Shown here piece by piece: positions 1-64,000 of a stretch of DNA of 64,000 bases. This DNA comes from Phascolarctobacterium sp. Its GTDB lineage: Bacteria; Bacillota; Negativicutes; Acidaminococcales; Acidaminococcaceae. The notes below the pieces were generated by a model. The model was not told the origin of the DNA. It worked only from the letters and a program-made list of their open reading frames with translations, and did no database searches. The stretch is from assembly GCA_030531205.1 (NCBI GenBank), contig JAUNOC010000001.1, positions 1 through 64,000 on the forward strand, in the 5' to 3' direction. Position 1 is the stretch's first letter; the number at the start of each line of letters is the position of its first letter. Position numbers and translations under genes: made by a program.

Positions 1-529
1 GTACGGATACTACCTTGCCGGACTCAATTGCCTGGTTCAAGAAACCGGTAGCAATTGTGTTAGGAGGAGTACCAACCATGGTGATGATACCACCCCAGCC
101 ACAGGCAAATGCCAAAGGCATCAACTGACGGGAAGCGGGGATTTTTGCTGCTGCACAGATACCCAATGCAACAGGCAACAAGCAAGCGCAGGTACCGGTG
201 TTGGACAATACTGCGGACAATGCGGTACCAACCAACATCAAACCAAACATCAAGCTGTTTTCGCCTTTGCCACAGAAACGAACAACGGTATTACCGATGT
301 TTTGAGCAAGGCCGGTGTAGAACATAGCTGCACCTACAATGAACATGCCTGCAAACAGTACTACGGTAGAGTTGGACAAACCGGTGAATACTTGTTTAAC
401 AGGAATGAAGCCGAGCAAACCGCAAGCGATTGCGCCCAGCATGGAAGTAGCGGCCAAAGGAATGATTTCGGTAATGAAGCATACGGCTACTACTGCCAAC
501 AAAATTAAGCATTTTACTGCTTGGGACAT
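1..529 (-). CDS. SLC13/DASS family dicarboxylate carrier, N-terminal part (runs off window start)
   Basis: Only the first ~176 codons are inside the window. The start is the ATG at 529, preceded by a strong AAAGGAGGG Shine-Dalgarno sequence. The protein is very close to the complete carrier at 5189-6478: same N-terminus (MSQAVKCL), same hydrophobic segments and the same SNTGT motif of the first SLC13 hairpin. The family imports succinate or related di/tricarboxylates with sodium across the inner membrane. The two copies differ at scattered, mostly silent sites, so this is an old or conversion-maintained duplication, not an assembly artefact. The upstream region carries an activator-type dyad at -41.5 that copy 2 lacks in that form. 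Confidence 0.9.
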   Translation of the reverse strand, partial: MSQAVKCLILLAVVAVCFITEIIPLAATSMLGAIACGLLGFIPVKQVFTGLSNSTVVLFAGMFIVGAAMFYTGLAQNIGNTVVRFCGKGENSLMFGLMLVGTALSAVLSNTGTCACLLPVALGICAAAKIPASRQLMPLAFACGWGGIITMVGTPPNTIATGFLNQAIESGKVVSV

Positions 530-576
530 AATGTTTCCCTCCTTTAATAAAAAACTTTCGTAAGTTAAATAACTTA

Positions 577-626
577 CGAAAGTATTATAAATATTACATT
601 CTATAGTTTCTGTTGCAATGGCAACA
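577..626 (-). promoter_or_regulatory. Promoter with Crp/Fnr-type dyad upstream of the first DASS carrier
   Basis: TATAAT lies at 589-584 on the minus strand, predicting transcription start near 577. The dyad TGTTGC-AATG-GCAACA spans 611-626 and is centred at 618.5, i.e. -41.5. No acceptable -35 box is present (CAGAAA at the expected place), which fits a class II activator-dependent promoter. The regulator encoded at 6637-7305 is the obvious candidate, but this is inference. Confidence 0.6.
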
Positions 627-654
627 CGTACCATCAATCCCTTCGGGCTTGATG

Positions 655-873
655 AGTTATAAATTAAAAGTTAGAAATTAAAAATTGTGGTGGGATGTTC
701 CGTTGATTGGAATAAGGGCAAAGGATTTAAGAATCAGGATTCAGGGAAAGTTCGCACAACCTCTAACTTTCCCTAAATCCTATATCCTAATTCCTTTATC
801 CTGCTATAATCACCGGAACATATTACCACAATTCCGCATTGCGAATTCCGCATTCCGCATTATATTCTCCCCC
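655..873. repeat. Mosaic intergenic element: two inverted cores flanked by 7-bp-period arrays
   Basis: A degenerate core (GGTGGGATGTTCCGTTGATT, from about 688) and its inverted partner (ATAATCACCGGAACATATTA, from 807) enclose two heptamer tracts: GGAT/AGGA-type on the left and CCTAAAT-CCTATAT-CCTAATT on the right. Outside the cores are further tracts: AAATTAA-AAGTTAG on the left, ATTCCGC-ATTGCGA on the right. The whole is a rough inverted repeat filling the gap between the DASS and ProV genes. No ORF is credible here. Confidence 0.75.
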
Positions 874-879
874 TGACCC

Positions 880-2055
880 CTAACCAATAGAACTAAGCAC
901 GCTTGCCCTGGTAATAAGCCCCTGAAGCATGTTGTCCTCGTCCACCACCGCCACAGGATAGGGGGTTTCCGCCACCAGATTTATAAACTCGTTTATGGAT
1001 TGTGTCCGGCTTATTTTGGGTACTTTCTTTAACACTTCCTCGCTGATGGGCTTGTGGCTGCGGTGCAGTTCCACCGCATCATTCAAGAGCAGAATCCCTT
1101 TCAGCCGCAACTTCCCGTCCACCGCATAAACGCTGGACAATCCGTATATTTTCATTTCGTGCAAAGCATATTCCGCAGTATCCGTGATTTTTATCAAACT
1201 TGCGGGGGTTGTCATAATATCTTCCGCCGTCAGAACTTTTGTCCTGTCTGCGCTGTCTATAAATTTCTTCACATAGTCATCCTGGGGATTGCGGCTCATT
1301 TCCACCGGGGTTGCCACCTGAATTATCCTGCCGTCCCGCATAATTGCCACCGTATCCCCCAACTTGAAGGCCTCGTCAATGTCGTGGGTGATAAAAACAA
1401 TGGTCTTGTTCAGTTTCCGCTGTAACTGCAAAAGTTCAAACTGCATATCCGCCCTTACCAAAGGGTCAAGGGCGCTAAAAGGTTCATCCATCAGCAGTAC
1501 CTCTGCATCACTGCACAGGGCCCTGGCAATACCAACTCTCTGCCGCATCCCCCCGGACAGGGACTGGCACAAAGTATGCTCATATTGGGACAGGCCCACC
1601 ATTTGCAAATACTTTTTTGCCTGCTCCTCCCTTGCCTGTTTGGGCATTCCTTGGATTTCCAAAGGGTACGCCACATTGCTCAACACGTCCCGATGGCTGA
1701 ACAGGCCGAAACTTTGGAACACCATAGCCAGTTTAGCACGGCGGAACTGACGTAACTGGTGGCTGTTAAACCCTAAAATATTCTCATCATCAAAAAATAT
1801 GGCCCCGGAAGTCGGTTCCTGCAAACGGTTCAGGCATCTTAACAAAGTGGACTTGCCGCAACCGGAAAGACCGATGACAACAAAAATCTCCCCCCTGCTG
1901 ATTTCCAAATTGATATCCCACAGGGCTGCTGTACACTCGGTTTCCCGTAACACAGTTTCTTTGTCCGCCCCCTGCTGCAACAACTCCGCCGCCCTGTCCT
2001 GGTCGCCCCCATATAATTTTGACACATGTTCCAAACGAAAGATTTTATCCATCAT
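880..2055 (-). CDS. Glycine betaine/proline-type ABC transporter ATP-binding protein with CBS domains
   Basis: A 391-residue ATPase energising osmoprotectant uptake at the inner membrane. Visible are Walker A (GLSGCGKST, residues 62-70), the signature LSGGMRQR, Walker B with LLMDEPFSALDP, and a C-terminal pair of CBS domains (roughly 275-391) as in OpuAA/ProV, where they sense ionic strength. It overlaps the stop of the upstream fused permease gene by an ATGA junction, so the two are translationally coupled. The length is typical of the family. The substrate (betaine, carnitine or proline) cannot be decided from sequence. Confidence 0.93.
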   Translation of the reverse strand: MMDKIFRLEHVSKLYGGDQDRAAELLQQGADKETVLRETECTAALWDINLEISRGEIFVVIGLSGCGKSTLLRCLNRLQEPTSGAIFFDDENILGFNSHQLRQFRRAKLAMVFQSFGLFSHRDVLSNVAYPLEIQGMPKQAREEQAKKYLQMVGLSQYEHTLCQSLSGGMRQRVGIARALCSDAEVLLMDEPFSALDPLVRADMQFELLQLQRKLNKTIVFITHDIDEAFKLGDTVAIMRDGRIIQVATPVEMSRNPQDDYVKKFIDSADRTKVLTAEDIMTTPASLIKITDTAEYALHEMKIYGLSSVYAVDGKLRLKGILLLNDAVELHRSHKPISEEVLKKVPKISRTQSINEFINLVAETPYPVAVVDEDNMLQGLITRASVLSSIG

Positions 2056-3923
2056 TGCTGCTTGTCCTTTTTCTTATACTGCTGGGTCATCCTGTCCAAA
2101 ATTATCGCCAGAATAACCACGCCGGCCCCGGCGGTCATACCCCTGCCGATTTCCATCCGCTGTACCGCCACCAGCACCTCGTGGCCCAGCCCCCTTGCCC
2201 CAATCATGGAGCAGGTCACCACCATACTCATAGCCATCATAATGGTCTGGTTCACCCCTGCCATAATGGTTGGTGCCGCCTGAGGAATTTCCACCTTGCA
2301 CAAGGTTTGCCACCAGGTGGAGCCGAAGGCCTTGGACGCCTCCACCATTTCTTTGTCCACCTGGCTGATGCCCAACGCCGTCATACGGATGACCGGCACA
2401 ATGGCATAAATCACCGTGGCAATTACCGCAGGCGCATAACCCATACCGAAGAACAGCATGGCAGGAATAAGGTACACAAACACAGGCATGGTCTGCATAG
2501 CGTCCAAAACCGGCCGTACCGCCCTTGACATCCCCTGTGAATTTGCCAGGCAAATCCCCAAAGGCAGGCCGAAGAGCAAGGACCAGAACACGCTGACAAT
2601 CACTATGGCCAGGGTGGTATTCATCAGGGGCCACAGCCCGAACAGCCCCACACCGCACAGCAGCAGGCAGAAAGGCACACCCCACTTCCAACTCTTACGG
2701 ACAAATTTGCCGAAGCACATTATACCCGCCAGAATCACAAACCAGGGAATATGGTTGAGCAGGGATTCAATGGCAACCACGCTGCTGACCAGCATTCTGC
2801 TGACCACGGACAAATACACGTAATACCTGTCCGCAAACTTTCTTAAACTTTTATCAATCTTATTGACATTAAATTCAAAAATCTGGGGGAAGTCCAGCCA
2901 GCGGCGCAAACCCTCCTGCTTTTCTTTCCCGTTGATATTTTTCCCCTCATAATCAGGAAGGCATTTTTGCAGAAAATCCCCGTGCCGTTCCAAAAACCAT
3001 TCCGCCGCAGTCCTGCTGTCCGCCCCCGTTTCCTGCATATAGGCAAGTGCCTCGCTGATAAGGGCGGAGGTGGTGCGGTACCTGCTTAAAAAGGCGCAAA
3101 ACTCAGGATACTTTTGGGCAAAAGCGTTGGACACGCAAACCGTAACCTTTACGGAGGGGCAGGCGCAAGCCCCCTTTTCCCAAAGGGCGGCATCAAAAGG
3201 CGCATCCTCCAGCAGAACCAAATCATACTTGCCCATGAGCCAGGTGGGGGTCCAATAATACGCCACCACCGGCACACCCCTGTCCATTGCGGAAGCAATA
3301 GCCGTACTCAAAGCCGCGTCCGTACCCGGCTCCACATAGTTAAACCACTTGTCCAGGCCGTAATACTGTACCTTGGACCGCATAATCTCCGTAATTGCCC
3401 AGCCGGGAATACCGCCGTAAATTACAGAACGTCCTGCTCTTTCCATATCCGGGAAAAGTTGGGGGTATTTTGCCAAATCTTTTACAGATTTCAACCCCGG
3501 CGCCAAGGGCTTCAGCCCCCGCTGTGCATCTCCTTCAATTACATAACGGGGCACATAAAAACCCTGACTGTTGTCATCAAAATTAATGCCCAGTTCCTGC
3601 AATTTGCCCCACTTAACATCCTCCTGATATGTGGGCAAATTTGCTGTCCACTCCTCCATAACCACATCCAGTTCGCCCCGCGTAAGGGCTTCATGGGCAA
3701 TTACGCTGGTGGATGAAAGTTCACGGGCTTCAAAATTAAAAAACCGCTCCGCAACAAGGCCGGCCACTGCATTATGAAACCTTACAGAATCCCAACCTAT
3801 ATCGGCAAAGCGGATTATTGGTTTTTCGTCGGAGCTTTGGGTGTAACCTCGACCGGGGGATACGCTGAAAGACAACAGGAAAGCCAATATTATGTTTGTG
3901 ACGGATTTAGTAATCCAATTCAT
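2052..3923 (-). CDS. Fused substrate-binding protein/permease of a glycine betaine-type ABC transporter
   Basis: About 623 residues. The N-terminal part starts with a signal-anchor-like segment and then an OpuAC-type binding domain (about residues 30-330, with the EEWTANLP segment typical of betaine binders). The C-terminal part is an OpuAB/ProW-type permease with about six membrane segments and an EAA-like loop (EASKAFGSTWWQTL). The order binding domain then permease is the reverse of lactococcal OpuABC. An upstream GTG at 4004 would add 27 residues, but it lies inside a dispersed repeat. The ATG at 3923 is preferred, although it has no Shine-Dalgarno sequence (see the promoter at 3930-3958). 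It forms an operon with the ATPase downstream. Confidence 0.88.
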   Translation of the reverse strand: MNWITKSVTNIILAFLLSFSVSPGRGYTQSSDEKPIIRFADIGWDSVRFHNAVAGLVAERFFNFEARELSSTSVIAHEALTRGELDVVMEEWTANLPTYQEDVKWGKLQELGINFDDNSQGFYVPRYVIEGDAQRGLKPLAPGLKSVKDLAKYPQLFPDMERAGRSVIYGGIPGWAITEIMRSKVQYYGLDKWFNYVEPGTDAALSTAIASAMDRGVPVVAYYWTPTWLMGKYDLVLLEDAPFDAALWEKGACACPSVKVTVCVSNAFAQKYPEFCAFLSRYRTTSALISEALAYMQETGADSRTAAEWFLERHGDFLQKCLPDYEGKNINGKEKQEGLRRWLDFPQIFEFNVNKIDKSLRKFADRYYVYLSVVSRMLVSSVVAIESLLNHIPWFVILAGIMCFGKFVRKSWKWGVPFCLLLCGVGLFGLWPLMNTTLAIVIVSVFWSLLFGLPLGICLANSQGMSRAVRPVLDAMQTMPVFVYLIPAMLFFGMGYAPAVIATVIYAIVPVIRMTALGISQVDKEMVEASKAFGSTWWQTLCKVEIPQAAPTIMAGVNQTIMMAMSMVVTCSMIGARGLGHEVLVAVQRMEIGRGMTAGAGVVILAIILDRMTQQYKKKDKQQ

Positions 3924-3929
3924 ATTTGT

Positions 3930-3958
3930 ATTATACAAAAAAATTATGACCAACACAA
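3930..3958 (-). promoter_or_regulatory. Predicted promoter immediately before the fused betaine transporter gene
   Basis: TTGTGT (3958-3953), a 17-bp spacer and TATAAT (3935-3930) sit directly before the ATG at 3923. The predicted transcription start coincides with the start codon and no ribosome-binding site is visible, so a leaderless mRNA is likely. Confidence 0.55.
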
Positions 3959-4003
3959 GTTTTGTAAATAAATAAAAACTGCCCCACCTGTCAAACACTT
4001 TCA

Positions 4004-4345
4004 CTCTTCACTTTCATTTCAAAAAAATTCTCACTTCCAAAAATGAAAAAATCGTGAAAAGTGAATTTCAAACTCGCGAGAGTTTATATCAAACTCGCGA
4101 GAGATTAACTTTTTAGTTTCACTGTTTTGAACGAAATTTTTTTTCCGTCTCTAATCACAAAGAACTTCTTACAAAATCTTTTCCCTCTTCTCTTCACTCT
4201 TATCACTGAAATCACTCTTCAGAAAAACGCAATTAAAAGCGTAAAAAGCGGTTTATAATCTTACGTAAGATTTCACAAATCTTACGTAAGATTATAAATG
4301 AGATTTTACTGTTCCAAACGCTTTTTAACACTGAGTGAAAAGCGA
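4004..4345. repeat. Palindrome-cassette repeat, copy 1
   Basis: This shares its arms with elements at 26005-26300 and 44300-44400. The left half has an arm (TTCACTCTTCACTTT..., ATGAAAAAATCGTGAAA) and then a pair of CTCGCGAG palindromes separated by a TATATC spacer (4073-4103). The right half has the arm AAACGCAATTAAAAGCGT and then two AATCTTACGTAAGATT palindromes (about 4257-4294), followed by GAGATTTTACTGTT. No coding potential is seen. It lies upstream of the betaine operon. Confidence 0.7.
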
Positions 4346-4364
4346 AATGAAAGTCTGCATAGCA

Positions 4365-5013
4365 ATTCACAATTCAAAATACACAGTTCACAATGAAGGT
4401 AAAATGTTCCTGTGATTAGAATAAGGGCAAAGGATTTAGGAATCAGGATTCAGGGAAATTATAATGCGTAATTCGCAATGCGTAATGCGTAATTATGGTA
4501 AAATGTTCCTGCGATTAAAATAAAAAATTACAGGAACATGAGTAGCCCCCGCCCTTGCGGGGGCTGTCGCCGATAAGTTTTTAGCAGGGCGACTGGGGGT
4601 GCGGATTACGCAGAAAACTTGCCACTGCCTGCCGACATTGTGCAAAGCCATGCTTTGCCAGGGTGCGGGACCTTGCCTACGGCAAGAACCCGTCCCCCTA
4701 CAACATACGCCTAACACCTAAATTATAATCACAGGAACATTTTACCATATTTGGTCTTTGTTCTTTGTTCTTTGACATTTATTCTAGACAAAGCGTCAAC
4801 CTAATTGCTCACCCCACCACCGTCTTTCTATGTTCCTTTAGACGGTCCTTTACCTCGCTGGACAAACCCGAATTTCTCGGCGACAGTCCACTGGACTGTC
4901 TACCCCTTTAGGTGCGGACGAGAGTTCGCAAAACCCCGCACTCCTGAAACCCAAAATCTAATCACAGGAACATCCTACCATAATTACGCATTCCGCATTA
5001 CACATTACGCATT
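4365..5013. repeat. Intergenic mosaic of core repeats, 7-bp arrays and hairpins
   Basis: Cores in one orientation start at 4398 and 4497 (GGTAAAATGTTCCTGTGATT type); inverted cores lie at 4726-4747 and 4959-4980. Heptamer arrays abut the GGT/ACC ends: CAATTCA units (4365-4399), AATGCGT units (4464-4496), TTTGTTC units (4749-4780) and ATTACGC units (4981-5013). Between them are hairpins: AGCCCCCGC/GCGGGGGCT (4544-4565), ACCGTCT/AGACGGT with a 14-nt loop (4819-4846) and GACAGTCC/GGACTGTC (about 4880-4898). No real gene is evident. Confidence 0.75.
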
Positions 5014-5042
5014 AAAAAAGACCCCAAGCAACGCTCAGGGCC
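5014..5042 (-). terminator. Rho-independent terminator downstream of DASS carrier 2
   Basis: Read on the minus strand, CCCTGAGC-GTT-GCTTGGGG pairs through two G-U wobbles and is followed by TTTTTT. It serves the carrier ending at 5189, about 145 bp upstream. Confidence 0.6.
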
Positions 5043-5049
5043 TTTTTGT

Positions 5050-5187
5050 TTCCTGTCATCCAACTGACGAAGTTAATATCGTGTTTAGACAAGGCACGAG
5101 GAAAATTTTGGACGAGATAGACCTTGCGGTCATCGAGGTCAAAATTATTCCGAGTAACGCAGTATAAACCGATAGTAACGAGTTAAA
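5050..5187. other. Unexplained segment between terminator and DASS stop codon
   Basis: On the plus strand, 5066-5166 reads as an open stretch ending ...VIEVKIIPSNAV and a stop, without a start of its own. The same bases can form a long-range stem (AATTTTGGAC with GTCAAAATT, one bulge) around an ACCT/AGGT hairpin. It is transcribed as the 3' UTR of the minus-strand carrier. I do not recognise it. Confidence 0.3.
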
Positions 5188-5188
5188 A

Positions 5189-6478
5189 TTAGTGGAAGAA
5201 CGGCCAAATCATAGGCAGTAATACTACAGTTACTACGAAAGCAACGAGTACCAGAGGTACGCCGGCTTTGACATAGTCATTGAAGTGATAACCGCCAGGG
5301 CCAAGCACCAATGTGTTCGGAGGAGTACCTACAGGAGTTGCAAATGCGCAGGAAGCGGCAACTGCAATTGCTGCCAATACGGCCTTCGGGTCAGCACCCA
5401 ATTTTGCCGCGATTTCAATACCAATCGGGCAAAGCAGAGCGGCGGATGCAGTGTTGCTCATGAATTGGGTCAAACCGCAGGAAAGGATGAAGAGCACAAT
5501 GGTACAAACAATCGGAGAAGGTTCGCCACCCATAGCGCTTACAGCGTAGTTGGCGATTAACTTGCCCGCACCGGTCTTATCCAATGCTTTGGATACAGGC
5601 ATCATTCCAGCGAACAGGAAAATGGTTACCCAGTCAATGGAAGCGTATGCTTGTTTTTCAGTCAGGCAGCCGGTCAGAACGCAAACGATAGCGCCAACGA
5701 TAGCAGCAATTTCCAAAGTGATTCCCAACTTCTTGCCGAACGCCATTGCAACAACAGCCAACAGCAATACTGCAGCGGAAATCATTTGTTTGGTGGAAGA
5801 AGTGTCAGTTGCTTCAACTTCTTGTTCAATCTCCTGGTCAGCATCCAATTCTGCTTTGGGCAGGAAATACTTGCCTACAAACATCATGTAGAGCATACCA
5901 GCCAAAGATACAGGAATACCGATCAAAGCCCATTCAAAGAAGCCGAAAGGCACGGATACAACCTTGCCGGAATCAATTGCCTGATTCAAGAAACCGGTAG
6001 CAATTGTGTTAGGAGGAGTACCAACCATGGTGATGATACCACCCCAGCCGCAAGCGAATGCCAAAGGCATCAACTGACGGGAAGCGGGAATCTTTGCTGC
6101 TGCACAGATACCCAGTGCAACGGGCAACAGGCAAGCGCAGGTACCGGTGTTGGACAATACGGAACTCAAAGCGGTGCCAACCAACATCAGACCGAACATC
6201 AAGCTGTTTTCACTCTTGCCGCAAAGTTTAACAACGGTATTACCGATGTTTTGGGCAAGGCCGGTGTAGAACATTGCCGCACCGACAATAAACATACCTG
6301 CAAACAATACTACTGTGGAATCAGCCAAACCAGTGAATACTTGTTTGACAGGAATAAAGCCGAGCAAGCCGCAAGCAACGGCGCCCAGCATGGAAGTAAC
6401 GGCCAAAGGAATGATTTCGGTAATAAAGCATACGGCCACTACTGCCAACAAAATTAAGCATTTTACTGCTTGGGACAT
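5189..6478 (-). CDS. SLC13/DASS family sodium:dicarboxylate symporter
   Basis: 429 residues from the ATG at 6478, chosen over an upstream in-frame start because of the AAAGGAGGGAAACATT ribosome-binding site. The SLC13 fold is clear from two SNT motifs (LSNTGT near residue 130, MSNTAS near 340), each followed by a GTPPN signature (about 170 and 385), with 10-12 hydrophobic segments. The likely role is sodium-driven uptake of succinate, fumarate or a related carboxylate at the inner membrane. It lies directly downstream of a Crp/Fnr gene but is separated from it by a terminator. It is nearly identical in its first 176 residues to the truncated copy at the window start. Confidence 0.92.
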   Translation of the reverse strand: MSQAVKCLILLAVVAVCFITEIIPLAVTSMLGAVACGLLGFIPVKQVFTGLADSTVVLFAGMFIVGAAMFYTGLAQNIGNTVVKLCGKSENSLMFGLMLVGTALSSVLSNTGTCACLLPVALGICAAAKIPASRQLMPLAFACGWGGIITMVGTPPNTIATGFLNQAIDSGKVVSVPFGFFEWALIGIPVSLAGMLYMMFVGKYFLPKAELDADQEIEQEVEATDTSSTKQMISAAVLLLAVVAMAFGKKLGITLEIAAIVGAIVCVLTGCLTEKQAYASIDWVTIFLFAGMMPVSKALDKTGAGKLIANYAVSAMGGEPSPIVCTIVLFILSCGLTQFMSNTASAALLCPIGIEIAAKLGADPKAVLAAIAVAASCAFATPVGTPPNTLVLGPGGYHFNDYVKAGVPLVLVAFVVTVVLLPMIWPFFH

Positions 6479-6555
6479 AATGTTTCCCTCCTTTAATAAA
6501 TTTTTTAGCACCCCACACAGAGTGCCGATTGTTGATTGTATGTTATAATAATATA

Positions 6556-6589
6556 AAAAGGGCTTTGTTGACCTTTGCAACAAACGCCC
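6556..6589 (-). terminator. Terminator after the Crp/Fnr gene, containing a TTTGTTG/CAACAAA dyad
   Basis: On the minus strand, GGGC(g)TTTGTTG-loop-CAACAAAGCCC is followed by TTTTTAT. The inner dyad (centre 6574) resembles the TGTTGC operators elsewhere but has a 17-bp, not 16-bp, layout. A double role is possible; terminator is the better supported reading. Confidence 0.65.
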
Positions 6590-6636
6590 CTCTGTAGCTA
6601 CTTTGATTATCTAAAAATCTCTTTTTGTAAGTTTTT

Positions 6637-7305
6637 TTAGTTTTTTAATAAAGTAAAAGTGTTTTTCTCAAACTTAATCAGCCCTTCATCCCGCATACGG
6701 CACAGTTCCCTGGTCATGGCACTGCGGTCTGCATCAAGATAGTTTGCCATATCCGTCCGATTGAAAGGCAATTCAAAAGTCGGAGAATTGTGCAGTTGTG
6801 ACTCCTGCTCCAAATAAGCCATAACCTTTCCCCGCAAACTCCGCTTGCCCAGTATATCCACTTTTGCCAACAATTTGGCTGTATTTTGACCGCTGATTTC
6901 CAGCAAGTTATTAAAAAATTTGCTGTACAACTCTACATCTTGGATAATCTTTATAGTCAGACGGTCAAAGTTCAACATAAAAACATCACTGTCCTCCACC
7001 ACCAAATAACTGAGAATGCTGTGATGACGGGCAGCAAAATTATTCTCTGCGAAGGTATCACCCGGCTGCAAATTACCTAAAATACTCTTTTCCCCGGCAA
7101 TGTCTTCCTTAACGATTTGTACTTTGCCATTGATAACCACACAGAGATTGTCAATATCATCCCCGGCTAAATATACATAATCATTACGGTTAAAGTGCTT
7201 CACCAGCACCCCCGTACGGCTAAGCAAATCCTTCACCTGGTCAAGGGTAAAACCCTTAAATAAAGATGTTTGTGCAATCTCTTCCGTTGTTACTCTGTTC
7301 GCCAT
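6637..7305 (-). CDS. Crp/Fnr family transcriptional regulator
   Basis: 222 residues. The N-terminal cyclic-nucleotide-binding fold (about 15-135; GKVQIV and GDTFAENN strands) is followed by the dimerisation helix and a C-terminal winged HTH (about 150-220). Its recognition helix has the sequence DRSAMTREL. The glutamate that CRP uses to read TGTGA is replaced by serine, so a different operator is expected. There is no N-terminal cysteine cluster of the FNR [4Fe-4S] type. The gene sits between a DASS carrier and a two-component system, and TGTTGC-type dyads stand at -41.5 before three carrier/decarboxylase promoters nearby. The ligand is unknown. The ribosome-binding site (GGAG) is buried in a perfect hairpin. 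Confidence 0.9.
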   Translation of the reverse strand: MANRVTTEEIAQTSLFKGFTLDQVKDLLSRTGVLVKHFNRNDYVYLAGDDIDNLCVVINGKVQIVKEDIAGEKSILGNLQPGDTFAENNFAARHHSILSYLVVEDSDVFMLNFDRLTIKIIQDVELYSKFFNNLLEISGQNTAKLLAKVDILGKRSLRGKVMAYLEQESQLHNSPTFELPFNRTDMANYLDADRSAMTRELCRMRDEGLIKFEKNTFTLLKN

Positions 7306-7310
7306 AAAAA

Positions 7311-7341
7311 TTTCTCCTATATGTCAATTATATAGGAGAAA
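7311..7341 (-). promoter_or_regulatory. Perfect 12-bp inverted repeat sequestering the Shine-Dalgarno of the Crp/Fnr gene
   Basis: TTTCTCCTATAT and ATATAGGAGAAA are separated by a 7-nt loop. On the mRNA the downstream arm contains the AGGAG ribosome-binding site, 6-10 nt before the ATG. It could act as an RNA switch or, as DNA, as an autoregulatory operator. Confidence 0.6.
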
Positions 7342-7380
7342 TAGTGAAATTGCAAATCTTAATTAGTTTTCTAAATATTA

Positions 7381-8085
7381 TCAATGGGTATAGACATTTA
7401 GCAAATCGGACTTTTTGTCCACGCATAAATACTTATACACTGGGCGTCCCACACTGCCCCTGTGCAAATCCAGTTTCAAAAGTCCAATGTCCTTCAAAAA
7501 TTCCAAATATTTACGGATGGACACACGGCTGATGCCCACCTTGGTGCTTACTTCTTCTGTGGAAAACATTCCTTCAAAACTGCAAATCTTTTCCCACACT
7601 ACCATTAGGGTATGTTTGTCCAACCCCTTAGGCAGAGTAGTCATATTAACCTTTTCCTGATGAATAATGGCTTTGTCCAATTGTTCCTGCTGCAACATAT
7701 TCTGGTCTTCCACAATCCTGTGGCGATTTTGATAATTGGAAAGGGCAAGATTGAACCGCTCAAATTCAAAGGGTTTAATAATATAGTCCACCGCCCCCAA
7801 ACGCAAGCCCTGTTTTATTTTGTCATTGTCATTGGCAGCAGTAACCATAATCACATCCACATCATAGCCCTTTTCCCGTACCTTTGCCAAAAATTGCAAG
7901 CCGTCCATGCCGGGCATAAAAACATCCAGAATGATTAAATCAAAATTTTTCTTTTCCAGCATTTTCAAGGCATCCGCACCATTCCGTGCCAAACCGCCAA
8001 ACCGAAACCCGGAAATCTGACTCAAATAATGCTCGTGAAGTTGTGCCACCATAGGGTCATCTTCTACTACTAAAACATTAAACAT
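7381..8085 (-). CDS. Response regulator of the CitB/DcuR type
   Basis: 234 residues. The receiver domain (about 1-120) has the acidic pair ED near residue 10, the phospho-acceptor Asp in LDVFMPG and the KPF motif. The C-terminal DNA-binding part has a helix-turn-helix (TEEVSTKVGISRVSIRKYLE) as in CitB/DcuR/DctR regulators. The start at 8085 is preferred because AGAGGTG lies at proper distance; an upstream GTG is the Shine-Dalgarno itself. It overlaps the sensor kinase gene, so the pair is coupled. Regulators of this class control carboxylate transport and metabolism, matching the neighbouring DASS and decarboxylase genes. Confidence 0.92.
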   Translation of the reverse strand: MFNVLVVEDDPMVAQLHEHYLSQISGFRFGGLARNGADALKMLEKKNFDLIILDVFMPGMDGLQFLAKVREKGYDVDVIMVTAANDNDKIKQGLRLGAVDYIIKPFEFERFNLALSNYQNRHRIVEDQNMLQQEQLDKAIIHQEKVNMTTLPKGLDKHTLMVVWEKICSFEGMFSTEEVSTKVGISRVSIRKYLEFLKDIGLLKLDLHRGSVGRPVYKYLCVDKKSDLLNVYTH

Positions 8086-9748
8086 TTGTTTCACCTCTTT
8101 TCTTTACCGGCAACCGCACTGTGAAAATTGTGCCTTCACCCGGTTCTGATTCCGCGGAAATAGTCCCGTCCAAATTTTCTATACTGTGCTTTACCAGGTA
8201 AAGCCCAAAGCCATGTCCTGCACCCTTGTTAGAATAGCCACGTTGAAAGATTTTTTTCAGTTCCCCTTTTTTAATACCCGGACCGGAGTCCTCCACTTCA
8301 ATGACAATTTCCTTGTCAAAGTCAATGATGGAAAGATTCATAATTCTTTCCCCTTCATAATTTCTTAAAGCATCAAAGGCATTTTCAATCAAGTTACCGA
8401 TAATCAAAACCAAATCATGAACTGAGGGCATAATCAATTCGCTGTGCAATTCTGATTCTTCGGAAAAAGTGAACTCAACTGCCAGTTCCCGGGAGCGTGC
8501 CATTTTCCCAAGCACAAACCCTGCCAAAGTAATATCCTTCAGACGGGTTACTACATAACTTACTTCACTCTGCCGGTTCTGGGCAATTTCCTTAGTGTAT
8601 TTCTTCAAGTCATCATAGGCCTTCATGTCTATCAGTCCCATAATGACGTGCATTTTATTCATAAATTCATGGGTCTGGGCCCGAAGGGCGGTGGCGTAAT
8701 TTTTGAAACCCGTCAGTTGGTTTGCCAATTCAAACACATCGCTCTTACGCCGAAAAGTAACCACTGCACCAATAATATTTTGCTGGACAAAAATAGGTAC
8801 TGCCGTCACCATGAACACATTGTCACCTAAATTCAAAGGAGCATTGGTCAACATTCTGCCATTACCAATGATTTCATCCCAGGGAATGCCGGGCAAACGG
8901 TCTTTGGCATCGCTATATTCCAAACTGTCCACATCACCAGCATTGGCTTCACTAAGCAAAGCCAGTGCTTCCTGATTAATCAAAGTAATAATCCCCTGAA
9001 CATTCACATTAATAACCCCCTCCCGCACGGAATTTAGAATTACATTCCGTTCCTGCAAAAGAGTGGCAATCTCCTGTGGTTCCAATCCAAAAAGAATTTT
9101 CTTAATATGCCGGGCAAGATATACCGCGCCAATAATACCTATGAAGAGACCAAATAAACTGCAAATGCCTAAAAAGATTATGGACTCAATAGTGGAATTA
9201 TTGAATAATTCATTAGAATAACCAGTAACAACATACCCCACCCGCTTGCCTGTTTTATCAGTTACAAAGCCAATGGCTTTGTTGGGAATGGCGTAATTCT
9301 GACTATAGGTAATAGTTTCGTACTTGCAGTACTGCTCCACAAGTTCCCTGGCACTCTCCCTAAAACCGTCCAGCCGTGCCGGATTATAATAAACCGCCAA
9401 TTCTTTGTTAATATTAAAAATAGCAACACTGGCCTCATCGGAATCATCCACATGATTTACATAATCAAACATAAAATCACTGACTTCCTGCTCTGTTCCG
9501 GAACGGGTGCCACTAATACCCTCAATTATTTCATTGGAATTACAAAGAATGCTGTTAATGCTCACTGCGTTAATGCTAACCCTGTCATAAATAACCTTAG
9601 CAACACGCAGGGTTGTGAATACGGATGAAGGCAAAATAGCAAAAAGCACCACTATACTTACCAGTAACACAATTTTCTGGCTTAGCGGTATGCTTCTTGT
9701 CAAAGTATGGTAATTTAAATCCTTAGTCCCAAAATCTTTTTTAATCAT
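8078..9748 (-). CDS. Sensor histidine kinase of the CitA/DcuS type
   Basis: 556 residues. One membrane helix (about 25-45), an extracytoplasmic PAS-like sensor (about 50-185), a second helix (about 190-215), a cytoplasmic PAS (about 230-330) and a kinase domain. The kinase has the phospho-acceptor His in RAQTHEF, N box NLIENAFDAL, G1 DSGPGI and G2 GHGFGLYLVK. The family senses extracellular C4-dicarboxylates or citrate. The gene has no visible Shine-Dalgarno and a TATAAT sits 7 nt before the ATG, so it may be leaderless (its -35 is poor). It likely controls the DASS carriers and/or the decarboxylase subunits next door. Confidence 0.92.
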   Translation of the reverse strand: MIKKDFGTKDLNYHTLTRSIPLSQKIVLLVSIVVLFAILPSSVFTTLRVAKVIYDRVSINAVSINSILCNSNEIIEGISGTRSGTEQEVSDFMFDYVNHVDDSDEASVAIFNINKELAVYYNPARLDGFRESARELVEQYCKYETITYSQNYAIPNKAIGFVTDKTGKRVGYVVTGYSNELFNNSTIESIIFLGICSLFGLFIGIIGAVYLARHIKKILFGLEPQEIATLLQERNVILNSVREGVINVNVQGIITLINQEALALLSEANAGDVDSLEYSDAKDRLPGIPWDEIIGNGRMLTNAPLNLGDNVFMVTAVPIFVQQNIIGAVVTFRRKSDVFELANQLTGFKNYATALRAQTHEFMNKMHVIMGLIDMKAYDDLKKYTKEIAQNRQSEVSYVVTRLKDITLAGFVLGKMARSRELAVEFTFSEESELHSELIMPSVHDLVLIIGNLIENAFDALRNYEGERIMNLSIIDFDKEIVIEVEDSGPGIKKGELKKIFQRGYSNKGAGHGFGLYLVKHSIENLDGTISAESEPGEGTIFTVRLPVKKRGETNV

Positions 9749-9830
9749 TTTTTAAATTATAACATATCATTATATGACCTGCCCTACTGAATTTATTTTG
9801 TAATTAAAAAAAGTGACAAATACATTATAT

Positions 9831-9857
9831 AAAAAGCCCCCGCATTTGCGGGGGCTT
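9831..9857 (-). terminator. Terminator after sodium-pump beta subunit copy 1
   Basis: AAGCCCCCGC-ATTT-GCGGGGGCTT forms a 10-bp stem; on the minus strand it is followed by TTTTT. The gene ends at 9896. Confidence 0.85.
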
Positions 9858-9895
9858 GAGTTATTTGGGGAGTTAATAACTAAGAGATGAAATAA

Positions 9896-11023
9896 TTATT
9901 TGCCTTGAGGACCAACCATAGCGAGCATGGTGCCTGCAGCAACTGCAGTACCAATAACGCCTGCTACGTTCGGACCCATAGCATGCATCAACAAGAAGTT
10001 GGAAGGATTTGCCTTTTGACCAACAACTTGGGATACACGGGCAGCCATAGGAACTGCGGATACGCCGGCGGAACCAATCAAAGGATTGGTAACACCGTCA
10101 ACATAGTACATCAATTTACCAAAGATACAACCAGCAAAAGTACCGCCAATGAATGCTACCAAGCCCAAGCAAATAATCAAAATGGTTTGGTAATTCAAGA
10201 ACGAATCAGCACTCATGGTGCAGCCGGTACCAGTAGCCAAGAAAATGGTTACAATGTTCATCAAAGCGTTTTGTGCGGTGTCACAAAGACGGTCCAAACA
10301 GCCCGCTTCTTTGAACAAGTTACCCAACATCAACATACCAATCAAAGCGGTAACGGAGGGCAACAACAAGGAAATAACAATGGTACACATAATGGGGAAT
10401 ACGACCTTTTCAAAATGGGAAACAGGACGCAATTGTTTCATAACAATTTGACGTTCCTTCTTGGTTGTGCAGAGCATCATTACAGGGGGTTGGATCAAAG
10501 GAACCAAACTCATGTAGGAATATGCTGCAACGGCGATAGCGCCCAACAGTTGGGGAGCCATCTTGGCTGCCAAGTAAATGGAAGTCGGGCCGTCAGCACC
10601 ACCGATAATACCGATTGCACATGCTTCTTGAACATTGAAGCCAAGGAGCATAGCACCCAACATTGCTACGAATACGCCTGCTTGTGCAGCAGCGCCGAGC
10701 AACAAGGTCTTGGGGTTAGCAATCAACGGGCCGAAGTCGGTCATTGCACCTACACCCAAGAAAATCAACGGCGGGAATACTTCGTGGTTAATGCCGTAAG
10801 CGATTACAGCCATAACACCGGGTTCTTCAAAACCGTTTTTAGGAATATTAGCCAAAATACAACCAAATGCGATTGGGCTTAACAACAAAGGTTCAAAACC
10901 TTTGCCAATAGCCATGTACAACAATACCAAGCCGACAAAAATCATAATGAGATGACCAGTGGTCAAAGCACTAAAGCCGGAATCAGCCCAGATTGAAGCA
11001 ATAGCAACTAAAAATGCTTCCAT
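9896..11023 (-). CDS. Sodium ion-translocating decarboxylase beta subunit (OadB/MmdB/GcdB family), copy 1
   Basis: 375 residues, about nine membrane segments. The family motif GGADGPTSIYLA (about residues 140-151) contains the aspartate used for Na+ binding; the C-terminal NPLIGSAGVSAVPMAARV segment is also characteristic. The subunit couples decarboxylation of a carboxybiotin carrier to Na+ export. In succinate-fermenting Negativicutes the cognate enzyme is methylmalonyl-CoA decarboxylase; oxaloacetate or glutaconyl-CoA enzymes are alternatives. No carboxyltransferase or biotin carrier is in the window. It is preceded by a 44-codon OadG-like gene. It is nearly identical to copy 2; differences cluster at the N-terminus and around residue 305-310. 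Confidence 0.93.
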   Translation of the reverse strand: MEAFLVAIASIWADSGFSALTTGHLIMIFVGLVLLYMAIGKGFEPLLLSPIAFGCILANIPKNGFEEPGVMAVIAYGINHEVFPPLIFLGVGAMTDFGPLIANPKTLLLGAAAQAGVFVAMLGAMLLGFNVQEACAIGIIGGADGPTSIYLAAKMAPQLLGAIAVAAYSYMSLVPLIQPPVMMLCTTKKERQIVMKQLRPVSHFEKVVFPIMCTIVISLLLPSVTALIGMLMLGNLFKEAGCLDRLCDTAQNALMNIVTIFLATGTGCTMSADSFLNYQTILIICLGLVAFIGGTFAGCIFGKLMYYVDGVTNPLIGSAGVSAVPMAARVSQVVGQKANPSNFLLMHAMGPNVAGVIGTAVAAGTMLAMVGPQGK

Positions 11024-11059
11024 CAGAAAATCCTCCTCAAAAAATAAAAATAAGTGCGT

Positions 11060-11129
11060 TCGCTATACCATAGCGAGGTTAAAATGCCCAACACAAAACG
11101 GGCAGGACTTGAGTTCTCCCCTAACTCAA
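11060..11129 (-). other. Three small hairpins in the spacer between OadG-like and beta-subunit genes, copy 1
   Basis: TCGCTAT/ATAGCGA (11060-11076), TGCCC/GGGCA (11085-11104) and TTGAGTT/AACTCAA (11109-11129) tile the 106-nt intercistronic spacer. The same set occurs in copy 2 with changes that stay pairable in minus-strand RNA. It may tune stability or relative expression of the two subunits. Confidence 0.5.
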
Positions 11130-11264
11130 TTATTTTTTCTTCTTTTTGGTGGGGTCGATGACTTGAATCAAGCTCATCAATACTCCCAAAGCAATCAACA
11201 CGGCGAACACAATCGTCATATTGATAATTGCAATTAACCAGGGGTTGGTCGTTACTGGACCCAT
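11130..11264 (-). CDS. OadG-like small membrane subunit, copy 1 (44 aa)
   Basis: A short gene starting at the ATG at 11264 after AGAGAGGTGAATGTA. The protein has a short N-terminus, one membrane helix (about residues 10-33) and a lysine-rich tail after VIDPT. This is the layout of the membrane anchor of OadG/MmdD-type gamma/delta subunits but without the long C-terminal domain. It lies directly before the beta subunit, and the same pair is repeated at 12703-12834. It presumably anchors or assembles the pump. The assignment rests on topology and neighbourhood, so the exact subunit name is uncertain. Confidence 0.75.
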   Translation of the reverse strand: MGPVTTNPWLIAIINMTIVFAVLIALGVLMSLIQVIDPTKKKKK

Positions 11265-11342
11265 TACATTCACCTCTCTTCCAAAAATTTAATAAACTTA
11301 ACTAACTATAAATTGTAAGTTAATTAAGTTACTAAATTCGTT

Positions 11343-11392
11343 CTTGATAATTATAAAATTATAGAGGCAGTTTATCTGTTGCCGCTGCAACA
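11343..11392 (-). promoter_or_regulatory. Promoter with -41.5 dyad before decarboxylase unit 1
   Basis: TGTTGC-CGCT-GCAACA spans 11377-11392 (centre 11384.5). A TATAAT at 11355-11350 predicts a start near 11343, putting the dyad centre exactly at -41.5. The -35 position (CAGATA) is poor. A second TATAAT at 11363-11358 is a possible alternative. Confidence 0.6.
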
Positions 11393-11400
11393 CAAATAGA

Positions 11401-11427
11401 AAAATCCCTGCCCGAAGGCAGGGATTA
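11401..11427 (-). terminator. Terminator after decarboxylase unit 2
   Basis: AATCCCTGCC-CGAA-GGCAGGGATT, with a TTTTT tract on the minus strand, lies 40 bp downstream of the gene ending at 11467. It separates the two units, so each has its own promoter. Confidence 0.85.
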
Positions 11428-11466
11428 AATTTTGGGGAGATTTTCAGTTAAAAGAATAGGGGGTGA

Positions 11467-12597
11467 TTATTTGCCTTGAGGACCAACCATAGCGAGCATG
11501 GTGCCTGCAGCAACTGCAGTACCAATAACGCCTGCTACGTTCGGACCCATAGCATGCATCAACAAGAAGTTGGAAGGATTTGCCTTTTGACCAACAACTT
11601 GGGATACACGAGCAGCCATAGGAACTGCGGATACGCCGGCGGAACCAATCAAAGGATTGGTGGAACCGTCAACCATGTACATCAATTTACCGAATACGCA
11701 ACCAGCGAAAGTACCGCCAATGAATGCTACCAAGCCCAAGCAAATAATCAAAATGGTTTGATAGTTCAAGAAGGATTCAGCACTCATGGTGCAACCAGTA
11801 CCAGTAGCCAAGAAAATAGTTACAGTGTTCATCAAAGCGTTTTGTGCGGTGTCGCAAAGACGGTCCAAGCAGCCCGCTTCTTTGAACAAGTTACCCAACA
11901 TCAACATACCAATCAAAGCGGTAACGGAGGGCAACAACAAGGAAATAACAATGGTACACATAATGGGGAATACGACCTTTTCAAAATGGGAAACAGGACG
12001 CAATTGTTTCATAACAATTTGACGTTCCTTCTTGGTTGTGCAGAGCATCATTACAGGGGGTTGGATCAAAGGAACCAAACTCATGTAGGAATATGCTGCA
12101 ACGGCGATAGCGCCCAACAGTTGGGGAGCCATCTTGGCTGCCAAGTAAATGGAAGTCGGGCCGTCAGCACCACCGATAATACCGATTGCACATGCTTCTT
12201 GAACATTGAAGCCAAGGAGCATAGCGCCCAGCATTGCTACGAACACGCCTGCTTGTGCAGCAGCGCCCAGCAACAGGGTCTTGGGGTTAGCAATCAACGG
12301 ACCGAAGTCGGTCATTGCGCCTACACCCAAGAAAATCAACGGCGGGAACACTTCGTGGTTAATACCGTACATAATTACGGACATAACGCCGGGTTCTTCA
12401 AAACCGTTTTTAGGAATATTAGCCAAAATACAGCCAAATGCGATGGGGCTGAGCAACAACGGCTCAAAGCCCTTGCCGATTGCCATGTACAACAATACCA
12501 GACCTACAACAATCATGATAACATGACCGCCAGTCAAAGCACTGAAGCCGGAATCAGCCCAAATAGAAGCAATAGCTACTACAAATGCCTCAAACAT
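11467..12597 (-). CDS. Sodium ion-translocating decarboxylase beta subunit, copy 2
   Basis: 376 residues, over 95% identical by eye to copy 1, with the same GGADGPTSIY and NPLIGSAGVS motifs. It starts MFEAFVVAI at the ATG at 12597 after GGAGGATCTCAAT. It differs from copy 1 in the first residues, in HVIMIVV near residue 25, in the GSTNP loop and in a few conservative changes; the 3' halves are almost identical at DNA level, suggesting gene conversion. It is the second gene of a tandemly repeated two-gene unit. The partner carboxyltransferase must be encoded elsewhere. Confidence 0.93.
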   Translation of the reverse strand: MFEAFVVAIASIWADSGFSALTGGHVIMIVVGLVLLYMAIGKGFEPLLLSPIAFGCILANIPKNGFEEPGVMSVIMYGINHEVFPPLIFLGVGAMTDFGPLIANPKTLLLGAAAQAGVFVAMLGAMLLGFNVQEACAIGIIGGADGPTSIYLAAKMAPQLLGAIAVAAYSYMSLVPLIQPPVMMLCTTKKERQIVMKQLRPVSHFEKVVFPIMCTIVISLLLPSVTALIGMLMLGNLFKEAGCLDRLCDTAQNALMNTVTIFLATGTGCTMSAESFLNYQTILIICLGLVAFIGGTFAGCVFGKLMYMVDGSTNPLIGSAGVSAVPMAARVSQVVGQKANPSNFLLMHAMGPNVAGVIGTAVAAGTMLAMVGPQGK

Positions 12598-12632
12598 ATT
12601 GAGATCCTCCTTAAAATAAGAAATAAGTGCGT

Positions 12633-12699
12633 TCGCTATACCACAGCGAGGTTAAAATGCCCAATACAAAACGGGCAGGACTTGAGTTCTCCCCTTACT
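12633..12699 (-). other. Intercistronic hairpins, copy 2
   Basis: Counterparts of those at 11060-11129: TCGCTAT/ACAGCGA (pairs through a U-G wobble on minus RNA), GCCC/GGGC and TTGAGT/ACTCAA. Conserved between the two units although neighbouring bases differ. Confidence 0.45.
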
Positions 12700-12702
12700 C
12701 AA

Positions 12703-12834
12703 TTATTTTTTCTTTTTGGTGGGGTCAATGACTTGAATCAAGCTCATCAACACACCTAAAGCAATCAATACGGCAAATACAATTGTCATATTGATAATTG
12801 CAATTAACCAGGGGTTGGTCGTTACTGGACCCAT
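12703..12834 (-). CDS. OadG-like small membrane subunit, copy 2 (43 aa)
   Basis: Starts at the ATG at 12834 after GAGGTGATTTTTA. Identical to the 44-aa copy at 11130-11264 except for one lysine fewer in the tail; codons differ at several third positions, so it is a genuine second copy. One membrane helix; predicted accessory subunit of the sodium pump. Confidence 0.75.
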   Translation of the reverse strand: MGPVTTNPWLIAIINMTIVFAVLIALGVLMSLIQVIDPTKKKK

Positions 12835-12887
12835 TAAAAATCACCTCTTTCTTCTTCCGTCGCCAAAAGGGGCAACACCTCTTTTAA

Positions 12888-12937
12888 TACATAGATTATA
12901 AGGGGCAGTGCCCCCTGCCTATGTTGCAAATACCACC
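12888..12937 (-). promoter_or_regulatory. Promoter of decarboxylase unit 2 with a degenerate -41.5 site
   Basis: TATAAT at 12900-12895 predicts a start near 12888. A TGTTGC half-site at 12922-12927 is in the same register as the two perfect dyads (16-mer centre at -41.5), but the other half is ACCACC. A GC-rich dyad GGGGCA-g-TGCCCC lies between, at 12902-12914. Confidence 0.45.
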
Positions 12938-13032
12938 TTTTATACCATTACTGCATTTGCAATAGTAAATTATTATTTGACATAAGTTTATAAATATATT
13001 TTTAAGTATTTTATAAATTATGTAAGTGAAAT

Positions 13033-13056
13033 AAAAAAGCACGGCTTTCGCCGTGC
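13033..13056 (-). terminator. Terminator after the BofA-family gene
   Basis: GCACGGC-TTTC-GCCGTGC with TTTTTT on the minus strand, 22 bp downstream of the stop at 13078. Confidence 0.85.
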
Positions 13057-13077
13057 CGTGTACACTGCAAATAAACA

Positions 13078-13386
13078 TTAATGTAAGAAAGCATAATAAA
13101 TAATAAGCGCAATCATACCGGGGATGCCAAAAATCCCCGCTACCAAAGCCGTAATAATATTTACCGGCAAAGAGAAATTGACAAAAGTTCCCACCCAGTT
13201 CACTGCCAAAAGCATCACACAACCAATAATGCCGTTAATGACGAATTTGAAAGGAACACTGATGAGTTTATAAATTGTTACAATGGCAATAATCCCCAAA
13301 ATAATCCAGGTGTATTCTCCAAACTCTGCTGCCGCCTGACTGTTGCCGGTTAAATTGCCTATAAAATTCATAATGTTGTTTAACAT
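13078..13386 (-). CDS. BofA-family membrane protein
   Basis: 102 residues with two or three hydrophobic segments and the family's C-terminal signature (LPVNIITALVAGIFGIPG). BofA holds the pro-sigma-K processing complex in Bacillus. Here it sits right after recR, the usual position in Firmicutes, overlapping recR by 7 bp; the ribosome-binding site CAGGAGAAGAAT precedes its ATG. It may be a relic of sporulation functions or have another membrane role. Confidence 0.85.
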   Translation of the reverse strand: MLNNIMNFIGNLTGNSQAAAEFGEYTWIILGIIAIVTIYKLISVPFKFVINGIIGCVMLLAVNWVGTFVNFSLPVNIITALVAGIFGIPGMIALIIYYAFLH

Positions 13387-13982
13387 ATTCTTCTCCTGTT
13401 CTCCACCGCCTGTGCCAAGGTCAGTTCATCCGCAAACTCCAAATCACCACCCATGGGCAATCCCTGGGCAATACGGCTCACCTTAATTCCCGTAGGTTTC
13501 AGCAGTTGTGCCAAATAGGAAGCAGTTGCCTCTCCCTCCACATCGGAATTGGTGGCAATAATCACTTCCTCCGCCTCTTCCGTTTCCAACCGCTGAAATA
13601 ACTCTTTCAAACGCAACTGGTCGGGTCCGATGCCATCCAACGGAGACATTACACCATGCAGCACATGATAGAGTCCTTTATACCCCTGACTCCGTTCCAT
13701 GGCTGTCACATCCGGCGGCTGCTCCACCACGCAAATCATGCTCCTGTCCCGTTTCACATCGTTACAGATTTCACAATATTCATCTGCTGTCAAATTATAA
13801 CATTGCTTGCAAAGATGCACATCCCTCTTTGCCACTAAAATGGCATCCGCCAGCCGTTCCACTTCTTCCATGGGCATATCAATAATCTTATATGCCAAAC
13901 GCATGGCGCTTTTGGAACCTAAGCCGGGCAAACGCCTGAGCCGATCATGCAAATTTGCCAAAGGTCTAATAATTTTTCCCAT
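13380..13982 (-). CDS. recR: Recombination mediator RecR
   Basis: 200 residues, the normal size. N-terminal helix-hairpin-helix (LPGLGSKSAMRLAYKI), a C4 zinc finger (CKQCYNLTADEYCEIC, about 57-72) and a Toprim domain (about 80-175). With RecO/RecF it loads RecA at gaps. It belongs to the conserved dnaX-ybaB-recR order and follows ybaB by 2 bp. Confidence 0.97.
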   Translation of the reverse strand: MGKIIRPLANLHDRLRRLPGLGSKSAMRLAYKIIDMPMEEVERLADAILVAKRDVHLCKQCYNLTADEYCEICNDVKRDRSMICVVEQPPDVTAMERSQGYKGLYHVLHGVMSPLDGIGPDQLRLKELFQRLETEEAEEVIIATNSDVEGEATASYLAQLLKPTGIKVSRIAQGLPMGGDLEFADELTLAQAVENRRRIC

Positions 13983-13984
13983 GC

Positions 13985-14314
13985 TTACATTCCGGGAAGT
14001 TTCATGCCCCCGGTAATCTTTGCCATTTCCTTTTCCGCCATTTCGTCAATCTGACGCATACCTTCGTTGACCGCACTGACAATCAAGTCCTGCAACATTT
14101 CCATATCTTCCGTATCAACTGCTGCCGGGTCTATCTTAATGCTGGCAAGTTCCTTTTTGCCGGTTACAGTGACTGCCACCGCACCGCCACCAACACTCAC
14201 ATCAAGAGTTCTCTTTTTCAAGTCCTCCTGCAAAGCAGTCATATCACTTTGCATTTTTTGAATTTTTTTCATCATGCCGGCCATATTTCCCATGCCGCCC
14301 ATTCCGTTAAACAT
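13985..14314 (-). CDS. YbaB/EbfC nucleoid-associated protein
   Basis: 109 residues. Gly/Met-rich N-terminus, a central helix and strand core (LDVSVGGGAVAVTVTGKKE) and a C-terminal helix, as in the YbaB/EbfC DNA-binding dimer. It lies between recR and, unusually, a TpsB gene; dnaX normally comes immediately before it. Confidence 0.95.
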   Translation of the reverse strand: MFNGMGGMGNMAGMMKKIQKMQSDMTALQEDLKKRTLDVSVGGGAVAVTVTGKKELASIKIDPAAVDTEDMEMLQDLIVSAVNEGMRQIDEMAEKEMAKITGGMKLPGM

Positions 14315-14377
14315 TTTCTATTCCTCCTTTATTGTTCCCCCAAAAACAACTGACATTAGTTGGTTTCGGTCTTTTTA

Positions 14378-16084
14378 TTAAAACTGTCCGCTGACCAAGA
14401 AATGAATTCTTGTTCTGCTTACTTCCTGCTCATTAAGTTCTCTGATTAAGGGGAAGGCCAAGCAAACACTGCTGTAAATATGCTTATTCCAACTTGCTTT
14501 CAATCCCAAACCTAAAGATTGTAACACATGATTTTCAAAGGCACTTGCGCCTTCTACTATACCATAATCATAGAAGCCAAAGGCACTGAAACGGCGGTCT
14601 TTGAAGGGTATCTGATATTCCAAAGAATTGCTGAATCCTCTTTCACCGCTCAGATAGGACTCACGGTAACCACGGACACTGTTAGAACCGCCGATATAGA
14701 ACTGACGGGAACTGGGTAAAAACTCCCCCTGACTCAATTGTGCATCAAACCGGTTGGTAAGCATATGACCATTTTTATATGCCTTTTGGTAATAAGTATT
14801 TAATTTATAATAGTGCATACCACCTAAACTTTGAGTTCCTACGCCATCAGAATATTTTCCCAACACAGAATAGGAATGTTTTTGATAAAACACATGGCTC
14901 TTGCCATAAGCAGTATGACTAAAATAAGGACTGATATCCCTAATCATATCCCGTACATACTCAAAACCATCAATGGATGATTTGGAACTTTGATGATTAA
15001 ATTCCAGACCGGCTTCACTGCGGGTTGTGTCATTCACAACCCATGGTTGACGAACGGTTACAGAATAAGCGGTAGAATGACCTTTTACATCCAAACCTGC
15101 GTCATTCAATTCCCCTTTTACAACTTTTGTAGCATTTGTGCTATATGACAAACTGATTTTAGTACCGCTGGGACTCACGGGAATATCATAAACCGCACTA
15201 AAGGAACGGGTACCCTTGCTATAAATTGTTCCTAAGGTCAAACTGTCCCTTTGCCCAAACAAACTTTTAGTGTTGAGGAAATATCCAGCCCTGTACATAC
15301 CACTTGTATAGTTTCCGGAGTTATCCGTAAAAAGAGTGCTGTTAATCTGCTGTGGCTCATAGGCAGTCAAAACAAAGTCCGTTGTACCCGGCTCTTCCCC
15401 TGCCTGTAATGCTAACCGCAACTGCACATCGTTTGTGCCATTGAACAACATCATTTTTTCGTTTAAGTCATTGATATTAACTATTTCACCACTGGGAAGT
15501 TTAATTCTGCGGGTAATGTAACTGGTATGAGTTGTTTTATTGCCGCTGACGGTTACTTTGCCAGTTTTGCCTTCCACCAAAAGTATTTTTACAATTCCTT
15601 TTTCAATCTTTTGAGGTGGCAAAAAGGCCTTACAGGTAATGTAGCCGCCTTCTGAATAAAGATTGTTAATCTTGCCAATCATCTGATACAAGTCACTAAC
15701 ATAAATATCTTTGCCGATATATTCATTTATAATGGCATCTATAGTGTCATTCGGTATAACTTCAGAGGGGTTGTAGTCAATTTTTTTCAAATTAAAAGAC
15801 ACCTGCTCTTGCTCAGGTTGCTCGCTGGTCTCAGGATTTTCAATCTTTTGTTTTTGACGGGCGATATCCTCTTCCATTTGTTGTGCTACCCGAGCCCGTT
15901 CCATCAGTTCGAGAGTACGGTTCAACTGGGGGCCCGCTGTTTCTGTATATGCCCTTGTAACCATTTCCCTTTCTGCTGGGGTCAACCCTGACAACGGATC
16001 TGCAAATGCCACATTAGTAAAGCCAACCGTACCAACCGCTACCGCAGGAATAATCGCTTTTGCCAACAATTCTTTTCTTTTCAT
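14378..16084 (-). CDS. TpsB-type outer membrane transporter (ShlB/FhaC/HecB family)
   Basis: 568 residues. Signal peptide (cleavage near AFA-DPL, residue 28), a proline/glutamate-containing linker (about 80-105), POTRA-type domains (about 108-265) and a 16-strand barrel domain with the family VRGY motif near residue 480. It ends in phenylalanine, as expected for Bam substrates. TpsB proteins secrete one large exoprotein (TpsA) or act in outer-membrane assembly. No TpsA gene is in the window. It is inserted between dnaX and ybaB, in the same direction, within an otherwise conserved replication/repair cluster. Confidence 0.9.
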   Translation of the reverse strand: MKRKELLAKAIIPAVAVGTVGFTNVAFADPLSGLTPAEREMVTRAYTETAGPQLNRTLELMERARVAQQMEEDIARQKQKIENPETSEQPEQEQVSFNLKKIDYNPSEVIPNDTIDAIINEYIGKDIYVSDLYQMIGKINNLYSEGGYITCKAFLPPQKIEKGIVKILLVEGKTGKVTVSGNKTTHTSYITRRIKLPSGEIVNINDLNEKMMLFNGTNDVQLRLALQAGEEPGTTDFVLTAYEPQQINSTLFTDNSGNYTSGMYRAGYFLNTKSLFGQRDSLTLGTIYSKGTRSFSAVYDIPVSPSGTKISLSYSTNATKVVKGELNDAGLDVKGHSTAYSVTVRQPWVVNDTTRSEAGLEFNHQSSKSSIDGFEYVRDMIRDISPYFSHTAYGKSHVFYQKHSYSVLGKYSDGVGTQSLGGMHYYKLNTYYQKAYKNGHMLTNRFDAQLSQGEFLPSSRQFYIGGSNSVRGYRESYLSGERGFSNSLEYQIPFKDRRFSAFGFYDYGIVEGASAFENHVLQSLGLGLKASWNKHIYSSVCLAFPLIRELNEQEVSRTRIHFLVSGQF

Positions 16085-16146
16085 ATTTCCCTCCTACTGC
16101 AGTTCAAAGTTGTATATTTTAGTGTCATACAACGCACCATAAATAC

Positions 16147-17871
16147 TCATTTCTCCTTTATCGTCCCCCCAAAAGCTGCCAACGCCTTTTGTACCGCATC
16201 ATCAGATGCTTTTGATTGCTCTGTCTGAGGTACGCTTGGCTCTGCTACTTGTGACTGTTTCAACTCCGTAGGTGGAGAAGCGGGAACCTTCCCGTTAAAC
16301 TCTTTAACAAATTTACATTTTACTTTGACCCGTTGCATGGTCAAAATGGTTTCTTCCAAAATTTTACGATAATCATCTTTGTCCAAACGGTCGCAAATAA
16401 ATTGGTTGCCCGGCACCAAGACAATGAGTTCATCACCATTCAAGGCAACACCCTTACCGTTTCTGGCACAACTGCTGACAGATTTTTTCCCGTCCTGCTG
16501 GCCTAAATAATCTACTGCTTCCTGCCAATAGCGTGCAGCATCCACAGCGTTGTCCGCCGCCACTTGTGCCGCAGTTTTTTCCACCGGCACAAAGGTAACT
16601 TCTTCTTGTGCCGCCACCGGTCTTGGTGTAAGGTTGGGCTTTGCAGGAATCGGTTTAGGTTTTTCCGCCGGCTTGACTACGGGTCTTGCCGCCGCAGCAG
16701 GTTTTGCAGGGTGAGGCATTATTCTTGGAGCAGGAATTTCTGCCTCCGTAGGCGGCAAAGCATCATCCTCATCTTGAACCAGTGCTGCCACTTTTTGTTT
16801 GGCACATAAATGCAAAATTGCCAGTTCCAAAAATATTCTGGGACGCAAACTCTGTTTGATATTTGCCAAACTCAAAGCAATATATTCTGTCGCCAACATA
16901 ATTCGCTCATTATCAAAATACTGAGCATTATCAGCCAAATGCTCTTTTTCGTCAACTAAATAAATTTCTTCGTAATCAGGAATAGTTTGAAATAACATCA
17001 AGGCACGGAGATATTCCGCCAGTTCAGTCAAAATTCGGTTGACTTCCTTGCCCTGCATCAAAAGAGTATGGCACAATTCCATTGCTTTGGCACCATCTTT
17101 TTTGCCAATAGCCGTCACCAATTCCCGCAGGGCTTCCCTGCCAACAATACCCAAAGTGTCTTTCACAGAATCCACCGTCACACGGGGGCTCATAACAGCA
17201 CACTGGTCAAGCAAACTTAAAGCATCACGCATTCCACCTTCCGCCTGAATGGCAATCAGCCGCATGGCCTCCTCGTCCGCCACAATATCACTTTTCTTCG
17301 CCACATCCACCAAATGTTTGGTGATTTCCTCCACCGTGACCCGATGAAAATCAAAACGCTGGCAACGGGAATGGATGGTTGGTAAAACCTTTTGCGGGTC
17401 GGTGGTTGCCAAAATGAATACCACATTTTCCGGCGGTTCTTCCAATGTCTTCAAAAGGGCATTGGATGCTTCCGGAGTCAGCATGTGAACCTCGTCAATG
17501 ATATAAACTTTATATCTTCCGTCAACCGGAGCAAAGGCAATCTTGTCTCGCAATTCTTTAATACTGTCAATGCCACGATTGGAAGCGGCATCAATCTCCA
17601 ACACATCCATACTGGTACCGTCCGCAATGCTCTGACAGTTATGACATTCACCACACGGCGTAGCAGTAGGCCCCTTATCACAGTTCAATGCTTTTGCCAA
17701 AATTCTTGCCGTACTGGTCTTGCCCGTACCACGAGGGCCGGCAAACAAATAGGCATGGGCAATATGCCCACCCGTTAAAGCATTCACCAAGGTTTGTTTA
17801 ATTGTATCCTGACCGACCAAAGCATCAAAATTACTGGGACGCCACCGCCGGTACAACGCAACATAGGCCAT
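16147..17871 (-). CDS. dnaX: DNA polymerase III subunits gamma and tau
   Basis: 574 residues. AAA+ clamp-loader ATPase with Walker A GPRGTGKTS (about 45-53), a zinc-binding cysteine set (CGECHNC), DEVH box (IIDEVHML) and sensor 1/SRC motif (IHSRCQRFDF). After about residue 370 comes a Pro/Ala/Lys-rich linker and a tau-like tail. It loads the beta clamp on the replication fork. It starts the cluster that continues with tpsB, ybaB, recR and bofA. Confidence 0.97.
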   Translation of the reverse strand: MAYVALYRRWRPSNFDALVGQDTIKQTLVNALTGGHIAHAYLFAGPRGTGKTSTARILAKALNCDKGPTATPCGECHNCQSIADGTSMDVLEIDAASNRGIDSIKELRDKIAFAPVDGRYKVYIIDEVHMLTPEASNALLKTLEEPPENVVFILATTDPQKVLPTIHSRCQRFDFHRVTVEEITKHLVDVAKKSDIVADEEAMRLIAIQAEGGMRDALSLLDQCAVMSPRVTVDSVKDTLGIVGREALRELVTAIGKKDGAKAMELCHTLLMQGKEVNRILTELAEYLRALMLFQTIPDYEEIYLVDEKEHLADNAQYFDNERIMLATEYIALSLANIKQSLRPRIFLELAILHLCAKQKVAALVQDEDDALPPTEAEIPAPRIMPHPAKPAAAARPVVKPAEKPKPIPAKPNLTPRPVAAQEEVTFVPVEKTAAQVAADNAVDAARYWQEAVDYLGQQDGKKSVSSCARNGKGVALNGDELIVLVPGNQFICDRLDKDDYRKILEETILTMQRVKVKCKFVKEFNGKVPASPPTELKQSQVAEPSVPQTEQSKASDDAVQKALAAFGGTIKEK

Positions 17872-17926
17872 AAGTTCTTACCTCGTTATTTAGTGATAAT
17901 ATGTTAAAAATTGAATTGCAAGAAAA

Positions 17927-19051
17927 TTATATCTTTACCAACTCGTATTGTCTTGTACCCAAACCAATCTTTTCCGCATGAGCAAGACAACTTTTCCATT
18001 CCGAATTGGGCCCTACAATATGAAAATGGTCATGCTCCTCTTTCGCCTTGGGATTTTTGGCATATTCCTCACTTAAAGCACTACCGGGCAAAGCGGGAGC
18101 AGCATTCACCAAATCTGCACAGGCCTGATCAAGTGCCACCGGGTCAAAACTTGCCAACATACCAATATCATTTACGAAAGGAACATCATTCTCCGCATGG
18201 CAATCACAGCAGGGAGAAACATCCATAATCATACTGATATGGAAGCAGGGCCTGTCCTGACAAATGGCTTGGGCATATTCCGCAATCTTTTTGTTAAGAT
18301 TTTCCAAACTGGCATCAAACATAGGTTCAATGGCATCCATAGGACAATTGGCAAGACACCTACCACAGCCCACACATTTATTGATATCAATACTTGCTTT
18401 GCCATTGGTAACAGAGGGTGCTCCATGAGCACAGATCGCCACACATTTGCCGCAGCCCACACAACGTTTTTGATTGACGCTAGGTTTGCCGTCATTATGT
18501 TGTTCCATCTTACCGGCACGACTGCCGCCGCCCATGCCAATATTTTTCAACGCACCACCGAAACCTGCCATTTCGTGACCTTTGAAATGGCTTAAAGAAA
18601 TGACAACATCCGCCTCCATCAGTGCCTTACCGATTTTCGCTTCCTTCACCACTTCCCCATTCTTCACCGGCACATATTCCTCGTCCGCACCTTTGATGCC
18701 ATCCGCAATCACCACATGGCAATCACAAGTCAAAGGGTTAAACCCATTTTCATAAGCACTCTGAATATGGTCAAGACCGTTCTTACGCCCACCAATGTAA
18801 AGAGTGTTGCAATCCGTCAAGAATGGCTTGCCACCTAATTCTTTCACTACATCCACCACTGCTCTAGCAAAATTAGGACGGATAAACGAAGTATTACCCG
18901 GCTCACCAAAGTGCATTTTTATCGCCACAAACTTGTTTTGAAAATCAATCTTTTCAATGCCTGCTTTTTTTATTAAGTTTTTCAATTTTTGAGGCATACT
19001 GGGTCCGCCATAAGGGGTACGGAAATCTGTAAAATAAACCTTACTCGCCAT
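17927..19051 (-). CDS. DUF362 domain protein with two [4Fe-4S] ferredoxin motifs
   Basis: 374 residues. The N-terminal DUF362 domain (about 1-185; FRTPYGG and GEPGNTSFIRP segments) is followed by a two-cluster ferredoxin (CVGCGKCVAIC and CVGCGRCLANC, about 195-240) and a C-terminal part with a CCDCH motif. These proteins are common in anaerobes; no reaction is established. It precedes FprA on the same strand and may supply electrons in the redox cluster that follows. Confidence 0.88.
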   Translation of the reverse strand: MASKVYFTDFRTPYGGPSMPQKLKNLIKKAGIEKIDFQNKFVAIKMHFGEPGNTSFIRPNFARAVVDVVKELGGKPFLTDCNTLYIGGRKNGLDHIQSAYENGFNPLTCDCHVVIADGIKGADEEYVPVKNGEVVKEAKIGKALMEADVVISLSHFKGHEMAGFGGALKNIGMGGGSRAGKMEQHNDGKPSVNQKRCVGCGKCVAICAHGAPSVTNGKASIDINKCVGCGRCLANCPMDAIEPMFDASLENLNKKIAEYAQAICQDRPCFHISMIMDVSPCCDCHAENDVPFVNDIGMLASFDPVALDQACADLVNAAPALPGSALSEEYAKNPKAKEEHDHFHIVGPNSEWKSCLAHAEKIGLGTRQYELVKI

Positions 19052-19094
19052 AATTCCTCCTTAACTCGTGTAAAAACTAAACCGTACGAAAATA

Positions 19095-20249
19095 TTATTT
19101 CAACTTCTGTGCCAAATCCTTTAGTTCCTGTTTGTTTTCTTCGGACATAGCACTTCTGATAGTAACCGTGTCCAAATATTCCATATCCTTGCAGGGAGCC
19201 AGCCCTGCCTTAATAACTTTTGCAGCATTGGGAGCCCAAGAACCGTTTTCCACAATGGCAATTCTCTTCTTCTGCAAATTATGCAAAGCAAAACTGCCAA
19301 CCAGTCCGCTCATGAAAGGGGATGCATCCATATTATAAGTCATACTGCACAACACAATATTTTTGAACCTGAAAGCATCGCCCAAAGCATAGGTAACATC
19401 AGAACGCATTAAGTTATAAACTGCCACATTCTTGACCCCTGCCTTCTTACATTCCTCTGCCAGAAAAAGTGCCGCCTCCTCCGTCCTGCCATAAACGGAA
19501 GCATAGTAAATTGCTACGCCCTCTTCCTCCGGCTCATAGGTTGACCATTTGTCATAATAACCTATGTATTTCCCTAAATTCTCTGTCAAAGGCCAGCCAT
19601 GCAAAGGTGCAATTTTTTGAATATCAAGAGCAGCCGCTTTTTTCAAAACATTTTGCACTTGGGGGCCGTATTTCCCCACAATGCCAGTGTAATAACGCCT
19701 TGCCTCTGTTACCCAATCATCCTTATGGTCGCTGGCACCGAATTTGCCGAAACCATCCGCACTGAATAATACCTTGTCCGTGCTGTCATAGGTCATTAAA
19801 ACCTCCGGCCAATGTACCATGGGAGCAGTAACAAAATGCAGTTTATGTTTTCCTAAATCCAACACATCACCTTCCGTCACCACCTGACGGCGGTCAGCAA
19901 AGTCCACCCCGAAAAAGTTTTTCATCATGGTGAAGGCCTGATTGCTGGATACAATTACCGCCTTAGGAAACCGGTCCATAAAAGTGGTGATATGCTGGCT
20001 GTGGTCCGGCTCCATGTGCTGCACTACCAAATAATCAGGGGTGCGGCCTGCCAATGCCTCATCCATCTGTTTCAGCCAGTCCTCACCCACCTTGGCATCC
20101 ACCGTGTCCATAACAGCAATTTTTTCATCCATTACCACATAGGAATTATAGGCCATACCGATTTTTTGTACGGGATAAATTCCTTCAAAAATATCAATAT
20201 TATGGTCATTACAACCTAACCAGTAAATGTCCTGTGTTAATTTTTCCAT
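19095..20249 (-). CDS. FprA-type flavodiiron protein (O2 or NO reductase)
   Basis: 384 residues from the ATG at 20249 (AAGGAG 8 nt upstream). Metallo-beta-lactamase-like diiron domain (about 1-245) with the HxExD ligands (QHMEPDHSQH), then a flavodoxin domain (IYYASVYGRTEEAA, about 250-384). Cytoplasmic flavodiiron proteins reduce O2 or NO using rubredoxin, which is encoded just upstream together with a flavin reductase-rubredoxin fusion. This is a standard oxygen defence module of strict anaerobes. Confidence 0.95.
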   Translation of the reverse strand: MEKLTQDIYWLGCNDHNIDIFEGIYPVQKIGMAYNSYVVMDEKIAVMDTVDAKVGEDWLKQMDEALAGRTPDYLVVQHMEPDHSQHITTFMDRFPKAVIVSSNQAFTMMKNFFGVDFADRRQVVTEGDVLDLGKHKLHFVTAPMVHWPEVLMTYDSTDKVLFSADGFGKFGASDHKDDWVTEARRYYTGIVGKYGPQVQNVLKKAAALDIQKIAPLHGWPLTENLGKYIGYYDKWSTYEPEEEGVAIYYASVYGRTEEAALFLAEECKKAGVKNVAVYNLMRSDVTYALGDAFRFKNIVLCSMTYNMDASPFMSGLVGSFALHNLQKKRIAIVENGSWAPNAAKVIKAGLAPCKDMEYLDTVTIRSAMSEENKQELKDLAQKLK

Positions 20250-20260
20250 ATCCAAACTCC

Positions 20261-20422
20261 TTATTTTACTTCGGAAAAATCCTTTTTGCTTACACCGCAC
20301 AAGGGGCAAACCCAATTCTCAGGAATATCCTCAAAGGCAGTGCCGGGGGCAATACCACTGTCCGGGTCACCCTTCTCCGGGTCATACACATAACCACACA
20401 CATTACAAACATACTTTTTCAT
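20261..20422 (-). CDS. Rubredoxin
   Basis: 53 residues: two CxxCG-type knuckles (CNVCG, CPLCG) binding one iron, and the typical [16 protein letters not shown] stretch. The start is the ATG at 20422, because the AGGAGG lies inside a longer in-frame reading. Predicted electron donor to the FprA protein encoded 11 bp downstream. Confidence 0.97.
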
Positions 20423-20451
20423 TTTTTCATCCTCCTCGTTCAAACTTGATT

Positions 20452-21120
20452 TTATACTCTTCTGAAATGTTTTTTACCCTTGTGACACACAGGGCAGACC
20501 CAGTTATCGGGAATATCTTCAAATGCAGTACCCGGCGCAATGCCGCCGTCCGGGTCACCCTTGGCCGGGTCATACACATAACCGCACACATCACAAACAT
20601 ATTTCGGTTTTCCCGTGTCCGCCACCGGTGCCGCTTCCTGCTTAACCATCTTAACATTCAGTTCCCGCTGATAATCAGAATACAACTCCGCATCCCTATT
20701 TGAGAACATATCCGTAGCCACCACATCGCCAATAAACATTACATGGGTGCCCAAATCCACCGCCCCTGCAACTTTGCAACTGAGCATACCGCAGGTCTGC
20801 CATTTGATATAAGGGCACCCATTAACATCCAGCGCATAATCAATCCCGGCAAACTTGTCAGCATTCCGTCCGCTCTGATACCCAAAACGGGCAATGGTAT
20901 CCTTCTCCACGCTTCTGTCAAAAACGGACAGGGCAAAAACTCCTGCCTTGCCAATCATTTCATTGGTAAGATTGCTTTTCATCACCGCCACAGCCACCCG
21001 TTTCGGGTCATGAGTAACCTGCATACAGGTATCAATTATACAGCCATTAAGTTTTCCCCCATCATGTGTGGACAGAAGGTACACCCCGTTGGCCATTTTG
21101 TCAAAAATCGTATTTTCCAT
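20452..21120 (-). CDS. Flavin reductase-rubredoxin fusion (Hrb-like)
   Basis: 222 residues from the ATG at 21120 (an earlier in-frame ATG contains the Shine-Dalgarno AGGAG). The N-terminal 160 residues are an FMN-binding flavin-reductase fold; a linker leads into a complete rubredoxin ([10 protein letters not shown]... CPVCH, about 172-222). The second knuckle ends in His instead of Gly. In Moorella the similar Hrb passes NAD(P)H electrons to FprA. The gene order thioredoxin-Hrb-rubredoxin-FprA makes this an operon. Confidence 0.92.
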
Positions 21121-21121
21121 T

Positions 21122-21436
21122 TTATTTCTCCTCAAACAAAGCTAAGAGTTGTTTCTTGCTGCAAAGCCCCTTAGTAGCATTCACCGGCTCACCGTTCTTG
21201 AAAGCAATCAATGTGGGAACAACCTGAATTCTGTATTCATCCGCCAATTCCGGGCATTGGTCAATATCACATTTTGCCACCACAATTTTACCTAAATTTT
21301 CTTTGGCAAACTCTGCCACTGTGGGAGCCAGCATTTTGCAAGGGCCGCACCAGGTAGCAAAAAAATCCACCAGCACCGGCAACTTGGACTCCAACACTTC
21401 TTTCTTAAAATTTTCTTTGGTAATTACAACTTCCAT
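21122..21436 (-). CDS. Thioredoxin
   Basis: About 104 residues with active site WCGPC (residues 29-33) and the cis-proline VVPT. The start at 21436 has AGGAGG at 7-nt spacing. In frame upstream, a GTG at 21538 would add 34 residues that look like a signal peptide (KIILAAVVFALMPLTGMA). Either there are two forms, or a relic. It reduces disulphides and perhaps peroxidases; the next gene upstream encodes a mini FTR-like protein that may be its reductase partner. The flavin-reductase ATG begins 1 nt after the thioredoxin stop. Confidence 0.92.
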
Positions 21437-21569
21437 CTTCATTCCTCCTCCATATTCCATAACATTTATATCTTTAGCCATCCCTGTCAGTGGCATCAGC
21501 GCAAACACCACTGCCGCCAAAATGATTTTACTTTTCACGCTGTTCTACCTTCATTTCTCAATTCTAATT

Positions 21570-21905
21570 GCTATCGTACTTTTCCCCACACCCCTGCCCC
21601 TCTCCCCAGGAAGAGGGTTATTTTCGCATTATGCCGACTGCATTTTTCCCGCCCAGGCGTGGGCGGGGTGGATTGCCTAAAGGAACATAGAAAGGCAAGA
21701 CGGGGTGGGTCGCTCTCTCCAGTTAAACAACTAAACTGAAAACCTCTTGCTAACTAATGCTATAATCACAGGAACATTTTACCCAAATTTATAACTTCTA
21801 ACTTACAACTTCTAACTACAAGTGTGCGACCCCACCACCAGCCACCGAAAAACTGTCGCTGGTCCCCCGCCCCACGCCTGGGGCGGAAAAAAGTCAGCTT
21901 AAGCT
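21570..21905. repeat. Mosaic intergenic repeat region
   Basis: Contains a G/C-rich module (21581-21632) repeated in inverted orientation at 24183-24236; a hairpin TTGCCT/AGGCAA with a conserved 14-nt loop (21673-21698); an inverted core repeat (21763-21783); a heptamer array TAACTTC-TAACTTA-CAACTTC (about 21784-21820); and two further stems, ACCAGC/GCTGGT and CGCCCCA/TGGGGCG. No gene is seen. Confidence 0.7.
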
Positions 21906-21910
21906 GATTC

Positions 21911-22108
21911 CTATTTTTCTTTATAATACAACAAACAATGACAAAACCCCTCATAGTCCGGGTCAGCACACTGGTCACGAAATTCCTTACACATACATTT
22001 AGTATCTTCCGTCCGCTCCCTGCGGCAGGGGCAGTATCCCCCTGTCTGTTTCAGGCCTTCTTTAATAGTAGCAACAACACTTTCATCAGGATTAAGTTTA
22101 ATTTTCAT
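21911..22108 (-). CDS. Minimal ferredoxin:thioredoxin reductase-like [4Fe-4S] protein
   Basis: 65 residues with CPC (26-28), CMC (38-40), C47 and CHC (56-58). The paired-cysteine pattern and the GFCHCLLYYKE ending are those of the FTR catalytic subunit, whose cluster reduces thioredoxin. It is much shorter than the usual ~110 residues and the spacing between motifs differs. It lies upstream of, and in the same direction as, the thioredoxin gene, with a repeat region between. GGAGGGGTGTATT precedes the ATG. No variable FTR subunit is visible. Confidence 0.85.
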   Translation of the reverse strand: MKIKLNPDESVVATIKEGLKQTGGYCPCRRERTEDTKCMCKEFRDQCADPDYEGFCHCLLYYKEK

Positions 22109-22154
22109 AATACACCCCTCCGAATGATATTATATCATAAATCAAAAATTAGTG

Positions 22155-22210
22155 TTGAAAAAGAATTTAATATATTGTATATTATTGGTGACGGGAACAC
22201 CCGTCGCCAA
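22155..22210 (+). promoter_or_regulatory. Promoter and 5'-terminal hairpin of the SLH porin mRNA
   Basis: TTGAAA (22155-22160), a 17-bp spacer and TATATT (22178-22183). The predicted start falls in a strong hairpin, TTGGTGACGGG-AACA-CCCGTCGCCAA (22185-22210), which would cap the 5' end of the leader, as for long-lived outer-membrane protein mRNAs. Confidence 0.6.
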
Positions 22211-22254
22211 TAAATTCTACCGCTCAAGCGGAGGATATTATTAAGGAGGATGCG

Positions 22255-23556
22255 ATGAAAAAATCACTATTGTTTGCTATGACAATGGCTATGGGGCTTT
22301 CCGCCACCGCCTATGCTGCCAATCCTTTTACGGATGTACCGGCAGGACATTGGGCTTATGATTCCATTGCCAAATTAGCAAGCGCAGGTATTGTGGACGG
22401 CTATGGCTCCACCTTCGGCGGCGACAAACTCATGACCCGCTACGAAATGGCACAAATCACTGCCAAAGCTATGGCAAAAGGTGCAAATTGCGACAAATTA
22501 GCTGCGGAATTTGCCGATGAACTGGACAGTTTGGGTGTCCGTGTTTCCAAGTTGGAAAAGAAACTTGATAATGTAAAAATCACAGGTAACATCCGTTACA
22601 GTTACCGTGACACTAGCGGTAAGTATTTGAATCCCACCAACCGTGGCAAACGGCACACCGAACATGCCAAAGGGTATAACCGGCTCCGTTCCCGTTTCTG
22701 GCTGAACGGTAAAATTAATGAAAACTGGCAATATACCGGCATGCTGGAGCAGAACCGTTATATGGATACCAACTGCAAAACTGCTGATGACATTAAACTC
22801 ATGAGAGCATGGCTGAACGGCCGTATCGGCGGTGTAAAAGTTGAAGCAGGCCGTTGCTACTTTTTGCAAATGAGCATGATTGATGGCGAGGGTGACGGCG
22901 TTAAAGCATCTTATAATTTTAATGGTTTGAATTTAATGGGCTGGGCAATGAAGAGTCAGGCCGTGCTCCATCACGGTTCCAATATCAAAAACAGTCCCAC
23001 TGCAACTAACACCAATGACCCCTGCTCCGATAATGACCGGCTCTATATGGTGAAAGCCGAAAAGAGTTTCGGCAAATTGGACAGCTATTTGGCTTATTGG
23101 AAAGCGGACTGCCTGATGGATACAGAGATTTGGGATGTATGCCTGTCCTACCCCATTGCTAAAAACTGGAAATTAACAGGTGAATATTTCCATGGCAAGA
23201 GCGACTTGACCACTGGCAAGAGCAGCAATAAAAACGGCTATGAAGCCAAACTGCAGTATGGCCAGGCCAAGGCCTCCGTACCCGGCTCCTGGAGCGTACA
23301 CACTGTTTATAGTGACAGACCCTATTCCACCATGATGAGCCAATCCACTTTTGCCGGCTATGCGGTTGAACCCATGACCAAGGATGACGGTTGGGTTTCC
23401 GGAGACGGTGACGGATTCAAAGGTTGGGAAGTAGGTGCCAACTATGTATTTGCCAAGAACATTACCGGCGGTATCAAATATTTTGATTACCAAACCCGCA
23501 AACATTCTGACGGTCACGCCAGAACAATTTGGAGCGAAGTAGTGTTTATTTTCTAA
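22255..23556 (+). CDS. SLH-domain outer-membrane porin (OmpM type)
   Basis: 433 residues. Signal peptide (MKKSLLFAMTMAMGLSATAYA), one SLH domain (NPFTDVPAGHWAYD... about 22-75) that binds polyaminated peptidoglycan in Negativicutes, a short coiled coil (about 80-105) and a beta-barrel ending in IF. It connects the outer membrane to the cell wall and acts as general porin. It is monocistronic: own promoter, GGAGGATGCG-type ribosome-binding site and terminator. This gene is the strongest pointer to Negativicutes. Confidence 0.95.
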   Translation: MKKSLLFAMTMAMGLSATAYAANPFTDVPAGHWAYDSIAKLASAGIVDGYGSTFGGDKLMTRYEMAQITAKAMAKGANCDKLAAEFADELDSLGVRVSKLEKKLDNVKITGNIRYSYRDTSGKYLNPTNRGKRHTEHAKGYNRLRSRFWLNGKINENWQYTGMLEQNRYMDTNCKTADDIKLMRAWLNGRIGGVKVEAGRCYFLQMSMIDGEGDGVKASYNFNGLNLMGWAMKSQAVLHHGSNIKNSPTATNTNDPCSDNDRLYMVKAEKSFGKLDSYLAYWKADCLMDTEIWDVCLSYPIAKNWKLTGEYFHGKSDLTTGKSSNKNGYEAKLQYGQAKASVPGSWSVHTVYSDRPYSTMMSQSTFAGYAVEPMTKDDGWVSGDGDGFKGWEVGANYVFAKNITGGIKYFDYQTRKHSDGHARTIWSEVVFIF

Positions 23557-23569
23557 TGCTGAATATAAA

Positions 23570-23602
23570 ACCCCTCCGTTGCAACGCAACGGAGGGGTTT
23601 TT
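23570..23602 (+). terminator. Terminator of the SLH porin gene
   Basis: ACCCCTCCGTTGC-AAC-GCAACGGAGGGGT, a 13-bp stem followed by TTTT. Confidence 0.92.
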
Positions 23603-23620
23603 ATTTGTTGAAACAAGTTT

Positions 23621-24094
23621 TTATAATCCTCTAATCCAGTTCTCCACATCCTGTTTGGAACTGGTGTAGCTGAACTGCTTGCCCTTGCCCCAGTTCAAGT
23701 TGGGGAATGTTTTACGCAAATCTTCTTCACTCTTGGCAACCGGCGAACCGCCACTGGTACAGAAGGGAACTATCTGCTTGTTTTGGAAATTCAATTTTCC
23801 CAAAAGAGTGTATATAATCCTGGGCGGTAACATAAACCAAATTGGATAACCAATTACCACCGTATCGTATTTTGCCAAATTAATATCCTTATTTACAAAC
23901 TCAGGACGGCATTTGGCATCAGCCGCTTCCACGCTTACTCTGGCACGAGGATTGGCAGCCAACAGGTCACCTTCGGTATAAGGTTGTACTGCCTCCAAAG
24001 GCCACACATCTACGCCCTCCACGGACTGCATATATTCGGCAATCCTTTTCGTCACCCCGCCACAGGAAAAATAAATTACTAAAACTTTCTTCAT
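23621..24094 (-). CDS. Flavodoxin
   Basis: 157 residues. The FMN phosphate loop (YFSCGGVTKRIAE) lies at residues 8-20, with later FMN-contact loops GYPIWFMLPP and CTSGGSPVAKS. It carries electrons in place of ferredoxin. It is convergent with the porin gene and transcribed alone. Confidence 0.92.
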   Translation of the reverse strand: MKKVLVIYFSCGGVTKRIAEYMQSVEGVDVWPLEAVQPYTEGDLLAANPRARVSVEAADAKCRPEFVNKDINLAKYDTVVIGYPIWFMLPPRIIYTLLGKLNFQNKQIVPFCTSGGSPVAKSEEDLRKTFPNLNWGKGKQFSYTSSKQDVENWIRGL

Positions 24095-24182
24095 TGCAAC
24101 TTTACCTCTCTAACGTGATTACTTTATATATATTTTACAGCAAAATGCGGAAAAACTCAATTAAGAATTAAGGGGAAAGAAA

Positions 24183-24236
24183 ATAATGCGAAAACAACCC
24201 TCTCCTTGGGGAGAGGGGCAGGGGGTGTGGGGAAAC
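24183..24236. repeat. Inverted copy of the G/C-rich repeat at 21581-21632
   Basis: Contains CCTCTCC-TTGG-GGAGAGG followed by GGGGTGTGGGGAAAC. The reverse complement matches 21581-21632 with a few changes. The two copies flank the FTR-like, porin and flavodoxin genes. Confidence 0.75.
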
Positions 24237-24276
24237 TTTGTACTACTGCAAACTTAATCACAAATCGCCCAAAATT

Positions 24277-24313
24277 AAAAGCAGGAAAATTATCTAATTT
24301 CCCTGCTTTTTTT
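24277..24313. terminator. Bidirectional terminator
   Basis: AAAAGCAGG and CCTGCTTTT enclose an AT-rich inner stem, with T tracts on both strands. It serves the minus-strand gene ending at 24389. Confidence 0.7.
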
Positions 24314-24388
24314 GATGGAAAATTACATAATTTTCCACATTAAAGATTTACACCAACCTTCAGAACCAATTATCACTACTCTAAGTAA

Positions 24389-24808
24389 TTACTCGACAAA
24401 TTTTGAATGCCAAATATAAACCACTCTTTGCCCATCGTCTAAAACAGAAAATTTAGCAATTCCTTGAGCTGTGAACCCTTCACCATTACCCAATTCTTTA
24501 GCTGTTTTATATTCACTTTTATCAGAAAAAGAAACAACAACTGCCCAATCATGATTTTTACCAAATTTTCTACCAGCAAATAGCATCAAATATCCCTGTG
24601 GATTATATCCAACACCGTGAGCAAGTCCGGAAATCCTGACTTTTTTACCATCATATATTTCCTTACATTTTGCATCAGGTAAAGTGCTAATATCGTCAAT
24701 TATTGACCCGTCGGTACATGTCATATCTGGCATAGACCCGATGAAATAACATAAACCAAATATAACAATTATAATCCCTAAAATAGTTGTTATACACCCC
24801 TTTTTCAT
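24389..24808 (-). CDS. Hypothetical membrane-anchored protein
   Basis: 139 residues. One N-terminal membrane helix (KGCITTILGIIIVIFGLCYFI is the hydrophobic part), then a soluble domain of mostly beta strands (KKVRISGLAHGVG, GYLMLFAGRK, FTAQGIAKF), resembling a small OB-like barrel. I do not recognise a family. AAAGGAAAATAAG precedes the ATG. Its lower GC content and position next to the CoiA/antitoxin pair suggest an accessory patch. Confidence 0.7.
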   Translation of the reverse strand: MKKGCITTILGIIIVIFGLCYFIGSMPDMTCTDGSIIDDISTLPDAKCKEIYDGKKVRISGLAHGVGYNPQGYLMLFAGRKFGKNHDWAVVVSFSDKSEYKTAKELGNGEGFTAQGIAKFSVLDDGQRVVYIWHSKFVE

Positions 24809-24844
24809 AATACTTATTTTCCTTTCTGATTTTTACAATCTTCT

Positions 24845-25621
24845 TCATCTAACATTTCGAATAATTGGAACAGGTCGATGTTCAAGAAGCCATTTTTCAA
24901 TTGCTTCTTGAACATTCTTATTCCACATAACAATGCTTTTACAATTCGAAACTATTTGTGAAAATTCCTCATGTGGTATTCCAAATAAAAATGCTCGCTG
25001 CTCATATCCTATCATACACAATCTCATACACAACAAAAACCTCTTACTATCAAGTTGAACATCATAAAATACAATATGTTTACTGTTCCTCCATTGCTTT
25101 GGAAAAGCAGTTAAAGATCCCAATTGTGTCATCCACCCACCTTTTCGAATACCATTTATTACATCATTTGGAATTATATCAATAATTTTAGAAACATCCC
25201 TCTTTCCAAAAATATCGACTACCCAAACAATGCCTTTGGTATTAGCAGAATAAAATTGCTCTCTCTCATTTTGTTGTTCTTCTTTAATGTGTGAATGTTG
25301 AAATTCCACAACCAACCCATCTGCAGTACATACATCTGCAATATGCCAATCATCAGCATCTTTAGGATTATCTATCCTAACTTCTTGCCATTCCTCTGGA
25401 AATAAATTTTGCCATTGAATATGCCATGGTGTTTTACTTTCCCACCATTTATCACACATCTTTGAATTTAAATGAGCCCAATGAGACATTCTATCTTGAT
25501 AAATCTTTGCAACAACTTCCCCACCACAATGCGGGCATATTCCGTGCAATGCCCTATTATTTTCATGTCTTGGTAACATTTTAACGCCATTTACCAATGC
25601 ATATTGTAATTGTACACTCAT
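24845..25621 (-). CDS. CoiA-like nuclease-fold protein
   Basis: 258 residues. The N-terminus has a zinc-knuckle-like CPHCGGEV and the SHWAHL segment; the middle carries a PD-(D/E)xK-like core (HIADVCTADGLVVEFQHS, about 88-106), the hallmark of CoiA competence proteins. The C-terminal half is less conserved. No Shine-Dalgarno is visible; its ATG lies 5 bp after the antitoxin-like gene's stop, so it is probably translated by coupling. Roles in DNA uptake or defence are both possible. Confidence 0.75.
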   Translation of the reverse strand: MSVQLQYALVNGVKMLPRHENNRALHGICPHCGGEVVAKIYQDRMSHWAHLNSKMCDKWWESKTPWHIQWQNLFPEEWQEVRIDNPKDADDWHIADVCTADGLVVEFQHSHIKEEQQNEREQFYSANTKGIVWVVDIFGKRDVSKIIDIIPNDVINGIRKGGWMTQLGSLTAFPKQWRNSKHIVFYDVQLDSKRFLLCMRLCMIGYEQRAFLFGIPHEEFSQIVSNCKSIVMWNKNVQEAIEKWLLEHRPVPIIRNVR

Positions 25622-25626
25622 TTTTT

Positions 25627-25920
25627 TTACATACCATATTTTTCTTTCGAAGCATCAGCAACATCCCTTGCAGAATGTATTTCTCCAGCCAATGCCTTTT
25701 GTGCTAATATTTTATCAAGTTCTGCCCCACTCATATCCTCTACAGAACGAAGGTAAGAAACTTTTGTACTAACTGCAAAAGGCAAACCTTGAACCTGCAA
25801 AGACCTTTTCATAAAGAGACGAAAAGCAGTAGGTAAATCCAACCCCAAACTTTCATATAATTTTGTCGTCTCTTCTTTTAATTCTTCATCACATCTGAAT
25901 TGTACCAATGTGCTACCCAT
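25627..25920 (-). CDS. RelB/DinJ-type antitoxin without a recognisable toxin
   Basis: 97 residues. The N-terminal ribbon-helix-helix (LVQFRCDEELKEETTKLYES... LGLDLPTAFRLFMKR) is typical of RelB/DinJ. The downstream partner should be a ~90-residue YafQ/RelE toxin; instead there is a 258-residue CoiA-like gene 5 bp away. The ATG follows AAGGAGGATATACAA. It probably autoregulates the pair. Confidence 0.85.
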   Translation of the reverse strand: MGSTLVQFRCDEELKEETTKLYESLGLDLPTAFRLFMKRSLQVQGLPFAVSTKVSYLRSVEDMSGAELDKILAQKALAGEIHSARDVADASKEKYGM

Positions 25921-26004
25921 TTGTATATCCTCCTTATACGTTTCATTTGTTTAGACATTCTACTACATTTGTCTATTGTTTGTCAAGTACTTTTCTATAA
26001 TTTT

Positions 26005-26390
26005 TGTTTTCACTCTTCACTTTACTTTCAAAAAAATTCTCTCAGCCAAAAATGAAAAAATCGTGAAACAATAAATTTCCACTGTCGACATTTTCAGCGA
26101 TAATGTCGACACCGAAACTTTTTACTTTTATGATTTTGAATAAAAATAAAAGTCCTTTTCACACCAAAAGCATTTTCATTACTAAAATTACTCTTCAACA
26201 AAACGCAGTTAAAAGCGTGGAAAGTTAATTTCAAAATCGCGAGATTTTATATCAAAGTCGCGCGATTTTGAAATTGAGATTATGCTGTTTTGAATAAAAA
26301 AATCCTGTGATTGATTTTTAATCACAGGAACATTTTACCTTTAATTTACAACTTCTAACCTAAACTATCAACTTAACTTGCTGCCGCAAA
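26005..26390. repeat. Palindrome-cassette repeat, copy 2, joined to a core repeat and 7-bp array
   Basis: The same arms as copy 1 (TTCACTCTTCACTTT, ATGAAAAAATCGTGAAA, AAACGCAGTTAAAAGCGT, CTGTTTTGAATAAAA), but the palindromes differ: TGTCGACATT/AATGTCGACA in the left half and AAAATC-GCGA-GATTTT plus a related CGCGCG copy in the right half. It ends in TCCTGTGATT, which can pair with the inverted core at 26319-26340; a heptamer array (TACAACT, TCTAACC) follows, up to the end of the next gene. Confidence 0.72.
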
Positions 26391-27179
26391 CTACCCCTTC
26401 GCCACTTCGTGGCTCTCTTCCCCTCGCAAGGGGACGCAAGGGTTAGCACTATGCCGACTTTCCCTCAAACCTCTAACCTGACACCTAACACCTAAATGCT
26501 TTTTGTGCCATTTCCTGCAAGCATAAATGACTGGAGTATCTAATATTGCCAAAACAACGGAAAAGATATAGGTAGAAATAGCAATTGTAAAAAGATTTTC
26601 CATTATTCCATAAAATGCTATATAAGTGAACAAAAACGCATTCAATGCCTGGGATATAAGTGTGGAAAAATTATTTCTCAGCCAAAGGTATTTGTCTTTA
26701 TCCCCCGCAATATTTGTTGTCCATTCCCACCACTTGTGATATGCCCAAACATCAAACTTTTGCACAATTGCATAAACAGCCAAACTTGCAAAAATAATTC
26801 TTGGGGTGTTGTTAAACACTGTGTGGAGTGCCGGGCATATATAATCAAACTCGTTGGGTATAAACTGAAACCAGAGTTGTGTCATGACAATAAATAAGAC
26901 CGATGTTATAATGCCAATTTTGACACATTTTTCAGCAGATTTTTTGCCATAGAGTTCACTCAAAATATCCGTAACCAAAAATGTTGTAGCAAACAAAATA
27001 TTGCCCAATGTCATATTCAAGCCAAAAGCAGTGATTTGCATCTGCACTTCAATATTCATGACAACTACTGAAAACACATTCCACGCTAATAGTCCTGTCT
27101 GACCATATAAAATAAATACTCCAAACACCATGCCGTAGGCCAAAAGTAATTGACACAACAAAGCAATTTCATTAGTCAT
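26391..27179 (-). CDS. YhhQ/VUT family queuosine-precursor transporter with repeat-derived C-terminus
   Basis: 262 residues, six or so membrane helices; the family core extends to about residue 229 (KWHKKHL). YhhQ proteins import preQ0/preQ1 or queuine. The remaining ~33 residues (from GVRCQ) are translated from a CCTAACA-type heptamer array and an adjacent G/C-rich hairpin module, so the original stop has been lost. GGAG stands 12 nt before the ATG. A homologous transporter would normally end soon after the last helix. Confidence 0.88.
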   Translation of the reverse strand: MTNEIALLCQLLLAYGMVFGVFILYGQTGLLAWNVFSVVVMNIEVQMQITAFGLNMTLGNILFATTFLVTDILSELYGKKSAEKCVKIGIITSVLFIVMTQLWFQFIPNEFDYICPALHTVFNNTPRIIFASLAVYAIVQKFDVWAYHKWWEWTTNIAGDKDKYLWLRNNFSTLISQALNAFLFTYIAFYGIMENLFTIAISTYIFSVVLAILDTPVIYACRKWHKKHLGVRCQVRGLRESRHSANPCVPLRGEESHEVAKG

Positions 27180-27345
27180 ATTAAAATATTTTCTCCAATA
27201 AATTTTGTTAAATTATTTTATCAGTAAAATTCAACATCGTCAAATGGATTTCACATCATATGATTTACTTTCTTCTCCTGATTTTTGTCTTTCGTATTTC
27301 TATGGTATTGTCATTGACACTGCCACTGCCGTTGTTTTTTAACTC

Positions 27346-28755
27346 CTATATCTGATAAAACACCGGCAAGAACTTCACTACCAGATATCCCACAACGGAA
27401 TTCATAATAATATTTGCCATAGTCAACATTATGCCATACTTGAACATTACTCCCGGTTCAAGACCGTAGGACACGGGAATTGCCCTTGTGGATACGGGCA
27501 AAACATAAGCACAGTTAAATGCCACAATGGTTACCAATACATAAGGTACGGGGTTCAGTCCCATTTCCTGGGAAATACTTTGTACCACAGGAATTGAAAT
27601 GGAAGCGGAAGCGGTGTTGCTGGAAATTTCTGCCAGAAAAGTGGTGAAAGTTACAAAAATACCCATAGTTTCCAAGCCGCCGCTTAAGGGCAAAGTGGTA
27701 ATCAGTTCTGCCATTTTTTGTGCTGCCCCGGTTTCCGTTACCATTTTCCCCAAAGCCAATCCTCCGGCAAAAAGGAAAAACATTCCCCACATCAATTCTT
27801 TTTCCACCTGTTTCCAGTCCACCATCATATTTCCCTTGCCGTCTTTCAATACGAAACAAAGCATCCCGCAGAAAAAGAACACATAGGCAGGCCGCATGGC
27901 AGGTAATAAATCTGCAAAAAGTGGCCGGGCAAAGGCCGCCAAAGTTGCAAAACTGAAAAGAATTAAACCAATCCATTCCCCTTTTTGCATTTTTCCCAGT
28001 TCCATATTTAACTTGGCAAAATATTCTTTGGTATCGGATAATTTTTTAATGGGTGTGGGAATTATAAGCAAAAACACCGCATTCAACACCAGCACCAGCA
28101 ACAAAATGGGGATAAATCTTCCCATCCAGTCAACATACATAAATTCATGCCCCGTAATCCCTTCCAAATAGGATACGGCGGTCAGGTTGGCACTGCTGCC
28201 GATGGGACTGCCGAAGCCGCCCACACCACTGCCCCAGGCAACTGCCAGATAAATTGGCACGGAGATTTTTGTAATCATGCTGTCGTTCAAACCGCTGAAC
28301 CGCAACATGGCGGAGGCGATGGGCAACATAATCATTGCCACCACCACATTGGGCAGCACCGTGCTTAAAAGGGTTGCCGCACAGAGCCACACCAAAATCT
28401 GTTGTTTAATATCCGTTCCGATAAAGCAAAGTGCTTTCACTGCCAAACGCTTGTCCAGTCCTGTGTTTGTCCAGGTGAGGGAAATAATGTCACTGCCCAC
28501 CAAGAGTACCACAATTTCGCTGAAATACTGACTGATAACATGCCCCGCCGGAATAAGGTCAAACAGGGCATTGATGGCGATGGGCAGAAAACTCGTCACC
28601 GCAATATCCACTGGGCGCAATATCCACCACAGACCCATCCACACCACCAGTCCGACCGTGACAGCGGCTTTGAAGCCGAAAATATTTTGCAAAAGAAAAA
28701 TCGCCACCGCAAATGCCAGGGGGCCGATTAAAATATTTCTTATTCTTTTATCCAT
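27346..28755 (-). CDS. SLC13/CitT-type anion:sodium symporter
   Basis: 469 residues, about 11-12 membrane helices. SLC13 hallmarks: PNVVVAMIMLP in the first hairpin, a GSPIGSSANL loop, ISSNTASASISIP in the second repeat and LPVSTRAIPVS near the end. It is related only distantly to the carriers at 1-529 and 5189-6478; the substrate could be a carboxylate or sulfate-like anion. It is divergently transcribed from a LysR regulator that probably controls it. Confidence 0.88.
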   Translation of the reverse strand: MDKRIRNILIGPLAFAVAIFLLQNIFGFKAAVTVGLVVWMGLWWILRPVDIAVTSFLPIAINALFDLIPAGHVISQYFSEIVVLLVGSDIISLTWTNTGLDKRLAVKALCFIGTDIKQQILVWLCAATLLSTVLPNVVVAMIMLPIASAMLRFSGLNDSMITKISVPIYLAVAWGSGVGGFGSPIGSSANLTAVSYLEGITGHEFMYVDWMGRFIPILLLVLVLNAVFLLIIPTPIKKLSDTKEYFAKLNMELGKMQKGEWIGLILFSFATLAAFARPLFADLLPAMRPAYVFFFCGMLCFVLKDGKGNMMVDWKQVEKELMWGMFFLFAGGLALGKMVTETGAAQKMAELITTLPLSGGLETMGIFVTFTTFLAEISSNTASASISIPVVQSISQEMGLNPVPYVLVTIVAFNCAYVLPVSTRAIPVSYGLEPGVMFKYGIMLTMANIIMNSVVGYLVVKFLPVFYQI

Positions 28756-28778
28756 GTCTTCTCCTTAATTTATGCTAC

Positions 28779-28807
28779 TTGCGTTTTATTTGGCATTATT
28801 ATATAAT
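28779..28807 (+). promoter_or_regulatory. Promoter of the LysR gene
   Basis: TTGCGT (28779-28784), a 17-bp spacer and TATAAT (28802-28807). This excludes the two upstream in-frame start codons of the LysR reading frame. Confidence 0.6.
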
Positions 28808-28868
28808 GGCAACAACAAAAAGAAAAATATTATATTTTGATATTAAAAATAAGATTTTATTTGATGTT

Positions 28869-29744
28869 ATGGATTTTGAATTTTATCGTAATTTTATAAC
28901 TGTGGCAGAAACCGGCAATCTGACCGCCGCCGCCAATAAACTTTCTTTGGCACAGCCGGCACTCAGCAACCAGATTAAAACTTTGGAGCGACACTATGGG
29001 GTGAAACTGATGGAAACATCCCGGGGACGGCATAATATCAGTTTGACCGAGGCAGGAGTGGACTTTCTGACTAAGGCACGTCTCATTTGCGAACAGGAAG
29101 AAAATATCACCATTGATATGCAAAACTACAAGCAGGAAACCAACGGCAAACTACGTTTTGCTGTGTCCTATGGCGTGGTGCCAATCTTTTTGAAAAATTA
29201 TTTGCAACCCTTTTCCAAACTCTATCCTAAAATAAATTTTCAGCTGCTGGAAATACCTGCCAACGAACAAATCACTGCCATCCGCAATAATACTGCGGAC
29301 TTTGCCTATGCCAACGCTCCCATGCCCAACATGGAAAACTGCACTTGCAAAAAATTGGACTGGGAAAATTTTTATGTGGTGTATAAAAAGAAAAATAACA
29401 TTAATTTCCAGCCCAAGCAGACCCTGCATTTAACCGATTTGAAAAACATTCCCATCAGCACCACTTATGGCTGTTATACTTTGCTCAGGGAGTTGTGCAA
29501 GAAATATAATTTTGTACCCAAGATTGCCTTTATTTCTAATAACGGTAATACGGGGATTCAGTTTGCAGAGAATGGCAATTCCGTTGCCATTGCCAGCAAC
29601 AGTTGTTGTCAGTTTTTACCGCCCCAATTAGAAAAAGTCCTCATCAAAGATAAGGACTTTAAGTTTGAACAGACCCTGTTCTGGTCCAACCTCCACGGAC
29701 AAAACAATGCCGCCAAGTTGTTTTTGAAATTTATAGGAGAATGA
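28869..29744 (+). CDS. LysR family transcriptional regulator
   Basis: 291 residues from MDFEFYRNF, the normal LysR start. N-terminal winged HTH (LTAAANKLSLAQPALSNQIK, about 17-36) and a two-lobed effector domain (about 90-290). Earlier in-frame starts lie within the promoter. It is divergent from the SLC13 carrier by ~110 bp, the classical arrangement for a regulator of the neighbouring transporter; the coinducer is then likely the transported anion. Confidence 0.92.
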   Translation: MDFEFYRNFITVAETGNLTAAANKLSLAQPALSNQIKTLERHYGVKLMETSRGRHNISLTEAGVDFLTKARLICEQEENITIDMQNYKQETNGKLRFAVSYGVVPIFLKNYLQPFSKLYPKINFQLLEIPANEQITAIRNNTADFAYANAPMPNMENCTCKKLDWENFYVVYKKKNNINFQPKQTLHLTDLKNIPISTTYGCYTLLRELCKKYNFVPKIAFISNNGNTGIQFAENGNSVAIASNSCCQFLPPQLEKVLIKDKDFKFEQTLFWSNLHGQNNAAKLFLKFIGE

Positions 29745-29770
29745 AAAAGCCGGCTGCCGCCGGCTTTTTT
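29744..29770. terminator. Bidirectional terminator between lysR and DUF190 genes
   Basis: AAAAAGCCGGC-TGCC-GCCGGCTTTTTT, overlapping the lysR stop codon and serving the convergent gene ending at 29779 as well. Confidence 0.92.
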
Positions 29771-29778
29771 TATTGCTT

Positions 29779-30138
29779 TTATTTCTTACCAAATTTTTCC
29801 CGCAAATAATCCGTTACCAAAACTTTGCAATCTGTAATAGTCACACAACTATGTATTGCACTCTTTTCAAGAAAGGGGAAAATCTTTTCAACATTTTCTT
29901 TTTTGTCCACAATTTCAATAACTAAAGGCAGGTTGGCATTACCGCTGAAAAAATGCGTGATTTTTTTATTCAGCCCACGGTTAGTTTTTGCAAACCCTGC
30001 TTTGCCCTGTACAACCGTTACGCCGCCTAAATCTAATTCTTTGGCTTTTTGAATAATTGCTTTGTACAAAGGCATATCTTCCCAAAGCACATCCTCCCCC
30101 GTATAAATTGTTACGCAAACTACATCCACAAATTCCAT
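29779..30138 (-). CDS. DUF190 family protein
   Basis: 119 residues with the DUF190 pattern: VVCVTIYTGED start, PLYKAIIQKAKELDLGGVTVVQG and LPLVIEIVD. The fold resembles PII-like trimers. DUF190 genes frequently accompany crcB fluoride channels, and a crcB remnant lies 2.3 kb away. It is followed closely (2 bp) on the upstream side by alr, so it is cotranscribed with alr-ychF. Confidence 0.9.
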   Translation of the reverse strand: MEFVDVVCVTIYTGEDVLWEDMPLYKAIIQKAKELDLGGVTVVQGKAGFAKTNRGLNKKITHFFSGNANLPLVIEIVDKKENVEKIFPFLEKSAIHSCVTITDCKVLVTDYLREKFGKK

Positions 30139-30140
30139 TT

Positions 30141-31247
30141 TTAATTCTCCTTATAAACACGCGGCACCCGTCCCGTAATTAAACAGATTAACTCATAGTC
30201 AATTGTATCAACCAACTTTGCCACTTCTTCAAACGGCAATTCCATGCCACCTTCCACAATAACTGCATCGCCCACTTGTACATTGCTAATTTCCGTTACA
30301 TCCAACATACATTGATCCATACACACCCTGCCAATAATTGGTGTTTTCTGACCATGAATAATCATATAGCCATGATTGGAAAGTTTGCGGTTCAGCCCGT
30401 CTGCATATCCCACCGGCACTGTTGCTACTTTTATTGCCTTTGGTGCCACAAAAGTACAGCCATAACTTACACACTCGCCTGCAGAAATGTTTTTTACATA
30501 AGCGACTTCTGACTTAAACACCATAGCCGGCTGAAAACCTTTGTATTCATCCTTAAAACGATTTGGCATCAGTCCGTACAAAGTGATTCCCTGCCGCACC
30601 ATATCTAATTGGTAATCCGGCATTTCCTGAATGGCTGCTGAATTGGCAATGTGTTTAACAGGAACTTGTACCCCCTCTGCCTCAATATTTTTTAGTGCAG
30701 TTTGAAATGCCGTAAATTGTTTTTTGGCAAAAGTTTTGTCGTCTTCGTCTGCGGTGGCAAAATGACTGAACACACCTACTACTTCAATGTTACTCATACC
30801 TGCCGCCAATTTCGCAAACTTGCCAACTTCTGACGGTTTGACACCAATTCTGTTCATTCCCGTGTCCACTACAATATGAACTTTTACTTTCTTGTTTTGT
30901 TTCTGCCCTTCCCCGTTCAACCCTTGCAAATGTTGTTCCGTATAAACTGCCTGTTCCACATCATAGGTTACCACGTCTGCCACATCGTTTTTCACCAATG
31001 TACCCAAAATCAAAATTGGTGCCGTAATGCCTGCCTTACGCAAAACTTCTGCTTCCTGCACAATCGCTACTGCCAAATAATCTGCTCCTGCCGCCAATGC
31101 CGCATTCGCCACCGGCACTGCCCCATGACCATAAGCATCCGCTTTGACTACTGCACATAATTTGGTCCTTGCTTGTAACTTACCCTTAGCAAGCCGCACA
31201 TTGTTTTTAATGGCTGACAAATCAATCTCTACAAATGAATTTCGCAT
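30141..31247 (-). CDS. alr: Alanine racemase
   Basis: 368 residues. PLP-binding lysine in VVKADAYGHGA (about residue 35), GMNRIGV, and the catalytic tyrosine region in the C-terminal domain (GECVSYGCTF). It makes D-alanine for peptidoglycan. It lies between ychF (upstream, 14 bp) and the DUF190 gene. Confidence 0.97.
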   Translation of the reverse strand: MRNSFVEIDLSAIKNNVRLAKGKLQARTKLCAVVKADAYGHGAVPVANAALAAGADYLAVAIVQEAEVLRKAGITAPILILGTLVKNDVADVVTYDVEQAVYTEQHLQGLNGEGQKQNKKVKVHIVVDTGMNRIGVKPSEVGKFAKLAAGMSNIEVVGVFSHFATADEDDKTFAKKQFTAFQTALKNIEAEGVQVPVKHIANSAAIQEMPDYQLDMVRQGITLYGLMPNRFKDEYKGFQPAMVFKSEVAYVKNISAGECVSYGCTFVAPKAIKVATVPVGYADGLNRKLSNHGYMIIHGQKTPIIGRVCMDQCMLDVTEISNVQVGDAVIVEGGMELPFEEVAKLVDTIDYELICLITGRVPRVYKEN

Positions 31248-31261
31248 TTTTCTTTGACGTT

Positions 31262-32371
31262 TTATACGTTAAACCTAAACTCCACTACATCCCCATCCTG
31301 CATAATGTAATCCTTTCCTTCCAAACGTACCAAACCCTTTTCCCGGGCAGCAACTTTGGAACCGCATTTTACCAGATCATCATAGGACACAATCTCTGCA
31401 CGGATAAATCCTTTTTCAAAATCTGTATGAATTTTGCCTGCTGCCTGAGGCGCTTTGGTATTCACCCTGATAGTCCAGGCACGGCTTTCAATTTCACCTG
31501 CAGTCAAGAAAGTCATGAGTCCCAACAGTTTGAAACTTGCCTTAATCAAACGGTCCAAACCGGATTCTTTCAACCCTGCCATTTCCATAAATTCTTTGGC
31601 ATCATTTTCCGGCAATTCAGAAATTTCTTCTTCAATTTTGGCACTCACCGCAATAACTTCACTGCCTTCATCTTTGGCATATTCCACAATCTTTTGTACA
31701 AAGGGATTGGCATCACTGTTGGCCGCCTCACTCTCCGCCACATTTGCCACATAGAGAATGGGTTTCAAAGTGAGCAAAAATAAATCCTGTATCAGTTCCA
31801 ATTCTTCATCTGTCAACCCTTGACGGCGGGCAGGCACAGCATCGCCAAGTCCTTCCGCAATTTTGTCAACCACAACTTTTTCTTTTGCTGCTTTTTTATC
31901 CCCGGCCTTCAAAAGTTTGCCAATGCGTTCCTGACGGTGTTCAATAGATTCCAAATCCGCCAGGCAAAGTTCTGTATTGATAATTTCAATATCACGGATG
32001 GGGTCAATCTTCCCCTCCACATGGGTAATGTTGCTGTCTTCAAAGCAACGCACCACCTGTACAATGGCATCCGTTTCCCGAATATGGGAAAGGAATTTGT
32101 TACCAAGTCCTTCACCTTTAGACGCACCTTTTACTAAACCTGCAATATCTACAAACCGCATAGGCGCCGGCATAATCCGTTTGGACTTAAACATATCGCT
32201 CAGTACTTGCAGACGGGGGTCAGGCACATCCACCACACCCACATTGGGTTCAATGGTACAGAAAGGATAATTTGCCGCCTCTGCTCCCGCTTTTGTTATA
32301 GCATTAAACAGGGTACTCTTGCCAACGTTCGGCAACCCCACAATCCCCACTTCCAAATTAGTTGTACTCAT
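31262..32371 (-). CDS. ychF: Redox-regulated ATPase YchF (OLA1 family)
   Basis: 369 residues. G1 GLPNVGKST (about 11-19), switch region with [10 protein letters not shown]3 DIAGLVKGA, a coiled-coil insertion, and the C-terminal TGS domain ([18 protein letters not shown]... to the end). It binds the ribosome and hydrolyses ATP. GAGGAGAAA precedes the ATG. Confidence 0.96.
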
Positions 32372-32464
32372 TTTCTCCTCCTCGAAGTAATGTAATTTTT
32401 TTATAAATTATATCACAAATTTAAAATTAATGTGCTACAATATAGAAAAAGAAAAGAGGTTTTT

Positions 32465-32840
32465 ATGCAAAAAGTTTTACTGGTCGGGTTAGGCGGTGCC
32501 ATCGGTGCTATGTTGCGATACTTGCTTTATCTGGCAACAGCAAAGTTTTATCAACATGCTTTTATCACCACTTTTATCATCAACCTGACAGGTTGTTTTA
32601 TCATGGGAATCGTGATGACTTTAATTTTTAGAGAAGGAATGTTTTAGCAATTCTTTTCGGTTGCTTTTCTGTTTAGGTATGCTGGGCGGTTATACTGCTC
32701 TTAGTGCAGTGGCCTATGAAATAATCTATATGGTAGAGAATAATAAATTTTTGTTAGGATTGGTCTATGGTTCCGGTACGATGTTGCTCTCCGTCCTGTC
32801 TTGCAGTTTAGGAATTTATTTGACCCGGCGTTTGTATTAA
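32465..32840 (+). pseudogene. crcB: Fluoride channel CrcB/Fluc, frameshifted in a T run
   Basis: The first frame encodes the N-terminal half (GGAIGAMLRY, INLTGCFIMG) and ends prematurely at 32647. The second half (NSFRLLFCLGMLGGYTALSA... to 32840) continues in another frame. Removing one T from the TTTT at 32642-32645 restores a full-length ~125-residue CrcB. The Fluc phenylalanine box (TFSTF) reads TALSA here, so even the intact protein would be an unusual pore or the partner of another subunit. A TGTGCTACAAT -10-like box and AAAGAGG precede the ATG. A sequencing error cannot be excluded. Confidence 0.8.
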
Positions 32841-32854
32841 AAATATTTATACTG

Positions 32855-32886
32855 AAAAGCCCACGCAACTGCGTGGGCTTTTTTTA
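32855..32886. terminator. Bidirectional terminator between crcB and trpB2
   Basis: AAGCCCACGC-AACT-GCGTGGGCTT, with A and T tracts on both sides. Confidence 0.9.
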
Positions 32887-34251
32887 TTATATCTTCGGCA
32901 ATTTTGCAAAAGATGCTTGCAATTCCTCATCCGTCGGAATGTAATCCGCCATTTCTTTATTACGGTAACGCTCATAGGCAAACAAATCAAAATAACCTGT
33001 GCCCGTAAGCCCAAAGACAATATTTTTGGCTTCGCCGGTTTCCTTACATTTTAATGCCTCATCAATGGCAATGCGAATGGCATGATTGCTTTCCGGTGCG
33101 GGCAAAATACCTTCCACCCGTGCAAACTCAATGCCCGCTTCAAAAACCTTGGTCTGCTCCACACTGGTTGCTTCCATTAAACCGTCCTCATAAAGTTGGC
33201 TCAGGGTACTGCTCATGCCGTGATAACGCAGTCCCCCTGCATGATTGGCACTGGGAATAAAATTACTGCCCAAGGTCTTCATTTTTGCCAAAGGACAAAT
33301 ATGCCCCGTATCGCAATAATCATAGGCAAAAGCGCCTCTTGTCAAACTCGGGCAGGATTTCGGTTCCACCGCAATAATACGGTAATCGTTTTCCCCGCGG
33401 ATTTTTTCACCCATAAATGGTGCTATCAAACCCTGCAAATTAGAGCCGCCACCGGCACAACCAATAATGATATCTGCTTTGATGCCATATTTATCAAGTG
33501 CGGCCTTAGTTTCCAAACCAATAATGGACTGGTGCAGACCGACTAAATTCATTACAGAACCCAACACATAACGGTAGCCCTCCAAATTTACCGCAACTTC
33601 CACTGCTTCAGAAATGGCACAACCTAAAGAACCATTGGTGCCGGGATGTTCCATCAAAATTTTTCTGCCCACTGATGTTTCTATAGAAGGTGATGGGGTT
33701 ACAGATGCTCCATAAACATGCATAACCTCACGGCGGAAAGGTTTCTGCTCATAGGAAACTTTAACCATAAATACTTTGCAGTCCAAGCCGTAATAAGAGC
33801 AAGCCATAGAAAGGGCCGTGCCCCATTGTCCTGCTCCTGTTTCCGTAGTTACGCCCTTCAAACCCTGTTGTTTAGCGTAATAGGCCTGTGCAATGGCGGA
33901 ATTCAGTTTATGACTGCCACTGGTATTGTTACCTTCAAACTTGTAATAAATATGCGCAGGTGTGCCTAATTTTTCTTCCAGACAATACGCACGAATCAAA
34001 GGGGATGGACGGAACATGCGATAGAAATTACGAATCTCATCCGGAATGGGAATAAAACGGGTACTGTCATCCAGTTCCTGTTTTGCCAGTTCTTTGCAGA
34101 AAACTTTTTCCAACTCTGCCAAAGTACAGGGCTGTTTTGTTTGAGGATTCAACAAGGGAGCCGGCTTATTATTCATATCCGCCCTCAGGTTATACCAGCT
34201 CTTTGGCATTTCCTCCTCTGTTAAGAAAATTTTGTAGGGAATCTTTTCCAT
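32887..34251 (-). CDS. TrpB2-type tryptophan synthase beta chain
   Basis: 454 residues from the ATG at 34251 (GGAAGAAAAA upstream); the longer reading frame enters the T-box leader. The PLP lysine lies in GSHKLNSA (about residue 110), phosphate loop GCAGGGSN and the TrpB2 features (long N-terminus, ETGAGQWG). TrpB2 makes tryptophan from indole and serine, independent of TrpA. No other trp biosynthetic gene is near. The Trp T-box leader shows it is induced by uncharged tRNA-Trp, consistent with indole salvage. Confidence 0.95.
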   Translation of the reverse strand: MEKIPYKIFLTEEEMPKSWYNLRADMNNKPAPLLNPQTKQPCTLAELEKVFCKELAKQELDDSTRFIPIPDEIRNFYRMFRPSPLIRAYCLEEKLGTPAHIYYKFEGNNTSGSHKLNSAIAQAYYAKQQGLKGVTTETGAGQWGTALSMACSYYGLDCKVFMVKVSYEQKPFRREVMHVYGASVTPSPSIETSVGRKILMEHPGTNGSLGCAISEAVEVAVNLEGYRYVLGSVMNLVGLHQSIIGLETKAALDKYGIKADIIIGCAGGGSNLQGLIAPFMGEKIRGENDYRIIAVEPKSCPSLTRGAFAYDYCDTGHICPLAKMKTLGSNFIPSANHAGGLRYHGMSSTLSQLYEDGLMEATSVEQTKVFEAGIEFARVEGILPAPESNHAIRIAIDEALKCKETGEAKNIVFGLTGTGYFDLFAYERYRNKEMADYIPTDEELQASFAKLPKI

Positions 34252-34258
34252 TTTTTCT

Positions 34259-34587
34259 TCCTTTCCCCGGGATACAAAAAACCTGTCCCGGCTAAACAAA
34301 TTTGCTGGGACAGGTTGAACAACCTGCGGTGCCACCCGGCTTGACGCTTTGATGCGCCCACTTTTTGCATACCACCATATGCCAACTTTTGTTCACGTGG
34401 AGTTCTGCCCCGTCTTACATACTCTGGCCTGCGCCATTTCCGCTCGCCCTCAGAAGTCCATTCAATTCCACATTTTCTGCCGCACTCTCACCGCCAGCGA
34501 CTCGCTCCTAAAAAATGTTTTCGGAACCTACTCCTCTTCCTCAATGGTTTATGGCAATATTCTACTCACTCTGAAAAATTTTGTCAA
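34259..34587 (-). promoter_or_regulatory. T-box leader, probably tryptophan-specific, with promoter and terminator
   Basis: Promoter TTGACA (34587-34582), 17 bp, TAGAAT (34564-34559). The ~300-nt leader contains the T-box consensus GGGTGGCACCGC (near 34326-34337) and a terminator AACCTGTCCC/GGGACAGGTT (34280-34316) with a T tract. A candidate specifier TGG lies in GAATGGACTTC near 34462, matching the trpB2 gene that follows. Specifier choice needs a fold. Confidence 0.88.
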
Positions 34588-34596
34588 GCAAAATTC

Positions 34597-36087
34597 TCAA
34601 TCAAATTTTTCGGGAAAGAATAATTGTTGTGTTGCTTCGTCCGGCTCTTTGCCCAGAGCATTGCCGATTAAGAACAAAATCAAAGAACCGCCTACGCCCA
34701 AAACAATCTGATGTAAATCAAATAGTTTGAATTTCAACAGCATGGACACACAATAAATAATTACACCGCCGAACATGGCGAACAATGCCCCCGTCTTATT
34801 GGCCTTGTTCCAAAACAAACCAAAAATCAGCACCCAGAAATAAGCTGTTTCCAACCCGCCGAAGGCAAACATATTAATTTTCCAAATAACGCTAGGGGGG
34901 GCAATGGAAATGAAATATACTGCAAAGCCAATGATAATCGTACCCAACAAGCTGAGTTTCTTAATGCTTGCATTAGCCAGCGGCTTCCCCTGTGCCGCAC
35001 GGATGTTCATATACACATCCTTCACAATAGAACCGGATGCGGTCAAAAGCAAACTGGACACAGTGGAAATAGTTGCCGCCACGGGGCCGATAATACACAC
35101 CCCAGCCCAGAAAGGACTCATACATTCCACAATGGTACGGGGAGTAATATTATCAATAGTGCCGTAAGCACTCAATTCCTGTGTCAAAATACCTTTGGCA
35201 AAAATACCGATACTCGTTGCAACCAAAGTCATAATCCCAATGACAACTGTACCAATGAGCATTGCACGATGCAAAGATTTTGTGTCTTTATAAGATATGC
35301 CACGCACTACGGACTGGGGCAGGGACAACGTACAAATACCAACCAGAAGCCACTGGGAAATATATAAACTCATGGGCATCTTCCCTGCGCTGAAGGGTTC
35401 CAACATATCCGGATGGCTCGCCGCCATATCCGCCATTATTTTAGTATAACCCCCACCGGCGCTCATCATGCAACCGAAAAGCAAGCACACACCCACAATC
35501 ATGGCAATAGCACAAAATGCATCCGTTACTGCCACGCCCTTAAATCCACCAACCGTAGTGTATAAAACCACAATCACGCCAAACATGGTGAGACCTGTAA
35601 AATAGGAAAACCCGGTTACTGCCTCAAAAAGTTTGGCAGCGCCTACAAACTGGGCAACCATGGTAGCGGCGAAAAATGCCACAGTTACAAGAGCCGCAAA
35701 ATTAGCCAAAAGGTCTGAATGATAGCGGGCTCTTAACACATCAATAACTGTTACCGCATCAATTTTGTGGGCGACTAAAGCAATTTTCTTGCCGAATACT
35801 CCCAACACCAAAAAGATTACTACCACTTGCACCATAGCCATATAAAGCCAGCCATAGCCGATAATCCAAGCCATGCCGGGGCCACCTACGAAAGTGGAAA
35901 CGCTACTGTAAGTTGCAGCGGTAGTCATGGCCAGTACAAAACCGCCTAAAGTTCTGCCACCGATGAAATAATCTTTTGCAAAATTAGTCGCTCGCTCACC
36001 GGCAGAGTCCTTTTGAATTTTCAACGATACTGCCAAAAGAAAGACCAAAAAAATAAAAACTGGCAGCAAACTAAGTATATTACTCAT
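34597..36087 (-). CDS. panF: Sodium/pantothenate symporter
   Basis: 496 residues, 12-13 membrane helices of the sodium:solute symporter fold, with DYFIGGRTLGGFVLAMT (about 38-54) and a Na2-site region (TISTVSSLLLTASGS). It imports pantothenate for CoA. Its start overlaps the stop of a YhdT-like gene (ATGA), the typical yhdT-panF order. Confidence 0.93.
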   Translation of the reverse strand: MSNILSLLPVFIFLVFLLAVSLKIQKDSAGERATNFAKDYFIGGRTLGGFVLAMTTAATYSSVSTFVGGPGMAWIIGYGWLYMAMVQVVVIFLVLGVFGKKIALVAHKIDAVTVIDVLRARYHSDLLANFAALVTVAFFAATMVAQFVGAAKLFEAVTGFSYFTGLTMFGVIVVLYTTVGGFKGVAVTDAFCAIAMIVGVCLLFGCMMSAGGGYTKIMADMAASHPDMLEPFSAGKMPMSLYISQWLLVGICTLSLPQSVVRGISYKDTKSLHRAMLIGTVVIGIMTLVATSIGIFAKGILTQELSAYGTIDNITPRTIVECMSPFWAGVCIIGPVAATISTVSSLLLTASGSIVKDVYMNIRAAQGKPLANASIKKLSLLGTIIIGFAVYFISIAPPSVIWKINMFAFGGLETAYFWVLIFGLFWNKANKTGALFAMFGGVIIYCVSMLLKFKLFDLHQIVLGVGGSLILFLIGNALGKEPDEATQQLFFPEKFD

Positions 36088-36338
36088 TTTGCCACCTCCT
36101 CATCATCCAAAGAAAAATCTTTGAAGACAAATTTAATGAGGATAAATACTACGATGCAGGCAAAAATCCAAGTGCCCACGCAACCTCCCCAAACCCAAAG
36201 GGGAGTGGAGCAAATCATTACCTCGCTGTTTGCAAGGCCAAAACCCGCCAAACACCAGAAAACAATTACTGCTAAAGTTCCCACACAGGTAGCCACTGCT
36301 TCCCTGTTGGCCTGACGGAATTTGTCGCTTTGTTTCAT
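36084..36338 (-). CDS. YhdT family small membrane protein
   Basis: 84 residues with two membrane helices and the CSTPLWVWGGCVGTW segment typical of YhdT/DUF997. These proteins are always encoded before panF and are presumed accessory to it. Overlaps panF by 4 bp. Confidence 0.9.
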   Translation of the reverse strand: MKQSDKFRQANREAVATCVGTLAVIVFWCLAGFGLANSEVMICSTPLWVWGGCVGTWIFACIVVFILIKFVFKDFSLDDEEVAK

Positions 36339-36469
36339 AATACAAAGTTCCTCTTTCTTTAATGTGCATGCCCAAATCTTTCAGGTCACGCCATTTGATA
36401 TTGTATCACAAATATAATTGTGCTACAATATGCTTTATACAAAAATCATCTTAATAAATATGGTCAAAT

Positions 36470-36545
36470 CTAATCACAGGAAATATTTACCATATTTGGT
36501 CTTTGCTCTTTGATTATTTGGTCTTTATTCTTTATTGTCTGACAT
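36470..36545. repeat. Inverted core repeat with TTTGGTC-type 7-bp array
   Basis: Core TAATCACAGGAAATATTTAC (36471-) is followed at its ACCA end by TTTGGTC, TTTGCTC, TTTGATT, TTTATTC units. It fills the gap before the HAD gene; an upstream TGTGCTACAAT box (about 36419-36429) could be that gene's promoter. Confidence 0.7.
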
Positions 36546-36563
36546 TTCATAAAGGAAACAACT

Positions 36564-37367
36564 ATGCCCAAAATTAAACTCATTGCCACCGATATGGATG
36601 GCACTTTACTCAATGACGAAAAAAAAATAACTGCCGAGAACGCAGCAGCCATTAAATGTGCCAAAGAACACGGTATTAAATTTGTACTTGCCTCCGGCAG
36701 AATGTTTGAAGCATCCAAACCTTATGCGGATGCTTTAGGTTTAGATACACCCATTATCAGTTACAATGGCTCTTTAGTTAAAGACTGCCTCAGTGAAGAA
36801 ACTCTTTTTGAGTTATTTATGGATGTGGATGTTGCCTTTGCAGTTTTACAATACTGCCACAAAATTAATCTGCATATGCAGGCCTACAGAAATGGTAATG
36901 TTTATACGGATTATTTAGATGCCAGCAGTATCTGGTACAGCAAAATCATTAACCGTCCTGTTATTCCTTTGGGTGAAAAACTTTTTAAGGAAAAGCATCA
37001 GTTCTATAAACTGTTGGGAATTACTGATCCCGAAAAAGGCAGGGGTATTGCTTTAGATATTTTACAACATTTTACGGGGCAAATTGAAATCACCAGTTCT
37101 GCCCCCGGTTTTGTGGAAATTGTTACTCCCGGCATCAATAAATGGTCAGCAGTTAAACGCTTGGCAGAAATGTGGCATATAAAACCCAACGAAATTATGT
37201 GTATCGGTGACAGTTACAATGATTTAAGTATGGTTGAAAATGCATCCATCGGCGTGGCAGTTGCCAATGCCAACGAAAAAGTCAAAGCCCATGCCAAATT
37301 TATTGTAGCAGACAACAACCATTCAGGTGTTGCGGAAGCCATAGAAATTGCTTTGGACCGAGAATAA
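36564..37367 (+). CDS. Cof-type HAD-IIB phosphatase
   Basis: 267 residues. Motif I DMDGTLLND (residues 8-16), motif II SGRMFEA, motif IV GDSYNDLSM (about 214-222) and a C2B cap domain. It is a cytosolic sugar-phosphate or cofactor phosphatase; the substrate is not predictable. AAAGGAAACAACT precedes the ATG. Confidence 0.93.
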   Translation: MPKIKLIATDMDGTLLNDEKKITAENAAAIKCAKEHGIKFVLASGRMFEASKPYADALGLDTPIISYNGSLVKDCLSEETLFELFMDVDVAFAVLQYCHKINLHMQAYRNGNVYTDYLDASSIWYSKIINRPVIPLGEKLFKEKHQFYKLLGITDPEKGRGIALDILQHFTGQIEITSSAPGFVEIVTPGINKWSAVKRLAEMWHIKPNEIMCIGDSYNDLSMVENASIGVAVANANEKVKAHAKFIVADNNHSGVAEAIEIALDRE

Positions 37368-37401
37368 AAAAATCCCACTGCATTGCAGTGGGATTTTTTT
37401 T
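37366..37401. terminator. Bidirectional terminator
   Basis: ATCCCACTGC-ATT-GCAGTGGGAT with A7 and T8 flanks. Almost the same hairpin terminates codB at 60688-60722. Confidence 0.92.
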
Positions 37402-37410
37402 ATGCCTAAA

Positions 37411-37860
37411 TTATTTGTCAGCAGCTTTCAATGCATCCATAATAACCTTGTGATTGGTCTCCAAGAATTTCAAGATTTCAATCACAATAGCATGAACCAT
37501 AACAGGTTCAAATTTGTCTTCTGCGAAAATCAAGGGAGCGTTCAACAATACGTCGCCATTGTCGGTAACGGTAACTTTGAACATTCTGAGGCCATTGTTC
37601 AGGTTGTTGACAATCTTAGCAACCTTTGCATAACCCTTAACTGCAGCCATACCCAATTGAACTTGGATCAAAGAGTAAACACTGCCATCCAACAGAATTG
37701 CTGCGGGAAGTTTTTCACCGCTCTTCAATTCCATATTTACGCGGAAAATGCCGGTCTTCATAGCATCTTCAACATTTTGCAAAGCGAACATATCCAATTT
37801 GTTCTCTTTGAAATATTTGTCTAATTTTTCTACCTTTGCATTCAATTTTACATCAGCCAT
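37411..37860 (-). CDS. Hypothetical protein, paralogue of the next upstream gene (149 aa)
   Basis: 149 residues, no signal peptide or membrane helix. Predicted alternation of helices and strands; aligned along its length with the gene at 37886-38350 (shared ENK-MF--QNV, ILLD-SVY-L-QVQL, N-RMFK-T, GDV-LN-P, EI-KFLE). The layout resembles YbjN-type chaperone-like folds, but I cannot assign a family. AGGAGGATAGAATT precedes the ATG. Confidence 0.8.
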   Translation of the reverse strand: MADVKLNAKVEKLDKYFKENKLDMFALQNVEDAMKTGIFRVNMELKSGEKLPAAILLDGSVYSLIQVQLGMAAVKGYAKVAKIVNNLNNGLRMFKVTVTDNGDVLLNAPLIFAEDKFEPVMVHAIVIEILKFLETNHKVIMDALKAADK

Positions 37861-37885
37861 AATTCTATCCTCCTAAAATTCACAA

Positions 37886-38350
37886 TTATCTTGCACTGGT
37901 CCAAACTTGAGCCATGAAGCCAGCGTATTCAACTTCCAAGAACTTAATGATTTCAACCAAAATTGCATTCATCAATGCGGGGTTGAAGTCGTCATCCTTG
38001 AAGGTCATGGGAACATTCAACATAACATCGCCTGCAGCGGAGATGGTGAACTTAAACATACGTACGCGGTTGTTGCATTGGTTCAAATAGGTGGAAACCT
38101 TTTCAAAAGCATCACCAACTGCTACAGCGGGAGCCAATTGAACTTGTACTAATGCGTAAACGCTTTGATCCAAGAGAATTGCGAAGGGCAACAATTGACC
38201 CTTTACTGCCATTTTGGAACGGAAGATAGTGGTCTGTGCTTCATCGTTCACATTTTGGTCTTGGAACATTTCCATTTTGTTTTCTGCAAAGAACGCTTTC
38301 AACTTTGCTGCCTTTGCACTTACTTTTTCATCAACTTTCTTTTCAGCCAT
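37886..38350 (-). CDS. Hypothetical protein, paralogue of the downstream gene (154 aa)
   Basis: 154 residues from the ATG at 38350 (AAGGAG upstream; a longer reading starts inside the Shine-Dalgarno). Lysine-rich N-terminus, then the same ~130-residue domain as the gene at 37411-37860. The two form a short operon ending at the terminator 37366-37401. The recent duplication with retained charge pattern suggests a heteromeric pair. Confidence 0.8.
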   Translation of the reverse strand: MAEKKVDEKVSAKAAKLKAFFAENKMEMFQDQNVNDEAQTTIFRSKMAVKGQLLPFAILLDQSVYALVQVQLAPAVAVGDAFEKVSTYLNQCNNRVRMFKFTISAAGDVMLNVPMTFKDDDFNPALMNAILVEIIKFLEVEYAGFMAQVWTSAR

Positions 38351-38559
38351 GATTTTTTTCTCCTTTTCTTTCAATTCATTTTCGGGGGAAGCCCCGATTG
38401 CTGTTGGTTTGTCTCAACCTTTTGACTATATTGTAGCCCACGTAAAAGCACTTTGCAACAAAAATTTTCAAATTTCTTTATCAATTTTGCTAAAATTGCG
38501 CAATTTCACTACTCTCTATCCGCAATATTCTAAAATTATAAAATATAATTGCAAAATAA

Positions 38560-38597
38560 TTGCTCCAAAAACACTTTTGCAAGCATCTTTGGAGCAA
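38560..38597 (-). terminator. Terminator after the TrpXYZ-like ABC operon
   Basis: TTGCTCCAAA and TTTGGAGCAA form a 10-bp stem with a long loop; TTATTTT follows on the minus strand. The operon ends at 38637. Confidence 0.6.
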
Positions 38598-38636
38598 CCT
38601 TTTGCTGATTTTATTCTATTCCCTTAAACAAATTTT

Positions 38637-39431
38637 CTAACCTAATAATACGCTATCGCTGGCGAACTCACTGCCGGCGGCCTTTTCAAAGAGTTCCAGT
38701 AAATCCTTAATTTGCAAACGGGACTTTTCTTCACCCTTCACGTCGACTACTACCTGCCCATTATTCATCATTATCAAACGATTGCCAAAACGCAGGGCAT
38801 CTCGCATATTATGAGTAATCATCAGGGTTGTTAAGTTGTCACGGCTGACAATTTTATTTGTCAAGTTCAAAACCTTTTCTGCCGTCTTGGGGTCAAGAGC
38901 CGCTGTGTGTTCATCTAGCAAAAGCAATTCCGGCTTTTTCATAGTTGCCATAAGCAAAGTCAAGGCCTGACGCTGACCGCCACTCAACAAGCCGACTTTT
39001 GCAGACAGACGGTCTTCCAATCCTAAATCTAGTTCTGCCAGCATTTCCCGAAATTTGTTTTGTTGTTCGCCGCCCAACATAAATTTCAGCCCCGGCTTTT
39101 CCCCACGTCGCATAGCCAAAGCAAGATTTTCTTCAATCATCATGCCTGCTGCCGTACCTAACATAGGGTCTTGGAACACCCTGCCAATGTATTTAGCACG
39201 TTTATGCTCCGCCAATTTTGTTACATCCACATCATTGATTAAAATCCGTCCGGAATCAACCAGGAACACACCGGCTACTGAATTCAGCAAAGTAGATTTG
39301 CCCGCACCGTTGCCACCAATTACCGTCACAAAATCACCGGGCAGAAGATGCAAACTCAAATTGTGCAAAGCCACCTTTTCATTGATAGTGCCGGGGAAAA
39401 ATGTTTTGGAAATGTTTTCTATCTTTAACAT
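38637..39431 (-). CDS. ABC transporter ATP-binding protein (TrpXYZ-like system)
   Basis: 264 residues. Walker A GGNGAGKST (about 38-46), signature LSGGQRQAL and Walker B LLLLDEHTAALD. It is the ATPase for the permease encoded 2 bp upstream and the binding protein at 40464-41447. This ABC class (substrate-binding family PF04392) transports tryptophan or related compounds in several Firmicutes. Confidence 0.9.
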   Translation of the reverse strand: MLKIENISKTFFPGTINEKVALHNLSLHLLPGDFVTVIGGNGAGKSTLLNSVAGVFLVDSGRILINDVDVTKLAEHKRAKYIGRVFQDPMLGTAAGMMIEENLALAMRRGEKPGLKFMLGGEQQNKFREMLAELDLGLEDRLSAKVGLLSGGQRQALTLLMATMKKPELLLLDEHTAALDPKTAEKVLNLTNKIVSRDNLTTLMITHNMRDALRFGNRLIMMNNGQVVVDVKGEEKSRLQIKDLLELFEKAAGSEFASDSVLLG

Positions 39432-39432
39432 C

Positions 39433-40311
39433 TCAACGCACCACCTTTCCCAGTTTACTCTTAATCAAAGGCATGGCCAACGCAATGGCCACCAGCACAC
39501 TGGTAAAAAGTTTCAAATCATTAGGCGGCATACCCATAGCCAGCACGGTTGCCACTACTATACGATATACAATGGAACCAAGCACCACACTAATTAAACA
39601 ATTCTTAAATGAACGAGTGCCAAACAACACCTCTCCAATAATTACGGATGCCAAGCCGATAACAATAATGCCAACACCCATGCCTACATCCGCAAAACCA
39701 TTGGACTGGGCTACCAACGCTCCACTGACTGCCACCAACGCATTGGAAATAGCCAAACCCATAACAATGGTGATATTAGTATTTATGCCTTGAGCCCTAA
39801 TCATCTGTTGATTAAAACCTGTGGCACGAATAGCAGTGCCAATCTCTGTACCAAAGAACCAGTACATAGCACAGGCCACAATAATGCAAGCCCCCAAACC
39901 CACAATGAAAGTAGTAGGCCCCGCCTTCATTTCCAACACCCGTTTCATAATGCTGAAAGTATGCTCCACTCCAAGAAGGGACAAATTGGCCTTGCCCATA
40001 ATCCGCAAATTCACGGAATAAAGTGCTATCATAGTTAAAATTCCTGCAAGCAAAGCGGGAATTTTCATTTTGGTATGCAAAAAGCCGGTGACTACACCGG
40101 CCAGCATACCTGCGAATGCTGCCATTGCCAAAGCAGTTATGGGGTTACAACCCTTGGTCAAAAGCAATGCCGCCACTGCCCCGCCCAACGGGAACGAACC
40201 CTCAACGCTCAAATCAGCAATATCCAACACTCTGAATGTAATATATAACCCTAATGCCATAACTGCCCACAGCAGTCCTTGGGCTACTGTGGGCAACAAC
40301 AAACTAATCAT
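39433..40311 (-). CDS. ABC transporter permease (TrpXYZ-like system)
   Basis: 292 residues, about eight membrane segments of the LivH/RbsC-like permease fold (ITFRVLDIADLSVEGSF near residue 23). Partner of the adjacent ATPase. It is separated from the binding-protein gene by 150 bp containing a core/heptamer repeat, which may change relative expression. Confidence 0.9.
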   Translation of the reverse strand: MISLLLPTVAQGLLWAVMALGLYITFRVLDIADLSVEGSFPLGGAVAALLLTKGCNPITALAMAAFAGMLAGVVTGFLHTKMKIPALLAGILTMIALYSVNLRIMGKANLSLLGVEHTFSIMKRVLEMKAGPTTFIVGLGACIIVACAMYWFFGTEIGTAIRATGFNQQMIRAQGINTNITIVMGLAISNALVAVSGALVAQSNGFADVGMGVGIIVIGLASVIIGEVLFGTRSFKNCLISVVLGSIVYRIVVATVLAMGMPPNDLKLFTSVLVAIALAMPLIKSKLGKVVR

Positions 40312-40337
40312 ATCTACCTCAATCTTATAATAGTTTC

Positions 40338-40463
40338 AATTAAAAATTATAAGTTAAAAATTATGAATTGTGGACAATTTTCGCTTTGCGAAAATTCCCA
40401 ATTATAATCACAGGAACATCTTACCATAATTTTTAATTTTTCATTTTTAACTTTTAATTATTA
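40338..40463. repeat. Core repeat, AATTTTCGC hairpin and 7-bp arrays between ABC genes
   Basis: Arrays AAAAATT-ATAAGTT (40340-40372), the hairpin ATTTTCGC-TTT-GCGAAAAT (about 40377-40395), inverted core at 40405-40426 and the array AATTTTT-CATTTTT-AACTTTT running into the stop codon at 40464. The same hairpin occurs at 49792-49812. Confidence 0.75.
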
Positions 40464-41447
40464 TTAGCCCACCATCTTGGCGTTTTTGAATTCCTTGGGT
40501 AATTTTAAGCCGAGGGTTTTCAATGCTTTAGCATTCACAACAGCAGCGCATTCCTTCTGTCCTTGAATTGCCATAGTGGCAGGTTGTGCCTTACCTTTCA
40601 AAATATCTGCAGCCATCATGCCGGTCTGTACGCCCAAGGTGTAATAATCAATGCCTAAACTGCCCAAGCATCCTGCCTCAACGAAACTGCCTTCACCAGC
40701 TACAACGGGAATCTTTTCTTCATCCGTAATACTGAGCAATGTTGGCACGGCACTTGCTAACACATTATCCGTGGGAATATAAATCCCTTCCACTTTACCT
40801 ACTAAACTGCGTGCCGCCTGCTGGATATCATTCACGGTACTAACTGTGGCTTCTTTTACCTGCAGACCACATTTAGCAGCGGCCGCTTTCAAAATCTCCA
40901 CCTGCAACTGGCTGTTCACTTCGCTGCTGCTGTAAATAGTTCCTACGGTCTTCATATTGGGAACAAATTTCATCAGCATCTTCAACTGTTCTTCCACAGG
41001 ATTCATATCCGTGGTGCCGGTTACATTGGCACCAGGTTTTTCATTGGTCTTTGCCAATTTAGCCACCACATAATCTGTAATAGCAGTACCAACAATAGGA
41101 ATCTCATCCGTGGCATTGGCAATGGTCTGTGCCGCCGGGGTGGCAATGGCACAAATCAAATCCACCCTGTTAGAAATAAAACGATGCGCAATGTTGGCCA
41201 AATTGGATTGGTCCGCTTGCGCATTCTGCTGGTCAATTTTGAGATTTACACCCTCTTTGAAACCCGCTTTTGCCAAGCCGTCCACAAAACCCCTGTTAGC
41301 CGCATCCAATGCTCCGTGTTCCACCAACTGGCAAACACCCACATTGAACGTTTTGCCTGCCTCCACCTGTGCCGCAGCCATCGTCATACCGGCTGTCAGC
41401 GTGAGGGCAAGCCCCAAACGGGCAAATCTCTTCAATACATTTTTCAT
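40464..41447 (-). CDS. ABC transporter substrate-binding protein (PF04392 family, TrpX-like)
   Basis: About 327 residues starting MKNVLKRFARLG; signal peptide with cleavage near VEA-GKT. Two Rossmann-like lobes (FNVGVCQLVEHGALDAA, ICAIATPAAQTIANAT, VGTAITDYV). The expected ligand is tryptophan or another aromatic/indole compound by family; it fits the Trp-regulated trpB2 7 kb away, but no T-box is present here. It has its own promoter with a dyad across the start site. Confidence 0.9.
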   Translation of the reverse strand: MKNVLKRFARLGLALTLTAGMTMAAAQVEAGKTFNVGVCQLVEHGALDAANRGFVDGLAKAGFKEGVNLKIDQQNAQADQSNLANIAHRFISNRVDLICAIATPAAQTIANATDEIPIVGTAITDYVVAKLAKTNEKPGANVTGTTDMNPVEEQLKMLMKFVPNMKTVGTIYSSSEVNSQLQVEILKAAAAKCGLQVKEATVSTVNDIQQAARSLVGKVEGIYIPTDNVLASAVPTLLSITDEEKIPVVAGEGSFVEAGCLGSLGIDYYTLGVQTGMMAADILKGKAQPATMAIQGQKECAAVVNAKALKTLGLKLPKEFKNAKMVG

Positions 41448-41483
41448 TTTTTCTACCATCCTTCCATGCTACAAACCGTCCAC

Positions 41484-41531
41484 ACTTGTGAACATGTCCA
41501 GTATTATAACGATTATCCCGGTATATGGCAA
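41484..41531 (-). promoter_or_regulatory. Promoter of the TrpX-like gene with a dyad over +1
   Basis: TTGCCA (41531-41526), 17 bp, TATAAT (41508-41503); start predicted near 41496. ACTTGT-GA-ACATGT at 41484-41497 covers about -1 to +13, a position suited to a repressor. Confidence 0.55.
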
Positions 41532-41601
41532 GCACAAATTATGTTTTTTTTTATTTTACATAATTCTTTGTAAAGATTTTACAATAGCAATCACCATGCT
41601 T

Positions 41602-41613
41602 TTGTGCTATAAT
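41602..41613 (+). promoter_or_regulatory. Extended -10 promoter before tatD
   Basis: TTGTGCTATAAT, with the TGn extension. The predicted start is 2 nt before the ATG at 41622; no ribosome-binding site is present, suggesting a leaderless mRNA. Confidence 0.5.
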
Positions 41614-41621
41614 AGTTTATT

Positions 41622-42404
41622 ATGAGTAGAACAGGTTTGTGGGATACCCATGCCCACCTTGACGACAGTCAATTTGATAAAGACAGGGACGCTCTCTGTG
41701 CAGAACTGGCAGAAACACTTGAGGGGGTCATCAATCCCGGAGTGGATGAAGAAAGCAGCGAATTTGCCATTTCGTTGGCAGAAAAATATCCCTTTATCTA
41801 TGCCGCTGTGGGCTGGCACCCGGAAGAATTAAGAAACATTCCCAAGGACTATGAGGACAAAATTGCCAACTGGGCAAAACATCCCAAAGTGGTAGCAATC
41901 GGGGAAATCGGCCTTGATTATTATTGGATGGAGAACGAACCCCCTGCGGTACAGAAAGCCATTCTTCTGCGGCATTTAGATTTATGTAAACAATTGGACT
42001 TGCCCTTTATCTTTCATGACAGAGAAGCGCACGGCGACACTTTAGAGATTTTTCAAAAAGAAATCACCGGCATACGGGGCGTATTCCATTGCTTCAGTGG
42101 CAGTTTGGAAATGGCAAAAGAACTTGCCAAACGGGGATTCTACTTTGGCTTTGGCGGCACCAGCACTTATAAAAATTCTCAAAAAACACGGGAGGTTCTA
42201 AGTTGGGTGCCAAGAGAGTTAATGCTTTTTGAAACGGACTCGCCCTATTTAAGCCCAATTCCATTTAGAGGCAAGCGCAACAATCCTGCTTATACTGAAT
42301 ACACCGCCAAAAATGCAGCTCTATTGCTTGGATGCAGTATGGAAGAATTGGCGGAGCAAACAACTAAAAATGTTTTGACCTTATTCAAAAAAATTCCCCG
42401 CTAA
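41622..42404 (+). CDS. tatD: TatD family metal-dependent DNase
   Basis: 260 residues. Metal ligands in DTHAHLDD (8-15), GEIGLDYYW (about 91-99), HDREAH, HCFSGS and ETDSPYLSP (about 207-215): the complete TatD set. It is a 3'-5' exonuclease/DNase of the amidohydrolase fold. The ATG is preceded by an extended -10 box at 9 nt and no Shine-Dalgarno. Confidence 0.93.
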   Translation: MSRTGLWDTHAHLDDSQFDKDRDALCAELAETLEGVINPGVDEESSEFAISLAEKYPFIYAAVGWHPEELRNIPKDYEDKIANWAKHPKVVAIGEIGLDYYWMENEPPAVQKAILLRHLDLCKQLDLPFIFHDREAHGDTLEIFQKEITGIRGVFHCFSGSLEMAKELAKRGFYFGFGGTSTYKNSQKTREVLSWVPRELMLFETDSPYLSPIPFRGKRNNPAYTEYTAKNAALLLGCSMEELAEQTTKNVLTLFKKIPR

Positions 42405-42417
42405 TGCGGGGAATTTT
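42387..42417. terminator. Terminator overlapping the tatD stop codon
   Basis: AAATTCCCCGC-TAAT-GCGGGGAATTT; the stop codon lies in the loop. It also serves the convergent gene ending at 42423. Confidence 0.9.
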
Positions 42418-42422
42418 CATTT

Positions 42423-43271
42423 CTATTTTCTTTGCTCTTGAACAATTTTCTTAATCACATCATAGGCATAATTCTGGCAATACTTGCTGGCCTTAAAGTA
42501 AAAATCTTCTTCGCCCCAATCCATGCCGCCTCTTACGCTGTTGGCAGTTTGCTCAACCAATTCATTATTGCAAATTACCCTTACGCCCAAGAAAGGAATC
42601 CCATATTTCAAGCAAACACTTGCCACACCATAACTTTCCATATCTTCACAAATGGTACCCATTTCCTTGTGCAAATAGTCAATGTAATCGCACTCCCTGT
42701 TCCACACATCACCGCTATTACCAATTCCTACATATACTTTACCATGAGGATAAGCAACCTTTTGTGCCAATGCCAACATTTTGGCATCTGCCGGCACATA
42801 ACGGGTACGAATCCATTGACCGTCTTGGAAAATCTCTAAATCATGGTAGTTCCAATCCTCATCGTTACTACCTTCACCTCTTGCTCTCGGCTCCGTATCA
42901 TAGCAGTTAGTATTGCAGATTTTTTCCTGTAATACAATATCGTAAATCTTCATAGTGTCAACATGTGCTCCTGCTGTTCCAATGCCCAACACACACAAGG
43001 GTTTGAAACGCTCTGCCGCCAAAGTAACGGCGGAAGTGGCATTTGTCAATCCCATTTGGGTCTGCAACACCACCACAGGATAACCGTCAATTTTGCCGGT
43101 GGCATATTTATGGCCAAAAGTCGTAGCAAATTTTGGTTTTTCCAATTTATTCATTAATTGAGCAATTTCCACATGCATAGCGCCCAAAACCACAATAGGT
43201 TTTGCACCTGCCAAACAGGTACTTGCCAATGCCAGCAATATGGTGAAAACTAATGCTAAAATTTTTTTCAT
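42423..43271 (-). CDS. Exported MTA/SAH nucleosidase-like phosphorylase-fold protein
   Basis: 282 residues. Signal peptide (cleavage near CLAGAKP, about 21), then the nucleoside phosphorylase fold: VLGAMHVEIAQLM, LGIGTAGAHV and the purine/ribose-binding DMESYGVASVC with ME and the later D in GMDWGEED. MTAN enzymes are normally cytosolic; export suggests a periplasmic role in nucleoside or signal salvage, as in a few described periplasmic MTANs. It forms an operon with a small exported protein upstream. Confidence 0.85.
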   Translation of the reverse strand: MKKILALVFTILLALASTCLAGAKPIVVLGAMHVEIAQLMNKLEKPKFATTFGHKYATGKIDGYPVVVLQTQMGLTNATSAVTLAAERFKPLCVLGIGTAGAHVDTMKIYDIVLQEKICNTNCYDTEPRARGEGSNDEDWNYHDLEIFQDGQWIRTRYVPADAKMLALAQKVAYPHGKVYVGIGNSGDVWNRECDYIDYLHKEMGTICEDMESYGVASVCLKYGIPFLGVRVICNNELVEQTANSVRGGMDWGEEDFYFKASKYCQNYAYDVIKKIVQEQRK

Positions 43272-43295
43272 TTTTCAACCTCACTAAGACTAAAA

Positions 43296-43742
43296 TTATT
43301 TCTTTTTATTGTTCTTATTCTTGTCAGCACCCTCCGGCATAAATTCCAGGGGAGTGAACTGATACATAATGATTTTACCATTGGGAGCGAAAATGACATC
43401 AACATGACCGCCACGATTAGGCGTAGTACCAATTATAACATAATTTAATTCGCTTACACCATCGGGGAAACGGTGAAAATTCTCTAATTTAACCTCTTTC
43501 GGATCCCCCAAATGCTGACGGATATTGGCAACCATATTTTGTAAATCTTTTTCCGTATGGTTTTCAAACCCTTCCAGCAATTTATAATATTCCACAAACG
43601 GTGTGGGATTTTCCTTGTTAAGGGTAGCCAGGAATTTATCCGCAGATTTTTCTAATTTTTCCAAATACTTGCCATTGCCTGCTGCAAAACAAGAACCGCA
43701 GACCAACAACGCTGAAAAAACAAACAAAAGAATCTTTTTCAA
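43296..43742 (-). CDS. Small exported hypothetical protein
   Basis: About 148 residues if translation starts at the TTG at 43742, which has GGAGGTG at ideal distance (an upstream ATG would add a non-hydrophobic leader). Signal peptide (KKILLFVFSALLVCGSCFA), then a helical region (KYLEKLEKSADKFLATL) and strands ending in a lysine/asparagine tail (NKNNKKK). No family recognised. Cotranscribed with the exported nucleosidase-like gene. Confidence 0.75.
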   Translation of the reverse strand: MKKILLFVFSALLVCGSCFAAGNGKYLEKLEKSADKFLATLNKENPTPFVEYYKLLEGFENHTEKDLQNMVANIRQHLGDPKEVKLENFHRFPDGVSELNYVIIGTTPNRGGHVDVIFAPNGKIIMYQFTPLEFMPEGADKNKNNKKK

Positions 43743-43883
43743 TCTTCTCACCTCCAAACATAAATTGCGTTTTATTATTATACCTTTATTTATAATTATT
43801 TTCAAGTGTTGAACCTAGACCATACTGCCACATCTTATCTCTCTTATTTTATTTTTAGAACAAAAAAACTAAAATTCCTTTCC

Positions 43884-44515
43884 TTTTTTGGTTGCAAAAA
43901 CAAAACTCATGTCTATTATACAGTAAGGAAGTTTTGAAAAATATTTTGATTTTTGGTTATAAAATCAAATCTTATGTCTATTATATTAGTGAGAGAAATA
44001 TCAATACAAAAAATCGGCTTTTGTGCTGATTTATTTTTCACATGTCCAATATCATATGAGATTACACCCAATCTCATATGATATTCAGCCATTGTCAGAA
44101 AGTTTTCAAAATTTTTCTTTCGCCTTCGGCGTTCGCCACAAAATAATTTTTTTAATGCTCAATCTGATATCAGACTTACCCCAATCTGATATCAGATTGG
44201 ACATCACGTAAAAATTTTTTCCTTTTGCTTTTTGCTTTAGCGTCAAAATTATATACATTTAGTGTCAAGTGTATATAATTTTGGCGCTTTTTTATTTTTA
44301 CTCATCAGAAAAATGCAGTTAAAAGCGTGGAAAAGTGATTTCTAAAATGGCGACATTTTAGAAACTAAGATTTTGCTGTTTTGAATGAAAAAATCCTGTG
44401 ACTATTTCTAATCACAGGAACTTTTTACCATAATTGCGCATTGCGAATTACGCATTACGCATTATTCTTTGTCCTTTCCATCTAACCTGACACCTGAAAC
44501 CTCAAACCTGCCCCC
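43884..44515. repeat. Palindrome-cassette repeat, copy 3, with direct repeats, core and 7-bp arrays
   Basis: From left: two imperfect 36-37-bp direct repeats (43884-43920, 43949-43985); paired AATATCATATGAGATT and its inverse (44047-44084); paired AATCTGATATCAGATT-type palindromes (44160-44200); a 19-bp-stem hairpin (44240-44287); the conserved arm AAATGCAGTTAAAAGCGTGG; CTAAAATG-GCGA-CATTTTAG (44342-44361); CTGTTTTGAATGAAAA; inverted core 44409-44430; and arrays ATTACGC and CCTGAAA up to the next stop codon. Confidence 0.72.
44240..44297 (+). terminator. Strong plus-strand terminator-like hairpin with no plus-strand gene
   Basis: AGCGTCAAAATTATATACA pairs with TGTATATAATTTTGGCGCT (one G-U) and TTTTTTATTTTT follows. 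No plus-strand ORF lies upstream within this gap, so it either ends an unannotated RNA or is part of the repeat. Confidence 0.5.
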
Positions 44516-45175
44516 TCATTCCACTGCGTCATAATTCTGCACATCCAGTACCTTATACCCGGCATCGGAGATTTTGCCCACAATTCCCAATCCTTTATCC
44601 CCCATTTCTGCACGGATATTGATAGTGGCAGTGCCGTCATTCAATACACGGGGTACCAAACTGAGAATGTTAATATTCGCATCACGGAACATGGCCGCCA
44701 GTTCTGCCACCACTCCCACCTTGTCCGGGGTTTGGATGGTGAAACGGGTACAAGCCCGATTCATTGCCATAATTTCCACAAAGGAACGGAAAATATCCTT
44801 TTGGGAAATAATCCCCACTAATCTGTTATCCTGGTCCACCACCGGGAAGGACGGATAGTCATATTTATAAAACTGGTATGCCACATATTCCACACTGTCA
44901 CCGGGTCTGACACAGGTCACATCCTTACGCATCAGCTGTTTGACTTTGAACCGTCCCAAAAGGGAATTGGCTTCCTGCCGGCTCAGAATGTTGATGTCTG
45001 CCGGGCAGGCACGGGTTACTTCCTTTTCGCTTATCAGTCCCAGCACCCTTTTCATATCATCCACCACCGGCAAGGAACGGTGCCGGCTGCCACGCATGGT
45101 TTCAATGGTGGACAAAAGGGAATCTGTTTCCTGAACGGTGAGTACATCTTCCGTCATGTAGTTTTTTACCAGCAT
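44516..45175 (-). CDS. CBS-pair plus ACT domain protein (AcuB-like)
   Basis: 219 residues: two CBS motifs (about 1-60 and 75-135) and a C-terminal ACT domain (FTIQTPDKVGVVAELAAMF, about 143-215). CBS pairs bind adenine nucleotides and ACT domains bind amino acids. The gene starts 2 bp after livF and is the last of the branched-chain amino acid importer operon, so it probably senses branched-chain amino acids or energy state. Confidence 0.88.
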   Translation of the reverse strand: MLVKNYMTEDVLTVQETDSLLSTIETMRGSRHRSLPVVDDMKRVLGLISEKEVTRACPADINILSRQEANSLLGRFKVKQLMRKDVTCVRPGDSVEYVAYQFYKYDYPSFPVVDQDNRLVGIISQKDIFRSFVEIMAMNRACTRFTIQTPDKVGVVAELAAMFRDANINILSLVPRVLNDGTATINIRAEMGDKGLGIVGKISDAGYKVLDVQNYDAVE

Positions 45176-45176
45176 T

Positions 45177-45881
45177 TTAACCTCCTAAGTACGCTTTACG
45201 AACCTCATCAGAAGCGGCAAGTTCTTTGGCTGTGCCGCTTAAAGTAATTCTGCCTGTTTCCAATACATAGGCCTTGTCCGCAATGGACAATGCCATATTT
45301 GCATTTTGTTCAACTAATAGCACCGTTGTGCCATCCTGATTTATTTCTTTGATAATGTCAAATATTTCCCGAACCAGCAAAGGTGCAAGACCCATTGAAG
45401 GTTCGTCCAGCAAAAGCAGTTTTGGTTTGGACATCAGGGCCCTTCCCATTGCCAGCATTTGCTGTTCGCCTCCGCTCAAGGTGCCGGAAATTTGATTTTT
45501 TCTTTCTGCCAAACGGGGGAACTTGTCAAATACATCCCGCAAATCACGGGCAACACCTTCTTTATCCTTTCGCAAATAGGCACCTAATTCCAAGTTTTCC
45601 AAAACGGTCAGGTTAGCAAAGACATGCCGTCCTTCCGGAACTTGTACCAGTCCTTTGCCCACAATTTTGTGAGCTGGGATGCCGGAAATGTCTTCACCAT
45701 CATAGTTGATTACACCGGTTTTAGGTTTCATTAGGCCGGAAATGGTCCGCAAGGTGGTGGATTTTCCTGCCCCGTTAGAGCCGATAAGGGCCACAATCTC
45801 TCCTTCGCTAACTTCCAAACTGATGCCCTTGATGGCATGGATGGCACCATAATAACAGTTAAGGTCAGTAACTTTTAACAT
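45177..45881 (-). CDS. livF: Branched-chain amino acid ABC transporter ATP-binding protein LivF
   Basis: 234 residues. Walker A GSNGAGKST (about 35-43), signature LSGGEQQML and Walker B LLLLDEPSMGL. LivF type by size and by its position after livG with a 1-bp TGATG overlap. Confidence 0.95.
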   Translation of the reverse strand: MLKVTDLNCYYGAIHAIKGISLEVSEGEIVALIGSNGAGKSTTLRTISGLMKPKTGVINYDGEDISGIPAHKIVGKGLVQVPEGRHVFANLTVLENLELGAYLRKDKEGVARDLRDVFDKFPRLAERKNQISGTLSGGEQQMLAMGRALMSKPKLLLLDEPSMGLAPLLVREIFDIIKEINQDGTTVLLVEQNANMALSIADKAYVLETGRITLSGTAKELAASDEVRKAYLGG

Positions 45882-46657
45882 CAGTTCATAACCTCCTCAC
45901 CTAAATATGCCTCAATAACCCTCCGGTTATGCTTGATTTCCTCCGGCGTGCCTTGGGCAATCAACATTCCGTATTCCAAAACATAAATTCTTTCACACAC
46001 GCCCATGACCAAACTCATATCATGTTCAATGAGCAAAATGGTCAGGTTAAATTTTTCCCTTATCCATCTTATCATTTCCATCAGTTCATGAGTTTCCTGC
46101 GGATTCATGCCTGCTGCCGGTTCGTCCAGCAACAGAAATTTCGGCTCTGTTGCCAATGCTCTGGCAATTTCCAGCCGGCGCTGCTGTCCGTAGGGCAGAT
46201 TTTTGGCCTTTTCCTGTGCCAAATCTTCCAAGTGAAAAATCTTTAACAGGTCCATTGCTTTGTCGGTAATGACTTCTTCCTCTGCCAAATATTTTTTGTC
46301 CCGCAAAATGGCATTCCCCAAGCCGTACGAAACATGCATGTTGTAAGCAATTTTAACATTATCAATTACGCTTAAATCTGCAAAAAGGCGAATGTTCTGG
46401 AAGGTGCGTGCCATACCCATTTGGGTAACCTGATATGATTTTTTGCCGCTGGATTTTTCCCCGTCAAAATATATCTCGCCCTCCGTTGGTGTATAAACCC
46501 CGGTAATCATATTGAAAGCGGTGGTCTTGCCTGCACCGTTAGGGCCAATCAGTCCCACCAGTTCCCCTTTATCAATATACATTTTTAAGTCACTTACTGC
46601 CCGGAGTCCGCCAAAGACAATGGAAACATTTTTGACTTCCAATAATTTTTCAGCCAT
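45881..46657 (-). CDS. livG: Branched-chain amino acid ABC transporter ATP-binding protein LivG
   Basis: 258 residues. Walker A GPNGAGKTT, signature LPYGQQRRL and LLLDEPAAGMNP; the C-terminal extension RRVIEAYLGEE is typical of LivG. Second ATPase of the importer. Confidence 0.95.
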   Translation of the reverse strand: MAEKLLEVKNVSIVFGGLRAVSDLKMYIDKGELVGLIGPNGAGKTTAFNMITGVYTPTEGEIYFDGEKSSGKKSYQVTQMGMARTFQNIRLFADLSVIDNVKIAYNMHVSYGLGNAILRDKKYLAEEEVITDKAMDLLKIFHLEDLAQEKAKNLPYGQQRRLEIARALATEPKFLLLDEPAAGMNPQETHELMEMIRWIREKFNLTILLIEHDMSLVMGVCERIYVLEYGMLIAQGTPEEIKHNRRVIEAYLGEEVMN

Positions 46658-46658
46658 T

Positions 46659-47609
46659 TTATTTCCCCTTTCCCAGCAATCTGCCGAACATTTCTTTACT
46701 CAATTCTTCATTACCGAACAGTCCCTGGGGACGGTAAAGCATGAGAACAATCATGGTTATGGAATAGATAATCATACGCCATTCCGGGAAATCGGACAGG
46801 GCCGCACTTAAGAATGTCAAAAGCATTGCCCCCACAATGGATCCCGTCATGGATCCTAAGCCACCCAGCACCACCATAGTCAAAACATCAAAGGAACGCA
46901 TAAAGGTGAAGGATGCGGGATGAGCGATAAAGAAGTAATGGCTGAACATACAGCCCGCCGTGCCGGCAAAGGCCGCACCCAAAGTGAAGGCCATTACTTT
47001 ATATTTTGTGGTGTTGATACCCATTGTGTCCGCCGCAATTTCATTCTCCCGAATTGCCAGGCAGCAACGGCCGTAAGCAGAGTTTTTGAAATTCTTGATA
47101 AAGAAAACAATCACTATCATTATCCAAAAGACATTGGTAAATGTTGTTTCCCGGGGGATGCCCATCAGGCCGGACGCTCCGCCTACATATTCAATGTTCA
47201 GAATACAGATACGGATAATTTCACCCAAGCCGAGGGTGGCGATACAGAGATAGTCACCGTTCAGGCGGAGGGTTGGCAAACCGATTAAAGCCCCCAATAC
47301 TCCGGCCGCCACAGTTGCCAAGACAATGCCCAAAGCAAAGGGATATTCCCACATCATAGTTACCACCGCTCCCATATAAGCACCCACCGCCATAAAGCCG
47401 GCGTGGCCGATGGAGAACTGGCCTGTGTAACCATTGATTAAATTCAGGGACACTGCCAAGATAATGTTAATACAAATCATGACAATGTTCAGCTCCCAGA
47501 AGGGGTCAATAATTTCCAAGCAGATTAATCCTTGTATAACAGCGTAGAGAACTGCACAGGCGATAAAGATTTTCAAATCTTGTTTATGCACAACATTCAT
47601 TCCTGTCAC
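46659..47609 (-). CDS. livM: Branched-chain amino acid ABC permease LivM
   Basis: 316 residues, about nine membrane segments, with the LivM motif GYTGQFSIGHAGFMAVGAY (about 60-78) and the coupling loop with RENEIAADTMGI. Heterodimer partner of LivH. Confidence 0.95.
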   Translation of the reverse strand: MTGMNVVHKQDLKIFIACAVLYAVIQGLICLEIIDPFWELNIVMICINIILAVSLNLINGYTGQFSIGHAGFMAVGAYMGAVVTMMWEYPFALGIVLATVAAGVLGALIGLPTLRLNGDYLCIATLGLGEIIRICILNIEYVGGASGLMGIPRETTFTNVFWIMIVIVFFIKNFKNSAYGRCCLAIRENEIAADTMGINTTKYKVMAFTLGAAFAGTAGCMFSHYFFIAHPASFTFMRSFDVLTMVVLGGLGSMTGSIVGAMLLTFLSAALSDFPEWRMIIYSITMIVLMLYRPQGLFGNEELSKEMFGRLLGKGK

Positions 47610-48500
47610 CTACACTTTCTCGCTGACATTCTTGCCCAACAGACCGGCGGGCTTGTAAAGCAAAATGAATATCAAAATTAAAAAGGCAGCCGCATCCCGG
47701 AAGGTGGAAAGTCCGATACCTGCAACCAATGCCTCCACCACGCCCAAGATAATACCGCCCAACATGGCACCGGGGATAATGCCGATGCCGCCCAGCACCG
47801 CCGCTACAAAGGCCTTAATGCCGGGAGTCATCCCCATTAAGGGGTCAATAGAATTGTAATACACTCCTACCAGCACGCCACCGGCTGCCGCCAAAGCACT
47901 GCCAATGGCAAAGGTCATGGCGATGGTGCGGTCAATGTTGATGCCCATCAGCTTTGCCGCATCCGCGTCAAAACTTACCGCCCGCATGGCCTTACCGGCG
48001 GTGGTGTGATTTACTATATAAGTCAATAATCCCATCAGCAGCAAACTGATGATGAGAATAATTATTTGCTGAGAGTTAACAACCAATGGTCCGAAATGAT
48101 ATACTGTCGCCTCAAATACAGGCGGGAAGGTTCTTGGCTGGGGTGACACGAATAAAATCATGCCATATTCTAACAAAAAAGAAACACCGATTGCCGTAAT
48201 CAGAATAGCAATTCGGGGTGCATTCCGCATTGGTCGGTAAGCCAGGCGTTCCACAATAATACCCACCGCCGCCGCTCCTATCATAGCAAGAACAATGGCG
48301 GGAAGAAAAGGCAATCCTAAGCCGGTAATTGCCCAATAACCAAAATATGCTCCCAGCATATAAATATCGCCATGAGCAAAATTGATTAATTTCATAATGC
48401 CGTAAATCATCGTATAACCGAGTGCAATCAGTGCATAAATACTTCCTAAAGACACTCCGTTAATCAGTTGTTGAAACAACTGCTCCAACAGATTTTCCAT
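47610..48500 (-). CDS. livH: Branched-chain amino acid ABC permease LivH
   Basis: 296 residues, eight or so membrane segments, with NGVSLGSIYALIALGYTMIYG at the N-terminus and the coupling helix region AVSFDADAAKLMGI. Its stop is adjacent to the livM start. Confidence 0.95.
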   Translation of the reverse strand: MENLLEQLFQQLINGVSLGSIYALIALGYTMIYGIMKLINFAHGDIYMLGAYFGYWAITGLGLPFLPAIVLAMIGAAAVGIIVERLAYRPMRNAPRIAILITAIGVSFLLEYGMILFVSPQPRTFPPVFEATVYHFGPLVVNSQQIIILIISLLLMGLLTYIVNHTTAGKAMRAVSFDADAAKLMGINIDRTIAMTFAIGSALAAAGGVLVGVYYNSIDPLMGMTPGIKAFVAAVLGGIGIIPGAMLGGIILGVVEALVAGIGLSTFRDAAAFLILIFILLYKPAGLLGKNVSEKV

Positions 48501-48524
48501 AACTTCTCCCTAATATAAAATAAT

Positions 48525-48551
48525 GGAACTGGCTGGCAAGCAACCAGTTCC
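48525..48551 (-). terminator. Attenuating terminator between livK and livH
   Basis: GGAACTGG and CCAGTTCC form an 8-bp stem followed on the minus strand by ATTATTTTATA. A leaky hairpin here would give more binding protein than permease. Confidence 0.65.
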
Positions 48552-48567
48552 ATTATTCATTATACTA

Positions 48568-49713
48568 TTACATATTAACCTTTGCAACTAATTTTGCAAC
48601 ACCGCTGGACAAATCAAGAATCAGTCCAGGCATTACAGGATTGTGTTTTGCATCATAGGTCAAAGTACCGCCGGCAATGGGCAATCCTTTAGTAGCAGCC
48701 ATCGCATTGGCAATTGCCTGACTATTCGCACCTTTGCCTGCTTTTTCCATAGCAGCAAACAATACTTTACCCGCATTGTAACCCTGTTGTACGAACACAT
48801 CCGCATTTTCACCCTTGAATGCTTTGTATGCTTTCATAAATGCTTTGATAGAGGGGTCAGGATCATCAGCACTGAAGGCAGATACATAGTAGCAATCTTT
48901 CAAAGCTGCTTTGCCGGCAATCTCTGCCAACACTGGGGATTCCCAACCATCACAGCCATACATGGGAACGGTAATGCCTAATTCACGGGCTTGTTTAATA
49001 ATCTTGGAAACTTCTTCATAGTAACCCGGTACATAAATTGCCTCCGGATTAGCGGCTTTCAAACGGGTCAGAGCCGCTTTAAAATCAACATCTTTTGCCA
49101 AGTATGCTTCATTGGCAACAACATTGCCACCCAATTCTTTCAATGTCTTTTCAAAATTTGCTGCCAAACCTTTAGCATAATCACTGGACTTGTCCATATA
49201 AACTGCGCATTTCAAGGTCTTTTTGTTCTCTGCTGCAAATTTTGCCATTACACTGCCCTGGAAGGGGTCAATGAAGCAGGCACGGAACATATAGGGATTA
49301 ACCTTACCGTTCTTTTGCAAGGTTACACCTTCGCCAGTTGCGGAAGGAGCAATTTGAGGAACCTTTGCACCAAAGGTAATAGGAGCGGTTGCCATTACAC
49401 AGCCGGTGGTGGCAGGACCGCAAACTGCTACAACTTTTTCCTGGAACACCAGTTTAGTCATAGCATTGCCGGATTCGCCCGGTTCAGATTTGTTGTCGGC
49501 TTTTACAACCACAACTTTTTCAGAACCCCACAAACCGCCTTTGGCATTCACTTCTTTAGCGGCCAGTTCAAACCCTTGACTGATGTGATTTCCATACATG
49601 GCCACACCGCCGGTGTACTCAAAGCAGGCGCCAACTTTTACGTCAGCATAAGCGCTGCTTGCCATCATAACTGCCATAGCAGCCATCATTGCGCATTTTT
49701 TCCAAGATTTCAT
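48568..49713 (-). CDS. livK: Branched-chain amino acid-binding protein (LivK/J type)
   Basis: 381 residues. Signal peptide (cleavage near AYA-DVKVG), then the type I periplasmic binding fold (GGVAMYGNHISQGFELAAKE; CGPATTGCVMATAP). First gene of the liv operon. A GAAGGAAAAAATT ribosome-binding site precedes the ATG. Confidence 0.93.
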   Translation of the reverse strand: MKSWKKCAMMAAMAVMMASSAYADVKVGACFEYTGGVAMYGNHISQGFELAAKEVNAKGGLWGSEKVVVVKADNKSEPGESGNAMTKLVFQEKVVAVCGPATTGCVMATAPITFGAKVPQIAPSATGEGVTLQKNGKVNPYMFRACFIDPFQGSVMAKFAAENKKTLKCAVYMDKSSDYAKGLAANFEKTLKELGGNVVANEAYLAKDVDFKAALTRLKAANPEAIYVPGYYEEVSKIIKQARELGITVPMYGCDGWESPVLAEIAGKAALKDCYYVSAFSADDPDPSIKAFMKAYKAFKGENADVFVQQGYNAGKVLFAAMEKAGKGANSQAIANAMAATKGLPIAGGTLTYDAKHNPVMPGLILDLSSGVAKLVAKVNM

Positions 49714-49785
49714 AATTTTTTCCTTCTTTCTTTTTTATAATTTTTTGTCTGCCCACACTTTCGCAGACATTGAGAACTTAATTAA

Positions 49786-49855
49786 AATCTGTAATTTTCG
49801 CTTTGCGAAAATTGTCCATCGTTTATAACTTTTAACTTTTAATTTTTCATTATCT
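49786..49855. repeat. AATTTTCGC hairpin and CTTTTAA 7-bp array
   Basis: AATTTTCGC-TTT-GCGAAAATT followed by GTCCA (49792-49817) as at 40373-40397, but inverted, then TTTATAA-CTTTTAA-CTTTTAA-TTTTTCA, which includes the stop codon of the YkvI gene. An unrelated small hairpin TGTCTGC/GCAGACA precedes it. Confidence 0.65.
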
Positions 49856-50927
49856 TATAAACACCAACTGTGCAAACAGGAACTGCATAGAGCAGCAGGA
49901 AGCCCCAGCAAGCAGTGCCGTAGCCCTTAACAATCAAGGACAACAGACCGAAAGCAGAAATAGCAATACCAACCAAAACAACACCAATAACCAAAGCAAC
50001 ATGAGTATTGCTGCCCAACTCTGCACCATGCTCTTTCATGGCTACTTCAATGCGGTCAGTGAAGGCCTTAACAAAGCCCGTACCAGTTTCCACCAAAGTC
50101 CCGAACAGCACAATTTCAAACAATGCGTAGAACCATTTCATGTCTAAAGCATTGAAAATAACTGTTACAGGAACATCTGCCTTAACCGCAGCGGACAAAT
50201 CACAGCCCATGGCCAAAAGCAACAAAATGCCGGGGATAATACCCAAAGCACCAGTCAAAGCACCGCTTACAAAGGCCTCTTTTCTGTTTTCGCAGTCACG
50301 GATTGTGTAAAGGAACAAGGGCATAACCACCAAATTGTAGAAAGAATACTGCAAACCATTGGTCAGCCATGCTCCATCCTTAATCGGTTCTGCAAAACTC
50401 TGGCCAATATTTCCGCCAAATTTTACAAAAACAAAAACAACAAAGAGAATATAAACCGCATATAAAACATAAGACCAGAATGATAAAACGGTTTCAATCA
50501 CCTTAGTTCCCTTGAACACCAAGAACACAATACCCAAAGTCAAAACCCCAACACCTACCCAGTAATTGATACCCAACAAATCGCGCATCATACTGCCTGC
50601 GGTAGCATTTACAACACCCAGCACAATGAACAGCATTAACCAGTATAAGACATCATACGCATAAGCGACATACTTGCCCAAAAGTACCTTCATCAAACTG
50701 CCATAATCATAGGCCTTGAACAAGCGTGCAACCTCGAAAGTCAGACAAGCAATGACTGACCATACCACCATTGTTACCAACAGGCCCAACAAACCGCCCT
50801 TCATGCCGCTAACGCCGAAGAACTGGGCAATTTCTGCACCGGTTCCGTAACCGCCGCCGATAACTACCGACTGAAAAATAAAACCTGGGATTAAATACCT
50901 AACCCAACTTTTCTTAACTTTTTCCAC
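49839..50927 (-). CDS. YkvI family membrane protein, putative amino acid carrier
   Basis: 362 residues with 10 membrane helices and the unwound first helix SVVIGGGYGTGAEIAQFF (about 20-37) of the LeuT-like fold. The start is GTG at 50927 behind GGAGGAG. Directly follows the class III PLP enzyme gene, so the two probably handle the same amino acid. The C-terminal codons fall within a 7-bp repeat array. Confidence 0.82.
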   Translation of the reverse strand: MEKVKKSWVRYLIPGFIFQSVVIGGGYGTGAEIAQFFGVSGMKGGLLGLLVTMVVWSVIACLTFEVARLFKAYDYGSLMKVLLGKYVAYAYDVLYWLMLFIVLGVVNATAGSMMRDLLGINYWVGVGVLTLGIVFLVFKGTKVIETVLSFWSYVLYAVYILFVVFVFVKFGGNIGQSFAEPIKDGAWLTNGLQYSFYNLVVMPLFLYTIRDCENRKEAFVSGALTGALGIIPGILLLLAMGCDLSAAVKADVPVTVIFNALDMKWFYALFEIVLFGTLVETGTGFVKAFTDRIEVAMKEHGAELGSNTHVALVIGVVLVGIAISAFGLLSLIVKGYGTACWGFLLLYAVPVCTVGVYKIMKN

Positions 50928-50950
50928 TTTCTCCTCCTAAAATTTTTCTA

Positions 50951-52294
50951 TTACCAACCAGCACAATATTTCATAACATCATCACTGATTAAGCCATTTT
51001 TATAATCCTCCATGGCCTCCCCAATAATTTTGAAGGCCTTGCGGATTTGTTCTGAAGTAATTACCAAAGGCGGCTGTACTCTTAACACATGACCTGCCAG
51101 GGAAATTACTATCAATCCCTTTTCATAGCACCTATATACCAGTTTGAATGTCAACTTTGCATCCTGTACTTTCTTGCCTTTCTTATCAGTACGACATACG
51201 CCAATGCCCATGGACATACCTATATTACGGACAAATTCCACCATATCAGGATATTTCTTTTGCAATTTCTTGGCTTCTTCTTCCAACACTTTGGTATGTT
51301 CCTTCAACATTGTTTGGAATTCTTTGGTCTTGTAATAGTCAAAGGCCGCAATGCCTGCTGCACAGGCGGCAGAATTGCCACCCAAAGTGAACAGATGCGC
51401 CGGAGCCGGCAGGCAATCCATAATTTCCGCCCTTGCCATAAAGGCGCCCAAACTGAGACCAGCGCCCACGGACTTACCCATAATGATGCCGTCAGGAACA
51501 ATACCGTAGTTTTCAATGGCAAACCATTTCCCTGTCCGCCAAAAGCCCTGTTGCACTTCCTCGCTGATAAAGAGAATGCCGTTGGCTTTGCACATCTCAT
51601 ACAATTTTTTCATAAAGATTGGATGTGCCGGCAAAATGCCACCATCACCCTGAATCGGCTCAATCACCACTGCCGCCACTTCTTTGGCAGGCAAGTAACT
51701 GTCAAAGGCACGTTGCATATCAGCAAGACATTCCTTTTCCACAACTTCATCAGGTACATCTGTGCCATAGAACGGGAATGCATAAATTTCCGGCAGGAAT
51801 GGTCCCATCTTCTCGTGCATTTTTGTAGAACAGGTGGTCATGGTGGAAGAACCATAAGTGTTACCATGGTACCCATTTATAAATACAATTATTTTCTGTC
51901 TGCCCGTAAAAGCCCTGGCAAACTTCACTGCACAATCATTGCCATCACTGCCACAATTACCAAAAGCAATCTTCGCTTTTACTTTGCCCGGGAACACAGA
52001 TACCAAACGCTCTGCATAGCCAACGGTCTGCTCGTTGTAACTGTAAGCAAACGTGTATTGACTGAACTTCTTCAGCTGCTCCTCAATGGCCTTGGTAATA
52101 ACAGGATGACTGCCCCCCAAATTCAGGGAAGAAGCACTGGACAAGAAATCAATATATTTATTACCATCTAAATCAGTAATGATTGCCCCTTCATGCTTCG
52201 CAATTCCTAAGGGATAATAACTCAAATGTTGGCAAGGTGCCACCACCTTCTTATCCCGCTTATACAACGCTTCACATTTCACTGTTTTCTTCAT
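50951..52294 (-). CDS. Class III PLP enzyme resembling isoleucine 2-epimerase
   Basis: About 447 residues from the ATG at 52294. Fold type I class III aminotransferase: PLP lysine in IMGKSVGAG (about 275), GSDGNDCAVKFARAFTGR, EPIQGDGG, and near the end VISLAGHVLRVQPPLVI. The PAHLFTLGGN segment and the C-terminal pattern recall the isoleucine 2-epimerase/amino acid racemase branch more than GABA transaminases. The aspartate that normally contacts the PLP ring nitrogen (DEVQ) reads SEEVQQG, i.e. glutamate. A neighbouring branched-chain importer and YkvI carrier favour a role in branched-chain amino acid racemisation or transamination. Confidence 0.82.
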   Translation of the reverse strand: MKKTVKCEALYKRDKKVVAPCQHLSYYPLGIAKHEGAIITDLDGNKYIDFLSSASSLNLGGSHPVITKAIEEQLKKFSQYTFAYSYNEQTVGYAERLVSVFPGKVKAKIAFGNCGSDGNDCAVKFARAFTGRQKIIVFINGYHGNTYGSSTMTTCSTKMHEKMGPFLPEIYAFPFYGTDVPDEVVEKECLADMQRAFDSYLPAKEVAAVVIEPIQGDGGILPAHPIFMKKLYEMCKANGILFISEEVQQGFWRTGKWFAIENYGIVPDGIIMGKSVGAGLSLGAFMARAEIMDCLPAPAHLFTLGGNSAACAAGIAAFDYYKTKEFQTMLKEHTKVLEEEAKKLQKKYPDMVEFVRNIGMSMGIGVCRTDKKGKKVQDAKLTFKLVYRCYEKGLIVISLAGHVLRVQPPLVITSEQIRKAFKIIGEAMEDYKNGLISDDVMKYCAGW

Positions 52295-52468
52295 CTTCAC
52301 GCCCCCTTCTTAAAACTGAAAATTTAAACAAGATTATACACATAAAATATATATATCGTCAATAAAAATTTGCATATTTATGATTTTTACCATTTTAATC
52401 GTCACTTCTTTACATTTTCGCAATTTTATGTTTTTCTCAAAAAGACAAATGTTTTTTATTGATAGAGT

Positions 52469-52497
52469 TTGACAAAAATTCCCTGTCCTTATATAAT
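52469..52497 (+). promoter_or_regulatory. Perfect-consensus promoter TTGACA-17-TATAAT
   Basis: TTGACA at 52469-52474 and TATAAT at 52492-52497. The start site is predicted at 52504, 3 nt before the ATG at 52507; no ribosome-binding site exists. Confidence 0.75.
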
Positions 52498-52506
52498 ATG
52501 ACTACT

Positions 52507-52932
52507 ATGCAAACACTGTTAGTTCTTTTTATTTTTTTGAGACTGTATGCTTTTATGAATTACCGCTCCCTGGCCAAGCTGACACAAGATATTCAGAAGG
52601 CAGCTGAGGAAATGCAAAGCGAGTCCGGTAATCCTTTAATCTTTGTCACAGACCACAGCCCAACTTATTTTCTCATTTGTCTGCTCTGTGATATTGCTTA
52701 TCTTTGTTTCTGCGTTTATCTGATGTTCAATTCAGAAACCTGGACACCCGGCATTCTGCTTTTGATTATTGCTTCTTTGGAAAGTTATGCCAGTTTCAAC
52801 CATGTGGAAGGTACATGTTTTCTGGCCAAAGACGGCTATTACTATTCCTCATTATGGTGGCGCTACGCCTGTACAGCCAGTTCCCTTTTCATTCTGACAA
52901 GATTGTTGCAGTTAGAAAAACTTGTAGAATAA
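52507..52932 (+). CDS. Hypothetical membrane protein (about 141 aa)
   Basis: Three to four hydrophobic segments (MQTLLVLFIFLRLYAFM; TYFLICLLCDIAYLCF; LLLIIASLESYASF) with a short amphipathic region between the first two. An upstream ATG at 52498 lies within the promoter, so MQTLL is the likely start, on a leaderless mRNA. No family recognised. Its own terminator follows. Confidence 0.75.
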   Translation: MQTLLVLFIFLRLYAFMNYRSLAKLTQDIQKAAEEMQSESGNPLIFVTDHSPTYFLICLLCDIAYLCFCVYLMFNSETWTPGILLLIIASLESYASFNHVEGTCFLAKDGYYYSSLWWRYACTASSLFILTRLLQLEKLVE

Positions 52933-52934
52933 AA

Positions 52935-52970
52935 TAAAAAACACCGTCCGTTTAACGGGCGGTGTTTTTT
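52935..52970. terminator. Bidirectional terminator
   Basis: ACACCGTCCG-TTTAA-CGGGCGGTGT (one T-G) with A6 and T6 flanks; it lies between the convergent hypothetical and sstT genes. Confidence 0.9.
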
Positions 52971-52983
52971 ATTATTTCTTTTA

Positions 52984-54195
52984 TCATTTACTTTTATCCG
53001 CCATATCCACCGTTGCAGTGAACAGCACGTCACTGGAAGAATTAATGGCTGTTTCAAAAGAATCCTGAATAAAACCTATGGTGCCGCCAATGCCCACCGC
53101 ATACCATGCCAAATCCGGTCCAATTCCAAACAAGAAACAGGCAAGCGGAACTAACATCAAAGAACCGCCTGCTGTGCCGGCAGTCCCTGCAGCTGCCAAA
53201 GTAGCTACAAAACACATAGCCAACGCATAGCCAAAAGAAATATCCATATTCTGTGCCCATGCGGTAGAAAGAGTCAGCACAGTAATAGTTATGGCCGCTC
53301 CCGCCATATTGATGGTCGCCCCCAAAGGAATGGTCACACTGTACAGTTCCTTATCCACTCCCATTTCCTCGCAAAGATTCATATTGATAGGAATATTGGC
53401 AGCGCTGGAACGGGTGAAAAAAGCATTAATACCGGACTTCGTCAGACACTTGAAAACTAAAGGATAGGGATTTTTTCTTAATACTACTCCCACTATCAAC
53501 GGATTAAATACCAATGCTACCACCAGCATAACCGTCACTAAAATAAAAATCAGTTTCCCGTACTCAACAAAAATGGAAGCGCCATTGGTGGATACCGTTT
53601 CAAAAACCAAGCCAAAAACTCCAAGAGGTGCAAAAGCAACTACACCTTGTATCACTTTGGAAATGCCCGCCGCCAAATCATGCAACATAGTTTTAGATGT
53701 GGGGGCCATTGTTCTTAATACAGTTCCAAAAACTACTGCCCACAAAAGAATTGCCAAGTAATTGCCATTTACTACTGCCGTCACAGGGTTGGACACAATG
53801 GACAGCAAAACCGTTCTGGTACTTTCCCAAAGGCCTACAGTAGCAGTTCCGGCCGTCACGGCCTTTAGCCCGGGCATTGACACTTTGAACATAAAGGAAC
53901 TTATTACCGCCACCATGGCCGCCAAAAAGCAGGAAGCAAAATACAGCACAATAACATGTTTAATATCTGCAGTTTGTTTTTTGCTGCCGGAACTTCCCGC
54001 AATGCTGTCCAACACCAGCACAAACACAAGGATTGGGGCCATCGCCTTCAAACTGCCAATGTATAAGGTGCCAAAAATTTCAATAAAATTCAACCAGGTA
54101 ATTTGAGTAATATTAACCAGCAATCCCAGTCCTGCACCCACTGCCAAACCCATGAATATTCGTGTCACCAACCCAAACTTTTTCAAAAAATTCAT
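52984..54195 (-). CDS. sstT: Serine/threonine:sodium symporter SstT
   Basis: About 403 residues from the ATG at 54195 (GGAGG upstream, inside an in-frame GTG reading). Glutamate-transporter fold: FFTRSSAANIPINM in the HP1 region, PLGATINMAGAA (TM7) and the HP2 region. The SSAANIP segment and SLMLVPLACFLFG are typical of SstT. Confidence 0.92.
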   Translation of the reverse strand: MNFLKKFGLVTRIFMGLAVGAGLGLLVNITQITWLNFIEIFGTLYIGSLKAMAPILVFVLVLDSIAGSSGSKKQTADIKHVIVLYFASCFLAAMVAVISSFMFKVSMPGLKAVTAGTATVGLWESTRTVLLSIVSNPVTAVVNGNYLAILLWAVVFGTVLRTMAPTSKTMLHDLAAGISKVIQGVVAFAPLGVFGLVFETVSTNGASIFVEYGKLIFILVTVMLVVALVFNPLIVGVVLRKNPYPLVFKCLTKSGINAFFTRSSAANIPINMNLCEEMGVDKELYSVTIPLGATINMAGAAITITVLTLSTAWAQNMDISFGYALAMCFVATLAAAGTAGTAGGSLMLVPLACFLFGIGPDLAWYAVGIGGTIGFIQDSFETAINSSSDVLFTATVDMADKSK

Positions 54196-54225
54196 CACTT
54201 TATTGTCCTCCACTAATTTTTATTG

Positions 54226-55517
54226 CTATACCCTATCCCTTGGCGGCAGCAAATGATGATCTTCCATCAGTTTATCTATATTCCTGCAAACTACTCTCGC
54301 ATCTATCTTGCGAGAACATTCTAAATAATGTTCTGTTTGTTTACAAGGCATTGAATGATACGTTCTTTTACATAAATTTATTTCTTTAATCCCCCACAAA
54401 GCAATATTATTATAACAACCATGACAAACATCACAATTGATAATTCTGTAAGGCGTATAAAATTCTGTATATGGTAATGAAAACCCGCTTATTAAGATAA
54501 CCGATTTTCCTGTACCTCATGCCAACCAGCTTAATCCACTGCTAATGCCGATAAAGAAATCAGCATAATATAACAAATCAACTCTTTCTTGTAGCGGTTT
54601 GTACCCGGTAAAATCTTCCAATCCTTCCGCCAATGCTTTATCCAATGGGCTGCCTTTTTCTATCCCATCGCCATCAATACATATTACTCTATACCCAATT
54701 TTTTTCAAATATTTAACAGTTTCTACCCAGCCATTTGGATTATTCCATTCTTTTTTAATGTCACTGCCTCTACCATAAATGCATACATATGGTTCTCGAA
54801 TTTTTTTTCATCATTGTAACTTTGTAAGAAGCGATTATCAGGCTTATCCAAATAGCACCCCAAAAGCCCTGGTTTCCCCTCAACATATCTTAAACATCCT
54901 TCTGTTCGAAAATCTACCGGCACAAAGTATCTTGGAAGACAGTCCCCTTGAATTGTGATTGCAACAAAAATATTCGTCTCAATGTTATAAAATGCATAAA
55001 CATTTTGGGGTAACCGCTGATAAGCATTCTTCCATTCAGTAAATTTGGCTGATATAAAAATTATATCAGGATAAGCCCTTCGGAAAATTTCTAAATATTT
55101 TGGATGTACAATAGCAAAAATATTGCACTGATGTTTACGACGAAATCTCTCTATTACAGCTATCTCACAAATAACATTTCCTAATTCCCCTTCACCATTA
55201 TTTTGTTGGGTCAAAAAACTCATCACCACATTTTTACCCTTCAAATTGCATTCAAAACGGCATAAAAAGCATCCGTCTTTCTGTATTTCCACCAGCCAAT
55301 GTGTATAATACGATCTATCGCAATATATCACACATCCACTATTATCAGAAGCCTTAATATCTTCTTCAGTGTATACTGTAGATGTTTCTATATCAGTAAA
55401 TTTTATATGAAAGTCCCCTTTTGGCACCCATATTCTCACACCATCATTAAAATCATAACATATGCCTTGAACCCCTGTTTCAAATCTGGGCTTGCCAATA
55501 AATTCAGAATATTTCAT
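54226..55517 (-). pseudogene. Autotransporter O-heptosyltransferase (BAHT/TibC-like), decayed
   Basis: Read through its lesions it would encode about 430 residues: an N-terminal domain (MKYSEFIGKPRFETG) and a glycosyltransferase domain with EDFTGYKPLQERVDLL, GLSSGLSWLA-like and SLPYTEFYTPYRI segments, plus cysteine-rich CDVCHGCYNN. Lesions: loss of one base in the A run at 54801-54808, and TGA in place of TGG at 54519-54517. The family glycosylates self-associating autotransporters at the inner face of the membrane; no such autotransporter is nearby. Two independent lesions make a sequencing error unlikely. Confidence 0.85.
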
Positions 55518-55533
55518 TTAATTTTCTCTGTTC

Positions 55534-56640
55534 TTACCTCTGCCTAATGAACAACCCATACCTGTTAAGATAATCTTCTTTCACGCAAACCATCAATGTG
55601 CGAAGTTCAAGATTATAGATTGCCGTCCAAAAAGTACTGAGATTACGGGCGGCCACCATCTTGGCATTTTCTTTATCTTTTTCCGGGTTCACGCTTTGCA
55701 ACCAGTCCAAACATTGTTGTTCAGTAGGGTATTTAGTTTTCTTAAAATATTTTTCTAATGTCTTCACTCTGGCAAAACCATTCTCTCCCGGTGCTTCCAC
55801 TGCCGGTGTTACCCAATAATTAGCCGTGGTCTGATGTTTGGCCGTAAATGCCTTGGGCATTGCCATAAACTGATTGTTGACATATTCCACCACTGCACTA
55901 TCACCATAGGCATCATTAATCAGCCAATGGAAGGAAACATTTTTATCACCAAAAGCCATTTTTACATCTAATTTTTCAAATTTTTCCAAAGCATCCTGCA
56001 CACTGCGGGCATTGTCCAACATGTAACGGGGAATCAGACCGCTGAAAATCTTTTGCATACCATTATCCACCGGGTTGCTGTAGCCGGGGACCATCAGTGT
56101 AGCAATGGAAAAACCCTTTTCGTTCACGCCGCTCATTACTAAAAAGGGACTGTAAAGCACCGCCTCCTGCCCTTCCAAACTGGAAACAAAAGCATCCTTG
56201 GTCATACCTACCCAGCCCATGTCCGCAATGCCTACGCTAGCATATTTCCCTGGTGCAGTGGTATGCACCACCATGCAGGCACGCTCGTCCTTGCTCAAAT
56301 CATAATTATGTCCCAACAAAGGATAGTTTTCCGGGTTCACTGCGGTCATGGCAGTACAAGCAAAACTGCAAGGCAATGCTTTATAACGGAAATTACTTTG
56401 AGGCAAAAGCACCTTTTGCACCACACTCTGCAAGGCCTCCGCTGTCAGCGGTTCTGCTGCCAATATCTTGTCCAGCTGATAATCCGCTTTGTACTGGATT
56501 TCATAGAGATAGCCCTGCTTGTCCACCCTTCGCAAAGTGCCTATGGTAGCCTGTTGGTCAACGGTGTGGTAACCTGCCAATGCACAGGCGGTGCAAAGCA
56601 AAAAAAACAGCGTTCCCAAAAGTGTCTGTAATTTTTTCAT
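55534..56640 (-). CDS. Exported Ntn-hydrolase of the C45/linear-amide hydrolase type
   Basis: 368 residues. Signal peptide (cleavage near ALA-GYH), about 70 residues of propeptide and helices, then a likely nucleophile cysteine in CTAMTAVNPENYPLLGHNYDL (Cys near 94) followed by the family GHNYDL motif; C-terminal RNLSTFWTAIYNLE. Acyl-CoA:6-APA acyltransferase/choloylglycine hydrolase-like enzymes cleave amide bonds such as those of bile salts, N-acyl amino acids or penicillins. The start overlaps the mnmA stop (ATGA). Confidence 0.85.
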   Translation of the reverse strand: MKKLQTLLGTLFFLLCTACALAGYHTVDQQATIGTLRRVDKQGYLYEIQYKADYQLDKILAAEPLTAEALQSVVQKVLLPQSNFRYKALPCSFACTAMTAVNPENYPLLGHNYDLSKDERACMVVHTTAPGKYASVGIADMGWVGMTKDAFVSSLEGQEAVLYSPFLVMSGVNEKGFSIATLMVPGYSNPVDNGMQKIFSGLIPRYMLDNARSVQDALEKFEKLDVKMAFGDKNVSFHWLINDAYGDSAVVEYVNNQFMAMPKAFTAKHQTTANYWVTPAVEAPGENGFARVKTLEKYFKKTKYPTEQQCLDWLQSVNPEKDKENAKMVAARNLSTFWTAIYNLELRTLMVCVKEDYLNRYGLFIRQR

Positions 56641-57656
56641 CTGATAATTCCTCCTCCAAGTATTTTTTCATCTTTATAAAAAACTATTCCCTGACCCGGC
56701 GTAATGGCCCGTTGGGGTTCGGCAAACTGCACTTTGACACCCCCATCCTGCAATTCCACTTCACAGGGCATATCCTTCGCCTTGTAGCGTATTTTGGCAC
56801 TACAAGAAAATTTATTTCCCACTGGATTGATAAAATTAACTTGCTCCGCAAAAAGTTCCCTGCTAAAAAGTTCCTCGTTCTTACCTAAAATCACAGCGTT
56901 AGTAGCCGGATTTTTACCAACCACATAGAGTGGATGTTCCCACGCAATCCCCAGCCCTTTTCTTTGCCCAATAGTATAACAGGCAGCCCCCCGATGCTTA
57001 CCAATCTTCCTACCATCTGTCAGCTCAAAATTACCGGCATGACTATGGTGCAACCCTACTTTATTGAGAACTTTCTCATAATCTCCATCTGGCACAAAAC
57101 AAATATCCTGACTATCTGACTTATGTGCTACCTCTATGCCTGCTTTTCCCGCCATAGCACGGATTTCTTCTTTTGTATATTCCCCCAAAGGCAAGTAAAG
57201 GTGCTGCAACTGTTCCTGTGTCAATGAATACAGCACATAACTTTGGTCTTTCAGCACATCCTTGGCACGAAGCAAAATTTTTTGCCCATTTTCCTCACCA
57301 ATTCGGGCATAATGCCCGGTGGCAAAACCTTCACAGCCAAATTCCTGCGTATGTTTCATTAAAGTACCGAATTTAATGCAACGATTGCAAGTCAAACAAG
57401 GATTTGGGGTACGTCCCCGGTCATATTCCTCCACAAATGGCACAATGACTTGAGTGCAAAAATCCTTTGTCAAATCAAGAGTATAATGTTCCACTCCCAA
57501 TTTTTTGCAGACCTTTTGGGCATCCAAAATATCTGTGGGATTTGCTCCCTGCCACATCTTAGCGGTACAGCCCACTAATTCATATCCCTGTTTTTTTAAT
57601 AATAAAGCCGTTACGGCAGAATCAACTCCACCAGACATGGCAATTAATATTTTCAT
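56637..57656 (-). CDS. mnmA: tRNA 2-thiouridylase MnmA
   Basis: 339 residues. PP-loop SGGVDSAV (8-15), catalytic cysteines in NPCLTCN (about 88) and SDSQDICF (about 185). It thiolates U34 of tRNA-Lys, -Glu and -Gln. Starts at the ATG at 57656; an upstream TTG reading is unlikely, as the promoter TATAAT ends 9 nt before this ATG. Confidence 0.96.
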   Translation of the reverse strand: MKILIAMSGGVDSAVTALLLKKQGYELVGCTAKMWQGANPTDILDAQKVCKKLGVEHYTLDLTKDFCTQVIVPFVEEYDRGRTPNPCLTCNRCIKFGTLMKHTQEFGCEGFATGHYARIGEENGQKILLRAKDVLKDQSYVLYSLTQEQLQHLYLPLGEYTKEEIRAMAGKAGIEVAHKSDSQDICFVPDGDYEKVLNKVGLHHSHAGNFELTDGRKIGKHRGAACYTIGQRKGLGIAWEHPLYVVGKNPATNAVILGKNEELFSRELFAEQVNFINPVGNKFSCSAKIRYKAKDMPCEVELQDGGVKVQFAEPQRAITPGQGIVFYKDEKILGGGIIR

Positions 57657-57665
57657 ATTTCCCAA

Positions 57666-57694
57666 ATTATAGCAAAATTTTTTACTTTTGCCAA
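57666..57694 (-). promoter_or_regulatory. Promoter of mnmA
   Basis: TTGGCA (57694-57689), 17 bp, extended TGC-TATAAT (57671-57666). The start is predicted 3 nt before the ATG, again without a ribosome-binding site. Confidence 0.65.
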
Positions 57695-57746
57695 TTGAAA
57701 AGAGAAAGAAAACAATATATAATATAATGTTGGAAAAGGAGAAACT

Positions 57747-58085
57747 ATGAACTTAAAACGCAACGAAACAGAATTTCATAAATACCTCACCAAGTTTCAG
57801 TCAGAACCGGAACTAACTAAAATTCTCAATGCAGTTACTTTCACAGAACTGTTTAATGACAAATTTTTACAGGAAAACAGTAAGTGGAAAGACATGAACG
57901 AATTGGTCTATCGTGGGGATTTTGGCATAATGACTCTCTTAGAAGTAGAACATGTCAATCAAGATGCCTGGAATGCTTATGTAGCTAAAAATACAGAATG
58001 CGAAACCTGGCACCAGTTCGGAAAACTTGCTATGTTGCACTGGATGAGAGAAAAATACAAAGCATGGAAGAAAACTAAAAAGTGA
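57747..58085 (+). CDS. Hypothetical protein (112 aa)
   Basis: Soluble, charged, mostly helical protein (KYLTKFQSEPELTKILN, WHQFGKLAMLHWMREKYKAW). No family recognised; tryptophan-rich C-terminal half and Lys-rich end. A good ribosome-binding site (AAAAGGAGAAACT) supports expression. It precedes tRNA-Arg by 10 bp, possibly cotranscribed. Confidence 0.78.
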   Translation: MNLKRNETEFHKYLTKFQSEPELTKILNAVTFTELFNDKFLQENSKWKDMNELVYRGDFGIMTLLEVEHVNQDAWNAYVAKNTECETWHQFGKLAMLHWMREKYKAWKKTKK

Positions 58086-58095
58086 CGATACAAAT

Positions 58096-58172
58096 GACTT
58101 TGTAGCTCAGTTGGATAGAGCACCTGCCTCCTAAGCAGGGGGTCGTGGGTTCAACTCCCGCCAAGGTCACCA
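58096..58172 (+). tRNA. tRNA-Arg (anticodon CCT)
   Basis: Full cloverleaf: acceptor GACTTTG/CAAGGTC, D arm GCTC/GAGC, anticodon loop CTCCTAA with CCT, T arm GCGGG/CCCGT-type with GTTCAACTC, and an encoded CCA. Confidence 0.95.
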
Positions 58173-58236
58173 GAAAACTCAACCCTTCAGCATTTGCCGG
58201 AGGGTTAAAATATGTTATAAGGGGGGGATTACGGAA

Positions 58237-59328
58237 ATGTTTAAAAAATTAAAAGGCGTGGATTTAGTTCAGGAACTGAAACATAAAAAAGCCACTCTTT
58301 ATCGGTTGGATGCCAAACATCTTATCAACCGTTATTACGTAGTAACAAGTCCTTTTACTTCTAAACTTTTGAATTCTCCAGAAGTTGTTGGTTTTGAATG
58401 CTACGATTGCATGTGTAACCCCACCAAGATAACTTTGGACTACTTCAACAAGAAAAATATTATTCAAGGTGCAAGTGTACTGACTATTTTACGTGGCGGT
58501 CTAAATTATCCTTTAGAAGAGTGTTGTTACCGCAGTGGTATCAACATTCATGATGTCAATTTTCTTTCCTGCGAACGGGTCTTTGAAGGTGAAATTATCG
58601 TAGGATTAGACATAAAATACAAAAAACTAGATATTGTTGACAAGGGCACTCTGATTATAGGCGATATTGTTGCCACTGGTGACACAATGGTAAAATGCCT
58701 GAAATATGTTGTCAAAGAATATCGTAAAGCGGGAGCAAGTTTGCGAAATATCATTTTCTTCACCATCGGAGGCAATATGGGTATCACTATTATGGAAAAC
58801 CTGACGGAAGAATTGCAAATGTACTGGCCCGATTTTGAAGGTTTTTATTGTGTTTATCATGAAGGTATTTTCAGTAACTATGCAGATAAAGGCGTTTTAG
58901 GTATTCAACTGCCCTATGTTGATTTTTACTGGAAAGATGCCATTCTGGCTCCAGAATACAGGGAACAGACATTAAAGAACGAAAATGCTCTTTTTGAAAA
59001 ATGTACTATCTATGATGGTGGTGCCAGACGTTATGAAATTCCAGATCATTATAAAGAAGTTTCCGAATACTGGGAAAATGTTTTAAAAATTGCAGATAAA
59101 GTGAACTTCAAGGACTTTGTTGATGAAAAAATTGGTTATCCTACACCTGTTGGTTATGGTAAATGGTTAGAATTAAACCACTACAACGCCCTGGACAGTG
59201 ATTTGACCCACCGGCTCTATGAACAGGAGCAGGCATACCTGGAGAAGAACAGTCATCGCAGTTTGAAAGAAATTGCCGCCACCCGGCTTAAAGAGTTCCA
59301 AAATGCAGTAGGCATTTATAATAAATGA
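58237..59328 (+). CDS. Phosphoribosyltransferase-like protein of unknown function
   Basis: 363 residues. A type I PRT PRPP-binding motif IGDIVATGDT lies at about residues 141-150, with a preceding flexible-loop region (LTILRGGLNYP). The C-terminal ~150 residues, rich in Tyr/Trp/acidic residues, are not part of a standard PRT. Nucleotide or sugar-ribose chemistry is likely, given codB and purC nearby, but the base is unknown. A GGGGGGG tract serves as weak Shine-Dalgarno. Confidence 0.75.
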   Translation: MFKKLKGVDLVQELKHKKATLYRLDAKHLINRYYVVTSPFTSKLLNSPEVVGFECYDCMCNPTKITLDYFNKKNIIQGASVLTILRGGLNYPLEECCYRSGINIHDVNFLSCERVFEGEIIVGLDIKYKKLDIVDKGTLIIGDIVATGDTMVKCLKYVVKEYRKAGASLRNIIFFTIGGNMGITIMENLTEELQMYWPDFEGFYCVYHEGIFSNYADKGVLGIQLPYVDFYWKDAILAPEYREQTLKNENALFEKCTIYDGGARRYEIPDHYKEVSEYWENVLKIADKVNFKDFVDEKIGYPTPVGYGKWLELNHYNALDSDLTHRLYEQEQAYLEKNSHRSLKEIAATRLKEFQNAVGIYNK

Positions 59329-59334
59329 GTGACT

Positions 59335-59430
59335 AGTAATGGATAATGAGTAATCAAGGAAAAATGCTCCTGTAATAAATTACCGCAATTACTCATTACT
59401 AATTGCTAATTACTAATTAAATTTTTAGGA
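59335..59430. repeat. Degenerate core repeat between AATGAGT and CTAATTA 7-bp arrays
   Basis: AATGGAT-AATGAGT-AATCAAG, then a core-like GGAAAAATGCTCCTGTAATA, then CTCATTA-CTAATTG-CTAATTA-CTAATTA up to the ribosome-binding site of the next gene. Confidence 0.65.
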
Positions 59431-59440
59431 GGAAATTTAA

Positions 59441-60679
59441 ATGGCTCATGTTGACATGGATTATCAAAACAGTGCAGTTCCCCAATCCGAACGCCGTGGT
59501 TATTTAACCATGTTTATGATTATGTTAGGATTCACTTTTTTCAGTGCCAGTATGTGGACTGGACAGGTGTTGAGCAACGGTCTGAACTTTAACGGCTTTT
59601 TGGGTGCCCTTTTGTTGGGCGGCTTGATTTTAGGTCTTTATACCGGCATTCTGGGTTATATCGGTGCAGAAAGCGGTTTGAGTTTAGACTTACTGGCAGT
59701 ACGCAGTTTTGGCATTAAGGGTTCTTATTTGCCCAGTGCCCTCATTGCTTTTACCCAGTGTGGCTGGTTTGGTGTAGGTCTTGCTATGTTCGCCATCCCC
59801 ATTGCCCAAGCATGGTATGGCAACAACGAAATGGTAATGTATGGTCTGGTTCTTTTGGCAGGTATTTGTATGACCTGTTCCGCTTATTATGGCATTAAAT
59901 CCTTGACCATTATTTCTTATATCGCAGTTCCCTGCGTAGCAATTCTTGGTACTGCTGCCATGATTATTGCAGCACAACAGGGTAACGGTACGTTCATTGA
60001 AAACTTTGCTAAATCCACCAATGATTTAGGCATTATCGGCGGTGCAGGACTTGTTATCGGTTCCTTTGTCAGTGGCGGTACTGCTACCCCCAATTTTACC
60101 CGTTATGCCAAAGGTAAATGGACAGGTTTCTGGACTACAGTTATTGCCTTCTTTATTGGCAACAGTTTAATGTTCTTCTTCGGTGCTGTGGCTAATATCT
60201 ATGTTGGCGGCAACGATATTTTTGATGTTATGCGTAACCTGGGTATGTTCTGGACTGCAATTTTAGTTTTAGGACTGAACATTTGGACTACCAATGATAA
60301 TGCCATTTATACCACCGGTTTAGGTTTGGCAAACATTACCGGCTTCAGCAAGAGAAGCATGGTACTCTTCAGCGGTGCTTTGGGGACTGTGGCAGCAGTT
60401 TGGCTCTATTGGAATTTCTGCGGTTATTTGAGCATTTTGAATGCTACCCTGCCGCCCATCGGTATTATTCTTGCACTTGGTTATTTCATAAACAAAGAAA
60501 AATATAACGACCCCAACTCTGCTCCGGTTACAATCAACTATGGTGCAGTATTAGGCGTTATTGTTGGCGCTGTGATTGGTAATTTAACCAGTAATGGTGT
60601 GCTCAGCGGTGTACCCTCCATCAATGCCATGATTTCTGCTTCTATAATTTATTTACTTGGCAATAGATTCCAAAACTAA
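59441..60679 (+). CDS. NCS1 cytosine/purine permease (CodB-like)
   Basis: 412 residues, 12 membrane helices, LeuT fold; N-terminal SERRGYLTMFMIMLGFTFFSAS and the GGTATPNFTRYAK segment (about 207-219). Imports cytosine or a related nucleobase with H+ or Na+. Preceded by TTAGGAGGAAATTTAA; followed by a strong terminator. Possibly functions with the PRT-like gene upstream in base salvage. Confidence 0.9.
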   Translation: MAHVDMDYQNSAVPQSERRGYLTMFMIMLGFTFFSASMWTGQVLSNGLNFNGFLGALLLGGLILGLYTGILGYIGAESGLSLDLLAVRSFGIKGSYLPSALIAFTQCGWFGVGLAMFAIPIAQAWYGNNEMVMYGLVLLAGICMTCSAYYGIKSLTIISYIAVPCVAILGTAAMIIAAQQGNGTFIENFAKSTNDLGIIGGAGLVIGSFVSGGTATPNFTRYAKGKWTGFWTTVIAFFIGNSLMFFFGAVANIYVGGNDIFDVMRNLGMFWTAILVLGLNIWTTNDNAIYTTGLGLANITGFSKRSMVLFSGALGTVAAVWLYWNFCGYLSILNATLPPIGIILALGYFINKEKYNDPNSAPVTINYGAVLGVIVGAVIGNLTSNGVLSGVPSINAMISASIIYLLGNRFQN

Positions 60680-60687
60680 TATAGCAA

Positions 60688-60722
60688 TAAAAAATCCCAC
60701 TGCAATGCAGTGGGATTTTTTA
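60688..60722. terminator. Bidirectional terminator after codB-like gene
   Basis: ATCCCACTGC-AAT-GCAGTGGGAT between A and T tracts; nearly the same hairpin as at 37366-37401. Confidence 0.92.
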
Positions 60723-60726
60723 TTGC

Positions 60727-62568
60727 TTATTTATTATCCAAATCATACTTCCGTAAATAGCGGTAAAGCGTAACGCGGCTGACATCCAACATTTTTGACA
60801 AACGGCTGATATTGCCACCGGCAGATTTCCAAGCACCAAGAAAGGCGTTCTTATCGGTTTTCCAAGATTTTTCTGCTGCCTTATTCACCGGCATACTTAG
60901 GTCCTCTGCTGTTAAGAAACCGGAATCAGTATGGAAAAACGCCTTTTCAATTACGCCCTGCAACTGTTTAATATTTCCCGGCCAGTCATAACTGCGTAAC
61001 ACTTCCAAAGCATCATCGGAAAACTTTTTCATCGGTGTATTGTAGCGTTCGTCCATTTCCTCCAAAATATGGTTGGCAATGATTTCAATATCCGTGATAC
61101 GGTCTTTCAAAGCCGGCACTTTTATAAATGTATTCACTACCATGTCATAAAGTTTTCTGCTGAAAAGGCCTTTGTCCGTCAAGCGTTTCAAATTAGAATC
61201 GCATGCCACAATTAAACGGATATTATATTTGCCTGTTTGCAAAACATCTGCCAATTCATCCCCGATACTTAAGGAAAGTTTTTCTGCTTCATCCAGCAAA
61301 AGCGTGCCACCATTGGCAAGTTCCAACTTGCCTGCGGTCTTTTTCAAACCATTACTACTGCCAAAAATTTCTTCCCGCATTTCGAAATCATCCACATTGC
61401 GACACTTAACCATGATAAAGGGGGACACTGCTCTTGCACTGGCCTGATGAATACCATGTGCCAGACGTTGCTTGCCTGTTCCCGGTTCTCCTTGCAAAAG
61501 GATGTTGCGATTACCTCTTGCTAAACGGCTTGCCCGATGTTGCAGTTGACGGAACTCCTCTGTTTTCCCTACCATACTGTACAAACTATTGCGGTTAGTG
61601 TAACCAGTTGCATGAGCAATCATATTTTTCAATTCTTCAACAGATACTGAGAACAAAATAACTCCTGTAATCTCTGAACCGATGTTTATTGGCCAAACAG
61701 AAGTAATGTCATCATAGGTATGTTCCGCCGTTATCCAGGTCATTTCCTGTCCCAAAACCTGTTGCCCGCTCAACGCTGCTGCAATAGGCAGATGTTCATA
61801 ATTTAGGAACACATCCTGCAGGCGGTTCTTGCCTTCCATACGTTGTTGTGCTCTTTCGTTGCAATATTTTATTACGCCATCCCTGTCCAACAAAAAAATT
61901 GCAGCCGGCAAATTGTTCATTAAAATATCGTTTACTGTCCACTTTTCCAAAGAAGTCAAATGATCTTCAATGGCATACTTCAATGTAATAAGGTGGTTCA
62001 CTAATAATTCATTAGGTACGTTACTCTTATCCATGCTGAAGAAGGTAAGTACATAACGCAATTTCCCGTTCACAAAGATAGGCGCACTGCAGGCATCTCC
62101 ACCATGACAATCACGCATCCACATTTCCGGGCCAAACATCATAAAAGGTGTGTTATGTTCCAACGCAATGCTCACACTGCTAGTACCAACATCTTCTTCA
62201 AGAACACGCATACCTTGAATATCCTCAATGCTCTTGCGGAAAAAAGGCATCGCAAAATTTTTTACAACATAACCATCTTTGTCAATAAGCATCATAGAAA
62301 GATTATGCATATTCAGATGTTGTTTAATTTGCTGGTAAAGCCCTTCTAAGTATTCCAACACTAAAGCATGCTTTTGTAAATGCAACTTGATTTCCGCCGC
62401 ATTTAACTTGTGATTGGTGGCAAATGTCTCATGTGGCAAATGTAATTGACGACAACGCTGCCAACTCTCTGCAATCCAAGGATGTACATTAGGGTCAACA
62501 ATCCCCTCCTCCATGAATTTGTTGTAATATGCCTCCAATTTTTCTTTGTTGCGTTTTTCACGAATCAT
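60727..62568 (-). CDS. AcoR/DhaR-like AAA+ regulator lacking the GAFTGA loop
   Basis: 613 residues. N-terminal GAF-like sensor (about 60-210), PAS (about 215-320), AAA+ domain (about 330-550) and Fis-type HTH (ISRLSKMLDVSRVTLYRYLRK, about 587-607). Walker A GEPGTGKQ and Walker B TLLLDEAE are present, but the sigma-54 contact loop GAFTGA, expected after EEIFG, is replaced by SSNGLKKTAG. It may thus act on sigma-70 promoters, as DhaR/TyrR do. It is convergent with the codB-like gene and divergent from tRNA-Gly/purC. Confidence 0.9.
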   Translation of the reverse strand: MIREKRNKEKLEAYYNKFMEEGIVDPNVHPWIAESWQRCRQLHLPHETFATNHKLNAAEIKLHLQKHALVLEYLEGLYQQIKQHLNMHNLSMMLIDKDGYVVKNFAMPFFRKSIEDIQGMRVLEEDVGTSSVSIALEHNTPFMMFGPEMWMRDCHGGDACSAPIFVNGKLRYVLTFFSMDKSNVPNELLVNHLITLKYAIEDHLTSLEKWTVNDILMNNLPAAIFLLDRDGVIKYCNERAQQRMEGKNRLQDVFLNYEHLPIAAALSGQQVLGQEMTWITAEHTYDDITSVWPINIGSEITGVILFSVSVEELKNMIAHATGYTNRNSLYSMVGKTEEFRQLQHRASRLARGNRNILLQGEPGTGKQRLAHGIHQASARAVSPFIMVKCRNVDDFEMREEIFGSSNGLKKTAGKLELANGGTLLLDEAEKLSLSIGDELADVLQTGKYNIRLIVACDSNLKRLTDKGLFSRKLYDMVVNTFIKVPALKDRITDIEIIANHILEEMDERYNTPMKKFSDDALEVLRSYDWPGNIKQLQGVIEKAFFHTDSGFLTAEDLSMPVNKAAEKSWKTDKNAFLGAWKSAGGNISRLSKMLDVSRVTLYRYLRKYDLDNK

Positions 62569-62650
62569 TTTTTAGTAAACCTCCCTTACTACCGCACTTT
62601 CTTGGAAAAACAGGAATATTATACTTGAAACCATACTTTTTTGTAAAGTG

Positions 62651-62675
62651 AAAAGTGTAAAATATTTACACTTTT
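62651..62675. promoter_or_regulatory. Perfect palindrome upstream of the AAA+ regulator gene
   Basis: AAAAGTGTAAA-ATA-TTTACACTTTT. It lies between the regulator's own promoter (TATAAT at 62624-62619) and the tRNA-Gly -35 box; a likely protein-binding site, possibly for autoregulation. Confidence 0.55.
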
Positions 62676-62680
62676 TCTCG

Positions 62681-62709
62681 TTGCTTTTTTACTAAATTTG
62701 TTGTATAAT
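62681..62709 (+). promoter_or_regulatory. Promoter of tRNA-Gly
   Basis: TTGCTT (62681-62686), 17 bp, TATAAT (62704-62709); start predicted about 5 nt before the tRNA. Confidence 0.65.
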
Positions 62710-62720
62710 TTTTTAATTAT

Positions 62721-62795
62721 GCGGGTGTAGCTCATTGGTAGAGCAGTCGCTTCCCAAGCCACGTGTAGAGGGTTCGATTCCCTTCACCCGCTCCA
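62721..62795 (+). tRNA. tRNA-Gly (anticodon CCC)
   Basis: Acceptor GCGGGTG/CACCCGC, D arm GCTC/GAGC, loop TTCCCAA with anticodon CCC, T arm GAGGG-TTCGATT-CCCTT, encoded CCA. The anticodon stem GTCGC/GCCAC contains a C-C mismatch. Confidence 0.92.
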
Positions 62796-62843
62796 TTTTA
62801 TTTTTGGAACGGTTTTTATAATTATTGTGAAAGGATATTTACC

Positions 62844-63527
62844 ATGAAAAAGCTTTATTCGGGTAAAACTAAGGATGTTTTCCAACTGGAAAACGGTAAT
62901 GTGCTTTTGAAATTCAAAGATGACTGCACCGGCAAGGACGGCAAGTTTGACCCCGGTGAAAACAGTGTGGGGCTCACCATTGAAGGCATCGGCAGGGCCA
63001 ATTTGGAAACCAGTATTCACTTTTTTGAGGTTTTGAAAAATGCTGGCGTAAAGACCCATTACATCGGTGCTAATCTTGATGATGCTACTATGGAAGTTCT
63101 GCCAGCCAAGGTATTTGGTCATGGTCTGGAAGTTGTCTGCCGTCTGGTGGCAACCGGTTCCTTTGTCCGTCGCTACGGCGAATACATTAAGGACGGCACT
63201 CCCCTCACCGGCGGACTGGTAGAAACCACTTTCAAAAATGATGCTCTTGGCGACCCTCTGGTAAATGAAGATGCATTGGTTGCTTTGGGCGTTATGAGCC
63301 ATGAAATGTATGCTTCCATGCGGGAGCAGACCTTAAAGATTACCCGCATTGTAGCTGAGGACTTGAAAAAGAAAAACCTTGATTTGTACGATATTAAATT
63401 TGAATTTGGCTACAACAAAGACGAGGTCATTTTGATTGATGAAATTGCCAGTGGCAATATGCGTGTTTATCAAAATGGCAAAATTGTTGACCCCATGGAT
63501 TTGACCAAGCTTATTTTAGGCAAATAA
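62844..63527 (+). CDS. purC: SAICAR synthetase (PurC)
   Basis: 227 residues, slightly short but complete. N-terminal [26 protein letters not shown] (about 95-110) and the metal/ATP site [11 protein letters not shown] (about 197-207). It joins aspartate to CAIR in purine synthesis. AAAGGATATTTACC precedes the ATG. Follows tRNA-Gly by 48 bp. Confidence 0.96.
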
Positions 63528-63532
63528 ACTCA

Positions 63533-64000
63533 ATGAACATAGATTTACAAACTCTTAAACTGCTTATTGTAATGGTATTTTTCTTGTGCTGCTCCGCTTT
63601 CTTTTCCGCAGCGGAAACTGCTTTTTCCGCCATTAACAAAACCCATTTACGGGCTTTGGCGGAAGACGGCAATAAGCGGGCGGCAAAGACCTTACAATTA
63701 GTAGAAGACTATGACAAACTCATTTCCACTATTCTCATCGGCAACAATATTGTGAACATTGCTTTGGCCTCCACTTCCGCTTTGCTTTTTGTCAACATTT
63801 TTAAAAATAATCAGGATTTGGGTGCTACCTTGTCTTCTATTTTTGCTACCATTGCGGTTTTAATTTTTGGCGAAGTAACTCCTAAAACCATTACCATTGA
63901 CCGTCCTTCCAAGACGGCTATGTTCACCACTCCTGCCATTGCTTTTTTTGAAAAACTCTTTACCCCCTTTACCTTTTTCTTTTCTCATTGGAAAAATTTG
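63533..64000 (+). CDS. CNNM/CorC-type transporter, N-terminal part (runs off window end)
   Basis: The first 156 residues: DUF21/CNNM membrane domain with SAFFSAAETAFSAIN (about 20-34), LIGNNIVNIALAS and FGEVTPKT (about 122-129), which form the Mg2+/Na+ pathway. The CBS pair and CorC domain expected to follow lie outside the window. Starts 6 bp after purC. Confidence 0.9.
   Translation, partial: MNIDLQTLKLLIVMVFFLCCSAFFSAAETAFSAINKTHLRALAEDGNKRAAKTLQLVEDYDKLISTILIGNNIVNIALASTSALLFVNIFKNNQDLGATLSSIFATIAVLIFGEVTPKTITIDRPSKTAMFTTPAIAFFEKLFTPFTFFFSHWKNL

Follow-up and report, generated by a model that had tools for sequence, protein, structure and literature searches.

Eukaryotic bZIP proteins recognise C|G-centred palindromes such as ATGACGTCAT, CACGTG, GTTACGTAAC and AACGTT, and their basic region carries the motif N-x-x-A-A-x-x-(S/C)-R. 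A few bacterial regulators have been compared with these proteins. For instance, the accessible part of the report on RptR describes a small repressor from the defence islands of E. coli, which was likened to bZIP by its authors (PMC12255303). According to this source, RptR is a four-helix protein of 9 kDa that uses alpha4 as recognition helix and has one conserved site, TAGCTA. It binds to a short palindrome as a homodimer; several copies of the palindrome are located in its own promoter and strong repression needs two sites (PMC12255303). The same excerpt names TodS as a claimed bacterial bZIP protein (PMC12255303), and an excerpt of another paper so names Nach of Endozoicomonas (PMC6213907). 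The stoperators of the Cluster A mycobacteriophages are, in the available passages, asymmetric phage sites that are bound by a monomer (PMC9283540, PMC6550527). RAYTs, which accompany the dispersed palindrome doublets called REPINs, are described as Y1 transposases in the sections available (PMC3116915, PMC8266576).

Here, a stretch of 64,000 nucleotides of DNA from Phascolarctobacterium sp. (the window) was analysed, in which a first-pass annotation had noted arms and palindromes at three loci. Both were found at the positions that had been named, and the palindrome coordinates were computed as follows (each arm-containing unit is referred to as a module, of type A or B):

4004..4145 (outer limits approximate), + strand: solo module A of locus 1, a candidate gene-less leader copy; arm AAAAATGAAAAAATCGTGAAA at 4039-4059
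4070..4106, + strand: predicted operator pair of locus 1 A, AAACTCGC|GAGAGTTT and AAACTCGC|GAGAGATT; centres 4077|4078 and 4098|4099, spacing 21
4222..4320 (outer limits approximate), + strand: solo module B of locus 1; arm match 4227-4247
4257..4293, + strand: predicted operator pair of locus 1 B, AATCTTAC|GTAAGATT twice; centres 4264|4265 and 4285|4286, spacing 21
26005..26160 (outer limits approximate), + strand: solo module A of locus 2; arm match 26048-26068
26079..26115, + strand: predicted operator pair of locus 2 A, CTGTC|GACA and ATGTC|GACAC; centres 26086|26087 and 26107|26108, spacing 21
26198..26300 (outer limits approximate), + strand: solo module B of locus 2; arm match 26203-26223
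26233..26269, + strand: predicted operator pair of locus 2 B, AAAATCGC|GAGATTTT and AAAGTCGC|GCGATTTT; centres 26240|26241 and 26261|26262, spacing 21
44048..44085, no strand: CATATG-type pair of a second, A/T-centred repeat class; spacing 22
44161..44198, no strand: pair CTGAT|ATCAG of the second, A/T-centred repeat class; spacing 22
44245..44282, no strand: inverted pair TTAT|ATAC and GTAT|ATAA of the second repeat class; spacing 22, found by eye and missed by the scan
44290..44400, + strand: solo module B of locus 3; arm match 44313-44333, single palindrome AAAATGGC|GACATTTT at 44344-44359

Palindrome pairs had also been claimed for the third locus. Three A/T-centred pairs spaced by 22 bp are indeed present there; however, they belong to a separate repeat class and the C|G palindrome of the module itself is single.

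The cassettes reach past the window. In the 1.33 Mb genome, the arm pattern ACGCARTTAAAAGCGTNNAAA matched 22 sites with up to 2 mismatches and the arm pattern AAAAATGAAAAAATCGTGAAA matched 21 sites with up to 3 mismatches, while the reversed patterns, which served as a control, matched none; thus, the genome-wide search that had been suggested yielded about 20 copies of each arm. The earlier statement that the palindrome differs between the copies and is usually doubled also held, because 33 of the 39 solo modules contained a clear palindrome pair and 17 distinct pair sequences were counted. The 33 modules (16 of type B and 17 of type A) were kept from 43 in all, after dropping four that were gene-linked, three with a single palindrome, one broken by an insertion sequence (IS) and two others with a non-complementary centre or missed by the pair finder. 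Across the kept solo modules, identity was 0.78-0.89 in the measured arms and 0.51-0.58 in the palindrome flanks.

The symmetry of the palindromes is preserved while their sequence changes, as had been proposed. At positions 2-6 from the centre, symmetry in the 33 kept modules was 0.824 inside single copies, against 0.459 between copies. The former value is inflated, since the pair finder searched for maximal symmetry and only complementary central base pairs were accepted; none of 20000 permutations reached the observed symmetry. Each of the 17 distinct solo pairs has a C|G centre in both of its palindromes (34 of 34 sites); complementarity of the central bases had been a requirement, C|G itself had not. 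The geometry of the pairs is the decisive fact. A de novo scan of 426 kb of the genome, which allowed spacings of 12-60, uncovered 18 pairs, 17 of which have 20-22 bp between the centres and one 18, and ten first-order Markov controls gave no pair. A distance of 20-22 bp corresponds to about two turns of B-DNA. In the sibling genome G002, all six pairs (four of them solo) are spaced by 20-21 bp, and the same holds for the only pair of the sibling G001, which is located in a paralog leader. However, the spacing alone is not specific because the control genome G007, which lacks the protein family described below, has four terminator-hairpin-like pairs in 200 kb, two of them at 21 and 22 bp. The near-fixed spacing had not been mentioned in the first-pass annotation.

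It had also been suggested to look for a protein encoded near full elements. The same pair architecture is present in the leaders of a paralogous gene family. The paralogous proteins have 173-236 residues, as counted from the start codons chosen in the analysis, and constitute a previously undescribed family of small proteins that are predicted to bind DNA. When spacings of 16-26 were searched freely, 10 of the 13 paralog starts were found to be preceded by a strong pair, always with a spacing of 20 or 21 bp; one of the ten is a broken gene, and the other three starts have no pair. In seven of these ten cases, a sigma-70-like promoter precedes the pair and the start codon follows it, and the distance from the start of the -10 box to the first centre is 21-22 bp in four genes and 58-59 bp in three. 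The leader pairs are mostly C|G-centred, the exceptions being C10:124k with an A/T-only pair and C10:48k with one T|G centre. Moreover, the 4-base half-sites of the solo pairs were compared with those of the present paralogs: of the 33 solo pairs, 21 have a match for all four half-sites, three for some and nine for none. Contig C5 has a paralog gene with a leader pair of the same type as that of module B at locus 2.

The family was found in 3 of 380 genomes of the class, all belonging to this genus. Relatives outside the genus were detected neither in 59 genomes of the taxonomic family (E 0.001) nor in the 380 class genomes or a sample of 398 genomes of the phylum. A search with one paralog found no relatives in plasmids and phages, a search with four found none in viral contigs, and the exact arm pattern was absent from the viral contigs. 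No Pfam match above the cut-off was obtained for the 12 full proteins or for ten N-terminal segments. Weak sub-cut-off matches were disregarded for Pfam (best E 4e-4, Reov_VP3_GTase), NCBIfam (four proteins tried), PHROGs (three proteins tried, best E 0.0035) and PADLOC (four paralogs tried). Among PDB sequences, the full profile gave four weak matches (amphiphysin twice, best E 0.0042, alanine-tRNA ligase and one more). The 13-row motif profile gave 20 matches (E 0.089-1.0), none of them to bZIP and including a designed helix bundle, a tRNA methyltransferase and coagulation factor XI; these were read as chance. A literature search revealed no account of this protein family or of such cassettes, which is not proof of absence.

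The paralogs contain variants of the basic N-terminal motif ExxKRYRxKKKL. In two closely related gene pairs, the greatest differences are located at the operator and the N-terminus. C10:48k and C7 do not differ at all in their DNA between about +70 and the stop codon; their promoters are about 90% identical, yet identity drops to 17-73% per 30-column window across the operator, the 5'UTR and the first codons. C10:124k and C10:169k show the same pattern of divergence; they are 85% identical and have different operators. Conversely, C10:169k and a gene of G002 are only 34% identical, yet they have a TTGAC|GTC core and the motif EH[HS]KR[FS]RKR in common. Thus, the predicted operator type tracks the motif and not the overall kinship. 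In the core from E7 to L18, positions 8 and 9 are the most variable (2.66 and 2.60 bits), whereas R11, K17 and L18 are invariant; since the N-terminal positions 2-5 and 27 are equally variable, variability alone is not enough to single out the contact residues. Arg13 is present in all nine paralogs with a C|G pair, whereas this position is Q in the one with a T|A-rich pair and Y, Y and K in the three without a pair (Fisher p 0.0014, relatedness not removed).

The reading that we consider probable is that autoregulated, bZIP-analogous homodimers use the palindromes as paired operators and that the cassettes in the window are dispersed, gene-less leader copies with exchangeable operators; DNA binding, autoregulation and the mode of dispersal are predicted. 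It starts from what was observed, namely the spacing, the linkage to genes, the symmetry despite sequence change and the joint divergence of operator and N-terminus. Small proteins would be expressed from leaders holding two short, mostly C|G-centred palindromes 20 or 21 bp apart, and on each pair, two homodimers of the cognate protein may bind to the same face of the helix. The contact would be made by the N-terminal basic helix (ExxKRYRxKKKL) acting like a bZIP basic region, and the protein bound to its own leader would repress its own promoter. A new specificity would arise when the operator and the recognition helix are altered jointly in an otherwise constant gene, and the family appears to have changed its target specificity repeatedly. 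The window cassettes would be leader copies that were dispersed without the gene and kept their operator pairs, most of which match a present paralog, and the solo copies may be bound by the proteins as well. Among the options offered by the first-pass annotation, a family of binding-site pairs is thus the best supported, given the 20-22 bp spacing and the same architecture in the paralog leaders, and what had been proposed as selection on palindromy itself is most plausibly selection for symmetric sites that homodimers can bind. It is a good deal more speculative, and in our opinion rather unlikely, that an arms race over DNA specificity is going on, in which genus-restricted bZIP-analogous proteins with a fast-changing recognition helix swap a cassette of operator plus recognition helix as a unit, non-autonomous repeats carry and switch operator pairs of many specificities, and the proteins silence the repeats or help to spread them.

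The likeness to bZIP concerns the short C|G-centred palindromic sites and a basic motif in which variable positions lie among conserved Arg/Lys. A tentative alignment by eye places the family motif (N/H/other)-x-E-x-x-K-R-(Y/F/S/C)-R against the bZIP basic region. Unlike bZIP, the paralogs are genus-restricted and have no sequence match to bZIP profiles (Pfam) or solved bZIP chains (PDB sequences), and no long leucine zipper was seen in them by eye. As in the available account of RptR, at least two short palindromes are located in the own promoter or leader, here at 10 of 13 paralog starts; unlike RptR, the paralogs are larger, their basic motif is N-terminal and variable, and instead of one conserved site, most paralogs have different sites, which also occur dispersed (PMC12255303). 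With the stoperators, as far as described in the passages available, the system has in common a repressor with many dispersed sites and specificities that are diversified among relatives (PMC9283540, PMC6550527). Unlike these sites, the palindromes described here are paired within conserved arms and chromosomal, and searches with selected paralogs gave no phage or viral relative. If the reading is correct, about ten recognition helices occur naturally together with their cognate palindromes in this small genome and those of its siblings, and some of the proteins concerned hardly differ elsewhere. This collection could be used as it stands to test how a helix that reads DNA and its site change jointly without loss of function. 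Moreover, a new family would be placed beside the few bacterial regulators likened to bZIP (RptR, TodS and Nach), and dispersed bacterial palindromes would be explained other than by transposase recognition.

The first-pass annotation had also considered structured RNA. The palindromes could form one long or two small hairpins in the 5'UTR, the basic protein could bind its own mRNA for autogenous translational control, and the solo copies could be small RNAs or mRNA-end structures. The position between promoter and start codon fits with this idea, as do the GCGA centres of some palindromes, which would give a GNRA loop, and the mutual complementarity of the two palindromes of a pair at positions 2-6, which at 0.876 exceeds self-palindromy (0.824) as expected of a long hairpin. 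However, a hairpin could form with arms that are not self-palindromic and at spacings other than 20-22 bp, and here most halves are self-palindromic, the spacing matches the DNA helical repeat and the distinct solo pairs are C|G-centred throughout. Furthermore, none of the 19 A-type solo copies has kept the TATAAT at the position seen in the C13:88k gene copy, and the only Rfam matches in the window at the gathering score are two tRNAs. We therefore do not favour RNA structures and regard them as improbable.

Equally improbable is that the solo copies are REPIN/RAYT-like or MITE-like non-autonomous transposons, with hairpins recognised by a transposase and palindromes serving as transposition signals. 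The copies are dispersed with conserved arms, two near-identical ones (C9:1013 and C9:11146) have different left flanks, and the pairs look like REP doublets; in the available sections, dispersed palindrome doublets and a co-evolving protein family are also the likeness to REPINs and RAYTs (PMC3116915, PMC8266576). However, copies of one element carry different palindromes and the same kind of pair occurs in the protein-gene leaders. A search for a TnpA-REP-like Y1 transposase, which had been proposed earlier, gave no PF01797 match in the genome (98.78% complete), whereas 5 of 14 control genomes were positive. Since no Y1 transposase was found, membership in the REPIN/RAYT systems is rejected. 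The linked proteins have no Pfam relation to RAYTs. The earlier description as a non-autonomous element with a rewritten centre fits the solo copies, but no mobilising enzyme was found. It is very improbable that another enzyme, for instance an IS30-type transposase or a restriction-modification system, has the pairs as its targets or left them as relics. Of the three copies of the end of an IS30-like element in the genome, two abut or interrupt a module, and the element adjoins a pair once in G002; hexamers typical of type II enzymes also occur within the palindromes. Yet neither the near-constant two-turn spacing nor the position in paralog leaders nor the joint divergence with the protein N-terminus would be accounted for. 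Autoregulatory operators remain our preferred explanation.

The solo copies have no consistent position upstream of a gene that they could drive: by a crude ORF rule, of the 37 solo modules that have a right-hand ORF, 12 have it on the same strand, and three of these ORFs encode the IS transposase. Matches of the arm pattern to seven named records in the genome collection were taken for chance. The arms were matched in 6 of 61 genomes, the five besides the own genome at 2 mismatches.

Re-reading of the sequence with printed coordinates bore out the description of three window loci in the first-pass annotation, namely constant arms enclosing short palindromes that differ each time and usually occur in pairs:
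4004-4345, locus 1
26005-26300, locus 2
44290-44400, locus 3

When the whole own assembly was searched (1.33 Mb, 15 contigs), the two left arms, which define B-type and A-type modules, matched 22 and 21 places, respectively, while the reversed patterns matched none. In 12 cases, an A-type match is followed by a B-type match on the same strand, the distance being exactly 155 bp in 11 of them and 188 bp in window locus 1. Of the 43 modules, 4 belong to gene leaders and 39 are gene-less (solo). A dispersed motif, TAATCACAGGAACATTTTACC and its variants, adjoins many modules and is present in the window at 4395-4540, 26300-26345 and 44390-44425.

Where a solo module has a clear pair (33 cases), the arms are 0.78-0.89 identical and the palindrome flanks 0.51-0.58, and 17 distinct pair sequences occur, confirming that the palindrome changes from copy to copy. 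The further claim that symmetry is kept while the sequence varies also held: the halves match at positions 2-6 with a frequency of 0.824 within a copy, a value inflated by choosing pairs for maximal symmetry, and of 0.459 between copies, and none of 20,000 permutations reached the observed within-copy symmetry. Complementarity between the two palindromes of one pair (0.876) is even higher than that of the single palindromes.

Four arm matches lie directly upstream of open frames, whose products begin with a basic motif like CKRYRLKKKLQEAADK. The own genome encodes nine such paralogs, and further ones, some of them broken or truncated by a contig end, are present in two sibling species (G001 and G002). 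The region upstream of 13 start sites (220 bp at most) was searched for palindrome pairs with centres 16-26 bp apart; a strong pair (score 24-30) spaced by 20 or 21 bp was found for ten paralogs, including the broken gene C94 of G002, and the remaining three scored 15-19. Seven of the ten have a sigma-70-like promoter (1-3 mismatches) ahead of the pair, and there the first palindrome centre lies 21-22 bp (four genes) or 58-59 bp (three genes) downstream of the start of the -10 box. The most promising promoter candidate of C13:52k overlaps its pair, and this search turned up no good promoter for the G001 gene or G002 C94. None of the 19 A-type solo copies carries TATAAT at the position of the C13:88k gene copy, and C13:52k, the other gene with an A-type arm, also lacks it there. 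The neighbours of paralog genes include a RelB-type antitoxin gene and a HipA_C gene, and in G002 small HTH_3 genes precede two of the solo pairs (loci L046, L041, L209 and L200).

The spacing recurs when the arms are ignored. A de novo scan of 426 kb (the window and stretches of contigs C6 and C10), in which spacings of 12-60 bp were allowed, uncovered 18 inverted-similar palindrome pairs, only one of them a paralog leader, with centres 18 bp (1), 20 bp (1), 21 bp (10) or 22 bp (6) apart; ten Markov-1 controls yielded none. An earlier scan with other settings gave 15 pairs at 21 bp (9) and 22 bp (6), and one pair in three control repeats. All six pairs in G002 are spaced by 20-21 bp and four are solo (197 kb in 40 contigs, two of which were picked for carrying a paralog), and the single pair in 111 kb of G001, spaced by 21 bp, is a paralog leader. 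Three genomes of the same bacterial family that lack the proteins served as controls: one had one pair, 32 bp apart, in 400 kb (G025), another none in 110 kb (G010), and the third four in 200 kb (G007; 21, 22, 24 and 37 bp), of which three or more look like terminator hairpins. Two turns of B-DNA span 21 bp, a value suggesting that two protein dimers occupy the same face of the helix; an RNA hairpin as the basis of the pairs would offer no obvious reason for it. A C|G-centred pseudo-palindrome pair (the bar marks the centre) with a spacing of 18 bp, at window 552-585 upstream of an apparent leftward gene, may belong to another regulator.

In two pairs of related paralogs, operators and protein N-termini diverge jointly. 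Between the genes C10:48k and C7, the DNA does not differ from about +70 up to the stop codon, and promoter identity is about 90%, whereas identity over the operators, leader and first codons is 17-73% per 30-column window and the operators differ. C10:124k and C10:169k show the same pattern at lower overall identity. In a tree of 12 proteins, a spacing of 20 bp groups with C10:124k, C10:169k and G002 C191, and a spacing of 21 bp with C5, C7, C10:48k and C13:88k; C13:52k (20 bp) and the G001 gene (21 bp) are poorly resolved. Judging from these sequences, the operator is not predicted by overall kinship of the proteins: two proteins with 85% identity differ in operator (TTTAT|A against TTGAC|G), and others with 34% identity have both the TTGAC|G operator and a similar motif in common. 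Positions 8 and 9 of the conserved core (entropy 2.66 and 2.60 bits) vary beside the invariant R11, K17 and L18, and positions 2-5 and 27 vary equally (2.57-2.66 bits). Arg13 occurs in all nine paralogs with a C|G pair, counting C10:48k despite its T|G-centred second palindrome, and in none of the four others (Fisher p 0.0014, overstated because two of these four are closely related, with 58% identity).

The solo pairs were compared with paralog half-sites entered by hand from the leader search. For 21 of the 33, each of the four 4-base half-sites matches one in an own-genome paralog operator; three pairs match partially and nine, of the TTAC and TCAC types, not at all. In G002, a GTTAC|GTAAC pair precedes a broken paralog, and that genome's own arms enclose solo pairs of the ATCAC|GTGAT and GTGTC|GCCAC types, so palindromes are interchangeable there within another arm set too. 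Downstream of gyrA, the own genome has a gene-less GTGAC|GTTAC pair (L107:11780-11830) and G002 a GTTAC|GTAAC pair together with the start of a broken paralog (L138:1-215); with gyrA assigned by Pfam in G002 and by eye for an 838-residue frame in the own genome, both are provisionally taken as the same place.

In bZIP proteins, two basic helices grip a short palindrome in the major groove. By analogy with these and with the repressor RptR, each paralog is most likely an autorepressor: a pair of basic helices would grip a palindrome within a single major groove, and two dimers would sit side by side on the pair. Of this model, the spacing, the gene linkage, the symmetry and the joint divergence are observed, while DNA binding, dimerisation, repression and any action on the solo copies are inferred. 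Such gripping has been proposed for RptR, and earlier reports claim RptR and TodS (PMC12255303) as well as Nach (PMC6213907) as bacterial bZIP-like proteins. On the tests run, the paralogs belong to neither the bZIP nor the RptR type. No match above the cut-off was obtained in Pfam for 12 members, none in NCBIfam for four and no convincing one in PHROG for three, nor did solved structures include a convincing relative by sequence. The family is present in three of 380 genomes of the class and, in a sample of 398 genomes of the phylum, in the own genome only. Titration of the proteins, silencing by them and a status as remnants are all possible for the solo copies, whose orientation relative to neighbouring genes shows no consistent promoter role. 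An autoregulated repressor with its operator is of an already known kind; this case stands apart by its diversified reader, by pairs set two helical turns apart and by dispersed operator cassettes with exchangeable palindromes, for which no counterpart was found in the literature searched.

A Y1 transposase, suggested earlier as a possible companion of the cassettes, was not found in the own genome. Two other dispersed elements accompany the modules:
44045-44282, second repeat class with CATATG, GATATC and TATATA type pairs, spacing 22 bp
L171 (C6:236262), L172 (C10:75386), L173 (C12:66202) and L133:3590-3694, IS30-like element

The second class comprises 12 pairs at seven own-genome loci, several joined to B-type modules, and no paralog gene was seen beside any of the seven. 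At one position, some copies have a single palindrome and others a pair (L164, L165, L161), which suggests that recombination between paired palindromes removes or adds one of them. The IS30-like element matches HTH_38 above and rve below the cut-off. It abuts or interrupts a module in two of its three own-genome copies, and in G002 it adjoins a pair.

Follow-up and report, generated by a model that had tools for sequence, protein, structure and literature searches.

A RelB-family antitoxin gene upstream of a CoiA-like nuclease gene in Phascolarctobacterium sp.: a putative chimeric operon

The window, i.e., the whole stretch of 64,000 nucleotides of Phascolarctobacterium sp. DNA that was analysed, contains on its minus strand a gene for a RelB/DinJ-family antitoxin (relB, 25627..25920) of 97 amino acids with a ribbon-helix-helix N-terminus, followed by a CoiA-family gene (coiA, 24845..25621) that encodes a protein of 258 amino acids with a zinc-ribbon N-terminus and a predicted PD-(D/E)XK core (D96, E106, Q108). 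The relB gene has a strong promoter on the same strand (25957..25986; TTGACA-18-TAGAAT, 11 of 12 matches), which is overlapped by an imperfect palindrome (TAGACA...TGTCTA), and its start codon is preceded by the Shine-Dalgarno site AAGGAGG. No open reading frame for a RelE, ParE or YafQ toxin lies next to the relB of the window, where the neighbour is the CoiA-like gene; an adjacent toxin of the known type II families (RelE, ParE, YafQ, YoeB) is therefore missing from this operon. The two genes are separated by 5 nt (25622..25626, minus strand), and the sequence 5' of the coiA ATG, GGTATGTAAAAAAAATG, has no Shine-Dalgarno site. Since the gap is so short and lacks such a site, translation of coiA in the window appears to depend on translation of relB. 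Downstream of coiA follows an AT-rich gene for a membrane-anchored protein of 139 amino acids (24389..24808, minus strand) with its own Shine-Dalgarno site, AAGGA. An earlier note, made from the sequence alone, had described an antitoxin gene without a RelE/YafQ partner, a coiA start 5 bp past the relB stop without its own ribosome-binding site and an AT-rich gene for a small membrane protein behind it, and all of this was indeed found; its view that relB and coiA are translated as one unit is probably right as well, given the 5-nt gap.

The assignment of RelB to the RelB/DinJ family is based on two profiles, both of which it matched above the curated cut-off: TIGR02384 (RelB_DinJ) with 47.6 bits (cut-off, 45.65) and Pfam RelB (PF04221) with 28.1 bits (cut-off, 22.4). 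The genome (G000; 1.33 Mb) contains eight RelB-like genes, six of which lie 5' of YafQ-, ParE- or YoeB-like toxin genes or are orphans; behind the orphan relB at G000:C1:21607, for example, the next gene is DNA polymerase III delta-like. The comparison within the genus covered two other genomes, G001 and G002, both of them fragmented. In the sister species G002, the gene for a RelB homologue with 57% identity overlaps a gene encoding a ParE_toxin protein of 116 amino acids (E=2.7e-9), a toxin of the ParE/RelE fold. The homologue in G001 is an orphan with no toxin gene behind it, and in neither genome is the next gene a coiA. The C-terminus of the window RelB retains the pattern of the ParE-paired homologue, and a close homologue of the G002 ParE was not found in G000, where the best match (30%) has an antitoxin of its own. 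Because the RelB of the sister species has a ParE/RelE-fold toxin that lacks a close homologue here, loss or replacement of the toxin in this lineage would be the simplest history. RelB gave no match in viral contigs and only partial matches in plasmids and phages.

The CoiA-like protein scored just below the cut-offs of CoiA_N (PF25164; E=4.6e-5, 23.3 bits, cut-off 26.3) and CoiA_nuc (PF06054; E=0.0011, 19.6 bits, cut-off 20.3), the latter score being 20.7 bits when its frame neighbours were included, and CoiA_N was matched by 84 of 85 aligned family members (E ≤ 0.01). A single CoiA-like protein as the query against genome contigs did not find relatives; the alignment was made with 5 rows, a 12-row set being too divergent. 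Members of the family were found in 44 plasmid records, at 34 viral-contig loci and at no fewer than 341 genome loci, and their presence in the class is sporadic, with the CoiA profile matching 8 of 380 genomes, mostly weakly. The CoiA homologue of G002 stands alone downstream of uvrB. The same adjacency, which the earlier note had suggested looking for elsewhere, was found at a second site in G000, but in neither same-genus genome and not once among 122 loci of plasmids, viruses and genomes that carry CoiA-like relatives, so that the pairing lacks the conservation across genomes expected for a type II operon. A RelB profile run over these 122 loci detected one RelB, located 1.4 kb away and with its own PIN-domain partner. 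A literature search, in which some terms matched author names or other words, found no paper linking CoiA with RelB.

The AlphaFold2 model of the window CoiA-like protein (pLDDT 86.8; core mostly 88 to 95), for which sequences of the window and of related loci were used and plasmid-record rows left out, contains the elements H65-71, E79-84, E92-98, E103-108, H114-127 and E130-136, i.e., the alpha-beta-beta-beta-alpha-beta core of PD-(D/E)XK nucleases. D96, E106 and Q108 are invariant in 85 of 85 sequences and would make up an active site of the ExQ variant with conserved acidic residues, and the N-terminal part of the model holds a cluster of C29, C32, H47, H50 and C56; at the nearly invariant C40, the window protein has I. 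Neither a PDB sequence search, which gave no significant match to any solved structure, nor Foldseek alone against the PDB (E ≥ 0.04) revealed a significant relative. In a structural second look, the leading matches were Can2, Bax1, Cfr10I, T7 endonuclease I and DdmD, all of which are PD-(D/E)XK proteins, with Z values of 4.4 to 6.8 that are middling and inside the range about which the tool cautions. Topology and invariant residues thus make it plausible that the protein is a DNA-processing nuclease, one of two roles that the earlier note had offered; the other, a non-canonical toxin, found no support.

Defence genes were recurrent or otherwise notable beside CoiA-like genes and were recorded locus by locus. 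At three loci (L168, L184, L191), the CoiA-like gene overlaps a gene for an MmeI-type methylase by 4 nt, and at L184 two further genes follow, the first of them helicase-like; this arrangement is possibly an uncharacterised defence operon. A CoiA-like gene was also located 21 nt beyond CBASS-like patatin, cyclase and E2 genes (L128:1251-4804), behind multiubiquitin, ThiF and DUF6527 genes on a Roseovarius plasmid (L037:1375-4726), near a PDC-S46 ATPase (L178) and near an AriA-like ATPase (L191). The CoiA-like family, with its hundreds of loci, some of them beside operons for restriction, CBASS or ubiquitin-like conjugation, could itself be more useful to follow up.

The second relB-coiA pair of G000 has a RelB (G000:C13:152594-152884) that is 84% identical to the window RelB, whereas its CoiA-like protein, with 322 amino acids and R at the position of E61, is only 37 to 39% identical to that of the window; both coiA-family genes of the genome are thus preceded by relB. 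Here, the genes are 32 nt apart, and a Shine-Dalgarno-like GAGAGGA lies between two AAAAAATGAGT repeats. The 5-nt gap of the window looks like the result of a deletion between the AAAAAATGAGT repeats of a longer gap, and the reverse direction, from the shorter to the longer gap, is possible. The two loci share, at 88% identity, a block of 727 bp that comprises a hairpin, the 280-bp repeat, the promoter and relB; it starts with a terminator-like hairpin (26303..26329, minus strand), and both promoter hexamers are conserved in the second copy, where one arm of the palindrome is altered. Identity drops from about 0.9 to about 0.5 just past the relB stop, and the first 14 coiA codons are 81% identical.

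Synonymous divergence between the copies is discordant, with a dS of 0.25 for RelB and of about 1.8 (saturated) for CoiA, and 7 of 29 four-fold sites were changed in RelB versus 21 of 28 in CoiA (Fisher p=0.0002). These values show that the two coiA genes diverged much earlier than the relB copies; they exclude a simple recent duplication of the whole pair, so that either the 5' module must have been transferred or gene conversion must have taken place. The relB part and the CoiA part thus differ in history, relB having been copied or homogenised as a module. Between species, dS of RelB (residues 1 to 50) is about 0.95, compared with 0.25 between the copies, and the relB copies therefore separated or were homogenised after the split from G002. 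In the same DNA-binding part, dN/dS between both G000 copies is 0.19. The CoiA tree, which has long branches, did not settle how the sequences of the window, the second copy and G002 branch; it is therefore the saturation of synonymous sites, rather than this tree, on which the view of the coiA genes as old paralogues is based. The glmM site of G002 was considered as the empty site of the second copy and was rejected, since the gene order differs.

The sequences around the pair were inspected as well. The dispersed, hairpin-rich repeat of about 280 bp (26001..26280; strand not assigned), immediately upstream of the relB promoter, has about 15 long copies in G000 (including L023 to L030) that are 71 to 100% identical over at least 200 bp, besides many fragments. 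In its hairpins, palindromic cores (TCGCGA, TACGTA, GACGTC, GTCGCC and others) are swapped between copies, and one hairpin has compensatory two-sided changes in 10 of 21 pairs. Matches of the repeat to Rfam mir-553 were dismissed, as their scores lie under the gathering score and reflect the palindrome. A double-hairpin, terminator-like element (24271..24342, minus strand; folding z-score, -7.1) is 92% shared with the second relB-coiA locus; it has several other genomic copies and, being a dispersed low-copy repeat, was rejected as a cassette boundary. The 139-residue protein (24389..24808 in the window; also at L208:4961-5380) has no Pfam match and was found among 41 genomes in this genus only, with homologues at 78% and 29%. 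In G001, the 78% homologue lies near a contig end, directly behind a C-terminal CoiA remnant, apparently the final ~50 codons of a second-copy-type CoiA-like gene (GIKEANARNNGYSKGKKNGRS). Since this remnant precedes the homologue, coiA beside the 139-residue protein gene may be the older neighbourhood.

If RelB were to bind and neutralise the CoiA-like nuclease, the two would form a true toxin-antitoxin pair, and the antitoxin-first order, the 5-nt spacing with its likely translational coupling, the intact active-site residues of the predicted nuclease and the upkeep of two pairs in a genome of 1.33 Mb would all suit such a function. However, the relatives of the nuclease live without an adjacent RelB at every one of the 122 loci, the RelB C-terminus still resembles that of a ParE-paired antitoxin, and the unequal identities of the RelB and CoiA copies indicate that the effectors did not diverge in step with their antitoxins; therefore, we consider a neutralised toxin unlikely. 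The non-canonical toxin of the earlier note is likewise hard to reconcile with the rarity of the adjacency and with a sister-species RelB whose toxin partner has no close homologue here, findings that largely correspond to the two circumstances named in the note as speaking against its proposal. A new type of toxin-antitoxin system, in which ParE was replaced by a CoiA-family nuclease opposed by the RelB-family antitoxin and the antitoxin-promoter module was copied within the genome, also seems improbable to us.

A plainer reading is that relB is an orphan by chance, a leftover or an anti-addiction gene, and that coiA is merely downstream and linked to it by promoter read-through only. Orphan antitoxins and antitoxins paired with non-toxin-antitoxin genes have been described (PMC7354431), other orphan relB genes exist in G000 and G001, as described above, and CoiA-like relatives manage without RelB. 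Against it, relB precedes both coiA-family genes of G000, and translation of coiA in the window seems to depend on relB; with these two points in mind, a functional relB-coiA link is possible, and we regard a purely accidental neighbourhood as conceivable but not probable.

On balance, we lean towards a chimeric operon in which the antitoxin gene and promoter of a former relBE/parDE pair drive a CoiA-family nuclease gene. The antitoxin gene of such a pair would have lost its toxin gene and, together with its own promoter, come to precede the nuclease gene. The discordant synonymous divergence shows that the 5' module, comprising the repeat, the promoter, relB and the first coiA codons, was either copied from one to the other of two coiA genes that had diverged long before or homogenised between them. 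DNA-binding autoregulation is the established role of the N-terminal domain of the RelB family, and RelB is most likely the DNA-binding autoregulator of the relB-coiA operon. The CoiA-like protein would be produced by translational coupling to relB and, judging from its fold, its conserved residues and the defence genes near its relatives, would process or degrade DNA, probably of foreign origin; binding or neutralisation of this protein by RelB would not be required. Points against this reading are the middling Z values, the Foldseek search that gave nothing significant and the loss of the nearly invariant C40 from the window protein. Because relB-coiA occurs at two sites here and at none in the other genomes examined, the arrangement looks like a lineage-specific gene rearrangement rather than a new toxin-antitoxin family. 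What lies behind an antitoxin-promoter module would thus have changed, a classical toxin gene giving way to one for a nuclease from a defence-associated family that has been little studied. Since the genome contains two natural copies of the arrangement and the two genes within them differ in age, it is suited to asking whether orphan antitoxins turn into plain regulators or new neutralisers.

Compared with known systems, the locus resembles relBE, parDE and dinJ-yafQ operons in its promoter, its Shine-Dalgarno site, the antitoxin-first order and a RelB/DinJ score above the cut-off, and a same-genus homologue of its RelB has a ParE partner; it differs in that a CoiA-family gene takes the place of the toxin gene. 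With orphan antitoxins and non-toxin-antitoxin pairings (PMC7354431), it shares a toxin-less antitoxin with a possible role as regulator or in anti-addiction, but here one module precedes two long-diverged nuclease genes of the same family. The CoiA-like protein has the N-terminal zinc-ribbon-like domain and nuclease-like core of the CoiA family at low sequence similarity, but it is shorter, belongs to a widespread branch in plasmids, viruses and genomes and is encoded without adjoining competence genes. With the PD-(D/E)XK nucleases Can2, Bax1, Cfr10I, T7 endonuclease I and the nuclease domain of DdmD, it shares the order of core elements, D96 and E106-x-Q108, and differs from them in that its last motif has Q at the position of K and that it has an additional zinc-ribbon.
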